Shown: piece after piece, positions 1-64,000 of the stretch | Layout of the letters: each line of letters starts with the position of its first letter | Position numbering within the stretch: the stretch's first letter is position 1 | Position numbers and translations under genes: made by a program | Notes under the pieces: model-generated | What the model was told of the DNA's origin: nothing | The model's input: only the letters and a program-made list of their open reading frames with translations | The model's database searches: none | NCBI RefSeq assembly: GCF_900101815.1 | Contig: NZ_FNAO01000006.1 | Location: 248,001 to 312,000, forward strand | Reading direction: 5' to 3' | From: Pricia antarctica | GTDB lineage: Bacteria; Bacteroidota; Bacteroidia; Flavobacteriales; Flavobacteriaceae | DNA: 64,000 bases

Positions 1-54
1 GTAAAAAAGCGCTGGGCGTAAAGCGATAAGCGTATAGCGTTTGGCAGCATAGAT

Positions 55-504
55 CTAAATAGCCTTCAAGTGTACCCGAAGGCCTTCCATAATACCAAGA
101 ATATTTACAACGGTTTCTTTGAGATAATATTTTATAAGAACATGGGGAATTCGAATGGTGGTAAATCCGTTTTTAAAGGAATGCATTGCTTTTTCCAGAT
201 CGTTGATGGCTTGTTCGTGCGTCATTCTGTCATATTCCGTATCGATTTCTATGTTAAGCTTGACTCGTGAAATAGCGATATCGATAGATTTGTTGCCGTC
301 CCACCATTCCAACATCGCGTTAACCCCGGCCTCTTTCAGACCATAATAGAGTTGAATCGCCTCGCGGGGGGTGGCGTTGGTATCCATAAGTTTGGTTATT
401 CGCCGTTGATGCACTTCACAGAGCTCGACACCAAGAGTATCCATGGCATTTTTGTGATTGGCATAACCAAGCTGCTTATTACATTCTAAACACGTCATTG
501 ACAT
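55..504 (-). CDS. DUF559/Vsr-like endonuclease-fold protein with N-terminal zinc-finger-like motif
   Basis: A 149-residue protein. The N-terminus carries a C5-x2-C8 ... C29-x2-H32 arrangement that could bind zinc. The centre (residues about 69-120) resembles the DUF559/Vsr branch of the PD-(D/E)xK nuclease fold: an Asp at 75 in SIDIAI, a strand ending in E86-I-D88, then a helix with a conserved SFKNGF-type segment and an RIP motif. Similar small proteins are common in Flavobacteriia and are annotated as endonuclease-domain or hypothetical proteins; their substrate is not known to me. No methyltransferase or other restriction partner is adjacent, so a role in DNA repair or in trimming foreign DNA is only inferred. 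The ATG at 502-504 is the only sensible start. The fold assignment comes from pattern memory, not a search. Confidence 0.7.
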   Translation of the reverse strand: MSMTCLECNKQLGYANHKNAMDTLGVELCEVHQRRITKLMDTNATPREAIQLYYGLKEAGVNAMLEWWDGNKSIDIAISRVKLNIEIDTEYDRMTHEQAINDLEKAMHSFKNGFTTIRIPHVLIKYYLKETVVNILGIMEGLRVHLKAI

Positions 505-1034
505 AGTTTAACTGGGTTTGATTTGAGATAATTATGTCCAGGGGACTTCTTCTAATAACCCTGTTTTTTATGGGATAGTATACCCGTTCGACGTACGGCA
601 CCCTAGTTTTAGACGAATTGCAAATTTTTAGATTAACGGCGTTAGAAAATGTTAAAATTGTGGTGTAGGATGGGAGACAGGTTCAAGCTAGCTGCCCTAA
701 GAGGATTTGAAAATGGAGCAAAAGGCAGAAGGCAACGGTGGTTTTTTTCTAGCATAGCGCAATAAACAGCAAACAAAGGTTGAAGATTATGACGCAATGG
801 TAACAGCCATTGCCCTGGTCGGCATTCGGGTGGTGCCGTATCAACTATTTTTACGCGCTGCCTTGGTCAGTGAAAAATAGAAGTCGGAGTCCGACCTACC
901 CCCAGGTCGCCGACGGCATGTTGTTGCACATCATGGCCGTCCCACTTTATCCATAAAATTCCACAACTCGGTATTTCTTATTCTTCGTTGTTGATTATCT
1001 GATCGATTTTTGGCACATCAAAAAACGAATAGTC
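505..1034. other. Intergenic region, no recognisable gene
   Basis: About 530 bases without a convincing open reading frame on either strand. Short coding-like patches exist but are broken by stops, and I cannot assign them. Given the decayed genes just downstream this may be remnant DNA of the same locus. No clear terminator or promoter was found. Confidence 0.5.
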
Positions 1035-1759
1035 ATGATAAGCAACTGTACCTTAGGTATTTTTCTTCTTGTAACCCAATATGCCCTCTGCCAGACCATT
1101 GTTTCTGGAACGGTCAACGATACTTCGGGAATTCCAATTTCCGGGGTAAACGTATAGGTCAAATTGAAAAAGAACTTTAGCAGTCGCTTCAACCTGTCTT
1201 TGGGAAGCGAGTATTTTATCACCGATTACGAAGAGCGTTTTAAATCATCGGATGACTTTGCCCGCAACTCGGGGTATGGCGACCAACTGTGGGCCGGTTT
1301 TGTCGAGAGCGATATTTTTTTCAGCAATAGACTGCCCTTAAAGCTGGGGGTAAGAGGGAAGTTTAGCGGTTTAATCGAAGACTTTACCCTGTCGCCCCGG
1401 CCCTCGTTGGCCTACAAGTCAAGTGAAAAAGGACAGTTCTCACTGGCTTATGGGGACTTTTACCAAACTCCCACTAAGGAAACGCTGCGGTACGACAGTT
1501 CCTTGAATTTTGAGAAAGCATCCCATTATATCCTGAACTATCAGTTTTGAGTGACGGAAATACGTTTAGGGCCGAGGCGTACTATAAAGAGTACGGTAGC
1601 CTGGTTAAATACAACACCAAAATACCTCGGATCGATTCCAATTTCAACAATTTCGGAACCGGATACGCATCGGGACTGGATATTTTCTGGACGGACAACA
1701 AGAGTATTAAGAACCTCGATTATTGGGTATCCTACGGCTATCTAGACACCCAACGAACC
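1035..1759 (+). pseudogene. Decayed TonB-dependent receptor (large internal deletion, in-frame stop, frameshift)
   Basis: The ATG at 1035 opens a signal peptide (MISNCTLGIFLLV..., ending near ALCQ) followed by the first strands of a carboxypeptidase-regulatory-like domain (SGTVNDTSGIPISGVNV). It stops at a TAG at 1155-1157, where family members continue with a Tyr. Reading on in the same frame enters outer-membrane beta-barrel sequence (FNLSLGSEYF, then LPLKLGVRGKF), so the plug and early barrel were deleted. A TGA at 1548-1550 interrupts the barrel, and sequence resumes in another frame (SDGNTFRAEAYYKEYGSLV), which indicates a frameshift. The barrel ends at YGYLDTQR near 1756, where the C-terminus is lost and the next gene is joined. 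A functional receptor is about 700-900 residues; this remnant could encode fewer than 250. The product cannot be active. Confidence 0.8.
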
Positions 1760-2388
1760 CTCAAGAAAAATACAATTATCATTCTCTTTTTAACAACATC
1801 ACTTCCGATGAGTGCCCAAAACAAATACACCGACGGCATGCAAAGGGCCCCACAACTTTGGGGTGAACAAAAGACAACACTGGCCTCGAACCTTTTTGAG
1901 CGCATTGCCATGGCGGAAGAGTACAACTGGTTGCCCTATCACTATGCCGCCTTGGTGAACACGACCGCATCCTTCGGGGAGAGCGATAAAAAAATCCTTA
2001 CCCAACAGTTGGAAAAGGCAAAGGAGTTCAACGACATCGCTAAAAACCTGTCGCCCGCCAACCCCGAACTGCTGGTGATGGAGGCTTTGATTAATACCGC
2101 CTGGATCGCTTTTGACGGAGCCACCTACGGCATGACGCTAACTGGAAAGAATACACAACTCTATCAAAAGGCGCTACAACTTGCCCCGAAAAAACCTCGA
2201 GTAGTTTTTTCCAAAGCGGAATGGGACTTGGGCTCCGCACGGTATTCGGTAAGGATACCACCCCCTATTGCAAGGATGTGGAGCGAGCTTTGGAACTTTT
2301 CGAAACCTTTGAAAATGACACCCCGTTTTACCCAAAATGGGGAAAGGAAAGGGCGGAAGGGGTAGCGAAGCAGTGCATGGGCGAATAA
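1760..2388 (+). pseudogene. Broken secreted hypothetical protein of the kind found beside TonB receptors
   Basis: Joined directly to the receptor remnant. The sequence starts LKKNTIIILFLTTSLPMSAQ, a signal peptide whose start codon has been lost (the expected ATG-AAG-AAA reads CTC-AAG-AAA). A helical, TPR-like periplasmic body follows, with recognisable blocks such as LWGEQKTTLASNLFERIA and MEALINTAWIAFDGATYGM. Near 2240 the frame breaks. A one-base loss in a TTC codon explains it, because the other frame continues as FGKDTTPYCKDVERALELF and ends at TAA 2386-2388 with WGKERAEGVAKQC. I remember this family only as a hypothetical protein commonly encoded next to TonB receptors. Its function is unknown. 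Confidence 0.7.
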
Positions 2389-2459
2389 ACAGTTCAACTT
2401 GTTACTTTTTGCTACCTTTAATCGAAGTAAGATTTTAGACCCTTTCGAATCAGGTAAGA

Positions 2460-2512
2460 GACCGTTTTGAAATCTGCGATTAGCTCAGAAGTTAACAGAT
2501 TTCAAATCGGTC
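2460..2512. promoter_or_regulatory. Long stem-loop between decayed locus and sensor kinase operon
   Basis: Arms 2460-2476 and 2496-2512 are complementary at 16 of 17 positions, with a 19-base loop. The structure ends 41 bases before the kinase ATG. No strong T-run follows directly (a shorter run lies at 2522-2526), so it could be a terminator of the upstream remnant, an attenuator or a protein-binding dyad for the LytTR operon. Confidence 0.5.
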
Positions 2513-2553
2513 AATAAGATATTTTTAAAATTCAGAGTGTTAGATAGTAGGAT

Positions 2554-3888
2554 ATGCGAGTATTTTTAAGGGAAATGAGTAAAGGGACCATTGTCGGAAC
2601 CTGCATTTTTGCAGTGTTGCTGATTATAGGCTACTTCAGTGGGAAATTCGACAACGGCCTTAACTATGACGAATTATGGGAAGAGTATTACATCAACCTA
2701 ATGTATTCGGTCATTATTTATATGGCGAATGCCTATCTCTTCATTTACCTTTTGAATAAATTCGATAGAAAACTATTTGGCTCCAAAAGTTTTCCGATTT
2801 CCATAGCTGGTACGGTAACCGTTTCCTTGGCGGCCCTATTTTTTGCACGATTTTTACACCGGATAGTTTTAGAGGGTATGCCGGTACAGGAGTTTTGGAC
2901 CAAAGAAAGTTTAAGGTATTACTGGGTATCCGTAGTCATAATTATTGTGGTGTCAAGCATTTTCTACGCTTTCTTCTATTTCAAGAACCGTCAGGAATCC
3001 AAGTTCAAGGAACAAAAAATTATAGCCGGTACCGCTTCCGCCAAGTTCGATGCCCTTAAAAATCAGTTAGATCCGCACTTTCTGTTCAACAGCCTGAACG
3101 TGCTGACCAGCTTGATCGAGGAGAATCCACAGCAGGCGCAGAAATTTACTACGTCGCTATCCAAGGTATATCGGTATGTGTTGGAACAGAAAAACAAAGA
3201 TCTGATCAGTGTCGATGAAGAGCTTCAATTCGCCAAGACCTACGTGCAGCTTTTAAAAATGCGTTTTGAAGACAGTATCGTTTTAGAAATTCCCGATACA
3301 AGCCTGAATCCCGACGCCAAAATTGTACCGCTTTCCCTGCAGTTATTGTTAGAAAATGCAGTAAAACACAATGTGGTAACCCCATCAAATCCCTTATACA
3401 TAAAGGTGTTCGAAGATGTTGATAATCTTGTCGTCCAAAATAATCTGCAAGAAAAACAGACCGTAAAAAAAAGCAGTGGCTTTGGCTTGCGCAATATCCA
3501 ACAGCGTTACGGCATTCTTACCGAGCGAAAGGTGCACATAGATAAAAACGGAACTCATTTTAGCGTCCGTCTACCGATGCTCTTCAAAAAAATAGCGTTT
3601 ATGGAGACGCAACAGGAATTTATTGCTGACAAGCGCTACGAAAAGGCGAAGGCACGAATGGAAGCCATAAAGCGTTTTTACGGCAATTTAATAGCTTACT
3701 GTATTGTCATTCCAATCTTGGCGGTTGTGAACTACCGCACGACAAGTTTTGCGTGGGTGCTTTTTCCGGCCATCGGTTGGGGCTTTGGGCTTGCCAGGCA
3801 AGTCATGGAAGCTTTTGGGTATAATCCGATTTTAGGTAAAGACTGGGAAGAGAAAAAAATGCGGGAGTTTATGGAGGATGAGAAGTAG
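2554..3888 (+). CDS. LytS-type sensor histidine kinase with C-terminal 2TM domain
   Basis: A 444-residue membrane sensor kinase. The N-terminus has about four hydrophobic segments (near residues 12-28, 48-68, 82-100 and 124-143). The His_kinase domain follows, with the phospho-accepting His at 175 in DPHFLFNSL, an N-box at 262-272 (LQLLLENAVKH) and a G-box at 308-320 (SGFGLRNIQQRYG). From about residue 355 the protein continues into a 2TM domain ending with the family signature GKDWEEKKMREFM, which is also present as two separate proteins just downstream. It should phosphorylate the LytTR regulator encoded at 4765. The signal it senses is unknown. A second ATG at 2575 is an alternative start. 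First gene of a four-gene operon. Confidence 0.9.
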   Translation: MRVFLREMSKGTIVGTCIFAVLLIIGYFSGKFDNGLNYDELWEEYYINLMYSVIIYMANAYLFIYLLNKFDRKLFGSKSFPISIAGTVTVSLAALFFARFLHRIVLEGMPVQEFWTKESLRYYWVSVVIIIVVSSIFYAFFYFKNRQESKFKEQKIIAGTASAKFDALKNQLDPHFLFNSLNVLTSLIEENPQQAQKFTTSLSKVYRYVLEQKNKDLISVDEELQFAKTYVQLLKMRFEDSIVLEIPDTSLNPDAKIVPLSLQLLLENAVKHNVVTPSNPLYIKVFEDVDNLVVQNNLQEKQTVKKSSGFGLRNIQQRYGILTERKVHIDKNGTHFSVRLPMLFKKIAFMETQQEFIADKRYEKAKARMEAIKRFYGNLIAYCIVIPILAVVNYRTTSFAWVLFPAIGWGFGLARQVMEAFGYNPILGKDWEEKKMREFMEDEK

Positions 3889-4005
3889 CCCTTAAATGCG
3901 GTGAGGAACAGTTCATCCCCAGAAACCGACACTTCGGAAATTCCTATTTACAAGAGCTTTCAGATATTCGGATATTTACAAGAGTAACTAATTAAAATAC
4001 TTCAA

Positions 4006-4308
4006 ATGAATAATATAGACCAAGAAAACAAGTATCTAAATGCCAAGGAGCGGATAGCGGAAATCAGAAAATTTTATAATAATCTGATATCCTATATAGT
4101 AGTCATATCATTGCTGGCCGGCCTGAATTATTATACCGACGAATGGAATTATCCCTGGTTTCTCTGGGCCGCTTTCGGGTGGGGCATCGGACTGGCCTTT
4201 CAAGCCGCAAGGGCCTTCGTCATAAATCCTTTTTTTGGACGGGATTGGGAAGAGCGAAAAATCAAGGAATTTATGCAAGAAGATGAGCGGAAAGCCCGTT
4301 GGGAGTAG
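4006..4308 (+). CDS. 2TM domain-containing protein
   Basis: A 100-residue membrane protein of the 2TM family (the family of the C-terminal part of the upstream kinase). A basic N-terminal helix (NAKERIAEIRKFYNNL) precedes two hydrophobic segments, near residues 27-42 and 48-66. It closes with the signature NPFFGRDWEERKIKEFM. In Bacteroidota these small proteins travel with LytTR two-component genes. A role as an accessory or modulator of the kinase is inferred from context only. It lies 117 bases after the kinase and 59 before a second copy. Confidence 0.85.
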   Translation: MNNIDQENKYLNAKERIAEIRKFYNNLISYIVVISLLAGLNYYTDEWNYPWFLWAAFGWGIGLAFQAARAFVINPFFGRDWEERKIKEFMQEDERKARWE

Positions 4309-4367
4309 TGACAGTAGCAATTTACCGATATAGAACGCAAACTAACGATAAATTATAAATAAGCATT

Positions 4368-4697
4368 ATGGAAACAAATAGAAGAAACAAACAGTTAATA
4401 GCTAGAAAACGGGTCGCACAGCTCAAGGGTTTTTACATTCATGCGACGGTATATGTGCTGGTAAACCTTTTTCTAACAATAGTATCGGTCAACTCACGAA
4501 TGGGCAACGGTGAGAGTTTCAACGAAGCACTTTTTGATTTGGATACGTTTATAACTCCCCTATTTTGGGGCATAGGTCTGGCATTTCATGCCGTAAGGGT
4601 ATTGGGCTACAGTCCTTTTTTCAGCAAGGACTGGGAGGACCGACAAATTCAAAAATACATGGAAGAAGATCGGATACATTCGGAAAAGTACAAATAA
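4368..4697 (+). CDS. 2TM domain-containing protein (second copy)
   Basis: A 109-residue paralogue of the preceding protein with the same plan: basic N-terminal helix (RKRVAQLKGFYIH), two hydrophobic segments separated by a longer polar loop (residues about 44-58), and a C-terminal signature SKDWEDRQIQKYM. The conserved Asn-Pro before the signature is Ser-Pro here. It lies between the other 2TM gene and the response regulator in the same direction, so probably in one transcript. Divergence from the other copy suggests a distinct partner or role rather than a recent duplication. Confidence 0.85.
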   Translation: METNRRNKQLIARKRVAQLKGFYIHATVYVLVNLFLTIVSVNSRMGNGESFNEALFDLDTFITPLFWGIGLAFHAVRVLGYSPFFSKDWEDRQIQKYMEEDRIHSEKYK

Positions 4698-4764
4698 TGT
4701 ATTCCTTGCCCCACCGCAACCTTCAACTAATAATTCGTTTTAGTAAACCCCAATCCCGCGTTCT

Positions 4765-5520
4765 ATGACTACCATCATCATCGAAGATGAAAAACCCTCA
4801 GCCCGCCGTTTGGCGCGCCTGTTGGCCGATTTGGGCGTTGAGGTCACCACAATGCTTCATTCCGTCGAAGAATCAATCGATTGGTTCAAGGACAACGAAC
4901 ATCCCGATCTCATTTTTTTGGATATCCAACTGTCCGACGGACTTTCCTTCGAAATATTCGATGCGGTTGAAGTACACAGTGCCATCATCTTTACCACGGC
5001 CTTCGACGAATATGCGTTGCAGGCGTTCAAACTGAACAGCATCGATTATCTCTTGAAGCCTATCGATGACGAAGAACTTGAGATGGCTGTCAAAAAGTAC
5101 CGAACCCGAAAGCCGGCACTTCAAAAAATGGCGTTGGATTTTGAGGATATCAAAAGGTTATTGGTCGATCCGCTGGAGCGGGAATACAAAAAACGATTTA
5201 CCGCTCGGGTAGGGCAGCATCTTAAAATTATAAACGCCGATGAGGTTGAATGTTTTTACAGTGAAAACAAGGGCACTTATGCCGCTACCTCCGATGGAAG
5301 AAATTACCTGCTCGATACCACTTTAGAAAATTTGGAGCGTGAACTTGAGCCTAAAACTTTCTTCCGTGTCAGTCGTAAGTTCTATGTGAACATCGACCAT
5401 ATCAAAGATATTATTTCATACACAAATTCAAGGCTTCAAATCAAGATGAAACGGTTTTCGGAGCAAGAAATCATAGTGAGTAGAGAGCGAGTGCGCGATT
5501 TTAAGTTATGGTTGGAGTAG
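4765..5520 (+). CDS. LytTR-family response regulator
   Basis: A 251-residue DNA-binding response regulator. The receiver domain (residues about 3-115) has the acidic pair E7-D8, the phospho-acceptor Asp53 in LIFLDIQLSDG, and the conserved Lys98 in DYLLKPI. The LytTR DNA-binding domain covers about residues 150-250, with the typical ECFYSENKGTYA start and FFRVSRKFYVNIDHI block. It should be phosphorylated by the kinase encoded at 2554 and bind direct-repeat sites upstream of its targets. Those sites cannot be identified from this window. Last gene of the operon; AT-rich sequence without a clear terminator follows. Confidence 0.95.
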   Translation: MTTIIIEDEKPSARRLARLLADLGVEVTTMLHSVEESIDWFKDNEHPDLIFLDIQLSDGLSFEIFDAVEVHSAIIFTTAFDEYALQAFKLNSIDYLLKPIDDEELEMAVKKYRTRKPALQKMALDFEDIKRLLVDPLEREYKKRFTARVGQHLKIINADEVECFYSENKGTYAATSDGRNYLLDTTLENLERELEPKTFFRVSRKFYVNIDHIKDIISYTNSRLQIKMKRFSEQEIIVSRERVRDFKLWLE

Positions 5521-5600
5521 ATGTATATAAAATATTGATTTTAAGTTATTTACTATTAACTATAGATTTTTCTTATAATTGAAAATTTGTAAGATAATAC

Positions 5601-6788
5601 TTATTTTTCAATTCGATTTTCATCAAAAGCAGAGGGTAGTAACTTAGGAATCAATTTAATGAATATGGGAAGCAAAACCGCCCCTCCGGGGAGTATGAAA
5701 ATGGCTAAGGAAGGGATACTTTTGAATACATCCATCAACTGGTTTTGAACTTTTTTCTTTTCCTCTTTGCTAAGATCCTTCACCGCGGATTTCGAAAGCA
5801 GATAAACGAGTTCCTTACTTTCCGAAAGTTCTTTTTGAAGACGCTTGCTGTTCCTTAAAATGAGCTTGTCTACCACTTTGGCCATACTGTCATAAAACTG
5901 TACCGCCGCATTTGTATCCTTTAAAAAGGGAATCTCTTCTGCATTTTCATTAAAAAAAATGCGGGTTTCATCTAATGTTTTGGCAATATGTCCGTCATCA
6001 AAGCCAAGGTTTTGGCCTAGGCCGAAAATAAATTCCGACTCCCTATGCGCCAGCGATTTATCCTCCCAAACCGTCATACAGGCGATATCGAGTAAATATT
6101 GATTTTCCCATGTTTTACGATTATGCCACAGCTTTTCACGGTACGAACCGTCAAAATCCTCTGCATTGCTATCGATAAAGGTCAACGAGGCCGCAAACAG
6201 GTCGGCCAGCCGTTCATCGCTTTTGCTCTTTTCTTTCGAACTCAATGCGTGATAGGTTATGTTGATGGCCAAGTATTCCAACAATTCCGCATGTTTTCGA
6301 ATATCACCCGGGCGGTGGAGGTACCTTTTAAATAGAAGTACGTCAATACACAATAGGGAGTTGGTGATGATACGGTTAAAGGTCTTGCTGATGACGTTAT
6401 CGGCAAGATATACCCGAGAATCTATCAGTTTTTCGAGCTGTGCGGATGTTTTACTCCCGGTAAGTATTTTGTTGAGAAAGGAGCTGCGGCTGACCTGGAG
6501 ATCTTTGTAAAATTGAAAAACCTGAGATACAAATTGTCCGAAATCAGGTTCTTGCGAGGTCAATCTGAACGTTGTGTAAAGGGCGTTCAGTAGATTGATC
6601 TTGGCTTTTTCATCTTCCGAAAGAACGTGTTCTGGTGAAATAAAATCAGGAATCGAAGTATTGATACCGTATATAAACCCTGTTTTTTTTAAGGATCCGT
6701 AGAGTGCAGTAAAATCCGAATGGGAAGTTACGTCCTTGGTAATCAAGGAGCCGAATTTATTTATCCAACCGGAGGCTGAAGGGTTCAT
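5601..6788 (-). CDS. LETM1-related protein
   Basis: A 395-residue protein. The last 40 residues carry the LETM1 signature: a hydrophobic stretch reading FILPGGAVLLPIFIKLIPKLLPSAF in pieces, close to the Pro-rich core of mitochondrial LETM1 proteins. The rest is soluble and helical, with a middle portion (about residues 180-290) that might be TerB-like. Flavobacterial homologues are annotated as LETM1-related, some as biofilm-associated. Mitochondrial LETM1 takes part in cation/proton exchange, but whether the bacterial proteins transport anything is unknown. The gene stands alone between the LytTR operon (convergent) and the DUF4331 remnant. Confidence 0.75.
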   Translation of the reverse strand: MNPSASGWINKFGSLITKDVTSHSDFTALYGSLKKTGFIYGINTSIPDFISPEHVLSEDEKAKINLLNALYTTFRLTSQEPDFGQFVSQVFQFYKDLQVSRSSFLNKILTGSKTSAQLEKLIDSRVYLADNVISKTFNRIITNSLLCIDVLLFKRYLHRPGDIRKHAELLEYLAINITYHALSSKEKSKSDERLADLFAASLTFIDSNAEDFDGSYREKLWHNRKTWENQYLLDIACMTVWEDKSLAHRESEFIFGLGQNLGFDDGHIAKTLDETRIFFNENAEEIPFLKDTNAAVQFYDSMAKVVDKLILRNSKRLQKELSESKELVYLLSKSAVKDLSKEEKKKVQNQLMDVFKSIPSLAIFILPGGAVLLPIFIKLIPKLLPSAFDENRIEK

Positions 6789-7111
6789 AGGTTGCGATTA
6801 AAGGGCGAAATTACTATAAAATGAATAAAGATCTATAGATTTCATATGGCTTAAAGTCTAAAAATATTTAGGTGATAATCAGTTACCGTATTAAAAGTTA
6901 GTGGTTTGGGAGGATAGAAACATAAAAATATTGCTTTATGGTACAAATTGAGTCGAAAAACAAGATTTGCTTTGATATTGATACATCATTAACCAGCATC
7001 ATATTACACTTCTACGAGAAAATTAGTATTAACTTTATTTTAACACTTACGTTAAAACCTCGCTAAAATTGTTACGTAAGTAGGGTTGAATAATAATCTT
7101 AAAACTTTAAA
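6789..7111. other. Intergenic, AT-rich, no gene seen
   Basis: About 320 AT-rich bases without a credible open reading frame. It probably held the promoter of the LETM1-related gene and of the gene now reduced to the DUF4331 remnant. No clear TAnnTTTG box in either direction. Confidence 0.4.
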
Positions 7112-7376
7112 ATGAAATAGCGCCTGATGCCGCCACAACCTAATTCATTACAGGGTCCGGAGCGCCTGATTTTACGCGATTGGTTTTACGGGTAGAACAC
7201 CACAAGATGACGTAATCGATGTTTCCCTTATCCTTCTTTTTGGAGGTTCGACCGGTGATCGTTTTAACGGTCAAGAAGTTGAAGGCGTTGGAACCTTCCC
7301 ACAATTAGTATCAGATGGTGTTGCCCTAACAGCATCCCCATCAGACGATTTCCCATATTTGGGAGCTCCTGAATAA
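7112..7376 (+). pseudogene. Remnant of a DUF4331-family gene
   Basis: An ATG-AAA at 7112 (a plausible original start after an AT-rich leader) runs into a stop at once. From 7170 to the TAA at 7374-7376 an open stretch of 68 codons reads like the C-terminus of a DUF4331 protein: GFTGRTPQDDVIDVSLILLF, then GDRFNGQEVEGVGTFPQL, then a DDFPYLGAPE end. DUF4331 proteins are normally several hundred residues long, so nearly all of the gene is gone. A good intrinsic terminator remains 32 bases downstream. The family call is from recalled C-terminal patterns and should be checked. Confidence 0.6.
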
Positions 7377-7407
7377 GACATCAGTCTATGAAAAAGGGAG
7401 TTATTCT

Positions 7408-7439
7408 GGGGGGATGGGTTTCCCATCCTCCCTTTTTTT
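7408..7439 (+). terminator. Intrinsic terminator after the DUF4331 remnant
   Basis: An 11-bp stem (7408-7418 with 7422-7432, one G-T wobble), a 3-base loop, then seven T. It lies downstream of the remnant and upstream of the TPR lipoprotein start, so it argues against starting that gene at 7388. Confidence 0.85.
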
Positions 7440-7513
7440 ATCCTAGTTATTTATCAAATACGCTCAATACGCTTTACAACCTTACTAACACAATGACTGC
7501 TAAAATTTCGAAG

Positions 7514-8791
7514 ATGAAATATATTACTACAATTATATGGGTACTTTTTTTATCCTCCTGCCAAACAGCTAGTGAGAATCAAATCACGGATAAAAAGGAT
7601 TATGACAAATATTTGGTTTCCAGTCCCCCGAAAACCAATTCAAAATATTTTGAACTTTGGAATTCCAAAATTAAGCCCGATAGCTCGCAACTGATGAGCT
7701 TTGGAATCGTTGGTGGGGAGTATAACCGCTACTTTCAGAACACTGGCGACATTAGATACTTGAAAAAAGCAGAAAAAGTGCTTAAAAAAGCCGCCGATAT
7801 TGCCAATGTCAGCCGAGCGAGTATGTATAGGGCTTTGGCGCGAAACTATATTTCGCAGCATCGATTTAAGGAAGCCAAGCAATGGGCCGACTCGGCGAAC
7901 GCCATAGGCAGCGGTCTCAAACAGACCAAAGGCTTGATGTTCGACGTGCAAATGGAGCTGGGCAATTACGATACGGCCGAAAAATATTTGGACAGCCTTA
8001 AAAATAGGGACGATTTCGGATATTTAATCCGTTTGGCCAAATGGAACGATCATAACGGAGATCTTGATACGACCATCCGTTTTATGGAAAAAGCTACGGA
8101 GAAAGCCGAAAATTCTAAAAACACGGGATTAATGGTATGGTCGTATACCCATTTAGCCGATTATTACGGTCATGCCGGAAGAATCGACGAATCGTACGGT
8201 CATTTTCTAAAAGCCTTACGGATAGACCCCGAAAATGCTTATGCTAAAAAGGGAATTGCCTGGATTGTATTTTCCTATGAAAAAAAACCGGAAGAGGCGA
8301 TGCGCATTTTAGACTCCGTTACCCAGTATTATAAATCTCCCGTTTATTTTTTACTAAAATCCGAAATCGCCGAATATATGGGCGACGATATGAAAAGTGT
8401 GGTCAATCTCGACAAATATTTCAAATTGGTTCAAGATTCCGCTTATGGCGATATGTACAATTCATATAATATTTCCCTCTATTTAAACGATACTGAGCAA
8501 TATGATAAAGCCTTAGCGCTAGCCGAAAGGGAGGTAACAAACAGGCCGACTCCCGAATCCTACAGTTTTTTGGCGAATTCCTATTTAAAAAAGGGAGACA
8601 CGCAAAAAGCGCTCGATATTGTTGAAGAGCACATTGAGGGCAAGACCTATGAACCTGCTGTACTTCTTCGTACCGCAGAAATCTATAAGGCCACCGGTTC
8701 GACCGATCGTGTAAAGCAACTTAAGGACGAATTGCTCGGGGCAGTATACGAATTAGGTCCTGCAACGGAAAAGGAGATAGCGCAATTGTAG
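7514..8791 (+). CDS. TPR-repeat lipoprotein
   Basis: A 425-residue protein starting at the ATG of MKYITTIIWVLFLSSC. Cys16 ends a lipobox (LSSC), so the mature protein should be lipid-anchored. The reading frame stays open upstream to 7388, but that part crosses an intrinsic terminator, so the later start is chosen. The body is a chain of helical pairs of the tetratricopeptide type (for instance HLADYYGHAGRIDESYGHFL, ALRIDPENAYAKKGIAWIV and SYSFLANSYLKKGDTQKAL), suggesting a periplasm- or surface-facing scaffold. Such lipoproteins accompany DUF4331 genes in Flavobacteriia as far as I recall, so it may have lost its partner. No catalytic motif is visible. Confidence 0.85.
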   Translation: MKYITTIIWVLFLSSCQTASENQITDKKDYDKYLVSSPPKTNSKYFELWNSKIKPDSSQLMSFGIVGGEYNRYFQNTGDIRYLKKAEKVLKKAADIANVSRASMYRALARNYISQHRFKEAKQWADSANAIGSGLKQTKGLMFDVQMELGNYDTAEKYLDSLKNRDDFGYLIRLAKWNDHNGDLDTTIRFMEKATEKAENSKNTGLMVWSYTHLADYYGHAGRIDESYGHFLKALRIDPENAYAKKGIAWIVFSYEKKPEEAMRILDSVTQYYKSPVYFLLKSEIAEYMGDDMKSVVNLDKYFKLVQDSAYGDMYNSYNISLYLNDTEQYDKALALAEREVTNRPTPESYSFLANSYLKKGDTQKALDIVEEHIEGKTYEPAVLLRTAEIYKATGSTDRVKQLKDELLGAVYELGPATEKEIAQL

Positions 8792-8834
8792 GGGATTGCA
8801 AAAGATTTTGATTCAACGCTTAGAATGAGATTTC

Positions 8835-9623
8835 CTACAGTTCTGTAAAATTATCCAAATCTAAAGTCCAGTCGTAATTTTTATAGGTAAGGTCTATGTT
8901 TTTCGTGGTGGGGATGATACCGTATTCCTTTAGAATATCCTTTACGCCGTTTTTACAGCCAAAATCACCTCGGAACCAGCTGAATAGGGGAGTTGTCTTT
9001 ACTTCTTTTGTATCTGAATCGTACTCCGACACTCGCTTTAAATAGGCCTTTGTGCCTTTATCGAACTGTTTCTCAAGTCGATCAGCTTCGTAGATGGCTA
9101 CCGGCGGACAGTCTTTTGCGCCACAGTTCAGTGCAAAATGGATGTGATAGTTGCGGTCATCGACCCGCAGTTTACGCTCGAATTTATTCGGAAACCATTT
9201 TCGTATAAGTCCCCCGCCCAGTTCCCATTGGGATTTACGGATGATGCCATGCTCGATTTTGGCAAAGGAAATTAATCTTCCAGCTATAGGAATTTGCTCT
9301 TTTTTGAAGAATGCTTGCCTATCTTTGTATAGTTCCGGATTTTCTGATAGGATTACCTGTATATAGGCATTGTAAATATTCGTCCAAAAAGCCAGTTTTT
9401 CATTATCGGTCTTTAGTCCGTTTTCCAGTTCATCCAGGGTCGTATTGTACAATTGGGCCCTGATTTCATTGGTGTCACCGTCATTGATGATGTTTTTTAA
9501 GAATTGTTCGGAAAGGGCGTTAAAATCCGAAATTTTTACGTTCTGGTTTTGGGCCTGAATACTAAAAAATGTGAAAAAAACGTAAATTGAAGTAGTTAAA
9601 TATTTAAATCGGGATACGTTCAT
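8835..9623 (-). CDS. DUF547 domain-containing secreted protein
   Basis: A 262-residue protein with a signal peptide (residues 1-24, cut near SIQAQ) and a DUF547 domain over most of the rest. Family hallmarks are LAFWTNIYNAYIQVIL, FAKIEHGIIR, IHFALNCGAKDCPP and YIKxF-like C-terminal segments. The conserved Cys residues and the His of the HFALNCGA block suggest a hydrolase or thiol-type active site, but the biochemical function of DUF547 is not established. It is divergent from a TIGR04283 glycosyltransferase gene; DUF547 genes are often found near such enzymes. Confidence 0.85.
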   Translation of the reverse strand: MNVSRFKYLTTSIYVFFTFFSIQAQNQNVKISDFNALSEQFLKNIINDGDTNEIRAQLYNTTLDELENGLKTDNEKLAFWTNIYNAYIQVILSENPELYKDRQAFFKKEQIPIAGRLISFAKIEHGIIRKSQWELGGGLIRKWFPNKFERKLRVDDRNYHIHFALNCGAKDCPPVAIYEADRLEKQFDKGTKAYLKRVSEYDSDTKEVKTTPLFSWFRGDFGCKNGVKDILKEYGIIPTTKNIDLTYKNYDWTLDLDNFTEL

Positions 9624-9813
9624 TAGATTTGTTTATGGTTTATACTGTTATTTACAAAAACTGGGTATACCGGTTTGGTCGAAAATAATCACAAAACCTT
9701 AACGGTAAATCTACATAGATAGTACTCATTGCAGACAACCTTCTCATACGCATATTTACTACGCATACTTATATTTACTAATTGATATCTCCTGCCCCTT
9801 GGCGCACCCTTTT

Positions 9814-10524
9814 ATGACGACCATTATCATTCCTGCCCACAACGAAAAGGAAAACTTGCAAGCGCTACTACCGCAATTGACCGAATTTCGTGAAGACTTT
9901 CCTTTAGAGATTATAGTAGCGCTTTCTTCCGATAATTCAGATGGTTCCGAGAGGTTGACTTCAGCGTATTCTATAAAATGCATACGGTGCAAGAACAAGG
10001 GAAGGGCTGTACAAATGAATTCCGCGGCGAAACTGGCGAAAGAAGGTATCTTGGTTTTTTTACATGCGGACGTTACCCCTCCCGATGCATTTATCTCGGA
10101 TATTTCAGCGGCGATTCAAGAGGGATTCGATGCTGGTTTTTTTTCGTACCATTTCGACAAAAAAGACTTTTTCCTACAAATAAACGCTTTTTTTACTGCT
10201 AAGGATGGTATTTTTACGGGCGGTGGCGATCAATGTCTTTTTATTAAAAAGAAAGTTTTCGATACCTTGGGAGGTTTCGACGAGAAACAGGTTTTGATGG
10301 AGGATTTTGAATTTTTTAAGAGGATGAAAAAAAATAACATCCGGTACACCATCATAAAAAACGACCTCATTGTTTCGGCGAGAAAATATAGGAACAATTC
10401 GTATATGAGAATAAACTTGGCCAATTTTCTGTTGGTAATACTTTTTAAGTGCGGTTATCCAGCAATAAAATTAAAAGCACTACACGAACGACTGATCAAG
10501 ATGCCTTATCAAAATAATACATAG
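9814..10524 (+). CDS. TIGR04283-family glycosyltransferase (GT2 fold)
   Basis: A 236-residue GT-A glycosyltransferase starting at ATG 9814 (MTTIIIPAHNEKENL); an in-frame TTG at 9799 is less likely. It has the N-terminal nucleotide-binding strand, the acidic FLHADV motif for metal and UDP-sugar, an RAVQMNSAAKLA segment and GGGDQCLFIKK, all typical of the family assigned to arsenosugar biosynthesis in some genomes. That pathway link is an annotation-level association; no arsM or radical-SAM partner is in the window. No membrane anchor beyond a weak C-terminal hydrophobic segment (LANFLLVILFKCGYPAI). Confidence 0.8.
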   Translation: MTTIIIPAHNEKENLQALLPQLTEFREDFPLEIIVALSSDNSDGSERLTSAYSIKCIRCKNKGRAVQMNSAAKLAKEGILVFLHADVTPPDAFISDISAAIQEGFDAGFFSYHFDKKDFFLQINAFFTAKDGIFTGGGDQCLFIKKKVFDTLGGFDEKQVLMEDFEFFKRMKKNNIRYTIIKNDLIVSARKYRNNSYMRINLANFLLVILFKCGYPAIKLKALHERLIKMPYQNNT

Positions 10525-10588
10525 GTAATTGCAATAACGAAGCCTTAAAATTGGAATTATTTGCGTCCGAAATCAATCCGTTTGATTG

Positions 10589-10623
10589 GCTAAACGCTAA
10601 ACGCTAAACGCTAAACGCTAAAC
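10589..10623. repeat. Heptanucleotide tandem repeat (GCTAAAC)5
   Basis: Five head-to-tail copies of the 7-bp unit GCTAAAC without variation, in the spacer after the glycosyltransferase gene. A degenerate extension (AATAAACG) follows. Confidence 0.9.
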
Positions 10624-10658
10624 AATAAACGTTTCGCACCAACCGTCCTATTTTCTTT

Positions 10659-10702
10659 GCGAACAGCGAACAGCGAACAGCGAACGGCGAACAGCGAACA
10701 GC
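10659..10702. repeat. Heptanucleotide tandem repeat (GCGAACA)6
   Basis: Six units of GCGAACA, the fourth with a G in the last position. It lies 35 bases after the GCTAAAC array and 50 bases before the VOC protein start, so length changes would alter the upstream region of that gene. Confidence 0.9.
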
Positions 10703-10752
10703 TTGAAGCGTACAACAGTCAAAATTCGTGATTGAACCAATACCCTGACAAC

Positions 10753-11796
10753 ATGGCCAAAATCATCAACGGAATCCAGCAGATAGGTATAGGTGCGGCC
10801 GATGCCAAGAAGGTTTTCGACTGGTATCAAAAACAGTTGGGTTTCGATATCCTTGTTTTTGAAGACGTGGCCCCGGCCAAGCTGATGACTCGATATACCG
10901 AAGGCAGTGTTCAGAACCGCGTTGCACTTTTAGCCCTGAATATGGTCGGGGGAGGGGGACTTGAAATATGGCAATTCAAAGACCGTAAGCCGCAGGCACC
11001 TGAACAGCCACTACAACTAGGAGATTTGGGAATCAACGCCATGAAAATTCGATCGCGGAACCTAGCCGAATTCCGAGAACACCTGACCGGGTTGTCTCTT
11101 GACGATGTAAAGACTATCTATGAAGAATCACATTTTTTCTTCGCCGATCCTTGGCGTAACTGGGTGCAGGTCGTACGGGAAGACTATAGTTTTACATCCA
11201 CCAAATATTTATCAGGGGGTGTATTAGGCGCTTTAATAGGAGTTTCGGACATGGAGGTTTCCCTGAAATTTTATCGAAAATTGTTGGGTTATGATACCAT
11301 CGAAAGCGACCTTAAAGGTGTTTTTAATGATTTCGCGGATATGCCCGGCGGAAAGGGAAACTTTAGACGTGTTCTTTTAAAACATCGCAAACGGCCTGTT
11401 GGAGGTTTTGGTGATCTTTACGGCCCCTCCCAAATTGAACTGGTTCAATCGCTAGATCGTAGTCCGGTCCCTGTTTTCAAGGATCGAATGTGGGGCGATT
11501 TGGGATACATTCATCTATGTTTCGATATACGGGGTATGGATGCCTTTCGTTCGGAGGCCAAAGGCCTAAATCATCCGTTTACCGTCGATAGCGCCGACAG
11601 TTTTGACATGGGCGATGCAGCCGGCAGATTCGCCTATGTCGAAGATCCCGACGGCACCTTAATCGAATTGGTGGAGACCCATAAAGTACCCATTTTCAAA
11701 CGTCTGGGAATTCACATAGACCTGAAAAATAGACATTCGGAAAAACCCCTTCCCAAATGGTTGGTCAAAATGATGAGGATACATCGGGTACGTTGA
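10753..11796 (+). CDS. VOC-superfamily protein with two glyoxalase-like domains
   Basis: A 347-residue protein from ATG 10753 (MAKIINGIQQIGIG); an in-frame TTG at 10732 is less likely. Two vicinal-oxygen-chelate modules are visible: residues about 6-135 (IGIGAADAKKVFDWYQKQLGF ... NWVQVVRED) and about 150-320 (LIGVSDMEVSLKFYRKLLGY ... YIHLCFDIRGM ... VEDPDGTLIELVE). The second keeps the His and Glu positions expected for metal binding (H in YIHLCFD, E in LIELVE); the first looks degenerate. The substrate is unknown; dioxygenase or lyase activity is possible. It stands alone, upstream of pldA. Confidence 0.8.
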   Translation: MAKIINGIQQIGIGAADAKKVFDWYQKQLGFDILVFEDVAPAKLMTRYTEGSVQNRVALLALNMVGGGGLEIWQFKDRKPQAPEQPLQLGDLGINAMKIRSRNLAEFREHLTGLSLDDVKTIYEESHFFFADPWRNWVQVVREDYSFTSTKYLSGGVLGALIGVSDMEVSLKFYRKLLGYDTIESDLKGVFNDFADMPGGKGNFRRVLLKHRKRPVGGFGDLYGPSQIELVQSLDRSPVPVFKDRMWGDLGYIHLCFDIRGMDAFRSEAKGLNHPFTVDSADSFDMGDAAGRFAYVEDPDGTLIELVETHKVPIFKRLGIHIDLKNRHSEKPLPKWLVKMMRIHRVR

Positions 11797-11849
11797 TAAA
11801 AGAATCCAAAAATTAGTTGGAAGTGATTAACGAAACGATTTTGCAATGG

Positions 11850-11857
11850 TACCTTTG
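11850..11857 (+). promoter_or_regulatory. Bacteroidota -7 box (TACCTTTG) upstream of pldA
   Basis: An exact TAnnTTTG match. Transcription would begin about 6-8 bases later, leaving a leader of about 10 bases to the ATG at 11873 and placing the earlier candidate ATG at 11846 outside the transcript. No good TTG -33 element at the usual spacing. Confidence 0.55.
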
Positions 11858-11872
11858 CCGCAAAATTGGCGC

Positions 11873-12730
11873 ATGATAGCTAGGAAATATCCAAATTCCT
11901 ATTTTCTGTTTTTTTTATTGGCAATCATCCTTTTACCGATGATGGAACTCAGTGCCCAGGCCTTCACACGGGATGAATTCAAGGATTCTATACAGAATAT
12001 ACCTTATTTTACCATCCATAAAGATAATTATTTTATCACCGGATTACCCACGAATACTTCCGTAAACAGCAACACGGCCAATGCCAAGTATCAGATCAGT
12101 TTCAAACAAATGATAACGCGAAACGCCTTGCCCTGGGACACCTATCTTTTTGCGACCTATAGCCAAAAAGCGTTTTGGGACGTTTATAAGGAATCTTTCC
12201 CCTTTCGAGAAATAAATTTCAATCCAAGTATTGGGGTAGGGAAGGCTATTTTTAATAAAAGGGACCGGTTGAAGGGTATTATATCTATCAACTTTGAACA
12301 CGAATCAAACGGCAGGGATAGTATATTTTCAAGAAGTTGGAATAGATTGAACATAGAATATGCTACTAATTTAAGCGACAAAATAAGGGCTCGAGGAAAA
12401 CTTTGGTTACCGTTTGCCTATAAAAAAGGAAATTCAGATATTTTAGAGTATAGGGGGCTCGGGGAACTTCAACTTTCTTATGAAATGAAACCGAATAAAC
12501 TCTATTTTGAGGTACTTCTGCGAAAAGGCTTGACCTGGGATACTAAAGGAACTTACCGGCCCCGTATTTATTATAGTCCTTTTAAAAAAAACAGATCGAA
12601 CCAATATTTTATGTTGGAATGGTACGTGGGCCAGGCCGAAAGTCTTATGGACTATAAGGCTTTTACTAGTATGGTGCGCATCGGCTATGTCATAAAAAGC
12701 AACGAGCTTAATTTTCTCAAAGGCAAGTGA
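11873..12730 (+). CDS. pldA: Outer membrane phospholipase A (OMPLA)
   Basis: A 285-residue outer-membrane phospholipase A1. After a signal peptide (hydrophobic FLFFLLAIILL, cleavage near SAQA) comes a beta-barrel with the PldA active site: His, Ser and Asn at positions 143, 145 and 157 in EHESNGRDS and SRSWNRL. Their spacing (2 and 12) matches His142, Ser144 and Asn156 of the E. coli enzyme. It hydrolyses phospholipids that reach the outer leaflet and is calcium-dependent in known members. The start at 11873 is preferred over 11846 because a -7 box overlaps the earlier one. Single-gene unit. Confidence 0.9.
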   Translation: MIARKYPNSYFLFFLLAIILLPMMELSAQAFTRDEFKDSIQNIPYFTIHKDNYFITGLPTNTSVNSNTANAKYQISFKQMITRNALPWDTYLFATYSQKAFWDVYKESFPFREINFNPSIGVGKAIFNKRDRLKGIISINFEHESNGRDSIFSRSWNRLNIEYATNLSDKIRARGKLWLPFAYKKGNSDILEYRGLGELQLSYEMKPNKLYFEVLLRKGLTWDTKGTYRPRIYYSPFKKNRSNQYFMLEWYVGQAESLMDYKAFTSMVRIGYVIKSNELNFLKGK

Positions 12731-12849
12731 TTGCAATCACTTCAAAAGTTTATCGATACAGAGTCAGTTCAGGAAGTATTTGGAATTTGGATTTCCCCAA
12801 TTATTTATCAAAATAAGAGAGCCGCCCTTGTTAACGTTTAGGGATAAAA

Positions 12850-12881
12850 AATCCCTGTAAAAAACTAATTTTACAGGGATT
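12850..12881 (-). terminator. Intrinsic terminator of the sigma/anti-sigma operon
   Basis: A perfect 13-bp stem (12850-12862 with 12869-12881) and a 6-base loop. On the minus strand it is followed by six T, so it ends transcripts from the anti-sigma gene. It may also stop pldA readthrough. Confidence 0.85.
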
Positions 12882-12906
12882 GACAAAGCTTTATCGGTAC
12901 TTTTCC

Positions 12907-13713
12907 CTAGGATGAAGAAACGGCCCCAAGTGTATACAACTGTTCCATGGTCGGCCCTTCACTACCACCGGCAGGTTCGAGCGTAATTCCGAAGGCTTCC
13001 GATTCGTTGGGGTTGTTCAAGGTGAATATCTTATTATCGTCAGAAGCAAAATTCTCAAGAAGCCCAACGCTCGTTGGGGTTAGCGGATTCATTTTCAACG
13101 ACCATACCTGATATACCATGCCATCGGGAGGTTCGGGCAGCCCCTGGGCATCGATAAGCACTTTTCTCTGTTCTTTGTTCCAGTAGGCCTTGGCATACGA
13201 GTCGGGCGAAACTTCCTGTCCGCCCAAGGTTATCACCGAAACGTCTTTGTCCCTTAGAGCGCTCAAAAGTTGCTCTGTATTGGTCAAAGAACCGCGGGCC
13301 TCTATTATTTGTTGCTCCAATACCCCATTCTCCTCGTTGACCATTTCGATATCCGATTTCAGTTGGTCGTTCTGTACATAGAACCAAGCTAATCCGGCAG
13401 CGAAGATTACTGCGGCCGCCCAGCCGATATAGGTGCTTAGGTTGGATTTTTCCTCTTTCGGCATTTGTACCACTTTGGTATCCTTGCGCTCACCGATACG
13501 TACTTTAACGTCTTCAAACCCTTTTCGTTTCGCATATTTTGGCGCTACGGCCTGGGACAGTTCGAGTATGGCCGCCTCGATGGCCAAGATTTCGTTTCTG
13601 ATTTCGGTATACTGGGTGGCATTCTCATGTACCTCCAAGTTTTCGTCCTCCGTTAGCAATCCAGCCACGTAAAGTTCCAAAATTCCCGATGTTATGTATT
13701 TTTCTACTTCCAT
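12907..13713 (-). CDS. Anti-sigma factor, RskA family
   Basis: A 268-residue single-pass membrane protein. The N-terminal region (residues 1-90) is cytoplasmic with a zinc-finger-less anti-sigma helix bundle (SGILELYVAGLL start). A membrane segment follows at about 95-113 (YIGWAAAVIFAAGLAWFYV), then a coiled coil (about 114-150), then an extracytoplasmic RskA domain with the hallmark VYQVWSLKMNP and LGGQEVSPDSYAKAYW blocks. It should hold the sigma factor encoded upstream, with which it overlaps by 10 bases, so translation is probably coupled. Release is normally by regulated proteolysis. The activating signal is not visible. Confidence 0.9.
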   Translation of the reverse strand: MEVEKYITSGILELYVAGLLTEDENLEVHENATQYTEIRNEILAIEAAILELSQAVAPKYAKRKGFEDVKVRIGERKDTKVVQMPKEEKSNLSTYIGWAAAVIFAAGLAWFYVQNDQLKSDIEMVNEENGVLEQQIIEARGSLTNTEQLLSALRDKDVSVITLGGQEVSPDSYAKAYWNKEQRKVLIDAQGLPEPPDGMVYQVWSLKMNPLTPTSVGLLENFASDDNKIFTLNNPNESEAFGITLEPAGGSEGPTMEQLYTLGAVSSS

Positions 13714-14255
13714 TCCAACGTTATATTTTCCCTTAGTTTAGAAATACAGCTTCTGTTCCTGGTCTTTACCGTTCCCAAAGGTATGTCGAGCTCGTGGGAT
13801 GCTTCTTTTTGAGTATATCCCCTAAAATAGAGCATTTCGATAATCTGAAGGCATTTTTCTTTCAAATTCAGTACCAGTTTTTTGAGCGCGGAAGTGTCGA
13901 TGGTAGTTTCGTTCGGTGAATCGTTAGTATCCGCTCTGTCTAAAATACCTACGAAGAAGTCGGCGGACAGATTCTTTTGTTGATTTTTATAGGATTTTGA
14001 GCGCACTTTATCGATGGCGGAATTACGGGCAATATTCAATATCCAAGTAAAGAAACGGCCTTTTGACGGGCTGTAGCTATCGGATTTGTTCCAAATTTTG
14101 GTAAAAACGTCCTGAGCGATCTCTTCGGCCAAAAATTTGTCTCTCACGACGGTATTGATTGCCCCGCAAATATTTTCCCAGTACATTTCATAAAGCTTTT
14201 CAAACGCTATGACGTCTTTTTTCTGGAAACGCGTTACTAATTCGTCTAAATCCAT
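13704..14255 (-). CDS. RNA polymerase sigma factor (SigK-like ECF)
   Basis: A 183-residue ECF sigma factor. Region 2 (residues about 18-90) includes the AEEIAQDVFTKIW and TWILNIARNSAIDKVRS blocks for core binding and -10 recognition. Region 4 (about 125-180) has a helix-turn-helix (YTQKEASHELDIPLGTVKTR) for -35 recognition. First gene of the operon with the RskA anti-sigma factor. In other bacteria such pairs answer redox or envelope stress. The adjacent superoxide dismutase gene in the same direction could be a target, but no binding site can be shown. Confidence 0.9.
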   Translation of the reverse strand: MDLDELVTRFQKKDVIAFEKLYEMYWENICGAINTVVRDKFLAEEIAQDVFTKIWNKSDSYSPSKGRFFTWILNIARNSAIDKVRSKSYKNQQKNLSADFFVGILDRADTNDSPNETTIDTSALKKLVLNLKEKCLQIIEMLYFRGYTQKEASHELDIPLGTVKTRNRSCISKLRENITLEWK

Positions 14256-14377
14256 ACGTATTGAAATTGGTTATTTAGGAGTTGCGGAACTTAGAGGCCC
14301 CATATTTCCGAGAAGCTAAACTGAACAACGGATTTCACCCTTGATAAAGTTAGTTTGTCCAGTTTATAAATATAAAA

Positions 14378-14401
14378 AAAACCGCCAAATAGGCGGTTTT
14401 T
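14378..14401. terminator. Bidirectional intrinsic terminator after the SOD gene
   Basis: A 9-bp stem AAAACCGCC / GGCGGTTTT with a 5-base loop (AAATA), lying 15 bases after the superoxide dismutase stop. On the minus strand it is followed by a T-run. It separates the SOD gene from the sigma operon. Confidence 0.85.
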
Positions 14402-14415
14402 AATTGATTAACAAT

Positions 14416-15018
14416 TTACTCAGTGATTTCACCACAACTTACTCTCGATCCAGCATCGCCGCTAGGTTGTGACGTAAAGTCATCGGGACCGTCGTGTACA
14501 ATAATCCCATGACCTATAATATTCATTTTCTCGTCATCACAGCCGATACACCATTCATCGGTCGTAAACTCCATAGTGGCCTTACCCTCGGCATCAGCGG
14601 TCATATTACCAATATCACCGGTATGGTAGCCTTCTTCAGCGCCCCATTTGCCATGTGGCATATCCGTTGGGTTCCAATGTCCCCCGGCCGATTTACCGTC
14701 ATCAGAAGAACAGTCGGCATTTTCGTGAATGTGTATGGCGTGTTCCCCTTCCTTTAGTCCGGAAAAATCAGCCATCATTTTTACTTCGCCATCCATTTGC
14801 TCAAAAGTAACGGTACCTTGAACCTCGCTACCCCCTTTGGCTTGCATTTGTACGGTGAGCGTTTTGCCCATCATATCATCGTTCATGGCATTGTCTTCCA
14901 TACCGTCCATGGATTCTTCCATCGAATCCCCAGCCTTATCGGCATCCTTTTTAACTTCTTTACAACTGTAAGTGCCTATTAACAAAAGACCTACTAGCGT
15001 TAATTGTATTGTTTTCAT
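14416..15018 (-). CDS. sodC: Lipoprotein Cu/Zn superoxide dismutase
   Basis: A 200-residue copper/zinc superoxide dismutase that converts superoxide to hydrogen peroxide and oxygen outside the cytoplasm. The signal peptide ends in a lipobox (GTYSC, Cys19). A Met/Asp/Glu-rich linker follows (about residues 27-51, repeated SMEES, DGMEDNAM, DDMMG), then the SOD domain. The copper ligands of HIHENADC, the bridging and zinc His in GHWNP and HTGDIGNM, and the IIGHGIIVHDGPDD block are all present. The two Cys of the structural disulfide (C in ENADC and VSCGE) are also seen. The acidic Met-rich linker is unusual and could collect copper, which is inference. Confidence 0.9.
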   Translation of the reverse strand: MKTIQLTLVGLLLIGTYSCKEVKKDADKAGDSMEESMDGMEDNAMNDDMMGKTLTVQMQAKGGSEVQGTVTFEQMDGEVKMMADFSGLKEGEHAIHIHENADCSSDDGKSAGGHWNPTDMPHGKWGAEEGYHTGDIGNMTADAEGKATMEFTTDEWCIGCDDEKMNIIGHGIIVHDGPDDFTSQPSGDAGSRVSCGEITE

Positions 15019-15199
15019 GTTTTTAGATTTAAAAATTCTGTGTTAAAGGTAAGCATAATATAGATTCACTCTTGCTCAAACCGATTTGATTTTAACAGTA
15101 TCGGCCACAGAAAGCATCCGATTTCACAACTGATGGCGTTGAACGCTATCAAAAAACTAACTCAAAAATGAATTAAGTCAAACTATATGCATTGAATCA

Positions 15200-18100
15200 T
15201 TAAAACTTGAAATTCAGTTTGCTGAATATCCGTGTTCCATCGATGCCGAACTGGGTCGTTTGCCATGGATATTTGAATCTTCCGACAAAATCGAGGTTTC
15301 TGTCGTTGGGTACTCCTCCATTATCACTATAGGCATCGGCGAACGTATCCGGGTAAATATTGAATAGGTTGTTGGCCCCAAGGGTGAAGGTTATTTTATC
15401 GGTGAAGTCGTAGCTAAAGCTCAAATCCGTAAGCCATTTACCACCGTAGGTGGCATCGTCGTCGGTGTTGCTAGGGTGGCGATAGGTAACTTTTCCGTAG
15501 TTCAGAAAGGATAAATTCGTTCTGAACTTGTTGATGCTATAGTTGACCGCGGCCACTATTTTTTGTCTAGGCCTCCAACTTTCTACCCTAGAAATATCTT
15601 CCCGGGAGAAAAGGGCATCCTCTAAATTATTTTGAACTATAAATTCCGGGAAGTTGGTATCCTTTACCTCGGTCTTGTTGAAATTGGCAGCGATACTACC
15701 ACTTAAAAACCCACTGCCCAATGCGATGTTATCGTAATTGAATACGATATCGATACCTTGTGTACGAGTATCAATGGCATTCAAAAAGAAACCGGCCGCG
15801 CCTACGTTTACACTCTGTAGTGTCTGGTCTATGGGGCTATTGGGATCACCCGTTGGTGTCACCTGGCCCGACAGTACGATGCGGTCGTCAACATCGATTT
15901 GATAGACATCGGCGGTCACACCAATATTTTTACTGATACGATACGTCATACCGCCACCAACGTTAAAAGAAGTTTCGGCATCGAGTTTGGGAATGCCCAA
16001 AGCCCTCAACGCGGGATCGGCATTGTTAAGAATACCGTTCTGCTGTACCCCGTTTTCGGTCAGGGTAGTGGTCAGAGCCGTATAAAATACCTGATGTAAA
16101 GAGGGCGCCCTAAAACCACTGCTTATCGAGACTCGAAAGGCGAGCTTGTCATTGAATGTTTTCAGCCTGCTGTTCACTTTCCAGCTTAAGTTGGAGCCGA
16201 AATCACTGTAATTTTCATACCGCAACGCACCACCTACCAAAAATGATTCAGAAATATCGGCTGTCATATCCGTATACAGGCCAATATTACTGCGATAATC
16301 GTTCGAGGCGTTCTCTGGCTTAAAACCACCGAAAGATTCCGATCCGGTTCGGTCGGTCGGGTCGTCGGGAGTGGCGTCACCGTAGGAGGCGAATTCACCC
16401 GCCTCGGTGACGAAGTGCTCGGTTCTATGTTCCGCACCAAAGGCAAGGGTAAAGGCATCTATACCGATATCCTCAAAGGTTCGTACGACATCTAGATTAT
16501 TCACGACGTGGCCGAACTGGTGTGCGCCATTGTAAAAATCAGAAGGGCTGCCAGCGCCGAAGGACTGGTTGAAGGAATTTTTGATATAATAGTCAATTCT
16601 GTTCCTGCCCATGGTAGAGCTCAAATCAAAATTCCAGTTGTTGTACGTGGTCTTAAGGCCCAATGAAAAGGTGTAATCTCCGATTTGCGGAGCCATTTCG
16701 GCCAAAAAGAAATCTGCACCGGGATAGATTTGTTCAAATCCGGGTACCCAATACGGGACACGGGCGAATTGTGGTGCCGACCCGCTTCTATTCGCCAAGG
16801 CACCAAAAGAATACACTTCAGTGCTGCTCTCTTCGTCTAGCGTGTATCCCATATTGTAGGCGATGTTGGTGATGGTCATATCGGGCAGTCCCACTTGAAA
16901 ACCGGCACTTGGATTTCGTTGTAGAAAAGAGGTGAGATCTTCTGTCACGCCCCAATACGCTTCTTCGTCGGCCGCGCTGGTAACCGTACCCGCACGCTGG
17001 GAACGTGACTGGTCAAAATAATTGAAGGTAAAATTGGCGTAGCCTTTATCCGTTATATCCATTCCAAAGCCGGCTTCTATTTGATATTGCTGACCATCAC
17101 CTTCTGTGGTCGTACTGTAACTGGTATTGATGAAGGGATCGGATTTTTTCTTCATGACCAGGTTGATGACCCCGGCGACGGCATCGGAACCGTATTGTGC
17201 AGCGGCACCGTCACGGAGCACTTCGACCCGCTCCAAGGCACCCGAGGGTATCGATTTCATATCTACGCCGACCTCACCGCGGCCGGGCGTCACATAACTG
17301 TAAACGAGCGCACTGGCATTTTTACGTTTTCCATTGACCAGCACCAAAGTCCTGCTTGGAAAAAGTCCTCGTAAATCGGCGGGACTAAAGTGGGCCGCGG
17401 CATCGGAAATCGGTTGTTGGGTGGAATTGTACGAGGGTACTTTGAACATCAACTGTTGATCGAGTACACCTCTACCTGTAGCTTCCAGTTCTGCGAGCTT
17501 TAGGTTGTCAACGGGAACGGGGGAATCAAAAGAAGTTCTAGGCTTGCCACGGCTGCCCACGACAACCACGTCGTCAAGTTGTGCGGCGGCCTCTTCCAAA
17601 GCAATGGTAATGGTATCTTTTCCTGTAATATCTACTTCTAAGGTGCGAAAACCGATATAGGATACTTCTAGAATGGTTTTTCCTTCAGGGACTTCCAACG
17701 TGAACTTTCCGTCGAAATCGGCCTGCGCGCCGACAGTGGTACCTTTGACCAAAACGTTGGCACCCGGCAACGGCGTACCGCTTTTATCGGTAATCGTACC
17801 GTTGATTTCCATGTCCTGTTTGGATGCCTCAGTGGTTCCCCTTGATTTTGAGGTCAGCACTATTTGACTTTCGTTAATTTTAAAATCAAAATTGGCGAGG
17901 ACGCCTAATTTATAGAGCACCTTATCGATAGTTTCCCGCTTTACCTTAAAGGTAACGGTGGCAGCATCATCGATTTCCTTAACGTTGTAAAAAAAACTAT
18001 AATCCGTTTGGGCCTTTATCTCATCCAAAACAGTCTTTAGAGGGACTTCCTTATAATCCAGATCAATTTTCTTTTGTGAGAATATCGAATTGGCCGATAA

Positions 18101-18208
18101 CTGCAACATAAAAAAAAAGACGGCTGCGAAACTAAGTTTCATTTTCAGATTGGTTTTTCTACGACGATTTCTTCGAATAATGTCGGTACTCGTGTAACAA
18201 TTTTTCAT
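15200..18208 (-). CDS. TonB-dependent receptor with N-terminal STN signalling domain
   Basis: A 1002-residue outer-membrane receptor. In order: a long n-region and signal peptide to about residue 45; an STN domain (about 47-118; KKIDLDYKEVPLKTVLDEI); a carboxypeptidase-regulatory domain (about 134-212; NGTITDKSGTPLPGANVLV); a plug (about 225-345; LRDGAAAQYGSDAVAGVINL); and a 22-strand barrel ending in Phe (LNFKF). It imports an unknown ligand using TonB energy. The STN domain implies signalling through the FecR anti-sigma factor encoded just upstream (93-base gap, same strand). No SusD partner follows, so a siderophore or small-ligand role fits better than glycan uptake. A start at 18142 is an alternative. 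Confidence 0.92.
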   Translation of the reverse strand: MKNCYTSTDIIRRNRRRKTNLKMKLSFAAVFFFMLQLSANSIFSQKKIDLDYKEVPLKTVLDEIKAQTDYSFFYNVKEIDDAATVTFKVKRETIDKVLYKLGVLANFDFKINESQIVLTSKSRGTTEASKQDMEINGTITDKSGTPLPGANVLVKGTTVGAQADFDGKFTLEVPEGKTILEVSYIGFRTLEVDITGKDTITIALEEAAAQLDDVVVVGSRGKPRTSFDSPVPVDNLKLAELEATGRGVLDQQLMFKVPSYNSTQQPISDAAAHFSPADLRGLFPSRTLVLVNGKRKNASALVYSYVTPGRGEVGVDMKSIPSGALERVEVLRDGAAAQYGSDAVAGVINLVMKKKSDPFINTSYSTTTEGDGQQYQIEAGFGMDITDKGYANFTFNYFDQSRSQRAGTVTSAADEEAYWGVTEDLTSFLQRNPSAGFQVGLPDMTITNIAYNMGYTLDEESSTEVYSFGALANRSGSAPQFARVPYWVPGFEQIYPGADFFLAEMAPQIGDYTFSLGLKTTYNNWNFDLSSTMGRNRIDYYIKNSFNQSFGAGSPSDFYNGAHQFGHVVNNLDVVRTFEDIGIDAFTLAFGAEHRTEHFVTEAGEFASYGDATPDDPTDRTGSESFGGFKPENASNDYRSNIGLYTDMTADISESFLVGGALRYENYSDFGSNLSWKVNSRLKTFNDKLAFRVSISSGFRAPSLHQVFYTALTTTLTENGVQQNGILNNADPALRALGIPKLDAETSFNVGGGMTYRISKNIGVTADVYQIDVDDRIVLSGQVTPTGDPNSPIDQTLQSVNVGAAGFFLNAIDTRTQGIDIVFNYDNIALGSGFLSGSIAANFNKTEVKDTNFPEFIVQNNLEDALFSREDISRVESWRPRQKIVAAVNYSINKFRTNLSFLNYGKVTYRHPSNTDDDATYGGKWLTDLSFSYDFTDKITFTLGANNLFNIYPDTFADAYSDNGGVPNDRNLDFVGRFKYPWQTTQFGIDGTRIFSKLNFKF

Positions 18209-18301
18209 AATTTAGAGTATTGGAATTAGTGTATCAGTTTTCGTTTAAGCAGTATGATGATATTCTAATTTTCAGGGGGAATGTTGGCGCATTTCCCTTT
18301 T

Positions 18302-19471
18302 TTATTTTAGTATCGTTATTCTATTTTGTTCTATTTTATATGAAAATGGGGTGCTCAGGGCTATTGTTTTCAAAATCGATTCAACACTCTCGTTATGGAA
18401 TTCACCCTGAAATACGGCCGCGTTCAAATGCGGCGCCTTGTTGATAAACGTCACATTATGGGTGCGTTCCAATTTTTTTAATATTTCAGGAAAGGTTAAA
18501 TCATTTATTATCAATTTATTTTGCATCCAAGCGGTATACAGGCTGGTATTGACCTTTTGTTTCCCAAGACTTTTAGTCGATTTGTTGAAATTCGCCTGAT
18601 AACTTGGGGAGAGCCGCGTTCTGTTTTTGGGCGTTTTGATTTCATAAACATTCACGGCCCCCTCAACCAAGGTAGTGGCAATCGCATCGTCAGTTCCGTA
18701 GGCCGACAGGTTGAACCGGGTGCCCAGCACTTTAATATTTATATTTTCCGCAGTAACGATAAAAGGTTTTTGCGCATTCTTGGTAACATCGAAAAATGCT
18801 TCGCCTTCGAGAAATACTTCCCTTGATTTCGAGCCTCTGGCAAAGTGCTGTGGAAAGCGTAGCTTTGAACCGGAGTTCAACCAGACCCAGGTACCGTCGG
18901 ATAATTTAACCTTGAACCTCTGCCCGTTCGGAACGTAGAGCTCATTGAATCTGACCCTTGTTTTTTCTGTTTCTGCTTTCGAATCGAAGGTCAATTGGTT
19001 CTTGTCTTTGTTCGCGATGACATTTCCCTGTGCATCTTGTACTAGGCCATCGCTTTCTGAATCGATTTCTTGAGTGCTGCCGTCGTCCAACTTAAGTACG
19101 ATGCCCTCTTTGTCAGGAAATATAGGCTGCTCTTTGGTAACCCTGTTGTCGGTGGGTTGGGGATTATCCAAAAAATGTGATTTCACAAAAATGGCCGAGG
19201 CTAGAAGGATGGCAAAGACTGCCGCATACCTGAAGATATGAAAGGGGATTCTTTTTTTGGATTTCTTTGTAGTAATAGCACCTGAGAACTTTAAAAAGGC
19301 AGCTTCGTGGTCAAAATCCGTTGAGCAGTTGCGGTCGTATTCACGAATGCGGTTCTTGAAAAAGACCCTATTTTCCTCTTTGGCAAGTACCCACTCCATT
19401 AACTTTTGACGCTCAGCTTTGGTCAGTTCGCCTTGAAGGTATTTTTCTATTAAAACCGATGTTTCGCACAT
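18302..19471 (-). CDS. FecR-family anti-sigma factor (DUF4974)
   Basis: A 389-residue transmembrane sigma regulator. The cytoplasmic N-terminus (1-75) should bind the ECF sigma factor. One membrane helix follows at about 79-97. The periplasmic FecR domain spans about 165-275 (VPNGQRFKVKLSDGTWVWLN, EGEAFFDVTKNAQKPFIV), then a C-terminal DUF4974 domain spans about 315-388 (DLTFPEILKKLERTHNVTF), which contacts the STN domain of the receptor. It is transcribed with the receptor gene. Its sigma gene lies on the other strand (19767), whereas sigma and fecR are usually collinear. A dispersed repeat abuts its start codon. Confidence 0.93.
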   Translation of the reverse strand: MCETSVLIEKYLQGELTKAERQKLMEWVLAKEENRVFFKNRIREYDRNCSTDFDHEAAFLKFSGAITTKKSKKRIPFHIFRYAAVFAILLASAIFVKSHFLDNPQPTDNRVTKEQPIFPDKEGIVLKLDDGSTQEIDSESDGLVQDAQGNVIANKDKNQLTFDSKAETEKTRVRFNELYVPNGQRFKVKLSDGTWVWLNSGSKLRFPQHFARGSKSREVFLEGEAFFDVTKNAQKPFIVTAENINIKVLGTRFNLSAYGTDDAIATTLVEGAVNVYEIKTPKNRTRLSPSYQANFNKSTKSLGKQKVNTSLYTAWMQNKLIINDLTFPEILKKLERTHNVTFINKAPHLNAAVFQGEFHNESVESILKTIALSTPFSYKIEQNRITILK

Positions 19472-19481
19472 ACTAATTATA

Positions 19482-19641
19482 AATTCATTTTGTCTTTTTC
19501 TTTTACCTACGAATATTATATTTTGAGGCCCTATTCCTCATTTTTAAAAACCGTAGCCCTACTATGCTGTTAAACGATGACTTCATCTGAGCTCAAAAGC
19601 CGATATGCCCCGTTCCAAAACAATACCTCTGAATGAGTTCT
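19482..19641 (-). repeat. Dispersed ~160-bp palindromic element, copy A
   Basis: Read on the minus strand, it matches copies at 31523, 48481 and 63133 in several blocks: a GAACTC-type left end, TTTGGAAC, GCTTTTG, a core AGCATAGTAGGGCTACGG, and a right block ending AGGTAAAAGAAAA. It resembles copy B most. Its right end lies 10 bases from the fecR ATG, reading toward it. Confidence 0.75.
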
Positions 19642-19740
19642 ATTCATAACTTAGATGGAATCAAACAGATGGATTCAAAAAGTCTTCTTTACTTAAAGGA
19701 TGCGTTTTTTTAAAAAACCCCTATGTTTAATAATTTTTAT

Positions 19741-19748
19741 TAGCTTTG
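19741..19748 (+). promoter_or_regulatory. -7 box (TAGCTTTG) of the ECF sigma gene
   Basis: An exact TAnnTTTG match 18 bases before the ATG at 19767, giving a very short leader. No canonical TTG at -33. Confidence 0.5.
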
Positions 19749-19766
19749 AGAGGTGATTAAATACGA

Positions 19767-20303
19767 ATGAAAGAGGATACATTGTTAAAAGGATTGCAAA
19801 AAGGCAATGCTTCCGCGTACAATGAACTTTTTTCGGAATACTATGTCTGGCTGTGCAATTACATCTTCACGCTATCCAATGATAGAGGCCTATCGGAGGA
19901 TATCGTGCAAGAGACCATCATCCATATTTGGGAGAAAAGAAAACGAATATCCGTTCAACACTCCCTTAAAAATTATCTGTTCCGGTCTTGCCACAATCGA
20001 TTCTTGGCCCATTTAAGAAAAAAGAAAGTAAGGTTTGATTTTTTGGATCAAATCCGTTGGGATATACTTGCCGAGGTCCGCATCGAACCCGAAGTACGGC
20101 AAGATTCGAAAATCCAAAAAATGCATCGACTTATCGATGAACTTCCCCCGCGGTGCAGGGAAGTCTTCGTCAAGAATAAGTTCGAAAAAAGGCAATACAA
20201 AGAAATAGCCGTCGATATGGGTATATCTATTAAGACCGTAGAAAACCAAATGTCGAAGGCCCTGCAGTTCTTAAGGGAGAATGCTACAGGGTTTATGTTG
20301 TGA
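19767..20303 (+). CDS. RNA polymerase ECF sigma factor (Bacteroidota expansion type)
   Basis: A 178-residue sigma-70 factor of the family expanded in Bacteroidota. Region 2 (about 15-85; LSEDIVQETIIHIWEKR, SLKNYLFRSCHNRFLAHL) and region 4 (about 120-172; LPPRCREVFVKNKFEKRQYKEIA, IKTVENQMSKALQFL) are complete. It probably pairs with the FecR protein encoded divergently at 18302-19471 and drives the FecR-receptor operon when the receptor binds ligand. The divergent layout is unlike the common sigma-fecR-receptor order. Confidence 0.92.
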   Translation: MKEDTLLKGLQKGNASAYNELFSEYYVWLCNYIFTLSNDRGLSEDIVQETIIHIWEKRKRISVQHSLKNYLFRSCHNRFLAHLRKKKVRFDFLDQIRWDILAEVRIEPEVRQDSKIQKMHRLIDELPPRCREVFVKNKFEKRQYKEIAVDMGISIKTVENQMSKALQFLRENATGFML

Positions 20304-20489
20304 AGATTTTTCTCGAATTGGAATCCTAGGACTGTAGGATGCTCGATACATAAAAATTACTTCAATCGGGATTTCATTCAGCCCGTTTCCAAATTTCATC
20401 GTTATCATTGCCAACACCTGTTTGAATCTAGGTATCTCTTTATACATCCATTTAATATGGTAAAAGTTTGACCAATTATTCCGCAAACC

Positions 20490-21257
20490 CTAATTCAGAT
20501 GGTACCTCCTTATCCCAATAAAAACAAACACCAATCCCGTATACCCAATAAAAAAAGGAATAATGTAGTCTTTTAGCCCAGCGACTTGCATCAATCCGAT
20601 GAGTAATAATTGAAAACCTAACCCGAACGTTGAAACACCGGTCATTAACCATTTAGGCAGGCTTTTAGCCTCCGCTGCCTTGGGATCCAGAAAATAAACG
20701 ACACGATCAAAAATCCCATAGAATAATTGGTATAGGGAGAAGAGGAAATCTACATGACTTTGCTTTTCGCCTTGCAGCGCCTTTGGGGCATCGATTTCGA
20801 AAATACGGCTGGTGGTGTCTCCTTGATATTTATTTCTCAGGATTACATAATAATAGTTGTACAATGTACCTTGGAGCTGTATGCCAAAAAATGCCAACAA
20901 TGTATAAATCAGCGACCCTTCGGTCACGTAGCATATGCTCAACAAAACCAGCAGGTTAATTACAATATCGGATACCGAATCGAGATAGCGGCCTGTGTGT
21001 GAGGGCGTATGCTTGATACGGGCCAATTCCCCGTCCGCAGCATCTAGAATGGATTTTAGTACCAAAAAGAAGAGCGCGGCCCATGGCATATACTGGAGTA
21101 TGCTGGCGATGGCGACCAAACCGGAAACGATAAAGGACAAGGTCACCTGCACCGGGGTAACGGATGTATTTTTAAGCACTCGGGCAATAGCTTTGGCGAC
21201 CGGTCTGCCATAATCGGACAGGTCGATGAATTGGTGTTCTTTGGGGAGTTTCGACAT
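20490..21257 (-). CDS. CDP-alcohol phosphatidyltransferase family protein
   Basis: A 255-residue integral membrane enzyme starting at ATG 21257 (MSKLPKEHQFIDL). The frame is open to 21320, but the added N-terminus looks non-native and a likely promoter box (CAAAGATA on the plus strand, 21329-21336) lies just upstream. The catalytic pattern DG-x2-AR-x8-G-x3-D-x3-D is complete in DAADGELARI ... GRYLDSVSD, so it should transfer an alcohol onto a CDP-activated lipid or polyol. Several membrane helices flank it. The acceptor is unknown; no phospholipid-pathway neighbour is present. Confidence 0.88.
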   Translation of the reverse strand: MSKLPKEHQFIDLSDYGRPVAKAIARVLKNTSVTPVQVTLSFIVSGLVAIASILQYMPWAALFFLVLKSILDAADGELARIKHTPSHTGRYLDSVSDIVINLLVLLSICYVTEGSLIYTLLAFFGIQLQGTLYNYYYVILRNKYQGDTTSRIFEIDAPKALQGEKQSHVDFLFSLYQLFYGIFDRVVYFLDPKAAEAKSLPKWLMTGVSTFGLGFQLLLIGLMQVAGLKDYIIPFFIGYTGLVFVFIGIRRYHLN

Positions 21258-21374
21258 GAAGCATACCCGTTGAAATTGAAAACCGGAAACGAAAACACGC
21301 TGGCCGGTCACGTTTTTCAAACAGGATGCAAAGATAAGGCTAAAAATAGATCTCAGAATTTAAACCATATAGTT

Positions 21375-21407
21375 TTGTGGTGTTTTCAATGCTTATCCTT
21401 ACTTTTA
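21375..21407 (+). promoter_or_regulatory. Probable promoter of the ThuA/dehydrogenase gene
   Basis: TTG at 21375-21377, a 22-base spacer, then TACTTTTA at 21400-21407 (one mismatch to TAnnTTTG), 33 bases before the ATG. Confidence 0.45.
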
Positions 21408-21440
21408 TACCCTGAAATTTAACAAATATTCCCCCCATAC

Positions 21441-24400
21441 ATGAAAAATAGTGTCCTTCTCTCGATATTGACCCTTTGCCTAATCTTTGCAAGTTGCGGA
21501 AATCAACGCGACGGAAATCCAAAAATCCTAGTCTTTTCAAAAACCATGGGCTTTAAGCACGCCTCAATACCTACTGGAATTGCCGCCATTCAAAAGTTGG
21601 GGAAAGAAAACGGATTCGAAGTGGACACGACTAAAAATGCGGAACTTTTCAACGAAGACAACCTAAATCAATACTCCGCCGTCGTTTTTCTGAGCACAAC
21701 GATGAACGTGCTGGACGCCAAGCAAGAGGCCGCGTTCGAGCGTTATATTCAATCGGGTGGCGGATACGCCGGTATTCATGCCGCGGCCGATACCGAATAC
21801 GATTGGGGCTGGTATACCAAATTGGTCGGGGCGCAATTTCTGAGCCATCCTTCCGGTACGCCCGAAGCGGACTTTATAATTAAGGACAAAAAATTTGTCG
21901 CGACCCAATTCTTTACAGATACTATTTGGCACAGGGCCGACGAAATCTATAACTATAAAAAAATAAATCCTGATGTTAAGGTCATCATGACGGTCGACGA
22001 ATCTTCCTATAAGGGCGGTGCAAACGGCGATTACCATCCTTTTGCCTGGTATCACCAATATGATGGAGGACGTGCCTTTTACACCGGAGCGGGACATACC
22101 GATGAGAGTTATTCGGACGAGCAATTCCTCAAACACATTTTGGGGGGTATCGAATATGCCATTGGCGATAACGAAAATCTGGATTATGAAAAAGCGGTGA
22201 CCCAAATTCCACCTGATGCGGACCGGTTTTCAAAAAAACAGCTAGTGGTCGGTGAATTTTTTGAACCTACCGAAATGGCGGTACTTCCCAATAACGACGT
22301 GCTGATAGCGCAACGGCGGGGCGAGATCATGTTGTACGAAGACGCAACCAAAGAGGTGAAACAAGTGGGGGCTCTTGACGTTTATTTCAAAACTTTGAAC
22401 ACACCCGGGGTCAATGCCGAGGAAGGTTTGATGGGATTGCAAAAAGACCCGAACTATGCCGAGAACCATTGGATTTACCTGTATTATGCCCCTTCCGGGG
22501 ATGAATGGGTGAACCGGCTTTCGCGCTTTACTTTTAAGGACGGTGTTTTCGACAAAGCATCCGAACAGATTATTTTGAATGTGGAAACCCAACGCGAAAT
22601 CTGCTGCCACACTGGGGGATCCATTGCTTTTGGACCTGATGATTTGCTCTACTTATCCACAGGGGACAACTCCACGCCTTTCAATGAAAAGGGTGTGAAA
22701 TATGTAAATAGCGGGTATGCGCCCTTAAACGATATTCCCGGACATGAGCAGTACGATGCGCGCCGATCATCTGGCAACACCAATGATTTGCGAGGAAAAA
22801 TTATACGGATAAAAGTCAATGCCGATGGTAGTTATGATATTCCCGAAGGAAATCTCTTCGCCAAAGGAACCGAAAAGACCCGTCCTGAAATATATACCAT
22901 GGGGCATCGTAACCCGTATCGGATTTCCGTAGACCCGAAAAAGGGCTATTTGTATTGGGGCGAAGTCGGACCCGATGCGCGACAGGATTCCATGGATACC
23001 CGGGGGCCTCGTGGCTACGACGAAATGAACCAAGCAAGGGAAGCGGGTAACTACGGTTGGCCATTATTTATCGGAGATAACAAACCTTATGTGAGTTACA
23101 ACTACAAAACCGGGGAAAGTGGGAAAGCTTTCGACCCCAAAAAGCCGATTAACGATTCGCAGAACAATACGGGGTTAAGAGAACTGCCGCCTGCGCAGCC
23201 CGCGTACATTTTTTATCCCTATGCGGAAACCACTGAGTTCCCGGAGGTGGGTTCTGGCGGGAGAAACGCTATGGCCGGCCCGACCTATTATTCCGATCAG
23301 TATCCCAACGGAGGCACCCTCCCGGGATATTATGATGGTAAGACGATTATCTACGATTGGATGCGGGGCTGGATGATGGCCGTCACTCTCTTCGATGATG
23401 CCACGTTCAACAAAATGGAACCTTTTGCCTCGGATATCGACCTAAACAATCTGATCGATATGGAAATGGGTCCCGATGGCCGAGTATACCTTCTAGAATA
23501 TGGCAGCGGGTGGTTCTCGAAAAATGCGGATTCCGGTTTGAGCTATATTGAATATAACGGCGGGAACCGTCCGCCACTGATCGATAATATGATAGTGGAC
23601 AAAACCTCGGGCAAATTGCCCTTGTCGATAACCGCCAAGGTGGAAGCCAAGGATAGGGAAGCCGATGCCCTGACCTATGTTTGGGACCTCGGGAACGGGG
23701 AAACCCTAGAAACCAAGGATCCCGAAGTATCTTACACTTATCAGGATGCTGGGGATTACAAGGTTTCCGTAACCGTGAAAGACGACAAGGGCGAGGCCGT
23801 GAAAAGTGAAATCGTTCCGGTGGTCGCCGGTAATTCAAGGCCTGAGATCGCCATCGATTTGAACGGGGGTAACTCTTCGTTCTTCTTAAAGGGCGTGCCA
23901 ATTAAGTATTCCGTTACGGCCACTGACCCTGACGGTACTACCATTGACCCTTCAAACTTGTTCGTTTCGGTAGATTATCTTGAGAGTTACGATCAGCAGA
24001 ACCAATCGTTAGGGCATCAACAAGTATCTGCCACAGTAACAGGTAAAGCCTTGACCCAAGGTATGGACTGTAAGACTTGTCACAAGGAAGCGGAAGCCTC
24101 TATCGGGCCGAAGTACACCGATGTGGCCAAGAAGTACGCGGGCAAATCGGATGCCAAGAGTTACCTTCAGAAAAAAATAGTATCAGGTGGGGGTGGCGTT
24201 TGGGGCGAGGTAGTCATGCCTGCACACCCGAGTGTAACGCCGGATGAGACCCGGCAAATTGTCGAGTACATTATGGCTTTGGCAGACGATTCCGCAAAAG
24301 CAAAATCGTTGCCCGCTTCCGGGATCATCGAACCCAACCCCAAACAAGGTGATAACGTGCTGGTGTTGACCGCTAGTTATACCGATAATGGGGCAACCGG

Positions 24401-24845
24401 TACCATTCCCCTGACGGGAGTAAAATCAGTAGCCTTGCAAGGGAGTACGGTCAGCTTTTCCGATAAAACCAAAGCAGAGGGATTCACCGCTGTTCAATTC
24501 AATGGTCAGAACCTGTTGATGGTGCCCAAACAACAAGGATGGTTTGCGCTGGATAACGTAGATCTTAAGGGAGTCAATTCGGTCACCTTGACCGCAGGAT
24601 GGCGAAAAGCCCCCAAAACCGGACTTGATTTCGAGATGCATTTGAATGCACCGGACGGCGAACTTTTGGGTAAAGGTAGTATGCCCAAACCAGCGGCCGG
24701 TCAGCCGGGAGGAATTTTTTCGATTGAAATGGAAAAGGACAAGGATGTCAAAGCGGATGAAATCTATTTTGTATATAAACCTAAGGAAGGTGAAGATAGT
24801 GGTGCGCCCGTAGCACTAAGGAATGTACGGTTCGAGGCGAAATAA
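21441..24845 (+). CDS. Multidomain lipoprotein: ThuA, PQQ-type sugar dehydrogenase, PKD, cytochrome c
   Basis: A 1134-residue exported lipoprotein (lipobox FASC, Cys19). A ThuA-like domain (about 28-240; FSKTMGFKH, GGYAGIHAAADTEYDW, HPFAWYHQYDGGRAFYTGAG) is followed by a six-bladed glucose/sorbosone dehydrogenase propeller (about 270-690; PTEMAVLPNNDVLIAQR, EEGLMGLQKDP, YTMGHRNPYRISVDP, GGRNAMAGPTYY). Next come a PKD domain (about 700-790; TYVWDLGNGETLETKDPEVSYTYQDAG), a cytochrome c domain with haem motif C877-K-T-C880-H881 and likely axial Met926 (VVMPAHP), and a C-terminal beta-sandwich resembling a carbohydrate-binding module. It probably oxidises a sugar outside the cytoplasm and passes electrons to its own haem. 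The substrate is unknown. The flanking spacers suggest a single-gene unit. Confidence 0.9.
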   Translation: MKNSVLLSILTLCLIFASCGNQRDGNPKILVFSKTMGFKHASIPTGIAAIQKLGKENGFEVDTTKNAELFNEDNLNQYSAVVFLSTTMNVLDAKQEAAFERYIQSGGGYAGIHAAADTEYDWGWYTKLVGAQFLSHPSGTPEADFIIKDKKFVATQFFTDTIWHRADEIYNYKKINPDVKVIMTVDESSYKGGANGDYHPFAWYHQYDGGRAFYTGAGHTDESYSDEQFLKHILGGIEYAIGDNENLDYEKAVTQIPPDADRFSKKQLVVGEFFEPTEMAVLPNNDVLIAQRRGEIMLYEDATKEVKQVGALDVYFKTLNTPGVNAEEGLMGLQKDPNYAENHWIYLYYAPSGDEWVNRLSRFTFKDGVFDKASEQIILNVETQREICCHTGGSIAFGPDDLLYLSTGDNSTPFNEKGVKYVNSGYAPLNDIPGHEQYDARRSSGNTNDLRGKIIRIKVNADGSYDIPEGNLFAKGTEKTRPEIYTMGHRNPYRISVDPKKGYLYWGEVGPDARQDSMDTRGPRGYDEMNQAREAGNYGWPLFIGDNKPYVSYNYKTGESGKAFDPKKPINDSQNNTGLRELPPAQPAYIFYPYAETTEFPEVGSGGRNAMAGPTYYSDQYPNGGTLPGYYDGKTIIYDWMRGWMMAVTLFDDATFNKMEPFASDIDLNNLIDMEMGPDGRVYLLEYGSGWFSKNADSGLSYIEYNGGNRPPLIDNMIVDKTSGKLPLSITAKVEAKDREADALTYVWDLGNGETLETKDPEVSYTYQDAGDYKVSVTVKDDKGEAVKSEIVPVVAGNSRPEIAIDLNGGNSSFFLKGVPIKYSVTATDPDGTTIDPSNLFVSVDYLESYDQQNQSLGHQQVSATVTGKALTQGMDCKTCHKEAEASIGPKYTDVAKKYAGKSDAKSYLQKKIVSGGGGVWGEVVMPAHPSVTPDETRQIVEYIMALADDSAKAKSLPASGIIEPNPKQGDNVLVLTASYTDNGATGTIPLTGVKSVALQGSTVSFSDKTKAEGFTAVQFNGQNLLMVPKQQGWFALDNVDLKGVNSVTLTAGWRKAPKTGLDFEMHLNAPDGELLGKGSMPKPAAGQPGGIFSIEMEKDKDVKADEIYFVYKPKEGEDSGAPVALRNVRFEAK

Positions 24846-24899
24846 TAGGCGGATTCCATTCCGTCTTAGAACCCGGTTTTGGAGTAGGGCAGGCGTTTG

Positions 24900-24932
24900 A
24901 CGCAAATCTTTACGTTTAGAAACGATTTGCGT
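24900..24932. terminator. Hairpin between convergent genes
   Basis: Perfect 9-bp arms ACGCAAATC (24900-24908) and GATTTGCGT (24924-24932) in the 171-base spacer between convergent genes. It lacks a T-run, so a terminator role is only likely by position. Confidence 0.4.
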
Positions 24933-25016
24933 TGATTCGTCAATAAGGTGCTATTTTACTCCTATTTTGGTGAACACTGCACTGTACCCCGCATTAAACC
25001 ATTCCCTCGCTAAATC

Positions 25017-26624
25017 CTACCCCTTGGATTGCACATAAAAATTACGGTCGACCTTCAAACTGGACAAATCGCCCTTTATTTTTTCCGTTTTCCATTTTTC
25101 GGAGGGGGTGATCCAATGCATTTCGCCGTCTACAACTATTTTAATAGGCATTTTAAAACCTTTTACGACATCTGTATAGCGATACTTTACGGAAGTGTCA
25201 TCCACTTTATACTCGAAAACAGGAATTTTTGCAGTCCTCAGATACTGGTCGAAAACTTTGGATAGATTCATGCCGGATTTTTTGGACATATAGTTCTCGA
25301 TCTGTTTGGTGGTCACGGTCTGGTGGTAGAATTCTTTGTTCAATCCACGTAAGACCTGCCGCCATTTTTCATCGTCGTCTACCAGCTGACGGATGGTATG
25401 TAGCATATTGGCCCCTTTATAGTACATGTCTTTGGAACCTTCTTGGTTGACGCCATAAGGACCAATAATTGGTTTGTCGTTGACAATATTTTTTTGGGTG
25501 CCGATTACATAATCGGCGGAGGCCTCTTTTCCATAGTAATAATCCACCATTAGGTTTTCGGAGTAGGCGGTAAAGGCTTCATGTATCCACATATCGGCAA
25601 TATCCCGATAAGTTATATTATTGGCAAACCATTCGTGGCCGGATTCGTGTACGATGATAAAATCGAATTTGAGTCCCCAACCCGTTCCCGATAAGTCTTT
25701 GCCCAGATACCCGTTTTCGAATTGGTTGCCATAGGTAACGGAGCTTTGGTGTTCCATACCCAGGTATGGGGCTTCCACTAATTTATAACTATCCTCATAA
25801 AAGGGATAGGGACCGAACCAATATTCGAACGCCTTCATCATTTTTGGGGCGTCCTGAAACTGTTTTTTGGCTTTTTCCAAATTATCCCGCAGTACATAAT
25901 AGTCCATATCAAGCCTGCCCTTTTCCCCCTTATACTTTTCCCCGAAATGCACGTAATCGCCGATATTGATGTTCACCCCGTAGTTATTGATTGGGTTTGA
26001 TACGAACCAATCGTAGGTATTGGTGGCCTCATCCACATTGCGAAGCCTGCCGTTAGAGACGTCCATCAGGCCTTTTGGGGCTTTTATGCGTATGAGCATA
26101 CTATCGACCTCGTCGTACATGTGGTCTTTGTTGGGCCACCAAACGCTGGCGCCCAGCCCTTGGTTCGAAGTGGCCACAAAGTCTTTGCCATTTGTATCTT
26201 TGGCCCATGAAAAACCACCGTCCCAAGGGGCACGAACCGCTACCTTCGGATGACCGGAATAGTGGACGATAATCTCATTGAAATCTCCTTTTTTCTGAAT
26301 TTTTTGCAATTGAACGAAATGGGCGTTTCCGTTATCCTCGACTTTCAGTGCTTTTCCATCTTGGGTCACCTTATCGATTATTAGGGGAGGCTGTAGATCG
26401 ACCTGCAGTACTTGCTCGGGTTTCACAACCTTATAACGAATGGTATTTTTTCCGGATATAAATTTTTGGTCGGGGTCTACATCGACGTAAAGGTCGTAGT
26501 AGTTGAGGTCCCACCATTCCCTTTCAGGAGTGATGCTGCCGCGGAGGGTGTCTTGTTCGGAGAAATTTTGACCGAATAATGATGTTGTTATGATGCTTGC
26601 TGCTATTAAAAGGGTGTACTTCAT
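25017..26624 (-). CDS. M1-family metallopeptidase
   Basis: A 535-residue secreted zinc aminopeptidase-like protein. A signal peptide (1-18, SLFGQ) is followed by the M1 N-terminal beta domain and the catalytic domain. The zinc site is H326-E327-S-G-H330 with the third ligand Glu349 in MWIHEAF, the exact M1 spacing. The substrate-binding motif is GMEHQS, a variant of GAMEN around residue 290. It is short for an M1 enzyme, ending soon after the thermolysin-like domain. It is the last of three same-strand secreted protein genes (gaps of 21 and 12 bases), probably one operon for peptide use. Confidence 0.92.
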   Translation of the reverse strand: MKYTLLIAASIITTSLFGQNFSEQDTLRGSITPEREWWDLNYYDLYVDVDPDQKFISGKNTIRYKVVKPEQVLQVDLQPPLIIDKVTQDGKALKVEDNGNAHFVQLQKIQKKGDFNEIIVHYSGHPKVAVRAPWDGGFSWAKDTNGKDFVATSNQGLGASVWWPNKDHMYDEVDSMLIRIKAPKGLMDVSNGRLRNVDEATNTYDWFVSNPINNYGVNINIGDYVHFGEKYKGEKGRLDMDYYVLRDNLEKAKKQFQDAPKMMKAFEYWFGPYPFYEDSYKLVEAPYLGMEHQSSVTYGNQFENGYLGKDLSGTGWGLKFDFIIVHESGHEWFANNITYRDIADMWIHEAFTAYSENLMVDYYYGKEASADYVIGTQKNIVNDKPIIGPYGVNQEGSKDMYYKGANMLHTIRQLVDDDEKWRQVLRGLNKEFYHQTVTTKQIENYMSKKSGMNLSKVFDQYLRTAKIPVFEYKVDDTSVKYRYTDVVKGFKMPIKIVVDGEMHWITPSEKWKTEKIKGDLSSLKVDRNFYVQSKG

Positions 26625-26645
26625 TTCTGTAGTATTTAGTGCTTT

Positions 26646-27980
26646 TTATCTTATGATCCCATTCGGGAAAACTACCACGCTCTCAAACCCGTTCTCCTCA
26701 ACGGCCGCTACGCCAAAGAAAAAATTATCGATAACGACTCCATCTAGGGTGTACTCTGAAATATCGCCTACATAGCGGCTATGGTCCCAAGTGGGAGAGG
26801 TGGTGTCGCGCCAATAGATTTTATAACCTGCTGCGCCGTCGACCTTGCTCCATTGCAATTTAGCAGCGGGTTCTACTATGCCGCCGATCATTACCGTTTC
26901 GGGAGCGGGCGGGGCCCAAGCGATGGCAGCCAAATTGATAGCGTTGACGGCCGTAAGTTTTTTGGCGTAGTGAAAATTGACATGCTCCAGCTTATCGCCA
27001 TATTCGATTCCGTCTTCCGTTCGTATATCCTGATGCTGTTGGGTGTAATTCTCGTGTGCCTCCATAATCCGGATACCCGCAAAACCGGTATCGTTAAACG
27101 GACGGTGATGTCCCCCTCGGCCAAAGCGATCCAGTCGATATATCATCATGGGATTCATTTCTGGCATGTAGGTTTGAGTGGTTTTATGGACATACCGAGC
27201 CAGTTGCCGAGAGATGCCATCGACTTCGCCACCGTAAAAGCGTCTTGCGTTTCGTTGTTGCTCCGTTTCGGTGGGTGAAACGGGCTCTGAGAATATCCTG
27301 AAATCGGTATTGCTGATAATGCCGTCGACCCCTTTGATGTTCCCGATCATATCGTTGTTTAAGATACCGATTATTTTCCAACCTTTTTCCTTGGCATGGG
27401 CAGCTAATCCTTTTCCGCCATAGAGCCCTTGTTCCTCTCCCGAAAGTCCGATGAAAATGATGCTGTTTTCAAAGTCATATTTGCTGAGTACCCGGGCAGC
27501 TTCCAGAGTACCGGCCATTCCGCTGGCATTATCGTTGGCACCAGGGGAATCGGAAGTGACATTGTTGATATCGCTGACCCTGGAATCGATATCCCCGCTC
27601 ATCAAAATATAGCGATTTGGATATTTGGTACCCAGTTTGACGGCAAGAACGTTTACGATTTCAACATCTTTGAAAATGCGATCGTTGTCGCCCTTTTTGA
27701 CTAAATTTTTCTGATAAGAGACGTCCAAACAGGCATTACAGGCTGCCGAGATCTTTTCGAACTCCGCTTTAATCCATCGCCTTGCTGCGCCGATGCCCCG
27801 GGTTTGGGAAATGGTATCACTTAGGGTATGGCGCGTCCCAAATTGGACTAACCTCGAAACATCTGCTTCGATATGCTCTGCCGAAACCGCATCGATAATG
27901 TCATAAATGCGCTGGTCGGTCTGGCAGAGGCCGACAGTAGAAAAAGAAAATAAAATCAGAAGTGCAGTTGTTTTCATCAT
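26646..27980 (-). CDS. M28-family aminopeptidase
   Basis: A 444-residue secreted zinc exopeptidase. Signal peptide 1-19 (VGLCQ). The M28 core carries the metal-binding blocks SGDIDSRVSD (around residue 128), GANDNASGMAG, SGEEQGLYG, NNDMIG and a late His in IRIMEAHEN. The first ligand position has Asp where most M28 enzymes have His, which I recall as a feature of this flavobacterial subgroup rather than a lesion. The C-terminal 80 residues form a fibronectin-III-like domain (KLQWSKVDGAAGYKIYWRD). Between an M1 peptidase gene and a propeller-SnoaL gene on the same strand. Confidence 0.9.
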   Translation of the reverse strand: MMKTTALLILFSFSTVGLCQTDQRIYDIIDAVSAEHIEADVSRLVQFGTRHTLSDTISQTRGIGAARRWIKAEFEKISAACNACLDVSYQKNLVKKGDNDRIFKDVEIVNVLAVKLGTKYPNRYILMSGDIDSRVSDINNVTSDSPGANDNASGMAGTLEAARVLSKYDFENSIIFIGLSGEEQGLYGGKGLAAHAKEKGWKIIGILNNDMIGNIKGVDGIISNTDFRIFSEPVSPTETEQQRNARRFYGGEVDGISRQLARYVHKTTQTYMPEMNPMMIYRLDRFGRGGHHRPFNDTGFAGIRIMEAHENYTQQHQDIRTEDGIEYGDKLEHVNFHYAKKLTAVNAINLAAIAWAPPAPETVMIGGIVEPAAKLQWSKVDGAAGYKIYWRDTTSPTWDHSRYVGDISEYTLDGVVIDNFFFGVAAVEENGFESVVVFPNGIIR

Positions 27981-27992
27981 AGTTTATTCCTC

Positions 27993-29174
27993 TTAGCGGA
28001 TAAAAGTAACTTTGGCAATTTTTCCATTTTCCACTTCGTAAATCGCCACGGCGCTGAAATTCGAACCGTTCATGGTAATATATTCTTCATCAATGACCTT
28101 GTTTCCGATAACGATCCGATTTTTTATCTTACAATGTAAATCCGGAGTGTTCCGAAAAAAATCGGCATATTGCTCGCGCATGTTGGCCTTACCTTTAAAA
28201 CGTAGCTCATCGGGAAAGTTAAACACTTGCACATCTTCGGAGTAGGTATTCAAAAAGGCATCGATATTTCTGTCGTTATAGGCGTTTAATTGGTTTTGGA
28301 CTATAGCTTCGGCCGACTGTTCGAATACCAAGGATAGGTATTTGCCATTGGGACTCACCGCTATTCGACTGATATTGCTGATTTCCTTTTTTTCAAGTCG
28401 CAGAAACCGCGTCCATTCCTTTTGGTTTTTAGGATGGACCTCGACCAATACCTTATCATCCGCGGCGATGATGGTACCATCGGCCAACCAGCACATATCA
28501 TCTGTTTTTTGATACATGTCGGTAATCTTTCGAACTGCGCCGGTCAACGGGTTCAAGGAGCGGATTTCCCAAGGGTCTTGTGCCTTACTGATAAAACTGA
28601 CAAGATCGGAATCTGGAATTTTATGCAATGACCGGCCTACATTTTGCTGAACGGTATCATGGGTGCCGTCTCTTAGGTTTGAGACTACCAGGTCCATACC
28701 GTCGGCTGCCAGAACCGCCGACACTATGATATCTTTGGTATACCATACATGATAGGCCACTTTGAGATCTTTGAGCAGCTCGGTCGAACTTCCGTCCCAA
28801 ACGCTATATTCATAAAGACGTTGCAGTCCGGTAGTATCCAAACGGATGGCAGAGATAGAATTTTGACCCGGAATTTTTAGTGGGGAGTACTCGCTGCCTT
28901 GAGGGGTATCGGTAATCCATGAAATACTATCCAACTTAATATGGTATCGGGCAATATCGGTCTGTCCGTTTCTTGTGGACGAAAATAAAATGGTTTCCCC
29001 GTCGTAAAAGGAGGGTTGGTTGTCGTAGCCCTCATTATTCGAAATGTTCCTTGGGTTTACAAGCTCCGTCTTTCGGTCGACAGTCTTGATATCCAAAAGA
29101 TACACTTCGGTATTTGTCTGGGCGAAAAGGGCGGTCGCCGCCAAAAGAAATAGTGTGGATAGGGTGGTTTTCAT
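27993..29174 (-). CDS. Secreted propeller protein fused to a SnoaL/NTF2-like domain
   Basis: A 393-residue protein with signal peptide (1-18, TALFAQ). The first 270 residues look like a TolB/DPP4-N-type beta-propeller (DNQPSFYDGETILFSSTRNG, GSEYSPLKIPGQNSISAIRL). The last 110 form a SnoaL-like NTF2-fold domain (IVQNQLNAYNDRNIDAFLNTY, DEEYITMNGSNFSAVAIYEV). No peptidase active-site serine is visible. First gene of the peptidase operon. Propeller plus SnoaL is an odd pairing; a sensing or substrate-binding role is inferred. Confidence 0.8.
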   Translation of the reverse strand: MKTTLSTLFLLAATALFAQTNTEVYLLDIKTVDRKTELVNPRNISNNEGYDNQPSFYDGETILFSSTRNGQTDIARYHIKLDSISWITDTPQGSEYSPLKIPGQNSISAIRLDTTGLQRLYEYSVWDGSSTELLKDLKVAYHVWYTKDIIVSAVLAADGMDLVVSNLRDGTHDTVQQNVGRSLHKIPDSDLVSFISKAQDPWEIRSLNPLTGAVRKITDMYQKTDDMCWLADGTIIAADDKVLVEVHPKNQKEWTRFLRLEKKEISNISRIAVSPNGKYLSLVFEQSAEAIVQNQLNAYNDRNIDAFLNTYSEDVQVFNFPDELRFKGKANMREQYADFFRNTPDLHCKIKNRIVIGNKVIDEEYITMNGSNFSAVAIYEVENGKIAKVTFIR

Positions 29175-29199
29175 GGGTGTAGTTTGGTTCTTTCTTTTC

Positions 29200-31407
29200 T
29201 CACTTTGTGAACCGCTTCAACAACGCCCGAACATTCTTGATGCTATCGACATAGTACCCTGCCTGCGTCTTCTGGCGGCCGACCTTAACGGTGACCGCAG
29301 TTTCGGGTAGTTCCTGAAACATGAATTCATCGGTCCAGTCGTCACCGATGGCGAATACGAAATCGTACTCATCTTCTCCGAAAATCCGCATGGCGGCGCG
29401 GCCTTTGTTCACGTTGCTACTTTTTATTTCCATGACCTTATTCCCGTTCAGAACGCTGAGCTCGTCGGTGCCTATCAGGCTGGTCAATACGGTGTTGAGC
29501 TCGGTGGCGCGCTTTTGTCCGAAATCGGGATCGGTGTTTCGATAGTGCCAGGCCAAGGAATAGTTTTTTTCTTCGATAAAGCTACCGGGGGTACGGTCTA
29601 CGAACGATTCCAGAACCGGTCTGATTTTTTCCATCCAATCCTTTTTAACGTTTTCCAATACCTTGAAATCTTCGCCCCCAGTTGAAATCCATACCCCATG
29701 CTCGACGATCATATTATATTTCTTGGGCAAGAACCATTTGGTGAACGTATCCTTATCCCGACCACTAATAAGGTACATATCAGTGTTTTCCACTGCTGAG
29801 ATCGCATCTAAAAGGGCATAAAGCTCTTTATCGGGCGCCGCTTTTTGCGGGTCGTTGTGAAAACCGGCCAAGGTACCGTCGTAATCGATGAACAACAGCT
29901 TCTTCTTGGCCTTTTTGTAAGCTTTGGTAACGCTGTTCATCTGGTCGACCGACATTCTTCGGGCAACGTACGAATAATCTTTTTCTTTTTGGTCCAACAG
30001 GGAGTTCATAAAATCGTTGGCCCATTTTTCGACATTGTAGCGTTCCAATCGTTTTTGTAATATGGCATTGCGCTGCTTTTGTTCTTCAACCGGCATATTG
30101 ATTGCTGTATGCAAGGCATCGGCAATCTGCTCAAAATTATTCGGATTGATAAGTAAGGATTCGTTCATTTCATTGGCGGATCCGGCCATTTCGCTCAATA
30201 TCAATACGCCGGTTTGGTCGGTACGTGTGGCGATATATTCTTTGGCGACCAGGTTCATACCATCGCGCAGTGGTGTTAACCAAGCAATATCGCTAGAGGT
30301 GTAGAGATCGATCAGGTTTTCGAAGGGCATCGAGCGGTAGAAGTACCAAATGGGCGTCCAGCTAACCGTTGAGAATTCCCCGTTGATGCGGCCGACAAGT
30401 TCGTCAACTTCGCGCTTCAATAATTGATATTGGGGCACGTTGGAACGGGAGGGCACCGCCAAAACGATCAAACGGACTTTCTCTTTGTACTGCGGATATT
30501 TGTTCAGAAAATATTCAAAAGCGTATATGCGTTTGGCAATCCCCTTTGAATAGTCCAACCGATCTATGGACAGAAAGAATTTGGCATCCGGTGCGGACTT
30601 TTTATGGGTATCTAGGCGTTTTTGCAATTCCGATTTATCCTTTTCCTTGTTCTGATTGTGCTTTTTGGCGGCTTCACTAAACTTTTTGTAATCTATCCCC
30701 ATGGGAAACGAGTCCACTTTAATTACCCGATCATCCAAAGAAATATCATTGAAACTGACTTCTAGACCCAGCAAGCGGCGTACTGAACTTAAAAAATGCC
30801 GTTCGTAGTCATAGGTATGAAAACCGATCAAATCCGAACCCAATAGCCCGTTCAAAATTTCTTCGCGCCAAGGTAAGGTCCGGAATATTTCAAAGGATGG
30901 AAATGGAATGTGTAAAAAGAAACCTATGGAAATATCCGGTTTTTTTTCACGCACCATTTGCGGAACGAGCATCAGCTGGTAGTCGTGCACCCAAATCGTA
31001 TCGCCATCATCCGCTTTTTCGAGGATGGCATCCGCAAATTTTTGATTTACTTTTTTGTACGCTTCCCAATATTCGCTTTCGAACTCTGAATATTCCAAAA
31101 AATAATGGAACAACGGCCAAATGGTACGGTTACTGAATCCGTAATAGTAGCCGTCAATTTCGGACTCGGTCAGGTTTACTTTTGAGGATCCATGTTTCGC
31201 TAGCGCTTTATCGATTTTAGGGGCAAGCCGGTCGGGAATTTCCTCGTCAGTTAGTCCGCTCCATCCTATCCAAAGACTATCACCGCCCGAATGAACCGAT
31301 TTCATACCTGTCGCCAATCCGCCGACGCTGGGTATTGCGGTAATTTCCCCATTGTCGATTTGCAATTGAACCGGTAGTCGGTTTGAGATTATGATAGTTT
31401 TGCCCAT
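29200..31407 (-). CDS. otsAB: Bifunctional trehalose-6-phosphate synthase/phosphatase
   Basis: A 735-residue fusion enzyme. Residues about 1-470 are a GT20 trehalose-6-phosphate synthase (ISNRLPVQL start, DTIWVHDYQLMLVPQMV, HIPFPSFEIFR, DRLDYSKGI, LTPLRDGMNLVAKEY). Residues about 500-735 are a HAD trehalose-6-phosphate phosphatase with the nucleophile motif LLFIDYDGTLAG and the late acidic AIGDDWTDEFMF. It makes trehalose from UDP-glucose and glucose-6-phosphate in the cytoplasm. A GH15 enzyme gene lies divergently. A copy of the dispersed element lies in the shared 307-base upstream region. Confidence 0.95.
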   Translation of the reverse strand: MGKTIIISNRLPVQLQIDNGEITAIPSVGGLATGMKSVHSGGDSLWIGWSGLTDEEIPDRLAPKIDKALAKHGSSKVNLTESEIDGYYYGFSNRTIWPLFHYFLEYSEFESEYWEAYKKVNQKFADAILEKADDGDTIWVHDYQLMLVPQMVREKKPDISIGFFLHIPFPSFEIFRTLPWREEILNGLLGSDLIGFHTYDYERHFLSSVRRLLGLEVSFNDISLDDRVIKVDSFPMGIDYKKFSEAAKKHNQNKEKDKSELQKRLDTHKKSAPDAKFFLSIDRLDYSKGIAKRIYAFEYFLNKYPQYKEKVRLIVLAVPSRSNVPQYQLLKREVDELVGRINGEFSTVSWTPIWYFYRSMPFENLIDLYTSSDIAWLTPLRDGMNLVAKEYIATRTDQTGVLILSEMAGSANEMNESLLINPNNFEQIADALHTAINMPVEEQKQRNAILQKRLERYNVEKWANDFMNSLLDQKEKDYSYVARRMSVDQMNSVTKAYKKAKKKLLFIDYDGTLAGFHNDPQKAAPDKELYALLDAISAVENTDMYLISGRDKDTFTKWFLPKKYNMIVEHGVWISTGGEDFKVLENVKKDWMEKIRPVLESFVDRTPGSFIEEKNYSLAWHYRNTDPDFGQKRATELNTVLTSLIGTDELSVLNGNKVMEIKSSNVNKGRAAMRIFGEDEYDFVFAIGDDWTDEFMFQELPETAVTVKVGRQKTQAGYYVDSIKNVRALLKRFTK

Positions 31408-31522
31408 GACGATTTGTGATTTTAGGATTGAAGTCTAAGGTAGCGGTATTATTTGGCTGGATTCCCCTTCAAATAAAAATTATTTCTCTAAATTTCGGAA
31501 AAACCAAGGGCAAATGCAATCA

Positions 31523-31682
31523 GAACTCATTTAAACTTTTTATTTGGAACCGAGAATATCAGCTTTTGTGGCCAGATAATCTCATTTTTAAGTAGCATAG
31601 CAGGGCTACGGTAATTAAAAATGAGGAAATATGGACTCAAAATGTGATATTCGAAGGTAGAAGAAAAGGTGTATGTGAGTTC
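31523..31682 (+). repeat. Dispersed ~160-bp palindromic element, copy B
   Basis: Bounded by GAACTC (31523-31528) and GAGTTC (31677-31682). The outer arms share GAACTCA, CTTTT, ACC and GAATATCA when one is reverse-complemented. An inner perfect 11-bp stem CTCATTTTTAA / TTAAAAATGAG encloses the core AGCATAGCAGGGCTACGG. The right end lies 32 bases before the GH15 start, pointing to it. Confidence 0.8.
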
Positions 31683-31714
31683 TTAACGCCCAAATGAATC
31701 AAGAATTTTATTGA

Positions 31715-33517
31715 ATGGATAACTTAGATTATGGAATAATTGGGAATTGCAGAAGCGCCGCACTGGTGTCAAAAACAGGAAGCATCGATTGGTGCTGTTT
31801 ACCGGAATTCGATTCCCCATCGGTATTTGCCAAGTTGTTGGACAAGGACATAGGCGGCAGTTTTGAAATACTGGTCGATGACACATATACGATTACCCAG
31901 CGCTATAAAGAGCATACTGCGGTTTTGGTAACTAAATTCTCGACGGGTGATGATATTTTTGAAATACGTGATTTTATGCCGCGCTATCACAAAGCAGACG
32001 GTGGGTATCACGCACCACCCGAAATCGTGCGATATATCAGGCATATTAAGGGAAAACCGAAATTCAAGGTGCATTATGAGCCGAAATTGGAATACGCCAT
32101 AGGAGAGACCAAAACCTATGTCAAACGGAATTTTGTCGCCAGCCTGACCCATGCTGAAAAATTCGACACTGCTTTTCTTTATACCTCGTTCAACAAAAAT
32201 GCCGTAGTGGAGGGCCGTGAAATCGATTTGACTGAAGACGGCTATTTTTTATTGGGATACAACGAGAAAATTCTAGCGCCAAACACCGAAAAGATGTATC
32301 TCGAGCTCGAGCGTACCAAGGTTTATTGGTTGAACTGGAGCAATAATACCCCCACCTATAAAAAATATAACGACGAAATACATCGCAGTGCAGTGACCTT
32401 AAAACTGCTAAGTTACGATAAGACCGGGGCGGTATTGGCTGCCGCCACGACCTCGTTGCCGGAAACCATTGGCGAAGTACGGAATTGGGACTACCGGTTC
32501 TGCTGGATACGGGATGCCTCGATGGTAGTGAAAGTGGTCTCCGATCTGGGCCACAAAAATATCGCTAAACGCTACCTTCAGTTTATCATCGACCTGATGC
32601 CGGACAAAGACGAGAAGTTACAGATCATGTACGGTATCAACAAAGAAAAGAAATTGACCGAAGAGACCTTGGAACATCTCAGCGGATATAAAGGCTCAAA
32701 GCCCGTACGGGTCGGTAACGCGGCCTACGAACAAAAACAAAATGATATTTACGGTATTTTGATGGATGTGATCTACGAACAGCTGAAACGTTTCAGTACC
32801 GATGTAGAGAACAGCGAAGAAATCTGGAGTATTACCAAAGGCATTGTCTGGATTGTTGAAAATCATTGGCAGGAAGCCGATAAGGGCATCTGGGAATTCC
32901 GTTCCGAGGACAGGCATTTTACCTTTTCAAAAGTACTTTGTTGGACGGCAATCGACCGCGCCATTAAAGTGGCCAACATCATGAACAAAAACCATAAAAT
33001 TGAAAAATGGAAGCCCTTAAGGGAAGAAATCTGGAATGATATCTATGAGAAAGCTTGGAACGAAGAGGTCGGGGCGTACACCCAATCCTATGGAACCAAA
33101 CATCTGGATGCCTCCGTACTGTTAATGGAATCTTACGGCTGTGTTGATGCCAAGGATGAGCGTTTTAGAAAGACCGTCAAGGCCATCGGAAAGGAATTGA
33201 GCAACGACGGCCTGTTATACCGCTACAAGAACGAAGACGATTTTGGCCTGCCATCATCCTCATTTACGGTATGCACCTTTTGGTACATCAACAGCTTATT
33301 TAAAATCGGGGAAGTCGCGGAAGCGGAAGCACATTTCGAAAAATTATTGAGCTACAGTAACCATTTAGGTCTCTTTAGTGAGGATATTGATTTTAAGAGC
33401 AAACGCTTGCTAGGAAACTTCCCACAGGCCTACTCGCATCTCGCATTGATCGAATGTGCCATCAACTTTTCGAAAAAACATAGTGAGGAGAAGATTTTGG
33501 AGTCGATGCGGGAGTGA
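31715..33517 (+). CDS. Glycoside hydrolase family 15 protein (probable trehalase)
   Basis: A 600-residue cytoplasmic protein with no signal peptide. The N-terminal beta-sandwich (MDNLDYGIIGNCRSAALVS, SIDWCCLPEFDSPSVFA) is typical of bacterial GH15 enzymes. The (alpha/alpha)6 barrel carries the active-site block NWDYRFCWIRDASM near residue 257 and the late FTVCTFWYINSL and NFPQAYSHLALI motifs. GH15 includes glucoamylases and, in some bacteria, trehalases. Being divergent from otsAB makes trehalose the likely substrate, which would give a make-and-break pair, but glycogen oligomers cannot be excluded. Confidence 0.88.
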   Translation: MDNLDYGIIGNCRSAALVSKTGSIDWCCLPEFDSPSVFAKLLDKDIGGSFEILVDDTYTITQRYKEHTAVLVTKFSTGDDIFEIRDFMPRYHKADGGYHAPPEIVRYIRHIKGKPKFKVHYEPKLEYAIGETKTYVKRNFVASLTHAEKFDTAFLYTSFNKNAVVEGREIDLTEDGYFLLGYNEKILAPNTEKMYLELERTKVYWLNWSNNTPTYKKYNDEIHRSAVTLKLLSYDKTGAVLAAATTSLPETIGEVRNWDYRFCWIRDASMVVKVVSDLGHKNIAKRYLQFIIDLMPDKDEKLQIMYGINKEKKLTEETLEHLSGYKGSKPVRVGNAAYEQKQNDIYGILMDVIYEQLKRFSTDVENSEEIWSITKGIVWIVENHWQEADKGIWEFRSEDRHFTFSKVLCWTAIDRAIKVANIMNKNHKIEKWKPLREEIWNDIYEKAWNEEVGAYTQSYGTKHLDASVLLMESYGCVDAKDERFRKTVKAIGKELSNDGLLYRYKNEDDFGLPSSSFTVCTFWYINSLFKIGEVAEAEAHFEKLLSYSNHLGLFSEDIDFKSKRLLGNFPQAYSHLALIECAINFSKKHSEEKILESMRE

Positions 33518-33540
33518 AAGGGCGAGACGTGAAGCTAAAA

Positions 33541-33592
33541 TCCTCCACCGCGAAGGGGAGGTGGCGACAGCCGGAGGGGTTCCCGCAGGCTG
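33541..33592. repeat. GC-rich palindromic repeat in convergent spacer
   Basis: A GC-rich stretch with CCTCC / GGAGG hairpin arms (33542-33546 with 33557-33561) and a second GGAGGGG block. It resembles short dispersed intergenic repeats that I have seen in many flavobacterial genomes. It may add to termination after the GH15 gene. Confidence 0.5.
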
Positions 33593-33638
33593 TTAGGACG
33601 TTTAATTTAGTAGTAGATTTCTGATGTAGCGCACAAAA

Positions 33639-33664
33639 AAACCGCTTGGATTATGAAGCGGTTT
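33639..33664 (-). terminator. Terminator of the beta-oxidation operon
   Basis: A 9-bp stem AAACCGCTT / AAGCGGTTT with an 8-base loop. On the minus strand it is followed by a T-run. It lies 48 bases after the acyl-CoA dehydrogenase stop. Confidence 0.85.
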
Positions 33665-33711
33665 CTCCTTCTAAAAATAGAAGCTACAATTTGAGTTAGT
33701 ATAATCTTGAA

Positions 33712-35526
33712 TCAATCAAACGTATAACCGCTATCGGCCGAAATTCGGTCTGCGATTTGGGTTCGTAGGGCTATAATATTTGGATTGTTGGTGTATTTCG
33801 TGAAACGTTTCAATCCCATCAACATCATACGCTGTTCGTCACCTTCGGCAAAGGAAATAATGGCTTCCTTTCCTTTTTGGATGATGGTCTCGGTGGCCTC
33901 GTATAGATATAGTCTTGACATGGCAATTTGGATTGCCTGGGCTTCTTCCCCGTAGCGTTTGGCGTTTTTCTCCGTTCTCAGCAGGGTGCTTTCGGCCATA
34001 TAGACTTCGATAAGAATATCCGAGGCCGCCAACATTAGCTGTTGGTGCTGCTCCAGTTCTGGACCGAATTTCTGCACCGCGCTTCCGGCTACCATTAGGA
34101 ACACCTTTTTCAATCGGGCCAACACATCTTTTTCCTCTGCGAAGAGTTCTGAATGATCGGGAGTGTCAAAAGAGGGGATTCCCATCAATTCTTCACCGAC
34201 CGCAGTGGCAGGGCCTAACAAGTCAACATGGCCTTTCATGGCTTTTTTGACAAGCATGCCAACGGCCAACATACGGTTGATTTCGTTGGTACCTTCGTAG
34301 ATACGGGCGATACGGGCATCGCGCCACGCTTTTTCCATCGGGGCATCGGCACTGAAGCCCATTCCCCCGAAAATCTGAATGCCCTCGTCGGTGGTGGTTT
34401 GGGCATCCTCCGAAACGGCTACCTTTAAAATAGAGCATTCGATGGCATATTCTTCGACACCCTTTAATTCCGCTTCTTGATGGGAATTGCCTTCAGCTTC
34501 CCGAATGGCGATTCGGTCTTCGATATTTTTCGCAGCTCTATAACTCGCGGATTCACCCGCATAGGCATTTGTGGCCATTTTGGCCAATTTAGCTTTTATG
34601 GCTCCGAAATTTGCTATCGGCGTTTTAAATTGGATGCGCTCGTTGGCATATTTTGCAGCTTCGTCAATGACCCTGCGTTGTGCTTCCAAGCATGCGGCTG
34701 CCAATTTTATACGGCCGATGTTCAAGGCGTTCATGGCAATCTTAAAGCCGTTGCCACGGTCGGAGAGCATGTTTTCTACCGGGACTTTCGTCTCATTAAA
34801 GAAAACCTGTCGGGTAGAGGAGGAGTGGATGCCGAGCTTTTTTTCCTCGGGATTCATTGAAATTCCATTTTCAGGGTCGTTCTCGAGGATAAACCCAGTA
34901 ACGTATTTGTCGTCTTCTATTCTGGCGAAAACGATGAAAAGATTGCAGAAACCTGCATTTGAAATCCACATTTTTTGTCCCGTAATGGAATAATGGGTTC
35001 CGTCCTCGGACAGTACCGCCTTTGTTTTTCCCGAGTTCGCATCCGACCCCGCTCCAGGTTCGGTCAAGCAATAAGCGCCGAACCACTCTCCGGAAGCCAA
35101 TTTTGGCACGTATTTTTGTTTTTGCTCCTCGGTGCCATACAAGGTAATCGGCATGGTGCCAATTCCGGTATGTGCCCCAAAAGCGGTACTGAAAGAGCCT
35201 GTCGCCCCGGAAATATAATCACAGACCAACATAGTGGAAACAAAGCCCATGCCCATACCGCCGTATTCTTCGGGAACGGCTACACTCAGTAGACCAAGTT
35301 CGCCCGCTTTGCGCATACATTCTTCTGTGTAGGCATAATCTTTTTGTTCAAATCGCTCCCAATGCGCCCAAAGTTCACGATCGACGAACTCATTGGTACT
35401 GTCGCGCATCATACGTTGTTCTTCGTTCAGGTCTTCTAGGGTGAAAACATCTTCGCAGTTGGTTTCTTTTACCAGAAACTGTCCACCACGTAGTAAGCTA
35501 TCTTCTTGTTTTGTTTCGGTGCTCAT
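33712..35526 (-). CDS. Acyl-CoA dehydrogenase
   Basis: A 604-residue flavoenzyme for the first step of beta-oxidation. The core (about 30-430) shows the family blocks YCLTEPGAGSDANSGKT, KMWISNAGFCNLFIVFA, the FGGMGFSADAPMEKAWRDAR segment and the catalytic-loop IYEGTNEINRML, whose Glu is the expected base. About 170 extra C-terminal residues form helices, as in longer bacterial members. Last gene of the operon, 19 bases after the thiolase gene. Chain-length preference cannot be told. Confidence 0.93.
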   Translation of the reverse strand: MSTETKQEDSLLRGGQFLVKETNCEDVFTLEDLNEEQRMMRDSTNEFVDRELWAHWERFEQKDYAYTEECMRKAGELGLLSVAVPEEYGGMGMGFVSTMLVCDYISGATGSFSTAFGAHTGIGTMPITLYGTEEQKQKYVPKLASGEWFGAYCLTEPGAGSDANSGKTKAVLSEDGTHYSITGQKMWISNAGFCNLFIVFARIEDDKYVTGFILENDPENGISMNPEEKKLGIHSSSTRQVFFNETKVPVENMLSDRGNGFKIAMNALNIGRIKLAAACLEAQRRVIDEAAKYANERIQFKTPIANFGAIKAKLAKMATNAYAGESASYRAAKNIEDRIAIREAEGNSHQEAELKGVEEYAIECSILKVAVSEDAQTTTDEGIQIFGGMGFSADAPMEKAWRDARIARIYEGTNEINRMLAVGMLVKKAMKGHVDLLGPATAVGEELMGIPSFDTPDHSELFAEEKDVLARLKKVFLMVAGSAVQKFGPELEQHQQLMLAASDILIEVYMAESTLLRTEKNAKRYGEEAQAIQIAMSRLYLYEATETIIQKGKEAIISFAEGDEQRMMLMGLKRFTKYTNNPNIIALRTQIADRISADSGYTFD

Positions 35527-35545
35527 GCTTGTCAGTATTACGTAT

Positions 35546-36736
35546 TTAATTTAAAAATTCATAGATGCCGGCTGCTCCTTGGCCAGTGCCAATGCACATG
35601 GTGACCAAGCCATATTTCCCCTGCATGTTGCGTTTGCGCATTTCATCGAAGAGCTGCACTGATAATTTTGCTCCGGTACAGCCAAGCGGATGGCCCAAAG
35701 CTATAGCACCACCGTTGACGTTAACAATATCCTTATCTAAACCAAGCTCACGGATTACAGCGATGGATTGGGAAGCAAAGGCTTCGTTCAGCTCTATGAG
35801 CTCAATATCCGATTGCTTTAATCCCGCTTGCTTTAGGGCTTTGGGAACGGCTGCGACTGGGCCAATGCCCATGATGCGCGGCGGTACTCCAGCGGCGGCA
35901 TAGTTGACCAATCTCGCGATGGGTTCGAGGTTCAATTCCTTGACCATTTCCTCGCTCATCACCATTACGAAAGCGGCACCATCGCTCATTTGCGATGAAT
36001 TACCCGCAGTAACGGAACCGTTCGCGGCAAAGACCGGAGGAAGCTTGTTCAAAACTTCTATGGAAGTTTCTTTTCTGGGGCCTTCATCCTTAGTTACCGT
36101 ATATTTTTTTGTTGCCCGCTTTCCTTTCTCGTCTATATAGGTCTGCTCAACTTCGATTGGAACGATTTGGTCTTGAAAGCGGTCTTCGGCCTGGGCCTTC
36201 AAAGCTTTCATATGGGAGTTATAGGCAAACTCGTCTTGGTCTTCACGGGAAACCTTGAACTCGTTGGCTACCGCTTCGGCCGTATTCCCCATGCCCCAAT
36301 AATAGTCTTCATGACCTGATTTGGCCAAATCGTAGTTCAGTTCAGGTTTGTAGCCTGTCATGGGCACGGAACTCATGCTTTCCGCACCTCCCGCGATGAT
36401 ACAATCCCCCATTCCCGCTTGAATTTTAGCCGTTGCGATACCGATAGTCTCGATACCTGATGAGCAGAAACGGTTGACCGTAACTCCAGGTACGTCAACA
36501 ATATCCAAACCCATTAAGGAAATCAGACGGGCCATGTTTAGGCCTTGACTTCCTTCTGGCATTGCGTTCCCTACAATAACATCGTCGATTCGCTTTTTAT
36601 CGAATTCGGGTAGTTCCTTCATCATGTATTGGATGGTCTCGGCAGCGAGTTCGTCGGTTCGTTTGAAACGGAAAACGCCTTTCGGGGCTTTTCCCACAGC
36701 TGTACGATATGCTTTTACTATATATGCAGTCTTCAT
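35546..36736 (-). CDS. Acetyl-CoA C-acyltransferase (thiolase)
   Basis: A 396-residue thiolase that cleaves 3-ketoacyl-CoA to acetyl-CoA and a shortened acyl-CoA. The nucleophilic Cys lies in NRFCSSGIETIG (about residue 90), the NEAFA block and the His of GGAIALGHPLGCTGA are present, and the second Cys is in TMCIGTGQGAAGIYEF. Third catalytic step partner of the neighbouring dehydrogenase/hydratase. The 500 bases upstream hold a broken four-helix-bundle gene inserted inside the operon. Confidence 0.95.
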   Translation of the reverse strand: MKTAYIVKAYRTAVGKAPKGVFRFKRTDELAAETIQYMMKELPEFDKKRIDDVIVGNAMPEGSQGLNMARLISLMGLDIVDVPGVTVNRFCSSGIETIGIATAKIQAGMGDCIIAGGAESMSSVPMTGYKPELNYDLAKSGHEDYYWGMGNTAEAVANEFKVSREDQDEFAYNSHMKALKAQAEDRFQDQIVPIEVEQTYIDEKGKRATKKYTVTKDEGPRKETSIEVLNKLPPVFAANGSVTAGNSSQMSDGAAFVMVMSEEMVKELNLEPIARLVNYAAAGVPPRIMGIGPVAAVPKALKQAGLKQSDIELIELNEAFASQSIAVIRELGLDKDIVNVNGGAIALGHPLGCTGAKLSVQLFDEMRKRNMQGKYGLVTMCIGTGQGAAGIYEFLN

Positions 36737-36754
36737 TTTTTAGTACAAAGTATT

Positions 36755-36777
36755 AAGTAGTTAGTACAAAGTATTTT
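36755..36777. repeat. Left inverted repeat flanking the four-helix-bundle pseudogene
   Basis: AAGTAGTTAGTACAAAGTAT plus TTT matches the reverse complement of 37208-37229 at 19 of 22 positions. A second TTAGTACAAAGTATT unit sits directly to its left (36740-36754). Confidence 0.6.
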
Positions 36778-36808
36778 GTGGATACTGTGTGTAAAGCGTC
36801 TGACGACG

Positions 36809-37167
36809 CTATTTTTTGAGTTTAAGTGATTTTATTAGTGCATAATTCATTTTTTGAATCTCACCTACTCGGCTTAATAAGTGTTGCACTTGATTTTCTG
36901 AAAACAAATGCAATCGATAGGCTAGGACTAATTGTGTGAATAGCTCGATCAAGGAACCACTCGCTATTCCTAGAAAATTTTTAAATTCTCCATTCGTATT
37001 TCTACCTGCTCCCTCTGCAATATTAGAAGGCACGGGCGCTGCACTTCTTTGAACTTAACTTGTGAGCCCGTATTTTTCTGCCTTGGGAAATAATGCCGAC
37101 AACAGATAAACCTCCTCCGTGATATCCATGCCTTTTGCCATATTTTCAATTTTTCAAATTGATGCAT
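36809..37167 (-). pseudogene. Broken four-helix-bundle (23S rRNA IVS-type) protein gene
   Basis: The ATG at 37165-37167 opens MHQFEKLKIWQKA, the start of the four-helix-bundle family (TIGR02436 type; first described in 23S rRNA intervening sequences). A one-base loss near 37130 shifts the frame; the next frame reads MDITEEVYLLSALFPKAEKY, then GLTS. A TAA at 37055-37057 stands where family members have CAA (Gln). The rest is intact: VQRSAAPVPSNIAEGAG, NGEFKNFLGIASGSLIELF, to the stop at 36809. About 119 codons in all. Its natural role is unknown. It sits between two beta-oxidation genes and is flanked by near-identical inverted repeats, as expected for a mobile cassette. Confidence 0.8.
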
Positions 37168-37207
37168 GATTTTAATCTAAATTTCAATTTTCCAAATGAG
37201 TAGTTCT

Positions 37208-37229
37208 AAATACTATGTACTAAGTACTC
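37208..37229. repeat. Right inverted repeat flanking the four-helix-bundle pseudogene
   Basis: AAATACTATGTACTAAGTAC plus TC; its reverse complement matches 36755-36776 with three mismatches. It contains the palindrome GTACTTAGTAC in near form. Ends 8 bases from the stop of the hydroxyacyl-CoA dehydrogenase gene. Confidence 0.6.
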
Positions 37230-37237
37230 AATACTAG

Positions 37238-39643
37238 TTAATTCCTCAACGGCTTCCCCGTCTTCAACATATGCTGAATCCGCTCCAAAGTTTTCTTTTC
37301 CGAACAAAGTGACAAAAATGCCTCACGTTCCAGGTTCAACAGGTATTGTTCAGAAACTCGTGTGGGTTCTGACAGATCGCCCCCGGCCATCACATACGCT
37401 AGCTTGTCGGCAATTTTACGGTCGTGCTCGCTAATATATTTACTGGCTTCCATGGAATCGGTACCGACTAAAAACATACCCAAGGCCTGTTTGCCCAGCA
37501 CTTTGATATCCGTTCTTTTTACGGGCTGAGTGTATCCTGCTTCCGCCATCAATTTGGCATGTGCCTTGGCGGTCGCAATCTGTCGGTCTTTGTTGACAAC
37601 TACAATGTCCTTTCCGTGTTGTAGATAGCCCAAATCATAAGCTTCATAGGCGGAAGTGGATACTTTAGCCATTCCGATGGTCAAGAAATATTCTTGGAGG
37701 ATGTTGAGTTCTACATCCCCTTTTCTAAACGTATCCTGCGCGCGTACGGCCATTTCTTTGGAACCGCCGCCACCGGGAATCACCCCAACACCGAATTCTA
37801 CCAAACCGATATAGGTTTCCGCGGCAGCTACCACTTTGTCGGCATGAAGGGATAATTCACAACCTCCGCCCAAGGTCATATTATGGGGGGCGGACACGGT
37901 TGGAATGGAAGAATAGCGCATCCGCATCATCGTATCCTGAAACATCTTGATAGCCCTATTTAATTCGTCATATTCCTGCTCTACAGCCATCATAAAAATC
38001 ATCCCGATATTCGCGCCTACGGAAAAATTGGCGCCTTGGTTGCCGACGACCAAGCCCTGAAAGTCCTTTTCGGCCTTGTCGATCGCGGTGTTCAATCCCG
38101 CCAAGACATCGCCGCCGATAGTGTTCATTTTGGACTGGAATTCCACGTTTAAAATGCCATCACCCAAATCTTCAACGACGACTCCCTTATTCTTAAATAC
38201 TTCCTTGGATTTTCGGATGTTGTCCAAAATGATAAAGGCATCCTGTCCGGGAACCTTTTTCATGGATTTGGAAGGAATATCATAGAAATAAGATGCTCCG
38301 TCCTTGACGGAATAAAAAGAATCACTGCCGGATGCCTTCAGTTCGTTGACCCATTCCGCTACCTCCAAATCTTCATCCTCTATCAGTTTCAATCCCTTTT
38401 CAATACCGATGGCATCCCAAATCTGAAACGGACCGTGGCCCCATCCGAATCCCGCCCGCATGGCATCGTCGATTTTGTAAAGCTCATCGGTGATTTCTGG
38501 AATACGGTTCGAGGAATAGGCGAACAAGGCCCCAAAATTTCTGCGATAGAATTTACCGGCCTTTCCGGTGTCGTCAACAAGTACCTCAAAACGGTCTTGC
38601 ACATTATCGATGGTCTTGGTCTTTTCCAGCACGGCGAACTTAGTGCTTTTCTTGGGGCGATAGTCCATCGAATCAAGATCGAGTCCAAGTATTTCGCTGT
38701 TACCCTCTTTATCCTTTACTTTTTTGTAGAAACCTTGATCTGTCTTGCTGCCATACCATTTGTTTTCCATCATGGTATCGATAAAACCGGGCAGTTTGAA
38801 GACGTCCCTGCGCTCGTCATCCGGGCAGTTTTCGTGGATACCGTTGGCCACATGAACCAGCGTATCCAGGCCTACCACGTCAACTGTTCTGAATGTGGCT
38901 GATTTTGGGCGGCCAATAACCGGGCCGGTCAACTTATCGACTTCTTCGACGGTCATGTCCATATCCTTCACCGTATGAAAAAGGCTCTGAATGCTGAACG
39001 TACCGATTCGGTTACCGATAAACGCAGGGGTATCCTTTGAGACCACGGAAGTTTTTCCTAAGAATTTTTCACCATATCCGTTTAGGAAATCCAATACTTC
39101 CGGCAAGGTCTTGGGACCGGGAATTATTTCGAATAGATCTAAGTAACGAACAGGATTAAAAAAGTGGGTACCACAGAAATGTTTTTGAAAATCATCGCTG
39201 CGCCCTTCAGACATAAAGTGAATGGGAATACCTGAAGTGTTCGAAGTAATCAATGTTCCGGGCGTTCGGTGTTCTTCGAGTTTTTCGAAAACCTGTTTTT
39301 TAATATCCAATCGCTCCACCACCACCTCGATAATCCAATCTACTTTGGACACTTTGGCGATATCATCCTCCATATTACCGGTAGTAATCCGGTTGGCAAA
39401 ATCTTGATGGTAAATAGGGGAGGGCTTTGCTTTAAGGGAAGCTGCCAACGAATCGTTGACCAATCGATTGCGGACTCCCTTATCTTTCAAGGTCAATCCT
39501 TTTGCTAATTCGGCATGGTTCAATTCTCGGGGCACAATATCGAGCAACAAAACGTTGACGCCGATATTGGCGAAATGGCAAGCAATGCCGCTGCCCATGA
39601 TTCCTGATCCGATGACTGCTACGTTTTTGATATGTTTATTCAC
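37238..39643 (-). CDS. 3-hydroxyacyl-CoA dehydrogenase / enoyl-CoA hydratase fusion
   Basis: An 801-residue bifunctional enzyme. The N-terminal half is an NAD-dependent 3-hydroxyacyl-CoA dehydrogenase (Rossmann motif GSGIMGSGIACHFANIG at 12-28; TSNTSGIPI; HFFNPVRYLDLFEII; TPAFIGNRIG). The C-terminal half (about 480 on) is a crotonase-fold enoyl-CoA hydratase (NQGANFSVGANI, SAPHNMTLGGGCELSLHAD, VEFGVGVIPGGGGSKEMA). The order is reversed relative to E. coli FadB, as usual in Bacteroidota. It does steps two and three of beta-oxidation and lies 57 bases after the MarR gene in the same direction. Confidence 0.94.
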   Translation of the reverse strand: MNKHIKNVAVIGSGIMGSGIACHFANIGVNVLLLDIVPRELNHAELAKGLTLKDKGVRNRLVNDSLAASLKAKPSPIYHQDFANRITTGNMEDDIAKVSKVDWIIEVVVERLDIKKQVFEKLEEHRTPGTLITSNTSGIPIHFMSEGRSDDFQKHFCGTHFFNPVRYLDLFEIIPGPKTLPEVLDFLNGYGEKFLGKTSVVSKDTPAFIGNRIGTFSIQSLFHTVKDMDMTVEEVDKLTGPVIGRPKSATFRTVDVVGLDTLVHVANGIHENCPDDERRDVFKLPGFIDTMMENKWYGSKTDQGFYKKVKDKEGNSEILGLDLDSMDYRPKKSTKFAVLEKTKTIDNVQDRFEVLVDDTGKAGKFYRRNFGALFAYSSNRIPEITDELYKIDDAMRAGFGWGHGPFQIWDAIGIEKGLKLIEDEDLEVAEWVNELKASGSDSFYSVKDGASYFYDIPSKSMKKVPGQDAFIILDNIRKSKEVFKNKGVVVEDLGDGILNVEFQSKMNTIGGDVLAGLNTAIDKAEKDFQGLVVGNQGANFSVGANIGMIFMMAVEQEYDELNRAIKMFQDTMMRMRYSSIPTVSAPHNMTLGGGCELSLHADKVVAAAETYIGLVEFGVGVIPGGGGSKEMAVRAQDTFRKGDVELNILQEYFLTIGMAKVSTSAYEAYDLGYLQHGKDIVVVNKDRQIATAKAHAKLMAEAGYTQPVKRTDIKVLGKQALGMFLVGTDSMEASKYISEHDRKIADKLAYVMAGGDLSEPTRVSEQYLLNLEREAFLSLCSEKKTLERIQHMLKTGKPLRN

Positions 39644-39700
39644 AATATACTCTTATTGATGATTCATACTGGGTAACAAGTACTTCTAACCTCGTACCTT

Positions 39701-40150
39701 TCATTTCACTGAATTCTCACTAAATATATTCTTTTCCGAAACCAGTTGATTGATGACTTCCATGACCTCAAAAAACCCGTCCAGTTTCTCTTGGGAAACG
39801 TTGGCTCTTACGGTATCATTAAACTTTAGAACCACATCTTTGGAATCTTTTCTTTTTTCCAAACCGAAAGCCGTCAAGTAAATCAACACGCCCCGACCAT
39901 CTTTTGGGTTAGGTCTACGCTCAATAAGTCCCAATTCTTCCATGCGCTTTAAAATACGGGAAAGGCTTGTGGCCTCCATGCCCATTTTGGGGCCAAGGGC
40001 TGTGGAAGGTGTTCCTGTTTTAGGGTCTATACTTAATAATGTAAACCCGACCGCCATGGTCGAATCGAACTTTTTTGCCTCTTCGTTATACATGCGGGCA
40101 ACCGATTGCCAAGTCGCACGAAGAGCATAGTCGATGGTGATTTCTTTCAT
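39701..40150 (-). CDS. MarR-family transcriptional regulator
   Basis: A 149-residue winged-helix regulator. The DNA-binding block is EATSLSRILKRMEELGLIERRPNPKDGRGVLIYLT in pieces, with recognition helix SLSRILKRMEELG and the wing Asp-x-Arg (DGRG). First gene of the beta-oxidation operon. By position it should repress the operon and respond to acyl-CoA or fatty acids, which is inference. A perfect palindrome next to its -7 box (40187-40200) is the obvious operator. Confidence 0.92.
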   Translation of the reverse strand: MKEITIDYALRATWQSVARMYNEEAKKFDSTMAVGFTLLSIDPKTGTPSTALGPKMGMEATSLSRILKRMEELGLIERRPNPKDGRGVLIYLTAFGLEKRKDSKDVVLKFNDTVRANVSQEKLDGFFEVMEVINQLVSEKNIFSENSVK

Positions 40151-40168
40151 TTAGGTTTCGTTGGAAAT

Positions 40169-40200
40169 CAAATATACTAAAATATGTTATGCATGCATAA
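40169..40200 (-). promoter_or_regulatory. Promoter and palindromic operator of the marR/beta-oxidation operon
   Basis: On the minus strand a TAnnTTTG box (CAAATATA on the plus strand, 40169-40176) lies 18 bases before the marR ATG. Ten bases further upstream is the perfect 14-bp palindrome TTATGCATGCATAA (40187-40200), overlapping the expected -33 region. This placement fits autorepression by the MarR protein. Confidence 0.65.
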
Positions 40201-40454
40201 TAAAAGAGTGTAATTTTTAGTAATCGTTAGTGGTGGAGTGGAAACTTAAGAGGTCAATTTCTAATTGCAGGTTGCATGGCTTTTTTTGCATGAATCGGGC
40301 TAGGAAGAAATAAGGCCAAAAGGTAATTTAGGGTGTGTTATGCTCTAAATCTATAAGGTTTAGGAAATTATATCCTTCTTTTTCAATAGATCGTAGTGAA
40401 GTCGTTTAGCCTTTTTAAAAGTAAAACTCAACAGGAAAATACCCCCAAAAACCA

Positions 40455-42227
40455 TCAATGACCGTAGATATCATTATACAAATCAATATATTTCTCCTTT
40501 ACAATTTTACGCCGTAATTTCATGGTAGGGGTGAGATGGCCGTCATTGATACTCCAGACATCGGGCGTGAGTCTGAATACCTTGACCTTTTCCCACTTGG
40601 CGAACTTTTCGTTGGCCTTGTCCACTTCTTCCTGATATTTGGCGAGGACTTTCTCGTTGATTACAATATCGGAATTTTCAGGAATAGTGATACCATCTTT
40701 GACCGCCCAGTCGTGCAAATATTCGAAATCGGGCTGTATCAGGGCCGCCGGCATTTTCTCGCCCTCGCCGACCACCATGATCTGTTCGATGAATTGGGAT
40801 TGCTTAAAACGGTTTTCCAATAACTGAGGTGCCACATATTTCCCCCCCGAGGTCTTGAACATCTCTTTTTTCCGATCGGTGATTTTTAAGAAACCGTCCG
40901 CATCTATTTCCCCAATATCACCGGTAAGGAAATAGCCGTCCTGCAACACTTTTTCAGTCTGTGCGGCATCATTGTAATAGCCGATCATGACTTGGGGCCC
41001 TTTAATACAGATTTCGCCATCGTCGGCAATTTTGACCTCTGTTCTGTCGAGCGGTTTTCCGACGGTTCCGATCCGAAATCCACCATTGCGCATATCGTTT
41101 ACCGAAACTACCGGAGAGGTCTCGGTGAGGCCGTAGCCTTCCATTACCCCTAATTCTGCCGCATTGAAAATGCGGGCCAATCGGGGCTGCAGGGCGGCGC
41201 TGCCCGAAGATATAAGCGAAAGGTTTCCACCCAGGCCTTCTTTCCATTTACTGAAGATCAGTTTTCGTGCCAGCTTTAATTTGGTTTCGTACCACCATCC
41301 GTTCTGTCCGTAGGGTTCGTATTCCAATCCCAGATCCACCGCCCAGAAAAAGAGTGCTTTTTTTATTCCGGTCAGGGACTTTCCTTTAGCGAGAATTTTG
41401 TCGTAGACCTTTTCCAGCAATCGCGGCACGGCGGTCATCACATGGGGCGCGGTCTCCTTTAAATTTTCGCTGATCTTGTCTAACGACTCCGCAAAATAAA
41501 TGGTCACTCCCGCATATTGATAGAGATATATCATCATACGCTCGTAGACATGGCAGATCGGCAAAAAGCTCAGGCACTTGACCTGACCGTAGTCGATGGC
41601 CAGCCGTTTGGCGCTTTCAAGGGCATTGCTGACGAGGTTTGAATGGGACAGCATGACCCCTTTGGGCTTGCCGGTCGTTCCAGAGGTATATATTAAGGTA
41701 GCCAAATCTTCGGTCTTGACCGCATCCTTTAATTTTTCCACTTCCCCTTGGTTCGAAGTATCTTCACCAAGCTTTAGTATTTCTTTCCAGTTTTTACAAT
41801 CGGATAGGTCGTCGAAAGAGTAGACCTCCTTCAGGGCCGGCACACGATTTTGCACCACCTTTACCTTGTCGTAAACTTCGCGGCAGGAGACAAAACAGTA
41901 GATCGATTCGGAGTGATTGAGTACATAAGCATATTCTTCTTCGGATATAGTAGGATAAATAGGTACGTTTTGAGCACCGAGCTGTAGGATGCCGATATCC
42001 ATAATATTCCATTCCGAACGGTTGTTCATCGAAATCAGCGCGATTTTATCATTGGGTTTTATCCCAAGGCGCAACAGGCCACGGCTGATGGCATTGGCCT
42101 GGTCCACATATTCTTGCGTAGAGGTCGCAATCCATTGTCCGTCGTATTTGGTGACCAATGATTTTTCTAGATTGTACTTTTCCAGTTGGTAATACGGGAA
42201 ATCGAAAAGTCGGGTGATGTTTTGCAT
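40455..42227 (-). CDS. Long-chain fatty acid-CoA ligase (AMP-dependent)
   Basis: A 590-residue ANL-superfamily enzyme that activates fatty acids to acyl-CoA with ATP. The P-loop YTSGTTGKPKGVMLSH, the EGYGLTETSPVVS motif, LTGDIGEIDADGFLKITDRKKE and the C-terminal catalytic Lys region (TPTMKLRRKIVKEKY) are all present. It feeds the beta-oxidation operon, from which it is separated by a 300-base spacer. On the same strand as the GNAT gene, from which a hexanucleotide array separates it. No membrane anchor seen. Confidence 0.93.
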   Translation of the reverse strand: MQNITRLFDFPYYQLEKYNLEKSLVTKYDGQWIATSTQEYVDQANAISRGLLRLGIKPNDKIALISMNNRSEWNIMDIGILQLGAQNVPIYPTISEEEYAYVLNHSESIYCFVSCREVYDKVKVVQNRVPALKEVYSFDDLSDCKNWKEILKLGEDTSNQGEVEKLKDAVKTEDLATLIYTSGTTGKPKGVMLSHSNLVSNALESAKRLAIDYGQVKCLSFLPICHVYERMMIYLYQYAGVTIYFAESLDKISENLKETAPHVMTAVPRLLEKVYDKILAKGKSLTGIKKALFFWAVDLGLEYEPYGQNGWWYETKLKLARKLIFSKWKEGLGGNLSLISSGSAALQPRLARIFNAAELGVMEGYGLTETSPVVSVNDMRNGGFRIGTVGKPLDRTEVKIADDGEICIKGPQVMIGYYNDAAQTEKVLQDGYFLTGDIGEIDADGFLKITDRKKEMFKTSGGKYVAPQLLENRFKQSQFIEQIMVVGEGEKMPAALIQPDFEYLHDWAVKDGITIPENSDIVINEKVLAKYQEEVDKANEKFAKWEKVKVFRLTPDVWSINDGHLTPTMKLRRKIVKEKYIDLYNDIYGH

Positions 42228-42420
42228 AGCTTGATTCGAATGGTTGTTGAAATATAGGGAAAATTTTGGTTTGGAGTTTAGCGTTTATGGTTTGGGGCCG
42301 AAAAAATAGCAGGAAAGGCACGTTATATATTTTACAAGATTGCACAAGGGATGCACAGACCGTCCTGCCGGCGAGTCGAGGTTTCACGGAGAATGATGAA
42401 AAGAATTTTCATTAATTTTT

Positions 42421-42522
42421 ACTGCGACTGCGACTGCGACTGCGACTGCGACTGCGACTGCGACTGCGACTGCGACTGCGACTGCGACTGCGACTGCGAC
42501 TGCGACTGCGACTGCGACCGCG
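42421..42522. repeat. Hexanucleotide microsatellite (ACTGCG)17
   Basis: Sixteen perfect ACTGCG units (42421-42516) followed by one variant (ACCGCG). It begins 193 bases upstream of the acyl-CoA ligase start and ends 5 bases from the GNAT stop codon. Perfect length of 96 bases implies recent expansion. Confidence 0.98.
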
Positions 42523-42527
42523 ACTTT

Positions 42528-42986
42528 CTACTTCAAATGTAATTTCATCCCCACATGACTGGCGGTGAATCCCAAATTTTCATAGAATTTTAAAGCTTTC
42601 GACCGTTTTTTGTCCGTGGTCAGTTGCACCAAATGAGCTTTTTTCTCTTTTGCTCTTTGGATGGCCCATTGGAACAACTGTTGTCCGATGCCTTGTCCGC
42701 GATAATCCTCATGCACTCGAACAGCTTCGATTTGGGCGCGGATGCCGCCTTGATAGGTCAGGTATTGAATGAAGCTCAATTGTAAGGCACCAATAATCTG
42801 ACCTGATTGGGTTTCCATAACCATTAATTCTTGATTGGGGTCGGCGAAGATATTTTTATAGGCGTCGTAGTATTTTTCGGGAAGAGGGTCACGGTAATCT
42901 TCACGCAGCTGGCCTAGTGTATCGTTAGCGATCAAGGAGACAATCGATGGGACATCCTTTTTTTTGGCTTCACGAATGGTCAACAC
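42528..42986 (-). CDS. GNAT-family N-acetyltransferase
   Basis: A 152-residue acetyltransferase. The acetyl-CoA-binding motif A is VHEDYRGQGIGQQLFQWAI (Q/R-x-x-G-x-G/A), preceded by strand IEAVRV and followed by the C-terminal KALKFYENLGF motif B. Substrate unknown. There is no ATG; the start is the GTG at 42984-42986 (GTG-TTG-ACC). It is bracketed by hexanucleotide arrays 5 bases after its stop and 19 bases before its start. It lies downstream of purL on the same strand, so it may be cotranscribed with purL through the array. Confidence 0.85.
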   Translation of the reverse strand: MLTIREAKKKDVPSIVSLIANDTLGQLREDYRDPLPEKYYDAYKNIFADPNQELMVMETQSGQIIGALQLSFIQYLTYQGGIRAQIEAVRVHEDYRGQGIGQQLFQWAIQRAKEKKAHLVQLTTDKKRSKALKFYENLGFTASHVGMKLHLK

Positions 42987-43005
42987 AATTATAATATTTT
43001 ATTTT

Positions 43006-43077
43006 TGCTACTGCTACTGCTACTGCTACTGCTACTGCTACTGCTACTGCTACTGCTACTGCTACTGCTACTTTTAC
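43006..43077. repeat. Hexanucleotide microsatellite (TGCTAC)12
   Basis: Eleven perfect TGCTAC units (43006-43071) plus one variant (TTTTAC). On the minus strand the unit reads CAGTAG. The array begins in the last codons of purL: CAG-TAA (Gln-stop), with each further unit adding an in-frame TAG. Length change therefore cannot lengthen PurL, but it would change the 5' side of the GNAT gene. Confidence 0.98.
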
Positions 43078-46000
43078 TGCTTACTCTTTTCCTCCACCCA
43101 TTCCCTAGCATTCACAAAAGCGGCCAACCAAGGTGAAACAGTGTCGTTTCTATCCTTTGGATAATAGGCCCAGTTCCAAGGAAAAATCGAACGTTCTATA
43201 TGTGGCATTGTTACTAAATGGCGGCCGGATGTGTCGCACAGCATAGCAGTATTGTAATCGCTGCCGTTGGGATTGGCGGGATAGCCAGCGTAACCGTATT
43301 TCGCCACGATATGATAGTTTTCTTCGGACTGCGGGAGGACAAACTTGCCCTCACCGTGGGAAATCCAAACACCTAAGGTGCAACCTTCCAAACTGGAAAG
43401 CATTACCGAGTTGTTTTTTTGGATTTTGACCGAGCTAAAATTGCTCTCGTGTTTGTGGGAAGCGTTGTACGTCATTTTACCGTGCGTTTCGTGATCGGGA
43501 TTGATGAGGTCGAGCTCCATGAACAACTGGCAACCGTTGCAGATGCCTACGGATAAAGTATCGGGTCTGGCAAAAAAGTTTTTGATAACCGTATTGGCCT
43601 TTTCGTTGTATTTGATCGCTCCGGCCCAACCCTTGGCACTCCCCAACACATCGGAGTTGGAAAAACCGCCGACTGCACCTAGGAATTTAATGTCTTCAAG
43701 GTTTTCACGCCCTGAAATCAGGTCGGTCATGTGCACGTCTTTGACATCGAAGCCGGCCAAGAACATGGCGTTGGCCATTTCGCGTTCGGAGTTACTGCCT
43801 TTTTCGCGGAGTATTGCCGCTTTGGGACGCCCATTGCGAGGAGCAACGCCCGAAGGGCCTTGAGACGAAGCAATCTGTTGAGATCGGGGCGAGGGTACTT
43901 CAAGAGACTTCCCACCATGCTCAACCGATTGCTTCGCTTCGTCTGCCCTGCGGGCAGTCGAGCTCGCAATTTCTTCAGGAAAAACATACGTCAACCCCTG
44001 CTCCTTATAATTCTTATACCGCTCTTTTGCCAAACCGTTCGACGTTTGTTTATCATCCAATAAATAGGAAGTCTTGAACCATGTATCCCTTAAAGAGGCT
44101 ATGTTCAATCCCATTTCCATACCTCCGTTTTTTATGTTCAGCTTACTTTCGGAAGCAACTTTACCTATCGTTTTAAAATCGATTTTTTTGGTGGATAGTA
44201 TTTTTTCCAGGGAGGCATCCCCTTGAAAAACAATCCCCGCATTTTCGGAGAACAAGAGTTTTATCGTATCCGATTCCCCCAGATCCGATAGATCTAATTC
44301 GGCGCCCAACCCGTTATCCGCAAAGCACATTTCTAGCAATGTAGTTATCAATCCACCGGAAGCAACATCATGGCCTGCCCTAATTTGTCCGTTTTTAATT
44401 AAAGTTTGAATCGCGTTGAATGCGGATTTAAAATAAGCGTCATCGATAATTGTTGGGGCTTCGTTTCCGATGGCATTTCGGATTTGCCCGAAGGATGAAC
44501 CGCCCAATTTGTAAGTATCTTTTGATAGGTTGATGTAATAGATTAAACCGCCGTCTTTTTGTAATACCGGCTCAATGACTTTGGTGATATCATCGCAATG
44601 TCCAGCGGCAGAAATAATGACCGTTCCGGGAGAAATTACGTCGCCATCAGGATATTTTTGTTTCATGGATAACGAATCCTTCCCCGTGGGAACGTTAATT
44701 CCGAGTGCGATGGCAAATTCCGAGATGGCCTCGACCGCCTTGTATAATCGGGCATCCTCACCTTCATTCTTACAGGGCCACATCCAATTGGCGGAGAGGG
44801 AGACGGATTTGAGTCCGTCTTTCAGCGGTGCCCAGATGATATTAGTCAAGGCCTCGGCAATGCTGTTTTTGCTGCCTGCCGCCGGATCGATAAGCCCTGA
44901 AATAGGGGAGTGGCCAATGCTGGTGGCGATACCTTCTTTTCCTTTAAAATCCAAGGCCATTACGGCACAATTGTTCAAGGGTAGCTGTAAGGGACCTGTA
45001 CATTGCTGTTTGGCGACCCGTCCGCCGACGCAGCGATCTACTTTATTGGTCAGCCAGTCTTTACAGGCGACGGCCTCCAGCTGCAATAGCTGTTCGAGAT
45101 ATTCATGAAAGAATTCCAAGGAATAATCCGCATTTTCATAAGTTCTTTGAAGAGTTGTATCGGTCATCACGGTCTTCGGCGAGCTTCCGAAAATGTCCGA
45201 AAGATTCACATCCATAGGCTTTTGGCCGCTGGTTTTGGATTCGAAGGTAAAACGGTCGTCTCCGGTAACTTCGCCGACTTCATACATCGGTGAACGTTCG
45301 CGTTCGGCGATTCGGGCGAGCAGGTCTATGTCTTTTTCACCGATGACCAAGCCCATGCGTTCTTGGGATTCGTTGCCGATTATCTCCTTTGCTGATAGGG
45401 TCGGGTCACCTACGGGAAGTTTATCGAGATCGATTTTTCCGCCGGTTTCTTCCACAAGTTCGGATAAGCAGTTGAGATGCCCTCCCGCCCCGTGATCGTG
45501 AATAGAAACAATGGGGTTGGTATCGTTTTCAACCATCCCACGAATGGCGTTCGCCGCCCGCTTTTGCATTTCGGGATTGGAACGTTGTATGGCATTTAGC
45601 TCGATCTTGGAATCGAGTTCCCCCGTATCCGCACTGGAAACGGCCGCCCCACCCATGCCGATGCGATAATTGTCACCACCGAGAATCACGATTTTATCGC
45701 CGGCTTTGGGTGTGTCCTTCAAAGCTTGATCCGCTTTGCCGTAGCCGATGCCACCGGCCTGCATGATAACTTTGTCGTAGCCCAGTCTTCGCCTGCTCTC
45801 GTGCCAAGTGCGTTTGGCATGTATATCATCTTCGGAATCGTCCGGCTCAGTTTCTCCGGTATTGTAAGTGGCGTCAGGTATGGCCGTTGTATATTGATGC
45901 TCAAAAGTTAGCACGCTCCCCGCAATCAAGGGTTGTCCGAATTTATTGCCAAAGTCCGACGCCCCGTTCGATGCTTTGATAAGAATATCCATTGGGGTCT

Positions 46001-46976
46001 GATAGAGCCAATCCCGCTCGGTCATAGCCATTTCCCAAGGCCTGTTCTTTTCCAATCGGGAATAGGCGGTCATGTAAACGGCGGTTCCAGCCAAAGGCAA
46101 GGAGCCTTTTCCTCCCGCCAGACGATCACGGATTTCCCCGCCCGAACCCGTTGCGGCGCCGTTGAACGGTTCGACGGTAGTGGGAAAATTATGGGTTTCC
46201 GCTTTTAGTGATATGACGGAATCGAAGTCCTTTTCCGCATAAAAATCAGGTTTGTCTGCGGATCTGGGAGCAAACTGCACCACTTTAGGTCCTTTTACGA
46301 AAGCCACATTATCTTTATAGGCCGAAACTATACCGTTAGGATGTTCTTGGGATGTTTTTTTAATCAGCTTAAAAAGTGACGAAGGCATCTCTTTGCCATC
46401 GATGATAAACGTACCGTTAAAAATTTTATGTCGGCAGTGTTCCGAGTTGACCTGACTAAATCCGAAGACCTCCGAATCGGTCAGTTTGCGGCCTATTTTT
46501 TGCGAAACTTCGTTCAGATAATCAACTTCTTCTTTGTTCAGCGCCAATCCTTCTTTGCTGTTGTAAGCGGCAATGTCATCAATTTCAAGGATGGATTCGG
46601 GAATGATATCCACTTTGAAAACATCTTGATCAAGCCCGTCATATTTTTGGGAAAGCATCGGGTCGAAATCCGTAAAATCTTCCTTAACCGCTTGGAATTC
46701 CTCGATACGGACTATCCCCGAAACACCCATATTTTGAGTGATTTCCGTGGCATTGGTACTCCAAGGTGTAATCATGGCGGCACGCGGACCAACAAAAAAG
46801 GCGTCAAGAGACGCCAAAGGTTTGTCGGTCGTTCCTGAAACCCCGCCTGCCGGAGGGGCAGAAAGTTCAGGACAGGCGAACAACCAGATGAGTTTATCGG
46901 TATCTTCCTGTGAAAGTTCTTTATGCGTTTGAACTGCGAAAACCTTTGCGCTCGCATCCCCGAAAAAATAAATCAT
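43074..46976 (-). CDS. purL: Phosphoribosylformylglycinamidine synthase
   Basis: A 1300-residue single-chain FGAM synthase of purine biosynthesis, converting FGAR, glutamine and ATP to FGAM. The N-terminal, two AIRS-like ATP-binding halves (SEHCRHKIFNGTF, SLKAETHNFPTTVEPFNGAA, SIHDHGAGGHLN, LSLSANWMWPC, SGGLITTLLEMCFA) and the C-terminal glutaminase (catalytic Cys in VGICNGCQLF, His/Glu in PHIERSIFPW) are complete. Two short in-frame insertions derive from palindromic repeats (residues about 36-48 and 1003-1048); family members lack them. Both lie at domain edges or linkers and are probably tolerated. The final codons are part of a microsatellite. Confidence 0.95.
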   Translation of the reverse strand: MIYFFGDASAKVFAVQTHKELSQEDTDKLIWLFACPELSAPPAGGVSGTTDKPLASLDAFFVGPRAAMITPWSTNATEITQNMGVSGIVRIEEFQAVKEDFTDFDPMLSQKYDGLDQDVFKVDIIPESILEIDDIAAYNSKEGLALNKEEVDYLNEVSQKIGRKLTDSEVFGFSQVNSEHCRHKIFNGTFIIDGKEMPSSLFKLIKKTSQEHPNGIVSAYKDNVAFVKGPKVVQFAPRSADKPDFYAEKDFDSVISLKAETHNFPTTVEPFNGAATGSGGEIRDRLAGGKGSLPLAGTAVYMTAYSRLEKNRPWEMAMTERDWLYQTPMDILIKASNGASDFGNKFGQPLIAGSVLTFEHQYTTAIPDATYNTGETEPDDSEDDIHAKRTWHESRRRLGYDKVIMQAGGIGYGKADQALKDTPKAGDKIVILGGDNYRIGMGGAAVSSADTGELDSKIELNAIQRSNPEMQKRAANAIRGMVENDTNPIVSIHDHGAGGHLNCLSELVEETGGKIDLDKLPVGDPTLSAKEIIGNESQERMGLVIGEKDIDLLARIAERERSPMYEVGEVTGDDRFTFESKTSGQKPMDVNLSDIFGSSPKTVMTDTTLQRTYENADYSLEFFHEYLEQLLQLEAVACKDWLTNKVDRCVGGRVAKQQCTGPLQLPLNNCAVMALDFKGKEGIATSIGHSPISGLIDPAAGSKNSIAEALTNIIWAPLKDGLKSVSLSANWMWPCKNEGEDARLYKAVEAISEFAIALGINVPTGKDSLSMKQKYPDGDVISPGTVIISAAGHCDDITKVIEPVLQKDGGLIYYINLSKDTYKLGGSSFGQIRNAIGNEAPTIIDDAYFKSAFNAIQTLIKNGQIRAGHDVASGGLITTLLEMCFADNGLGAELDLSDLGESDTIKLLFSENAGIVFQGDASLEKILSTKKIDFKTIGKVASESKLNIKNGGMEMGLNIASLRDTWFKTSYLLDDKQTSNGLAKERYKNYKEQGLTYVFPEEIASSTARRADEAKQSVEHGGKSLEVPSPRSQQIASSQGPSGVAPRNGRPKAAILREKGSNSEREMANAMFLAGFDVKDVHMTDLISGRENLEDIKFLGAVGGFSNSDVLGSAKGWAGAIKYNEKANTVIKNFFARPDTLSVGICNGCQLFMELDLINPDHETHGKMTYNASHKHESNFSSVKIQKNNSVMLSSLEGCTLGVWISHGEGKFVLPQSEENYHIVAKYGYAGYPANPNGSDYNTAMLCDTSGRHLVTMPHIERSIFPWNWAYYPKDRNDTVSPWLAAFVNAREWVEEKSKQ
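43833..43970. repeat. Palindromic repeat inserted in frame in purL (linker before glutaminase)
   Basis: About 138 bases with inverted arms: the left begins ATTGCGAGGAGCAACGCC and the right ends CGAGCTCGCAAT, with inner CGAAGCAATCTGTTGAG against CTCAACCGATTGCTTCG. It adds about 46 residues (SSTARRADEAKQSVEHGG...) just before RPKAAILREKG. The ATTGCGAG end matches the repeat at the end of mtaB. Confidence 0.8.
46833..46872. repeat. Small hairpin repeat inserted in frame near the purL start
   Basis: Arms TCCTGAA (46833-46839) and TTCAGGA (46866-46872) enclose a CCCGCCTGCCGG-type GC block. It encodes about 13 residues (ELSAPPAGGVSGT region) between WLF and the conserved FFVGPRAAMITPW, longer than I recall in relatives. 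Confidence 0.6.
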
Positions 46977-47184
46977 TGACCGTATAAATTAATGGGTTGG
47001 GAAAACGCGAATTTACGGATTTTTAGGCAATGATTTCTGGGGAATAGTTAACAGGGAAGAGGGTTGATTGTTAATTACTTTGACGTTTGATAGGAAGGTA
47101 GACCTACAAAGATCTCTCGTGTACTTGGACTAGGCTCAGCACGACGTCTGGCCCATACAAGTCGACCAAGATCTGCAGGGCATT

Positions 47185-47208
47185 GCACTTAGCTCAGTCG
47201 AAGTGTGC
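47185..47208. repeat. Short dispersed hairpin repeat between rsmB and purL
   Basis: GCACTT ... AAGTGTGC arms around AGCTCAGTCG, a motif I recognise as a widely dispersed intergenic repeat. The 264-base spacer holds nothing else recognisable. Confidence 0.5.
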
Positions 47209-47240
47209 TGTCGCGGAAGCAACCTCCTTTTAGGTCTGGC

Positions 47241-48452
47241 CTAATTTCTAGCTAAAAGCGCCATAAAAAACCCGTCAAAACCGCTCTTGCTCGCATAGAT
47301 TTTCTTTTGTCTTTCCAACGAAAAATCCTTGCCTTCCTCCGAAGCCAAAAACGCTTGTATTTGATCGGCATTTTCTTGCGGTAGTATCGAGCAGGTGGCG
47401 TACACCATTTTACCGCCCGGCTTTACGATTTTACTATAACTGCGCAGAATTTCTTGTTGTGTCTTTGTAATTTTCTCCAAAAAATCTGGCTGCAGTTTCC
47501 ACTTCGTATCGGGATTCCTGCGGATGACCCCCAAGCCCGTACAGGGCGCATCGATCAGCACCCGGTCGGCACTGCCATACAATTTTTTAACTACTTTGGT
47601 GGAGTCAATTTCCCGGGGTTCTATATTGTGCGCGCCGTTTCTTCGGGCACGGCGTTTGAGCTCCTTGAGCTTGCTACCATAAACATCCATGGCGATAATC
47701 TGGCCTTTGTTTTCCATCAAAGCAGCGAGGTGAAGGGATTTCCCCCCGGCTCCTGCGCACGTATCTACGACCCGCATCCCCGGTTGCACCTCCAAAAATG
47801 CGGCAACCAATTGTGAATTGGCATCCTGTACCTCGAATAAGCCCTTTTTGAAGGCTTCGGTGACGAATACATTGGCGCGCTCGGGTAAGCGTAGGGCCGA
47901 TGGATAACCTTTAATCGGCTCGGTGACAATATCTTCGTCCAATAAGGCTTGAGCCAATTGTTTCTTTGTGGTCTGCAAGGTGTTTGTCCGCAAGATAACT
48001 TCGGCCTGCTGGTTTAAGGCGGCGCTCTCGGCCGTCCATAATTTTTCTCCCAAGGCCTTGGCGCAGAGCTCGTCGATCCAATCGGGAAAGGCTTCCCGGT
48101 ATTTCCGTATTTTGGAGAGTTCGTCAAATTTCCCTTTTATACGGCGTTCGGGCGTAGGCTCGATCTGTTTCCAATCCGGTAATTTTATCCCCTTTAAAAC
48201 CGCCCAAACCGCCCACATCCGGAACAGATCGGTACGGCTGAACGGAGCTTTGACCTCGGCAATTTCGGCATAAAGACGTTTATAGCGCACCATTTCGTAG
48301 GTGGTCTCAGCGATAAACCCCCGATCCCGACTACCCCAGCGTTTATCGAACTTTAACACTTTCTGTACCACCTTGTCCGCATACTGGTCTTCATTAAAGA
48401 TAAGGTTCAGGCCATCGATTACCGCAAATACCAGATTTCTATGTAATTTCAT
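47241..48452 (-). CDS. rsmB: RsmB/NOP-family rRNA (cytosine-5) methyltransferase
   Basis: A 403-residue SAM-dependent RNA methyltransferase. The N-terminal NusB-like helical domain (1-130) is followed by the Rossmann domain with the SAM motif VVDTCAGAGGKSLHLAALM. The catalytic Cys pair lies in DAPCTGLGVIRRNPD and YATCSILPQENADQI, typical of m5C enzymes. It probably methylates 16S rRNA C967 or an equivalent. A -7 box sits 18 bases before the ATG, and copy C of the dispersed element abuts that box. Confidence 0.92.
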   Translation of the reverse strand: MKLHRNLVFAVIDGLNLIFNEDQYADKVVQKVLKFDKRWGSRDRGFIAETTYEMVRYKRLYAEIAEVKAPFSRTDLFRMWAVWAVLKGIKLPDWKQIEPTPERRIKGKFDELSKIRKYREAFPDWIDELCAKALGEKLWTAESAALNQQAEVILRTNTLQTTKKQLAQALLDEDIVTEPIKGYPSALRLPERANVFVTEAFKKGLFEVQDANSQLVAAFLEVQPGMRVVDTCAGAGGKSLHLAALMENKGQIIAMDVYGSKLKELKRRARRNGAHNIEPREIDSTKVVKKLYGSADRVLIDAPCTGLGVIRRNPDTKWKLQPDFLEKITKTQQEILRSYSKIVKPGGKMVYATCSILPQENADQIQAFLASEEGKDFSLERQKKIYASKSGFDGFFMALLARN

Positions 48453-48470
48453 TCTTGAAAATTAAGGCCG

Positions 48471-48478
48471 CAAAGGTA
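48471..48478 (-). promoter_or_regulatory. -7 box of rsmB
   Basis: CAAAGGTA on the plus strand, an exact TAnnTTTG on the minus strand, 18 bases before the rsmB ATG and 2 bases from the edge of the dispersed element, so the -33 region would lie inside that element. Confidence 0.55.
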
Positions 48479-48480
48479 GT

Positions 48481-48641
48481 GAACTCCTCTCAAGTTTTTC
48501 TTTTACCTTCAAATTTCACATTGTGCAACCTAATTTTGTCTTTTTTGAGTTCCGTAGCTAAGGCTATGCAATTCAAAAAACCCTTCATTAGGGCACAAAA
48601 GCCAAAATTTTCGGTTCCAAAGAAAAACTCAAGACGAATTC
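48481..48641 (-). repeat. Dispersed ~160-bp palindromic element, copy C
   Basis: Bounded by GAACTC (48481-48486) and GAATTC (48636-48641). On the minus strand it has TTTGGAACCGAAAA, GCTTTTGTGC, the core GCATAGCCTTAGCTACGG and AAATTTGAAGGTAAAAGAAA, matching copies A, B and D. An inner stem TTTTTTGAATT / AACTCAAAAAA replaces the different inner stem of copy B while staying paired. Its right end faces rsmB, 28 bases from the ATG. Confidence 0.8.
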
Positions 48642-48716
48642 ATGGTATTGGTCGGGATATCGGCTACATTTGATTTGGAAACCATAGATTAAGGCGCATA
48701 GGATTTTTAATCGGAG

Positions 48717-48770
48717 CTAGACCTTTCAGGTTTCCCTTCTGAACTAGACCTATCAGGTTTGGTTTTGAAA
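48717..48770. repeat. Two tandem 27-bp repeats with palindromic core
   Basis: Copies 48717-48743 and 48744-48770 share CTAGACCT, then TCAGGTTT and a TTCTGAA/TTTTGAAA tail. AGACCTATCAGGTTT is nearly self-complementary. It resembles a common Bacteroidota intergenic motif. Upstream of the Ycf48-like gene by 26 bases. Confidence 0.6.
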
Positions 48771-48796
48771 CGAATGTCCACAAAATACCTCAAACG

Positions 48797-49840
48797 ATGC
48801 AACACCTTGCCCTCATTCTGGTTGTTATGCTCGGTTTCTCCTGTTCCGACGATAAAGATAACGCCAAGCCATCCCTTCCCTTTACATCTGTCAAAATCGA
48901 AACTATCTATGAAGATTCCGTTAGTATCCGCGCTATCGAGATTATTGATAAAAGTCTAGCTTATGCCGGAAGCAATGGTGTATTTGGAAATATCGACCTA
49001 AAGTCCGGAAAAATTATGGAAAGCGTGCAAAAGTACGACACGATACTTCCAGAATTCAGGGCGGTGGCGCATACTTCTTCCGACTTTTTTATGCTCTCGG
49101 TTGCGAATCCTGCTTTGCTGTATAAGACGGGCGATGGCGGAAAAATGCAACTGGTCTACACCGAAGCCGATGAAGCGGTCTTTTATGACGCTATGACTTT
49201 TTGGAACGATCAAGAGGGCATCGCCATGGGCGACAGTTTGGAGGGTTGTCTAAGTATTATTGTTACAAGGGATGGAGGGAATACCTGGAACAAAATTCCC
49301 TGTTCCAGTCTCCCAGACGGTATTGACGGCGAAGGTGCCTTTGCGGCCAGTAACACGAATATTGAGGTCGTAGGAAAAAAAACATGGATAGCGACCACCA
49401 GCAGCCGCATCTATTTTTCTTCGGATAAAGGGAAAACTTGGGAAATACAACAAACGCCCATCGTAATGCAAGAACCCACACAAGGCATTTATTCCATAGA
49501 TTTTTACGACGAAAACTTAGGGGTTGCCATTGGGGGCGATTATCTAAAACCTGAAGCGAATACGGCCAATAAAGCCTTGACCGACAATGGTGGCAAAACT
49601 TGGCAATTGATTGCTGATAGTCAAAATCCGCAGTATAAAAGTTGTATTCAATTTGTGCCGAATGCCAAGGGAAATGGCATGGTGGCCCTCGGTTTTACGG
49701 GTATTTCCTATAGTGAGGATAAAGGAGCGACCTGGCAGCAGCTTTCCGATGACACTTCTTTTTATACGCTCCGTTTTTTGAACGATTCGGTGGCGTATGC
49801 CGCGGGCAAGAACAGGATTGCGAAGTTGGTCTTTAAGTGA
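48797..49840 (+). CDS. Ycf48/BNR-repeat lipoprotein
   Basis: A 347-residue lipoprotein (lipobox GFSC, Cys16). The body is a beta-propeller with repeated Asp-x-Gly-x-Thr-Trp-type motifs (TRDGGNTWNKI, SSDKGKTWEI, TDNGGKTWQLI, SEDKGATWQQL), as in sialidase BNR repeats and the photosystem II assembly factor Ycf48. In heterotrophic flavobacteria such proteins are annotated as oxidoreductases or Ycf48-related; an enzymatic role is not supported by visible residues. Binding or assembly of an outer-membrane partner is more likely. Isolated gene. Confidence 0.85.
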   Translation: MQHLALILVVMLGFSCSDDKDNAKPSLPFTSVKIETIYEDSVSIRAIEIIDKSLAYAGSNGVFGNIDLKSGKIMESVQKYDTILPEFRAVAHTSSDFFMLSVANPALLYKTGDGGKMQLVYTEADEAVFYDAMTFWNDQEGIAMGDSLEGCLSIIVTRDGGNTWNKIPCSSLPDGIDGEGAFAASNTNIEVVGKKTWIATTSSRIYFSSDKGKTWEIQQTPIVMQEPTQGIYSIDFYDENLGVAIGGDYLKPEANTANKALTDNGGKTWQLIADSQNPQYKSCIQFVPNAKGNGMVALGFTGISYSEDKGATWQQLSDDTSFYTLRFLNDSVAYAAGKNRIAKLVFK

Positions 49841-49887
49841 AAAGAATCGATCTGCTAGCTTTTCAGCCGACGGGGAAGTCTAGTAGA

Positions 49888-50328
49888 TTACTCCTTGTTA
49901 TGCCGGTACTGCTTTAACAACTGTTTTTTGAATTCATACTCCGAACGCAGCAATAACAGTGTTTTTTTTGCGGAGATGACCTTGCTTATCCTTTCGGTAA
50001 AATTTTTGTCCAGTTCCTCTTCGTTTTCTTCGAAAGTGAGATATTGCTTTATGAGCTCGCCCGCTTCTTTTTCAGAAAGATTCTCCACATCCCCCATTTT
50101 ACGGTATACACGGTCTTGTTTCTGCTCGTGCATGGCATCCCGTTTTTCGTTGTATTCATTGTAAATGGGCCAAAAGGTCTGAGCCTCTTTGGAGCTCAGA
50201 TCCAAACGCTCTGTAAGAAAGGCTACTTTAAGGGATTTTATTTTGTCCTTATCCGGTTTGTGCTGGGCGAAAAGTATAGACGACATTAGCAATACCGACG
50301 TGACCATTATTTTTGTTCGATTATTCAT
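49888..50328 (-). CDS. Spy/CpxP-like periplasmic protein of an ECF sigma operon
   Basis: A 146-residue secreted protein with signal peptide (1-22, SILFAQ). It is all-helical and charged: an LTERLDLSSKEAQTFWPIYNEY segment (compare the LTxxQ motif of Spy/CpxP) and a KRDAMHEQK segment. Flavobacterial homologues are annotated as sensor of an ECF-type sigma factor. Third gene of the sigma operon; it overlaps the preceding gene by 8 bases. Sensing of envelope stress, perhaps by chaperone-like binding, is inferred. Confidence 0.75.
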   Translation of the reverse strand: MNNRTKIMVTSVLLMSSILFAQHKPDKDKIKSLKVAFLTERLDLSSKEAQTFWPIYNEYNEKRDAMHEQKQDRVYRKMGDVENLSEKEAGELIKQYLTFEENEEELDKNFTERISKVISAKKTLLLLRSEYEFKKQLLKQYRHNKE

Positions 50329-50833
50329 CGTATTCCATATTTAGTTCTTCAAAGTTTTCGGTATTGTTATCGAGGTAGTTCAAGATCATATCCTCGTTTA
50401 GTTCTTTGGATAAAATATCTCCGATTTCCAGTTCGTCGACCGGTACTACTTCAGCAATTTCATACGTACTTAAATCCAGTGAATTGTCTTCAAAATAGTT
50501 TTCTATATCAATGTTGGCGATGTCTTCAAAAGTGATTTCTTGGGATAGATTTCGGTTTAGCATAAATGCGACCAAGGCAACCGCAGCGATGGATGCCGCC
50601 GCAAAATAGTATTTTTTATACCGATGTAAAGGGATAACTTTGGTTTTCTCAGCTTCCAATTTTTGCAAGATGTCTTTGTGTATTCCTTCGAAATAAGCGT
50701 CCGGAACGATAAAACCTTCATTTCTGGGAATATCAGTGTCTTTCTCCGCAAGCCTTTTCATAAGACCTCTGGAAAAATCCTCAAAATACCCCTCGGGAGT
50801 TTTAAATGGATTTTTATTATTAAAATCTTTCAT
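50321..50833 (-). CDS. Probable membrane anti-sigma factor
   Basis: A 170-residue single-pass protein with a soluble N-terminus (about 1-80; TPEGYFEDF and PDAYFEGIHKDIL form a repeated PxxYFE motif), one membrane helix at about 86-104 (YYFAAASIAAVALVAFML) and an acidic C-terminal half (DIENYFEDN, DELEIGDILSKEL). By gene order between an ECF sigma gene and a Spy-like gene it should be the anti-sigma factor, although it lacks a recognisable zinc-binding domain. Confidence 0.7.
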   Translation of the reverse strand: MKDFNNKNPFKTPEGYFEDFSRGLMKRLAEKDTDIPRNEGFIVPDAYFEGIHKDILQKLEAEKTKVIPLHRYKKYYFAAASIAAVALVAFMLNRNLSQEITFEDIANIDIENYFEDNSLDLSTYEIAEVVPVDELEIGDILSKELNEDMILNYLDNNTENFEELNMEYDE

Positions 50834-50905
50834 CGTTTTAATTTGACTGTCAAATGCTTAAAAGGTTTAATCAATTAGGGGCTCGATTCCCCATTTCCTA
50901 AAATT

Positions 50906-51451
50906 CTACGCCTCTTCTTTTAGATACGCCTCTATTTTTTTCACCGCCAAATGGTATGAGGCTTTCAGTCCGCCTACAGAAGTCTCCAAAATTTCCGAAA
51001 TTTCGGTATACTTCAGTTCCTCGAAATATTTCATATTAAAAACAAGCTTCTGTTTTTCCGGAAGGGTGGCCATTGCCTTTTGCAACTTTAATTGAATGGC
51101 ATCACCCTCGAAATAGACATCCGCCTTTAGGTTGCCAAGCATCCTATCCTGTAACTCACCAGAACCTACGTCGAGTTTTTTGGCGTTGCTTTTCAAAAGG
51201 GTCAAGGCCTCGTTCGTCGCTATCCGGTACATCCACGAATACAATTTGCTTTCGCCCTTGAAACCCTTGATATTCTTGTACACCTTGATAAACGTATTCT
51301 GCAAAACATCATCGGCATCGTCGTGGTTTAGCACGATTCTTCGAATATGCCAATACAACCGCTGTTTGTAGGTGTCGACCAACACCTCGAAAGCCTGTGA
51401 ACGGGTTTCCGGATGCTGTAAATCCTGCACTAAAGTTTCTTCGGCAATCAA
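50906..51451 (-). CDS. RNA polymerase ECF sigma factor
   Basis: A 181-residue ECF sigma factor with region 2 (about 20-85; HDDADDVLQNTFIKVYKNI, SWMYRIATNEAL) and region 4 (about 120-175; LPEKQKLVFNMKYFEELKYTEISEIL). No ATG fits; the start is a TTG at 51449-51451 with an in-frame TAA twelve bases upstream. First gene of a three-gene operon with the probable anti-sigma factor and Spy-like protein. Divergent from the serpin gene, which could be a target. Confidence 0.9.
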   Translation of the reverse strand: MIAEETLVQDLQHPETRSQAFEVLVDTYKQRLYWHIRRIVLNHDDADDVLQNTFIKVYKNIKGFKGESKLYSWMYRIATNEALTLLKSNAKKLDVGSGELQDRMLGNLKADVYFEGDAIQLKLQKAMATLPEKQKLVFNMKYFEELKYTEISEILETSVGGLKASYHLAVKKIEAYLKEEA

Positions 51452-51634
51452 TAGTCGGAATTAGGTTCGATAATTGGACTCTAAAGTAAGGAAAAGGTTT
51501 AACATCAAGCTTTTTATAAATTCACTGAAAGCAGGGAATGAAAAATGGAAAACGAGCCGGAACATTTGACGAAAGTGTTTACTTTTATGACGCAACCTTT
51601 TATGCAGTAGCCCATCTATTCTAAAAACAACCTA

Positions 51635-52846
51635 ATGAAATTTATAAAAGCTTATTTTGCGATTTTACTAGTATTGGTTGGTTGTACGACCTCCGATGAT
51701 GGGCCTAGCGACAAAGATTTGGGCTTGGATCGCGCGCTCGAGACTACGGAAGCCAAAACGATGGTAGCAACAAATAACGAATTTGCCTTGGATTTTTTCA
51801 AGGAAATCGCAACTACCGAAGCAGCGGAAAATTATATGGTTTCCCCATTGAGTCTCAGTTTGGCTTTGGGAATGACCTATAACGGAGCCGACGGAGACAC
51901 CAAGGCGGCCTTCGGCGACGTCTTGGGCTACGCCGATGTGGATGCGGCCAATAGCTTCAACAAAAAGCTGATAAAATCGCTTACGGCCTCCGGTAGCGGT
52001 GCCGTTTTAAATCTGGCCCAAGCCATTTGGATTAAGGACGATTTCCCTGTTGAGGCGGACTTTGTAACCACCAACCAAAACTTTTATGATGCTGAAGTGG
52101 GCAATTTGGATTTTGAAGACCCAAAAGCGGTAGACGTAGTCAATTCTTGGGCGTATGACCATACCAAGGGCAAAATCGATAAGTATATCGATAGTTTCGA
52201 ACCCAATACGGTTCTTTTTTTGGCCAATGCCCTTTACTTTAAGGGAACTTGGAAATTTGAATTTGACCCTAGCGACACCCGACAGGCCGCCTTCCATGCT
52301 TCATTGAGTGAAACGGTACAAGTGCCGATGATGTTTATGAACGCTACCGTACCCTATTTTACAAACGAAATGTTTTCCTCAATTATTCTGCCTTATAAAA
52401 ACGACCGCTATGAAATGTTGCTATTTTTACCCCACGAAGGCTTTTCGACGACCGATATTGTTTCTGAACTCAACATGGAAAATTTAAAGAACTGGCTGGA
52501 TAGTTATTCGAAAAGCGGATTGGCCATACAGTTGCCAAAGTTCAAGTTGGAATATAAACGCGAGCTCAATGAAGAATTGACCAATATGGGCTTAGGCGTT
52601 GCCTTTTCAAATACTGCGGACTTTGGAAAAATCAACAAACAAGCTGCGCTACGGATTTCGAAGGTGCTCCAAAAAACGTTTATAGAGGTCAATGAGGAGG
52701 GAACGGAAGCCGCAGCAGTAACGAGCGTTGAAATCGGGTTAACTTCCACAGGTGCTACATTTATTGCGGACCATCCTTTTCTTTATATGATAAGGGACAG
52801 CTATACAGGATCGATTTGCATTATGGGGCGCATAGGTAAACCATAA
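51635..52846 (+). CDS. Serpin-family protease inhibitor lipoprotein
   Basis: A 403-residue serpin with a lipobox (LVGC, Cys17), so it is anchored to a membrane facing out. Serpin landmarks are present: SPLSLSLALGMTYNGADG, LFLANALYFKGTW, and the inhibitory hinge E354-E-G-T-E-A-A-A followed by a reactive loop running to FIADHPFLYMIRD. The small-residue hinge indicates that it can insert its loop and act as a suicide inhibitor. The scissile bond by counting from the hinge is about Thr370-Ser371. The target may be a host, predator or own extracellular serine protease. Convergent with the exporter gene, with a 21-base gap. Confidence 0.93.
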   Translation: MKFIKAYFAILLVLVGCTTSDDGPSDKDLGLDRALETTEAKTMVATNNEFALDFFKEIATTEAAENYMVSPLSLSLALGMTYNGADGDTKAAFGDVLGYADVDAANSFNKKLIKSLTASGSGAVLNLAQAIWIKDDFPVEADFVTTNQNFYDAEVGNLDFEDPKAVDVVNSWAYDHTKGKIDKYIDSFEPNTVLFLANALYFKGTWKFEFDPSDTRQAAFHASLSETVQVPMMFMNATVPYFTNEMFSSIILPYKNDRYEMLLFLPHEGFSTTDIVSELNMENLKNWLDSYSKSGLAIQLPKFKLEYKRELNEELTNMGLGVAFSNTADFGKINKQAALRISKVLQKTFIEVNEEGTEAAAVTSVEIGLTSTGATFIADHPFLYMIRDSYTGSICIMGRIGKP

Positions 52847-52867
52847 ACCGAAAATCGCGCACCCTCA

Positions 52868-54694
52868 TCATCCTGCAAGCGACTGCATGTCCACCAATTT
52901 TTTATACACCCCATTTTGGGCGAGCAGTTCGGTATGGGAGCCTTGTTCGACAATTTCCCCTTTTTGCAGTACCACAATCTTATTGGCATTTTGAATGGTC
53001 GAAAGCCGGTGTGCGATTACAATGGAAGTACGGTTACGCATCATTTTTTCGAGCGCATCCTGTACCAAGCGCTCACTTTCGGTATCAAGCGCCGAGGTGG
53101 CCTCGTCCAAGATCATGATCGGCGGATTTTTCAGGACGGCCCGTGCGATGGAGAGTCGTTGCTTTTGTCCGCCACTTAATTTGTTGCCGCCATCGCCGAT
53201 ATTGGTATCGTAACCTTTCGGTAAGCCTTCGATAAATTCGTGGGCGTTCGCGATTTTGGCGGCTTCCATAATTTCCTCCCGACTGGCGGTTTCTTTGCCC
53301 AAAGAAATATTCTTGGCCACGCTATCATTGAACAGAATGGAATCTTGGGTGACGAGTCCCATCAGCTGCCGCAATGATTTTTTGGTGATATCCTTAATAT
53401 CGGTACCATCAATTTTAATTTCTCCCTCATTCACGTCATAAAAACGGGTCACCAGATTGGCAATAGTACTCTTACCGCTACCCGATTGCCCGACCAAGGC
53501 TACCGTTTCCCCTTTGGGAACGGTCAGATCAAAGTGTTTCAGTACGTAATCATCCTCATATTTGAAGGAAACATTTTTCAGCGTAATTCCATTTGCAAAA
53601 CTGCTTTTTTCAATGGCATCAGGCTTGTCGGTTATCGGATTTTCGGTTTCCAAAATTTCCAGTACCCTTTCCGCGGCAGCATTTCCTTTTTTGACGCCAT
53701 AGGAGGCTTTGCTGATAGATTTTGCCGGTGTCAAAATGTTATACGAAAGGCCCATATACGCTATGAAGGATGCCGCGTCCAACGTGCCGTCGATCAAGAC
53801 CATTTTACCTCCGAACCACAAAAGCACGCCAATGACCAAAATACCTAAAAACTCCCCAATGGGAGAGGCAAGATTTTGGCGATTCAACAGAATGTTCGAG
53901 AATTTGAAAAAGCGCCCCGTCGAAGCCTTGAAGGTGTTGTAAAACCGGGACTCCGCATTGAAGGCTTTTATTACACGTAGACCGCCCAAGGTTTCTTCGA
54001 CGATAGAGAGAAACTGACCCTGTTCCCTTTGTACGTTGTCGGACTGTTTCTTAAGCGACTTTCCTACCCTGGAAATAAGCGCACCCGCCAGGGGAATGAA
54101 AATAAAAACAAACAGCGTCAGTTTCACACTAATCAAAAACATGACAATAATCGTAAATAATATGGTCAGGGGATCGCGAACGATCAGTTCCAAAATTGAT
54201 AGAAATGAGTGTTGTATTTCCAGAACGTCAGAAGTGATACGCGCAATTACGTCCCCCTTTCGCTTTTCGGAATAGTAAGAGATCGGCAATTCGGTAATTT
54301 TACTGTACATTTTATTACGAATATCCTTTAAAACCCCGTTTCGCAGAAACGTAATAAAGTACATCGCCAAATAATTAAAAAGGTTCTTGAGCAGAAAAAG
54401 TATCAATACCAAACCAATGACCAAAATAAGGCCCTTCATCTCATCATCGCCGGAATACTGCGAAACTTTGTAATTCATGGAATCCATAAAATAATCCTTG
54501 GCATTTCCAAACCCACGAAAAACAGGGGGTTCTTTGAGTTGTTCCGTTTTGTCGAACAGTACATTCAACATTGGAATCAATGCTGCAAAAGACAAGGCAC
54601 TAAAAAGTGAGTAAAGAATGTTAAAGAAGATATTGAGATAACCGTACTTGCTATACGGCTTCGCAAAGCGAAGAATTTTTTTGAAATATTCCAT
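52868..54694 (-). CDS. ABC transporter, MsbA-like lipid exporter (fused permease-ATPase)
   Basis: A 608-residue half-transporter. Six membrane helices lie in residues about 15-320, then a nucleotide-binding domain (about 350-605) with Walker A GQSGSGKST, signature LSGGQKQRLSIARA, Walker B IMILDEATSALD and the switch His in IVIAHRLSTI. It works as a homodimer to flip lipids such as lipid A or export a hydrophobic substrate. Same strand as the phosphosugar mutase gene, from which a hairpin separates it. Confidence 0.9.
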   Translation of the reverse strand: MEYFKKILRFAKPYSKYGYLNIFFNILYSLFSALSFAALIPMLNVLFDKTEQLKEPPVFRGFGNAKDYFMDSMNYKVSQYSGDDEMKGLILVIGLVLILFLLKNLFNYLAMYFITFLRNGVLKDIRNKMYSKITELPISYYSEKRKGDVIARITSDVLEIQHSFLSILELIVRDPLTILFTIIVMFLISVKLTLFVFIFIPLAGALISRVGKSLKKQSDNVQREQGQFLSIVEETLGGLRVIKAFNAESRFYNTFKASTGRFFKFSNILLNRQNLASPIGEFLGILVIGVLLWFGGKMVLIDGTLDAASFIAYMGLSYNILTPAKSISKASYGVKKGNAAAERVLEILETENPITDKPDAIEKSSFANGITLKNVSFKYEDDYVLKHFDLTVPKGETVALVGQSGSGKSTIANLVTRFYDVNEGEIKIDGTDIKDITKKSLRQLMGLVTQDSILFNDSVAKNISLGKETASREEIMEAAKIANAHEFIEGLPKGYDTNIGDGGNKLSGGQKQRLSIARAVLKNPPIMILDEATSALDTESERLVQDALEKMMRNRTSIVIAHRLSTIQNANKIVVLQKGEIVEQGSHTELLAQNGVYKKLVDMQSLAG

Positions 54695-54748
54695 TAAAGA
54701 CCTTTAGGCTATTTTGACACCTACAAATATCACATTTTAAACCGCGAT

Positions 54749-54799
54749 TTCACCATTATTTTAAAAACAAGACAGCGTTGCTTTTAAAATAATGGTGAA
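54749..54799. terminator. Long perfect hairpin between the mutase and exporter genes
   Basis: Perfect 18-bp arms (54749-54766 and 54782-54799; TTCACCATTATTTTAAAA and its complement) with a 15-base loop, and partial outer pairing of AAACC with GGTTT. It lies 34 bases after the mutase stop. No long T-run, so it may be a terminator or a processing or stability element. Confidence 0.5.
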
Positions 54800-54832
54800 G
54801 CGGTGGTTTCAAAATGAATACATTGAGAAGTA

Positions 54833-56542
54833 TTAACCCAATTTGAGTTCACTTTTGATTCGATCAATCTTGGCATCAAGTTCCGCGGAGACTTTTTTGA
54901 AATTTTCGGCCTTGTCCAGTTTCCCATTCGTGCTGATGTAGAATTTGACCTTAGGTTCCGTACCGCTGGGCCGGGCGGCGATACGTGTACCGTCTTCGGT
55001 TTCATAAATCAGTACATTTGATTTCGGGATGTCAATCGCTTTTTCCTCGCCGGTCAAAACATTTTTAGCGGTCGAGGTGTTGTAATCCTCGATCCATTTT
55101 ACTTTGGAACCGGCTACGGAATTAACAGGATTTTCCTTAAAATCCTTCAACATCTGCTTTATTTCTTCGGCGCCGCTCATCCCTTTTTTTGTCAGGGATA
55201 TGAGGTGTTCTTTGTAAAACCCGTACGCTACATAGCAATCGATCAGTTCTTTATAGAACGAACTACCGTTTGCCTTTGCCTGGGCACCGATCTCACAGGC
55301 GAGTAGGGTAGCGGTGACGGCATCTTTATCACGCACGAAATCGCCGATCATATAGCCGAAGCTTTCCTCCCCACCTCCTAAAAATCGCTCTTGGGGATAA
55401 TCCTTTATCATTTTACCGATCCATTTGAATCCCGTTAACGCAGTTTTAAATGTTACGCCGTAGGCTTTGGCCATAGCTTCCATCATAGGGGTGGAAACGA
55501 TGGTCGTCGCTACGAACTCATTGCCTTCGAAACCTTTTTGCTTTTGCTGTTCCAAAAGAAAATGGGTCATCATGATCATGGCCTGATTGCCGTTTACGAT
55601 TTCCATTTCCCCTTCGAGATTACGGACCGCCACACCCAGACGATCACTGTCGGGGTCGGTGCCCACTACCATGTCCGCTCCAATTTCTTCCGCTTTTTCA
55701 ATGGCCATAGACAGGGCTTCCGGTTCTTCGGGGTTAGGAGATTTTACCGTCGGGAAATCCCCATCGGGTTTGGCCTGCGCTTCAATTACCGTCACGTTTT
55801 TATAGCCCGCACGTTTCAATACTTCGGGAATGGCGGTAATCGATGTACCGTGCAATGAAGTAAAGACAATCTTAAAATCGTCTTTCCCGTCCGCATTGAA
55901 ATTTCCGTGGGCGACTGAGGCCTTGAAAAAAGGTTCGTCGACTTGGGTATCGATGAGTTCTATCAGGCTTTCATCTGCCTTGAATTTAATTTCCTCAAAA
56001 GAAAGCGCATTGATAGCCGCAACAATTTCCCCATCCTCTGGCGGAACGATTTGGCAACCATCGGACCAATATACTTTATAACCGTTGTATTCAGGAGGAT
56101 TATGGGATGCCGTCAAAACAATACCCGCATTGCATTTCAAATAGCGTACGGCGAACGAAAGTTCTGGGGTAGTGCGCAATGCCGAAAATAGAAATACTTT
56201 GATGCCGTTGGCGGAGAAGACTTCGGCCACCGTTCGTGCGAGGGTATCGCTGTTATGACGGCAGTCGTAGGCAATGACTACTTTGATATCTTCGCCTTTA
56301 TGTACCTTTTTAAGGTAGTTGCTCAGCCCTTGGGTACTTTTTCCCAAGGTATATTTATTGATTCGGTTGGTGCCGACGCCCATAATACCGCGCATACCGC
56401 CGGTACCAAATTCCATGTTCTTATAAAAGCGGTCCTTGAGCTCGTCGTTATCGTTCTCGATCAACTGTTGTACTTCCTTTTTAACGGCGGGATCAAAAAA
56501 ATCGGTGAGCCAGGTTTTTGCGGTGTCTAGAATGTTCTCCAT
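54833..56542 (-). CDS. Phosphosugar mutase (phosphoglucomutase/phosphomannomutase)
   Basis: A 569-residue alpha-D-phosphohexomutase. The active-site serine lies in LTASHNPPEYNGYK (about residue 146), the magnesium loop in GTDPDSDRLGVAV, the sugar-binding GGGEESFGY and the phosphate-binding RPSGTEPKVKFY are all present. It interconverts glucose-1- and glucose-6-phosphate or the mannose equivalents, feeding glycan and envelope synthesis. Length matches the long Bacteroidota/Firmicutes type. Transcribed toward the exporter gene. Confidence 0.93.
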   Translation of the reverse strand: MENILDTAKTWLTDFFDPAVKKEVQQLIENDNDELKDRFYKNMEFGTGGMRGIMGVGTNRINKYTLGKSTQGLSNYLKKVHKGEDIKVVIAYDCRHNSDTLARTVAEVFSANGIKVFLFSALRTTPELSFAVRYLKCNAGIVLTASHNPPEYNGYKVYWSDGCQIVPPEDGEIVAAINALSFEEIKFKADESLIELIDTQVDEPFFKASVAHGNFNADGKDDFKIVFTSLHGTSITAIPEVLKRAGYKNVTVIEAQAKPDGDFPTVKSPNPEEPEALSMAIEKAEEIGADMVVGTDPDSDRLGVAVRNLEGEMEIVNGNQAMIMMTHFLLEQQKQKGFEGNEFVATTIVSTPMMEAMAKAYGVTFKTALTGFKWIGKMIKDYPQERFLGGGEESFGYMIGDFVRDKDAVTATLLACEIGAQAKANGSSFYKELIDCYVAYGFYKEHLISLTKKGMSGAEEIKQMLKDFKENPVNSVAGSKVKWIEDYNTSTAKNVLTGEEKAIDIPKSNVLIYETEDGTRIAARPSGTEPKVKFYISTNGKLDKAENFKKVSAELDAKIDRIKSELKLG

Positions 56543-56778
56543 GGACTAGGTTCTTTTGTTATTGTATTGTTTCTTTATCAATAATGTTCGGCGTGAGCGG
56601 CCGATAAAGGTAGGAAGATATGGAATTTTTGGGATAAAAGGATGGAAAATGCTATTTCGTCGGATGTTATTTTAACTAAACCTTACGACTAATTTCTTAG
56701 TCATGTTGATAATTTAAAATTAGGCTATTACAAGAAGACGATAAACTTTCGATTAAAAATAATATGATAAGGAAGAAT
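56543..56778. other. Spacer without recognisable features
   Basis: A 236-base AT-rich gap between same-strand genes. No gene, clear terminator or promoter box seen. Confidence 0.4.
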
Positions 56779-57762
56779 CTAGTTTTTATTTTTTTTAGTA
56801 TTTCCATTGACATCCCCTAAATTAACCCCCTCCGAAATCGTATACCGCGTCTCATTTCTCCGGTTACGAACCAAAATCTCCCCAAGAAACCCGGCCAAAA
56901 ACAACTGTGTGCCGAGAAGCATAGCGGTCAGGGCGATATAGAATTGGGGCCGATCGGTGATTAAGCGTCCGAATTTGTTGATGAAGAGTTTGTCGATACC
57001 CAAGTAGATGGCGAAACCGAAACCGATAATAAACATCAATACGCCCAAAGCGCCGAAGAGGTGCATCGGGCGGCGGGCGAATTTCGATACGAACCAGATG
57101 GTGATGAGGTCTAGAAATCCATTGGTAAATCGTTCCATGCCGAATTTTGTTTTACCGTATTTTCGGGCTTGGTGGGATACGATTTTTTCGCCAATATTGG
57201 AGAAGCCCGCATTTTTGGCGAGTACGGGAATATATCGGTGCATTTCTCCCGAGACTTCGATATTTTTAACCACGGTCTTGTTGAAAGCTTTTAACCCACA
57301 ATTGAAGTCGTGCAGTTGTACGCCCGACGTGCGTCTCGCCGCCCAGTTGAATAATTTCGAGGGCATATTTTTGGAGAGAACGGAATCGTAGCGTTTTTTC
57401 TTCCAGCCCGAAACCAGGTCGTATCCTTCCTTGGTAATGAGCTGGTATAATTCGGGAATTTCTTCGGGATTATCCTGTAGATCGGCATCCATGGTAATTA
57501 TTACCTCGCCTTGAGCCGCTTTGAAACCGGCATGCAAGGCCTGTGACTTTCCGTAGTTCTTGAAAAAACGTATACCTCTGACTTGGGGATACGCTTGGGA
57601 AAGCTGCTGGATCAGTTCCCATGAATTGTCCGTACTGCCATCATCGATAAATAGAATTTCGTACGAATACCCTTTTGACCGCATGACCTTAACAATCCAA
57701 TCGTGCAGTTCTTGAAGGGATTCTTCCTCGTTGAGAAGCGGTATGATTATGGATAGATTCAT
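56779..57762 (-). CDS. Family 2 glycosyltransferase with C-terminal membrane helices
   Basis: A 327-residue inner-membrane enzyme of the DPM1/ArnC/GtrB type. The GT-A domain (1-225) has IIPLLNEEESLQELHDW, FIDDGSTDNSWELI and the DxD motif in ITMDADLQDNPEEI. Two membrane helices follow (about 232-255 and 275-295). It should transfer a sugar from a nucleotide donor to undecaprenyl phosphate or another lipid. It follows the DUF4199 gene by 51 bases on the same strand. Confidence 0.9.
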   Translation of the reverse strand: MNLSIIIPLLNEEESLQELHDWIVKVMRSKGYSYEILFIDDGSTDNSWELIQQLSQAYPQVRGIRFFKNYGKSQALHAGFKAAQGEVIITMDADLQDNPEEIPELYQLITKEGYDLVSGWKKKRYDSVLSKNMPSKLFNWAARRTSGVQLHDFNCGLKAFNKTVVKNIEVSGEMHRYIPVLAKNAGFSNIGEKIVSHQARKYGKTKFGMERFTNGFLDLITIWFVSKFARRPMHLFGALGVLMFIIGFGFAIYLGIDKLFINKFGRLITDRPQFYIALTAMLLGTQLFLAGFLGEILVRNRRNETRYTISEGVNLGDVNGNTKKNKN

Positions 57763-57813
57763 GGATTGCTGCTGTAGATCCGTCCAAAAATACGATTTTG
57801 ATACCGAAGATAT

Positions 57814-58335
57814 TTAATAGGCCGGTTTTTGTTTTTTTAGAATAAGGCCGGTAATCAAACCAATCACAAAACCAATAATAATGTTAAATAGGAGGATTAG
57901 GGGATATGTCACCCATGCAAATTTCTTTTGCATCTCGATACCCTGATCAATTTGCTCCTCGGTAAGTTTTGGATTGTTTGCCAACGCCTCCTGTTTTCCG
58001 ATTTCTGTAAGGTTTGCCATATAATCGGGCTCGATGAAGTTCGAAAAAACGTAAAAATAAAGTAGTCCGATTACCCCGGCGATCAAGGCCACACCGGCCC
58101 CCACCTTTAGTGCGTCGGAAATAGTTAAAAAACCGAGATTCGCTTTTTTAAATTGTACGATACCCAAAACGATACCAGCAGCTAATATGGCTATTTGAGT
58201 GCCTTGAACTGCAATACCCCGTTCGTATTGCATGTCTATCATGTAAAGCATAACGCCGAATACAATACCCGCACCACCTACGAGCAAGCCATAATTCAAA
58301 GCGTATTTTCCGGTTTTAGGTTGATTTTCTTCCAT
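57814..58335 (-). CDS. DUF4199 membrane protein
   Basis: A 173-residue inner-membrane protein with about four hydrophobic helices (near 12-28, 42-58, 76-96 and 135-160) and the DUF4199 look: an N-terminal GLLVGGAGIVFGVMLYMID and a central soluble loop (MANLTEIGKQEALANNPKLTEEQ in pieces). Function unknown. In many Bacteroidota it precedes a GT2 glycosyltransferase gene as here, so it may act with that enzyme. Confidence 0.85.
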   Translation of the reverse strand: MEENQPKTGKYALNYGLLVGGAGIVFGVMLYMIDMQYERGIAVQGTQIAILAAGIVLGIVQFKKANLGFLTISDALKVGAGVALIAGVIGLLYFYVFSNFIEPDYMANLTEIGKQEALANNPKLTEEQIDQGIEMQKKFAWVTYPLILLFNIIIGFVIGLITGLILKKQKPAY

Positions 58336-58438
58336 TTTAAGTTCTAATTTTAGGTTGTTTAAAAAGTTGGTTGTTCCAAATGGGATATTGTTACAGCTAA
58401 ATGTACATTATTTTTATCGTACTTTTTATAGGTTAGCA

Positions 58439-58468
58439 TTGCAATTCTCCAAAAAATACCTAAATTTG
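58439..58468 (+). promoter_or_regulatory. Promoter of the L31 gene
   Basis: TTG (58439-58441), a 19-base spacer, and TAAATTTG (58461-58468), a full match to the Bacteroidota housekeeping promoter. The leader of about 45 bases includes a weak hairpin (GTGCC / GGCGC) that might serve ribosomal-protein feedback, which is speculative. Confidence 0.7.
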
Positions 58469-58519
58469 CAGCCTTAAAATGAGTGCCTGTCGGAATGGGC
58501 GCATAAAATTTTTAGCTCA

Positions 58520-59032
58520 ATGAAAAAAGACATCCACCCAGAGAATTATAGATTGGTAGCTTTTAAGGACATGTCGAACGACGAAGTGTTCTTGACCAAA
58601 TCTACCGCGGATACCAAAGAGACCCTAGAGGTCGACGGAACCGAATATCCACTGGTGAAGTTGGAAATTTCAAGAACATCGCATCCGTTCTATACCGGAA
58701 AGGCCAAACTTTTGGATACTGCCGGGCGTATCGACAAGTTCAAGAACAAGTACGACAAGTTCAAGAAGAAAAAGGCGGCTCCCGCAGAAAAATCGGCAAG
58801 GCAAGAAGCTCCAAAGGCCGAAGCTGGCAAGAAGGAAGCACCAAAAGCCGAAGCTATTAAAACAGAGGCTCCAAAAGCTGAAACAAAGGCGGTACCCGCT
58901 AAAAAAGAAGCTCCGAAGGCAGAAGCAAAAGCTGACACTGTTAAAAAGGAAGCTCCAAAAGCCGAAGCAAAGGCAGACACTCCTAAAAAGGAGGCTCCGA
59001 AAGCTGCAGGGGATACCAAAGAAAAAGAGTAA
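58520..59032 (+). CDS. rpmE2: Type B 50S ribosomal protein L31 with long C-terminal tail
   Basis: A 170-residue protein. Residues 1-84 are a complete zinc-free (type B) bL31: [37 protein letters not shown] and [13 protein letters not shown]. The usual length ends there. Residues 85-170 form a low-complexity tail with six EAPKA units, mostly as KKEAPKAEA or close variants, rich in Lys, Ala, Glu and Pro. Codons differ between units (for example GCT/GCA/GCC Ala), so the array is not a fresh DNA expansion. The tail should be disordered and would extend from the central protuberance of the ribosome. Its role is unknown. Confidence 0.95.
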
Positions 59033-59057
59033 TCTTTTTGTACAAAGCTATTTTATA

Positions 59058-59089
59058 AAATGCCCTCGATGTTCGGGGGCATTTTTTTT
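59058..59089 (+). terminator. Intrinsic terminator after rpmE2
   Basis: An 11-bp stem (59058-59068 with 59074-59084, one wobble), a 5-base loop and eight T in a row (59082-59089), 25 bases after the stop. Confidence 0.9.
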
Positions 59090-59191
59090 CCACATCTTCG
59101 TCCAACAAAATCCTTTCGAATAGAATAAGCATCAAACTTTAGCGTTTTTAAGGCAATACCGCTTTTTATTGCTTCACCGAAATAGCAACCC

Positions 59192-60367
59192 ATGAACTAC
59201 ATTCTTTTTGACGGCGCGGTCCGGAACAATCTGTTGCCATTTACGTTTACCAGACCAGTCGCGGACATCCGTATCGGTATTCTTACCATCCGCGAAAAAT
59301 GGGAAAAGTATCTGGGAAATACGACTACGACGATTACTGAAGACTACCTATCCGAAAAATATCCGATGGTAGAAATGGAGGAGAATGTTTTGATAAATGC
59401 CTCCTTTTTACCGACCAAAAAATTGGCAAATTTGATAGCAGATCTCAAAGAGAACGAGGCCATTTTCCAAGGGGAGGAAGTCATTGCCTTTTTTACAAAG
59501 CAAAGCCAGGAAGAGGTTGATTTTTCATCCTATAAAGCCATAGACTTCAAGGAAGATATACTGAGGCTTGTCAATACCTGGGATATTTTCGAAAAAAATG
59601 GAGCGGCTCTCGAAGCCGATTTCGAGCTGATTACCTCTGGAAGAAAAAGTGCACCCATTTCAAAATCAAATACCCTAATCTGTCCCGATCGCATTTTTGC
59701 GGAGCATGGTGCGATTGTCGAGCATAGTATTTTGAATGCTAAAGATGGCCCGATCTATTTGGGGAAGGATAGCGAAATCTGGGAAGGTAATTTGATTCGC
59801 GGTGCTTTTGCGCTATGTGAAAAAGCAGTGGTAAAAATGGGTGCCATGATCTATGGCGCCACTACCATCGGGCCCTATTCCAAAGTCTGTGGCGAAATTA
59901 GTAATGCGGTGATTTTTGGGTATTCCAGTAAGGGCCATGACGGATATTTGGGCAATTCGGTGCTGGGTGAGTGGTGCAATATCGGTGCTAGCAGCAACAA
60001 CTCGAACCTAAAGAACAATTACGCCAAAGTGCGTTTATGGAATTATGCTACTGAAACTTTTGAACAAACGGGACTCCAGTTTTGCGGCCTGATGATGGGC
60101 GACCATAGCAAAACGGCTATTAATACCATGTTCAATACGGGCACCGTAATCGGCGTGAACTGTAATATTTATGTACCCGGATTTCCGAGAAATTTCGTTC
60201 CTAGTTTTAGTTGGGGCGGGGCAACTGGCTTTTCTACCTACTTGCCTGAAAAAGCATTTGAAGCTGCCCAAGTAATGATGGCTCGAAGACATGTGGAATT
60301 CGACAATAGGGAAGCCCATATTCTAGAGCATGTATTTGAGCTTACGAAGAAGTGGCGGCATTATTAG
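59192..60367 (+). CDS. GlmU-family sugar nucleotidyltransferase-like protein
   Basis: A 391-residue protein of the Bacteroidota-specific GlmU-like family (TIGR03991). The N-terminal half is nucleotidyltransferase-related (MNYILFDGAVRNNLLPFTF, RPVADIRIGILTIREKWE) but lacks the usual Gly-rich pyrophosphorylase loop. The C-terminal half (about 165-350) is a left-handed beta-helix of hexapeptide repeats (HGAIVEHSILNAKDGPIYL, MIYGATTIGPYSKVCGEI). Its reaction is not established; a sugar-phosphate nucleotidyl- or acyltransfer step is likely. It lies between rpmE2 and mtaB on the same strand. Confidence 0.88.
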   Translation: MNYILFDGAVRNNLLPFTFTRPVADIRIGILTIREKWEKYLGNTTTTITEDYLSEKYPMVEMEENVLINASFLPTKKLANLIADLKENEAIFQGEEVIAFFTKQSQEEVDFSSYKAIDFKEDILRLVNTWDIFEKNGAALEADFELITSGRKSAPISKSNTLICPDRIFAEHGAIVEHSILNAKDGPIYLGKDSEIWEGNLIRGAFALCEKAVVKMGAMIYGATTIGPYSKVCGEISNAVIFGYSSKGHDGYLGNSVLGEWCNIGASSNNSNLKNNYAKVRLWNYATETFEQTGLQFCGLMMGDHSKTAINTMFNTGTVIGVNCNIYVPGFPRNFVPSFSWGGATGFSTYLPEKAFEAAQVMMARRHVEFDNREAHILEHVFELTKKWRHY

Positions 60368-60512
60368 GGGGTGCAAGTGAGTCCCGAGGCTACGGGGATA
60401 CCATAATAAGAAAAACAAATTACCAAAATTCCCAAATTTCTAAATGGCACCAGTATATTTGTAATCCATACATTGGAAAGCGTATTTGCAAGTATTTGAA
60501 AAGAATTAGGGT

Positions 60513-61871
60513 ATGAACAAGAAAGTTGCCTTCTACACCTTGGGCTGTAAGCTCAACTTCTCCGAAACCTCTACCATAGCAAGAGGGTTTACCGAGGAAG
60601 GCTTCCAACGCGTAGCCTTTTCGGAAGCTGCCGATATGTACGTCATCAATACCTGCTCGGTAACCGAGAATGCCGACAAGCGCTTCAAGACCATTGTGAA
60701 AAAAGCGCAAAAAGCGAATCCCGATGCCTTTGTGGCTGCCATTGGTTGCTATGCACAGCTAAAGCCCGAAGAGCTGGCCGCGGTCGATGGTGTCGATCTG
60801 GTTTTGGGTGCTACCGAAAAATTTAAGATTACCGATTACATCAATGATATTTTGAATCGTCCCTCGACCGCGCTTAGGATGACAGAAATTCATTCCTGCG
60901 AAATTGAGGATGCTGACTTCTACGTTGGCAGCTACGCCATCGGGGACCGGACACGTGCTTTTTTGAAAGTGCAGGATGGATGTGATTACAAATGCACCTA
61001 TTGCACCATTCCACTGGCGCGGGGTATTTCCCGTAGCGATACGCTGGATAATGTGCTAAGAAATGCTGCGGAGATATCGGCCCAGGGAATTAAGGAAATC
61101 GTTTTGACCGGTGTCAATATTGGTGATTATGGCAAAGGGGAGTTCGCTAACAAAAAGCACGAACATACTTTTTTTGATTTGGTTAAGGCTTTGGATGAAG
61201 TAGAAGGCATCCACAGATTGCGGATTTCATCCATAGAGCCCAATCTTTTAAAGAACGAGACCATTGACTTTGTTGCGCAGAGCAAAACCTTTGTACCCCA
61301 TTTCCATATTCCCTTACAAAGCGGAAGCGACCAGATGCTAAAACGGATGCGCCGCCGCTATATGAGCAATCTGTATGAGGATAGAGTTCGAAGGATTAGG
61401 GAAGCCATGCCGCATGCCTGTATCGGAGTAGATGTTATTGTTGGCTTTCCAGGGGAAACCGACGAACTTTTTTTGGAGACCTATCATTATCTCAACGAAC
61501 TCGATATTTCGTATTTACATGTGTTTACCTATTCGGAAAGGGAAAACACCCCTGCAGCTGAAATGGATGGGGTAGTGTCCAACAACGTCAGAAAGAAGCG
61601 CAGCAAGATGCTTCGCGGGCTATCCGCCAAAAAACGTAGAGTATTTTATGAGGGTCAGTTAGGCGCGGTGCGTCGTGTTTTATTCGAAGGGGAAAACAAA
61701 TCGGGCTATATTCATGGATTCACCGAAAATTACGTTAAGGTAAAAGCTCCTTGGGATCCAACCTTGGTAAATACATTGCATACGGTCAAATTGACCGAAA
61801 TTGCGGATGACGGAATGGTGCGGTTTGAATTCATTGCGAGCGAAGCGACGCAAGCTGTTTCAATTTTCTAG
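60513..61871 (+). CDS. mtaB: tRNA threonylcarbamoyladenosine methylthiotransferase
   Basis: A 452-residue radical-SAM enzyme that adds a methylthio group to t6A37 of tRNAs reading ANN codons. An N-terminal MTTase domain (LGCKLNFSETSTIARGF, INTCSVTENAD) precedes the radical-SAM core with the 4Fe-4S cysteines C157, C161 and C164 (CDYKCTYC) and a C-terminal TRAM domain. Two stretches derive from dispersed repeats: residues 117-124 (PSTALRMT) before EIHSCEIEDADFYVGSY, and the last 11 or so residues, which read into a palindromic repeat (61833 on). The catalytic parts are unaffected. Confidence 0.94.
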   Translation: MNKKVAFYTLGCKLNFSETSTIARGFTEEGFQRVAFSEAADMYVINTCSVTENADKRFKTIVKKAQKANPDAFVAAIGCYAQLKPEELAAVDGVDLVLGATEKFKITDYINDILNRPSTALRMTEIHSCEIEDADFYVGSYAIGDRTRAFLKVQDGCDYKCTYCTIPLARGISRSDTLDNVLRNAAEISAQGIKEIVLTGVNIGDYGKGEFANKKHEHTFFDLVKALDEVEGIHRLRISSIEPNLLKNETIDFVAQSKTFVPHFHIPLQSGSDQMLKRMRRRYMSNLYEDRVRRIREAMPHACIGVDVIVGFPGETDELFLETYHYLNELDISYLHVFTYSERENTPAAEMDGVVSNNVRKKRSKMLRGLSAKKRRVFYEGQLGAVRRVLFEGENKSGYIHGFTENYVKVKAPWDPTLVNTLHTVKLTEIADDGMVRFEFIASEATQAVSIF

Positions 61872-61905
61872 AATGCCCAATAGATTGCGTCGCCTCGCTC
61901 GCAAT
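61833..61905. repeat. Palindromic repeat overlapping the mtaB 3' end
   Basis: Arms 61833-61853 and 61885-61905 are complementary at 20 of 21 positions (ATTGCGAGCGAAGCGACGCA type), with a 31-base loop that includes the mtaB stop codon. The same ATTGCGAG motif bounds the purL insertion at 43833. Confidence 0.85.
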
Positions 61906-61911
61906 TTCCCA

Positions 61912-61945
61912 TAAAAAAATCCCGCCGATCGGCGGGATTTTTTTA
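61912..61945. terminator. Bidirectional terminator between mtaB and the small acetyltransferase gene
   Basis: A perfect palindrome with stem CCCGCC / GGCGGG extended by A/T runs on both sides, loop GATC, T-run on each strand. It serves mtaB (plus) and the convergent gene at 61966 (minus). Confidence 0.92.
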
Positions 61946-61965
61946 TGATAATCCTAAAAATCATA

Positions 61966-62259
61966 TCAGATTCTGATGCCTACGGGCAACATCTCTTTGT
62001 ACTGTCTGTTTTTCCTCAAAAAGCCTGCAATTTCAGGGCTTGTTGGAACTACTCGAAGATTTTGCTCTTGAATGCGGTGAAGAACCGATTTTATAAAATC
62101 TTCCTTGAAACCCGCTTTGGTGATTTCTTCCGGAACTACTAATTTGGTCAGAAATACTTTACGCTCCTGTGAAGAATACTCGATTTTGGCCAAGTGACCA
62201 TCGACCCTAGTTTCAAATTGACGCAAGAAACTGTTGTCGTTGATTTCTACTTCATTCAT
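61966..62259 (-). CDS. Small GCN5-related N-acetyltransferase (YidJ-like)
   Basis: A 97-residue protein matching the compact acetyltransferase family (Acetyltransf_CG): N-terminal strands (FETRVDGHLAKIEYSSQER, VFLTKLVVPEEI), then a helix starting FKEDFIKSVLHRI and a late VVPTSPEIAGFL segment. The usual acetyl-CoA loop (G-x-G-x-A) is replaced by TKAGFKEDF, so binding may be weak. Substrate unknown. Convergent with mtaB. Its likely -7 box (62372-62379) would give a leader of about 110 bases that overlaps the divergent transcript. Confidence 0.75.
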   Translation of the reverse strand: MNEVEINDNSFLRQFETRVDGHLAKIEYSSQERKVFLTKLVVPEEITKAGFKEDFIKSVLHRIQEQNLRVVPTSPEIAGFLRKNRQYKEMLPVGIRI

Positions 62260-62323
62260 ATAGTTAGGATTTGTGTTTTGGCATCAGAAGAAAAAAACGG
62301 TGTTCTCAAGCCGTTAATTTAGC

Positions 62324-62379
62324 TACTTTTGCCTAGATTAGATAAACGATGGAATTTTCCAAAGCTGACAACAAAAGTA
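62324..62379. promoter_or_regulatory. Facing promoter boxes between divergent genes
   Basis: A TACTTTTG box on the plus strand (62324-62331) and CAAAAGTA, the same box on the minus strand (62372-62379), point at each other, so divergent transcripts would overlap by about 35 bases. They also form a 9-bp inverted repeat (CTACTTTTG / CAAAAGTAG). Confidence 0.5.
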
Positions 62380-62442
62380 GTGAATACTATGTTAATTTCC
62401 TAATTATTACCTGCTTTTGCTACTGAAAAATTAAAGTTCTTT

Positions 62443-63105
62443 ATGAACGATAGCAAGATTCATGTCTATTTTATGCCGGGTATGGCAGCCAATCCTACCA
62501 TCTTTAAGCACATCCATTTACCACATGAAATCTTTGAACCGCATTTGCTGGAATGGTTCGTGCCCTCAAAGAATATGAGCCTTGTGGACTATGCCCGGAC
62601 CATGAATAGGCAGATAGCACATGAGAATCCAGTTTTGATAGGAGTTTCTTTTGGGGGTTTGCTTGTCCAGGAGATGGCCAAATTGATTGCGGTGCGAAAG
62701 ATCATTATTATTTCAAGTGTAAAAGATGCTTCGGAACTGCCCAGACGGATGCACTTTGCCAGATATACTAAAATTCATAAGATTTTGCCAACAGGTTTAG
62801 TCAACAATATCGAACTTCTCGCCAAGTATGCTTTTGGCGAAACTGTGACCAAACGCTTATCATTATATGAAGAATATCTCTCTTTACGTGATAAAGTGTA
62901 CATCGATTGGTCGATTGATAAGATGGTCAATTGGCAACAGTCCGAACTTCCCGATAACCTTGTACATATCCATGGAGAAAAAGATACCGTTTTTCCGATT
63001 CGGAACATTACAGATTGTATTCCCGTGAAAAATGGTACGCACACCATGATCATCCATAGGGCAAAATGGTTTAATGAACATTTACCCACAATTATTTTGC
63101 AATAA
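62443..63105 (+). CDS. Alpha/beta hydrolase
   Basis: A 220-residue cytoplasmic hydrolase. The nucleophile elbow is GVSFGG (Ser about residue 69), the oxyanion region is FMPGMAANP near the start, the acidic residue is probably Asp in HGEKDTVFP (about 186), and the His lies in NGTHTMIIH (about 199). Esterase or thioesterase activity is likely; the substrate is unknown. The leader from the TACTTTTG box is over 100 bases. The next downstream gene is separated by copy D of the dispersed element. Confidence 0.85.
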   Translation: MNDSKIHVYFMPGMAANPTIFKHIHLPHEIFEPHLLEWFVPSKNMSLVDYARTMNRQIAHENPVLIGVSFGGLLVQEMAKLIAVRKIIIISSVKDASELPRRMHFARYTKIHKILPTGLVNNIELLAKYAFGETVTKRLSLYEEYLSLRDKVYIDWSIDKMVNWQQSELPDNLVHIHGEKDTVFPIRNITDCIPVKNGTHTMIIHRAKWFNEHLPTIILQ

Positions 63106-63132
63106 TGGAGTTGTAGTATTATATTAACTCAT

Positions 63133-63289
63133 AAATTCGATTTGAGTTTTTTTGGAACCGAAATTTTCGACTTTGTGCGCTAATGACGACTTTTTTTAAC
63201 AGCATAGCCGTAGATACGGTTCCCGAAAAAGAAAAATGAAGTGTGCAAAATTTAAAATCGCAGGCAAAAGAGAAACTCAAGACGAGTTC
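63133..63289 (+). repeat. Dispersed ~160-bp palindromic element, copy D
   Basis: From AAATTC (63133) to GAGTTC (63284-63289). It contains TTTGGAACCGAAATTTT, CTTTGTGC, the core GCATAGCCGTAGATACGG and AGGCAAAAGAGAAACTC, aligning with copies B and C over its whole length. The right end lies 54 bases before the lytic transglycosylase start, pointing to it. Confidence 0.78.
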
Positions 63290-63315
63290 TTTAATATATA
63301 ATAACAATCGGTTCG

Positions 63316-63323
63316 TAACTTTG
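63316..63323 (+). promoter_or_regulatory. -7 box of the lytic transglycosylase gene
   Basis: TAACTTTG, an exact TAnnTTTG match 20 bases before the ATG at 63344 and 26 bases after the edge of the dispersed element. Confidence 0.55.
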
Positions 63324-63343
63324 AAAAAACACCAATTAGAAAT

Positions 63344-64000
63344 ATGAAGATTTTAAAGAACGGTTTACTATTTTTGGGCCTTTTTTTCGTGGTCAGCACT
63401 TTAATTTATGCCGTGCAGGGCGATAGTGAAGAGGGTAATAATGTGCGTATTCCTACCGATGCGACCGACTCGATACTAGAGAAAAACGTTGCACAAGGAT
63501 ATCGCATTTCCGCAATCGACATCCCCGAAGACCTCAATTTTGCGGGAGAGTCCGTCCCCCAAAACGATCCCGAGGTCATGGAGCGTATCGACCGAGAGTT
63601 TTTGGTCAATACCTATTGGCAGTCGAATGCTGTTTTGTTGATTAAAAGGGCGAATATGTACTTTCCGATAATCGAACCGATATTAGCTAAAAATGGTATC
63701 CCTGATGATTTTAAATACTTGGCCGTTGCTGAGAGTGGACTCCAAAATGTGGTATCCCACGCTGGTGCTACAGGGTTTTGGCAAATCATGAAGCCCACCG
63801 CCCAGCAGTACGGTCTTGAGGTGAACGATAACGTCGATGAACGCTATCACTTGGAAAAATCGACTCAGGTCGCTTGTGAATATCTGAAAAACTACAAGAA
63901 AAAATATGGTACTTGGACGCTGACTGCCGCATCCTATAATGCCGGTACCGGGGCAATAGACAAATATATGGGCATACAGCAAGTCACCAATTATTACGAT
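63344..64000 (+). CDS. Lytic murein transglycosylase (5' part, runs off the window)
   Basis: The first 219 residues of a protein truncated by the window end. A signal peptide or anchor (MKILKNGLLFLGLFFVVSTLIYAV) is followed by about 75 residues of spacer and an SLT domain: catalytic Glu in YLAVAESGLQNVVS, then ATGFWQIMKPTAQQYGL, DERYHLEKST and TLTAASYNAGTGAID. This is the MltD-like type that cleaves peptidoglycan to 1,6-anhydro products; LysM repeats probably follow beyond the window. Transcription from the -7 box at 63316 is likely. Confidence 0.88.
   Translation, partial: MKILKNGLLFLGLFFVVSTLIYAVQGDSEEGNNVRIPTDATDSILEKNVAQGYRISAIDIPEDLNFAGESVPQNDPEVMERIDREFLVNTYWQSNAVLLIKRANMYFPIIEPILAKNGIPDDFKYLAVAESGLQNVVSHAGATGFWQIMKPTAQQYGLEVNDNVDERYHLEKSTQVACEYLKNYKKKYGTWTLTAASYNAGTGAIDKYMGIQQVTNYYD

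Follow-up and report, generated by a model that had tools for sequence, protein, structure and literature searches.

A probable family of palindromic MITEs in Pricia antarctica and other Flavobacteriaceae, with ends similar to those of IS5-family insertion sequences

ERIC elements are palindromic over their length, are similar in size to the element described here, and duplicate TA. REPINs are not known to leave a fixed target duplication, and neither a fixed 3-bp duplication nor IS5-like terminal inverted repeats (TIRs) are known as features of REP-associated tyrosine transposases (RAYTs); an ANT target duplication is a feature of the ISL2 group of the IS5 family. In published accounts, ERIC sequences have the status of MITEs and occur in tens of intergenic copies (PMC10969869), the REPINs of Pseudomonas show compensatory changes along their hairpin (PMC3116915), BrickBuilt and MITE464 of Porphyromonas gingivalis are MITEs of Bacteroidota with IS5-type TIRs, BrickBuilt being intergenic (PMC4596501), and ISCaa3 of Amoebophilus, which belongs to the ISL2 group, measures 914 bp and encodes 275 aa (PMC3196728). 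The repeats analysed here resemble ERIC as intergenic palindromic MITEs present in tens of copies, but differ from it in their 3-bp duplication and in having a transposase gene with similar ends at hand. With REPINs they share the form of a miniature mobile hairpin, conserved end motifs and compensatory stem changes, whereas REPINs are shorter and RAYT-linked (PMC3116915). The TIR of BrickBuilt and MITE464 is different (GAGAC...), and BrickBuilt, unlike our element, contains tandem repeats and produces inconsistent duplications (PMC4596501).

The 64-kb window, that is, the whole stretch of DNA that was analysed, contains four copies of about 160 bp that align over their full length, as the first-pass annotation had described; the alignment and a sequence-only profile search (E ≤ 1.2e-24 for each copy) confirmed both the copies and their places. 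Copy A (19481..19640, minus strand; profile match 19482-19640) lies between divergent genes, a sigma-70-type gene (plus) and fecR (minus), and is the only one of the four with identical 3-bp flanks (ATA on both sides). Copy B (31523..31682, plus strand, as in the profile match) is located between a GT20/trehalose-phosphatase gene (minus) and a GH15 gene (plus), also divergent, with flanks TCA/TTA. Copy C (48481..48641, minus strand, again as matched) belongs to another subfamily and lies between divergent genes upstream of rsmB, with flanks CAT/ACT, and copy D (63133..63289, plus strand; profile match 63134-63289) precedes an SLT transglycosylase gene between tandem genes, with flanks CAT/TTT. 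The gene names FecR, GH15, RsmB/F and SLT transglycosylase hold. The distances of 32, 28 and 54 b to the starts following B, C and D were as first reported, but that from A to fecR is 9 b and not 10, since the exact ends of A are 19481 and 19640. A degenerate fifth fragment at 54701..54791 (minus strand; model positions 63-155, profile E 1e-6) had escaped the earlier description.

Across the P. antarctica genome (G000), the profile search recovered at least 52 near-full copies and at least 7 fragments; 150 of 1994 candidates were scored, so all family counts are lower bounds. Matches on opposite strands at one place were merged, and places with E > 0.001 were excluded from later counts. Eleven weak or partial matches stood outside the main set (six in G002, two in G009, one in G003 and two in G036), of which the G003 match and one G036 match fall within other stretches examined. 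Nearly all near-full copies (109 of 111) keep any overlap with a predicted gene to 25 b or less, coding sequence making up 82% of the bases examined. The repeats have the makeup of a MITE: they are 160 bp long, lie scattered in many copies and carry no transposase gene. While this kind of element is known, no description of the family was found among the papers that the literature searches listed, which for the broad searches were a minority of the hits, and the original label of "undescribed" stands within those bounds.

The consensus ends of the family are GAACTCATTTAGAC...GTCTAAATGAGTTC, with GAACTCATTTAGAC as the TIR consensus at both ends. In four genomes, 48 of 108 copies have the same 3 bases beside each of their two exact ends, against 10.4 expected from re-paired flanks. 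For flanks of 4 to 9 bases, no length gave identity in more than 5 of the 108 copies, and the 2-bp peaks were parts of the same 3 bp. The duplicated target is 3 bp long, AT-rich and mostly ANT; no TA duplication of the ERIC type was found. In a relative family from another genus (G036), identical 3-bp flanks were seen by eye in 10 of the 12 copies examined.

Comparison of orthologous sites revealed presence and absence of the kind that a MITE leaves, at sites B, C and D. Site B is occupied by an orthologous copy in G003 and is empty in G001; site C has an internally deleted remnant in G003 and no element body in G001 or G002; at site D, the element is absent from G001, G002 and G003. The five copies common to G000 and G003 are 82-93% identical (the worst with 41 gap columns), compared with 50-70% at the fourfold sites beside them and 82% for eight stretches of plain intergenic DNA, so that some constraint on the copies where they stand is conceivable. 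The number of shared sites, five, or six if the remnant at C is counted, is a minimum, the search having run through immediate neighbour genes in G003, which is 79% complete.

Insertion sequences (ISs) of 918-927 bp are found in a congener; their ends are similar to those of the MITE, their target duplications take the ANT form, and their IS5-family transposase frame is open. L183 (711-1628) agrees with the MITE consensus ends at 17 and 18 of 19 bases and is flanked by ATT on both sides, and L185 (1400-2326) agrees at 15 and 16 of 19, with ACT. Both were reached via a PF13359 search and passed NCBIfam NF033580 (IS5 family), with 116 and 128 bits against a cut-off of 110. The right end of L183, GAAGTCATTTAGAC, is identical to 7 of 222 MITE ends. 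When PF01609 transposases (30 loci in seven genomes) were considered as partners, two, L212 and L208, reached 15/19 on both sides; L212 coincides with L185, and at L208 the two ends belong to a whole 161-b MITE copy of G009. In another set of 14 loci, five had paired ends of this kind: L236 (the same as L183), L243 (the same as L185), L237 (16 and 14 of 19, AAT), L238 (15 and 15 of 19, ATT) and L244 (15 and 16 of 19, first 11 bases identical, flanks AAT/ATT). Four loci of G026 showed weaker ends (14/19), and no pairable ends were found at the remaining five. The left flanks of the five distinct ISs (L183, L185, L237, L238 and L244) are ATT, ACT, AAT, ATT and AAT, identical on both sides in four of them, and all five are candidate autonomous partners by virtue of similar, not identical, ends.

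The likeness between MITE and IS is limited to these ends, since the MITE profile gave no match inside L183, L185 or L240. The candidate partners resemble the ISL2 group in length (918 and 927 bp), in transposase size (275-277 aa), in their ANT duplication and in their one open frame, which is typical of the group, although ISCaa3 itself has two overlapping frames (PMC3196728). The MITE differs from ISL2 ISs in lacking a transposase gene and in its palindromic interior, which was not found in the IS. No intact partner was found in G000, and the other ISs occur in G003 and in other genera.

From these sequence comparisons, we consider the four repeats to be small mobile elements, a palindromic MITE family that is most likely moved by an IS enzyme and lands intergenically (probability about 0.93). 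The description "MITE-like sequence" is supported by the TIRs, the 3-bp target duplications, the empty sites and the IS5-family elements with similar ends. Against this reading stand the 60 of 108 copies without identical 3-bp flanks, such flanks being present in the window at A alone, and the fact that the only partner found in the elements' own genome is a transposase relic broken by two stops (G000:C15:3641-4021). An IS5-family transposase of the ISL2-like group may act in trans on the element ends and may insert the element into AT-rich DNA. Such insertion would leave it intergenic, whichever way it points.

Other readings were weighed against the same data. That the element always points toward the next start codon was not borne out as a rule, because 33 of 106 copies (five genomes) face no start; in the window only D is informative, since the genes on either side of A, B and C diverge, so that these copies would face a start either way. 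In tandem regions (n = 62), 40 copies have the orientation of the genes and 22 the opposite one (p = 0.03), and 11 of the 106 lie between converging genes. This slight sense excess, together with the 9-54 b that separate the window copies from starts and with shared copies conserved about as well as, or better than, plain intergenic DNA, would suit a mobile promoter or operator co-opted for expression of the gene that follows; however, the orientation is not consistent, and G000 (20:9 sense to antisense) and G009 (5:1) account for most of the excess, with 8:7 in G003 and 6:5 in G002. The boxes reported just outside the element at rsmB and the transglycosylase gene, which we take to be -7-like motifs, were indeed located, at 48471..48478 (minus strand, TACCTTTG, 2 bases outside copy C) and 63316..63323 (plus strand, TAACTTTG, downstream of copy D). 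The box at C is also present in G001, G002 and G003, and in the alignment of site D the box reads TAACTTTG in G001 and TAAATTTG in G003 and was not seen in G002, so that three species for C and two for D have the box without the element or its body. A promoter or operator function is thus not supported, and we regard it as very unlikely. An even poorer fit is a REPIN-type element moved by a RAYT, which we rejected as scarcely credible: compensatory hairpin changes are also described for REPINs (PMC3116915), and Y1_Tnp genes occur in G000, G003, G009 and, weakly, in G036, but G002, with 17 near-full copies, gave no Y1_Tnp match at E 0.001, and no element was found in the ~1.5 kb flanks of the 12 Y1_Tnp loci examined (of 21 matches).

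The hairpin itself admits more than one explanation. Copy B folds with -54 kcal/mol (z -8.8), and the arms are complementary over nearly their whole length despite the divergence of subfamilies and genera; identity to the consensus did not correlate with palindromy. Both-sided changes were found in 37 of 62 stem pairs among 43 chosen copies from five genomes (7 from G000, none from G036), with a covariation score of 0.316 versus 0.142 for shuffled and at most 0.103 for slid alignments, values that rely on a structure derived from those very copies and on shuffles that ignore relatedness. Against these pair counts, RNAalifold returned no consensus structure and no pair on a 32-copy alignment. 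In 27 of the 34 testable non-shared copies of G000, compared with inferred ancestors, the fold was kept no better than under random mutation. The covariation first noted between copies is borne out as paired stem changes between subfamilies and genera, with RNAalifold against it; most testable single copies decay randomly. Facing mismatches are frequent (G-A in 36 of 43 copies, A-A in 37 of 42, A-C in 39 of 43 and G-A in 42 of 43), and several are conserved across three genera. Covarying stems with such fixed mismatches and the strong fold of copy B would be expected of a repeated structured regulatory RNA, either a leader or a small RNA. We nevertheless find this very unlikely, given the random loss of the fold, the variable gene context, the other loop positions, which are not fixed, and the G036 family, which lacks the A-C mismatch. 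In the window, no Rfam model matched at gathering score, the best sub-threshold match, at copy B, being a miRNA precursor model (E 0.54). The strand bias is also weak, and a leader is not suited by the 33 of 106 copies that either point away from the start of the next gene or have converging genes on their two sides. A rival that concerns the hairpin only, and not the MITE reading, is that template switching in replication homogenises the arms and keeps them complementary without selection on the fold, by a mechanism that has been described (PMC8794818). Consistent with it, the G003 orthologue of B has its internal loop fully closed by a clustered change, the sole case in 72 parsed copies out of 111 (the unparsed G003:C81 also looks closed by eye). 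Homogenisation should, however, erase facing mismatches too, yet several are conserved across three genera, and we hold template switching to be possible but doubtful.

Returning to the mobile element, its hairpin seems to be a property of the mobile lineage and not of most host sites. Because the fold decays at a random rate in most testable copies, most copies are probably passengers beside host promoters and not host regulators. Tentatively, the element could be more than a shrunken IS, namely a mobile structured hairpin whose lineage, in three genera or more, has been selected for stem pairing together with some fixed bases in the loops and the centre (GCATAGC...GCTACGG), such that a folded RNA or DNA strand aids its own spread or protects it; the host would then have retained a few copies at fixed positions. 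Folding of one strand, or into a cruciform, might for instance bring the two ends together, or might give an RNA that survives read-through. Over 106 copies, the orientation rule drawn from four shrinks to a slight bias. The Flavobacteriaceae would have a palindromic MITE family and, within one genus, a plausible partner for it, and why some bacterial MITEs are full-length hairpins becomes directly testable.

The four copies of a ~160-bp palindromic element that the first-pass annotation had placed in the window were recovered, by alignment and with a sequence-only profile, at the coordinates and beside the genes it claimed: copy A (minus strand, exact ends 19481–19640, fecR), copy B (31523–31682, plus, GH15), copy C (48481–48641, minus, rsmB) and copy D (63133–63289, plus, SLT transglycosylase). 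A profile match at 54701–54791 corresponds to a fifth, degenerate fragment. The palindrome is genuine: copy B has a folding energy of −54.1 kcal/mol (z −8.8). Other repeats were observed in the window. Tandem arrays of the 6-base units ACTGCG and ACTGCT, at 42409–42543 and 42998–43096 with ~500 b between them, flank an ORF (42528–42986) on both sides, and short intergenic tandem arrays of the 7-base units AAACGCT and GCGAACA are found at 10592–10713. At the end of the gene 60513–61871, an inverted repeat of 27 bp (89%) with a 19-b loop spans 61833–61905; similar sequences occur at two places in the congener G003 (C2 and C81), and it may represent a second, smaller repeat family.

The search of the whole genome and its relatives that the annotation had proposed was carried out, and it revealed a dispersed family. 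In the genome of P. antarctica (G000), BLAST with copy B as query yielded 52 match rows, counting both strands, and the profile, built from 32 copies, at least 101; the kept set comprises at least 52 near-full copies (≥136 of 160 positions) and 7 fragments in all, one copy with ≤123 positions being classed as a fragment. Profile matches at E 0.001 or better were present in 8 of 60 genomes, including its own. A deeper search of six genomes, with sequence retrieval, yielded 31 near-full copies in G003, 17 in G002, 9 in G009 and 2 in G022, and one fragment in G001 (G001–G003 being congeners). A pattern scan over named sequences matched 15 stretches: eight from Pricia sp. LH_M77, four from a Flavobacteriales MAG (SZUA-72), one from Maribacter halichondriae and two from uncultured Flavobacteriaceae; all seven from outside Pricia contain a profile match. 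No published description of the family appeared among the matches listed in our literature searches, nor in the accessible portions of PMC10969869, PMC9769881, PMC3196728, PMC4596501, PMC3116915, PMC3733652 and PMC8794818.

Several observations bear on mobility. Identical 3-bp flanks at the exact profile ends were seen in 48 of 108 copies (20/52 in G000, 15/30 in G003, 7/17 in G002), against 10.4 expected from re-paired flanks, and the left flank is biased to A at the first base (63/108) and T at the third (81/108); of the window copies, only A has such flanks (1/4). Alignment with the congeners showed that copy D is absent from the orthologous sites of G001, G002 and G003 and copy B from that of G001, while at the copy C site the element body is missing in G001 and G002 and carries an internal deletion in G003. 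In this alignment, the box TACCTTTG adjoining copy C was found in all four species compared; TAACTTTG, adjoining copy D, is also present in G001, which is without the element, and was not found in G002, and G003, likewise without the element there, has TAAATTTG. TACCTTTG and TAACTTTG resemble the −7 promoter motif. A relative family in another genus (G036, L224–L235; 163–164 bp) has ends of this kind, with CATAGC...GCTATG at its centre; its stems differ from those of the Pricia element, yet remain complementary. Its copies share a mean identity of 92%, and 10 of the 12 retrieved have identical 3-bp flanks by eye, some of them not ANT; this family looks young.

A PF13359 search of 38 genomes identified two open transposase frames in G003, belonging to insertion sequences with MITE-like ends at L183 711–1628 (ATT at both flanks) and L185 1400–2326 (ACT at both flanks). 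Both transposases are of the IS5 family by NCBIfam, with domains PF13340 and PF13359. Relatives at E 1e-30 or better occurred in seven of 198 genomes searched, the only one in P. antarctica being a broken relic. MITE-like ends were also present in the stretches L237, L238 and L244, the last of which carries GAACTCATTTAAGG at both ends; the profile search detected no MITE body inside L183, L185 or L240. Elements of the ISL2 group follow an ANT target duplication rule. In length and protein size, L183 and L185 match the ISL2-group elements tabulated in PMC3196728. As a separate observation, a related IS5-type element is present twice in G026 (L242, L246, L248, L249), the copies lying ~5 kb apart and each being matched as two pieces with TAG within. 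From its sequence, the palindromic element of the window is of a known kind, a MITE (a miniature mobile element with terminal inverted repeats and no transposase gene of its own) with a candidate IS5-family partner.

The proposal that the element always points toward the next start codon did not hold. Copies A, B and C are each flanked by divergent genes and would face a start in either orientation, so that D alone is informative. Among the 106 copies that had a neighbouring gene on each side and overlapped none (genes from a simple caller), 40 were tandem sense, 22 tandem antisense, 33 divergent and 11 convergent. The tandem ratio of 40:22 gives a two-sided p of 0.03, and 38:21 (p 0.036) when the G003 copy at each of five shared sites is left out; by genome it was 20:9 in G000, 8:7 in G003, 6:5 in G002 and 5:1 in G009. 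In G000 (n = 51), 15 contexts were divergent, 29 tandem and 7 convergent; for comparison, the intergenic space of the window amounts to 3060, 3807 and 1012 b, respectively.

Apart from the remnant at C, G000 and G003 have five sites in common. Identity between the elements there is 85, 92, 92, 93 and 82%, and the alignment of the fifth pair contains 41 gap columns. The genes on either side are 50–70% identical at fourfold sites (one flank, lacking a true orthologue, was left out; 4 sites), and the value for eight intergenic stretches of the window that lack the element is 82% (791/969; range 61–90%). Non-orthologous copies of the two genomes can be as similar, up to 96%. These identities are compatible both with host use of single copies and with its absence.

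Covariation of the hairpin, suggested earlier from the inner stem, is well supported, although RNAalifold predicted no consensus structure from the 32-copy alignment. Both-sided changes were found in 21 of 58 pairs among 32 G000 copies, and in 37 of 62 pairs (252 of 2653 cells) among 43 copies from five genomes; the covariation score of the latter was 0.316, versus 0.142 (sd 0.006) shuffled and ≤0.103 slid, with the structure derived from the same sequences and the shuffles ignoring relatedness. Four facing mismatches are fixed (G-A 36/43, A-A 37/42, A-C 39/43, G-A 42/43), and other loop positions are variable. The orthologue of copy B in G003 (L144:3001–3159) has its internal loop closed through a clustered change on one arm, a candidate template-switch event. 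When ancestors were reconstructed from close copies, the fold was retained no better than under random mutation in 27 of the 34 non-shared G000 copies that could be tested, and better in 2 of 8 branches at four shared sites. The pairing thus looks like a feature of the spreading lineage, through selection or through template switching (a mechanism treated in PMC8794818), that most resident copies tested have lost.
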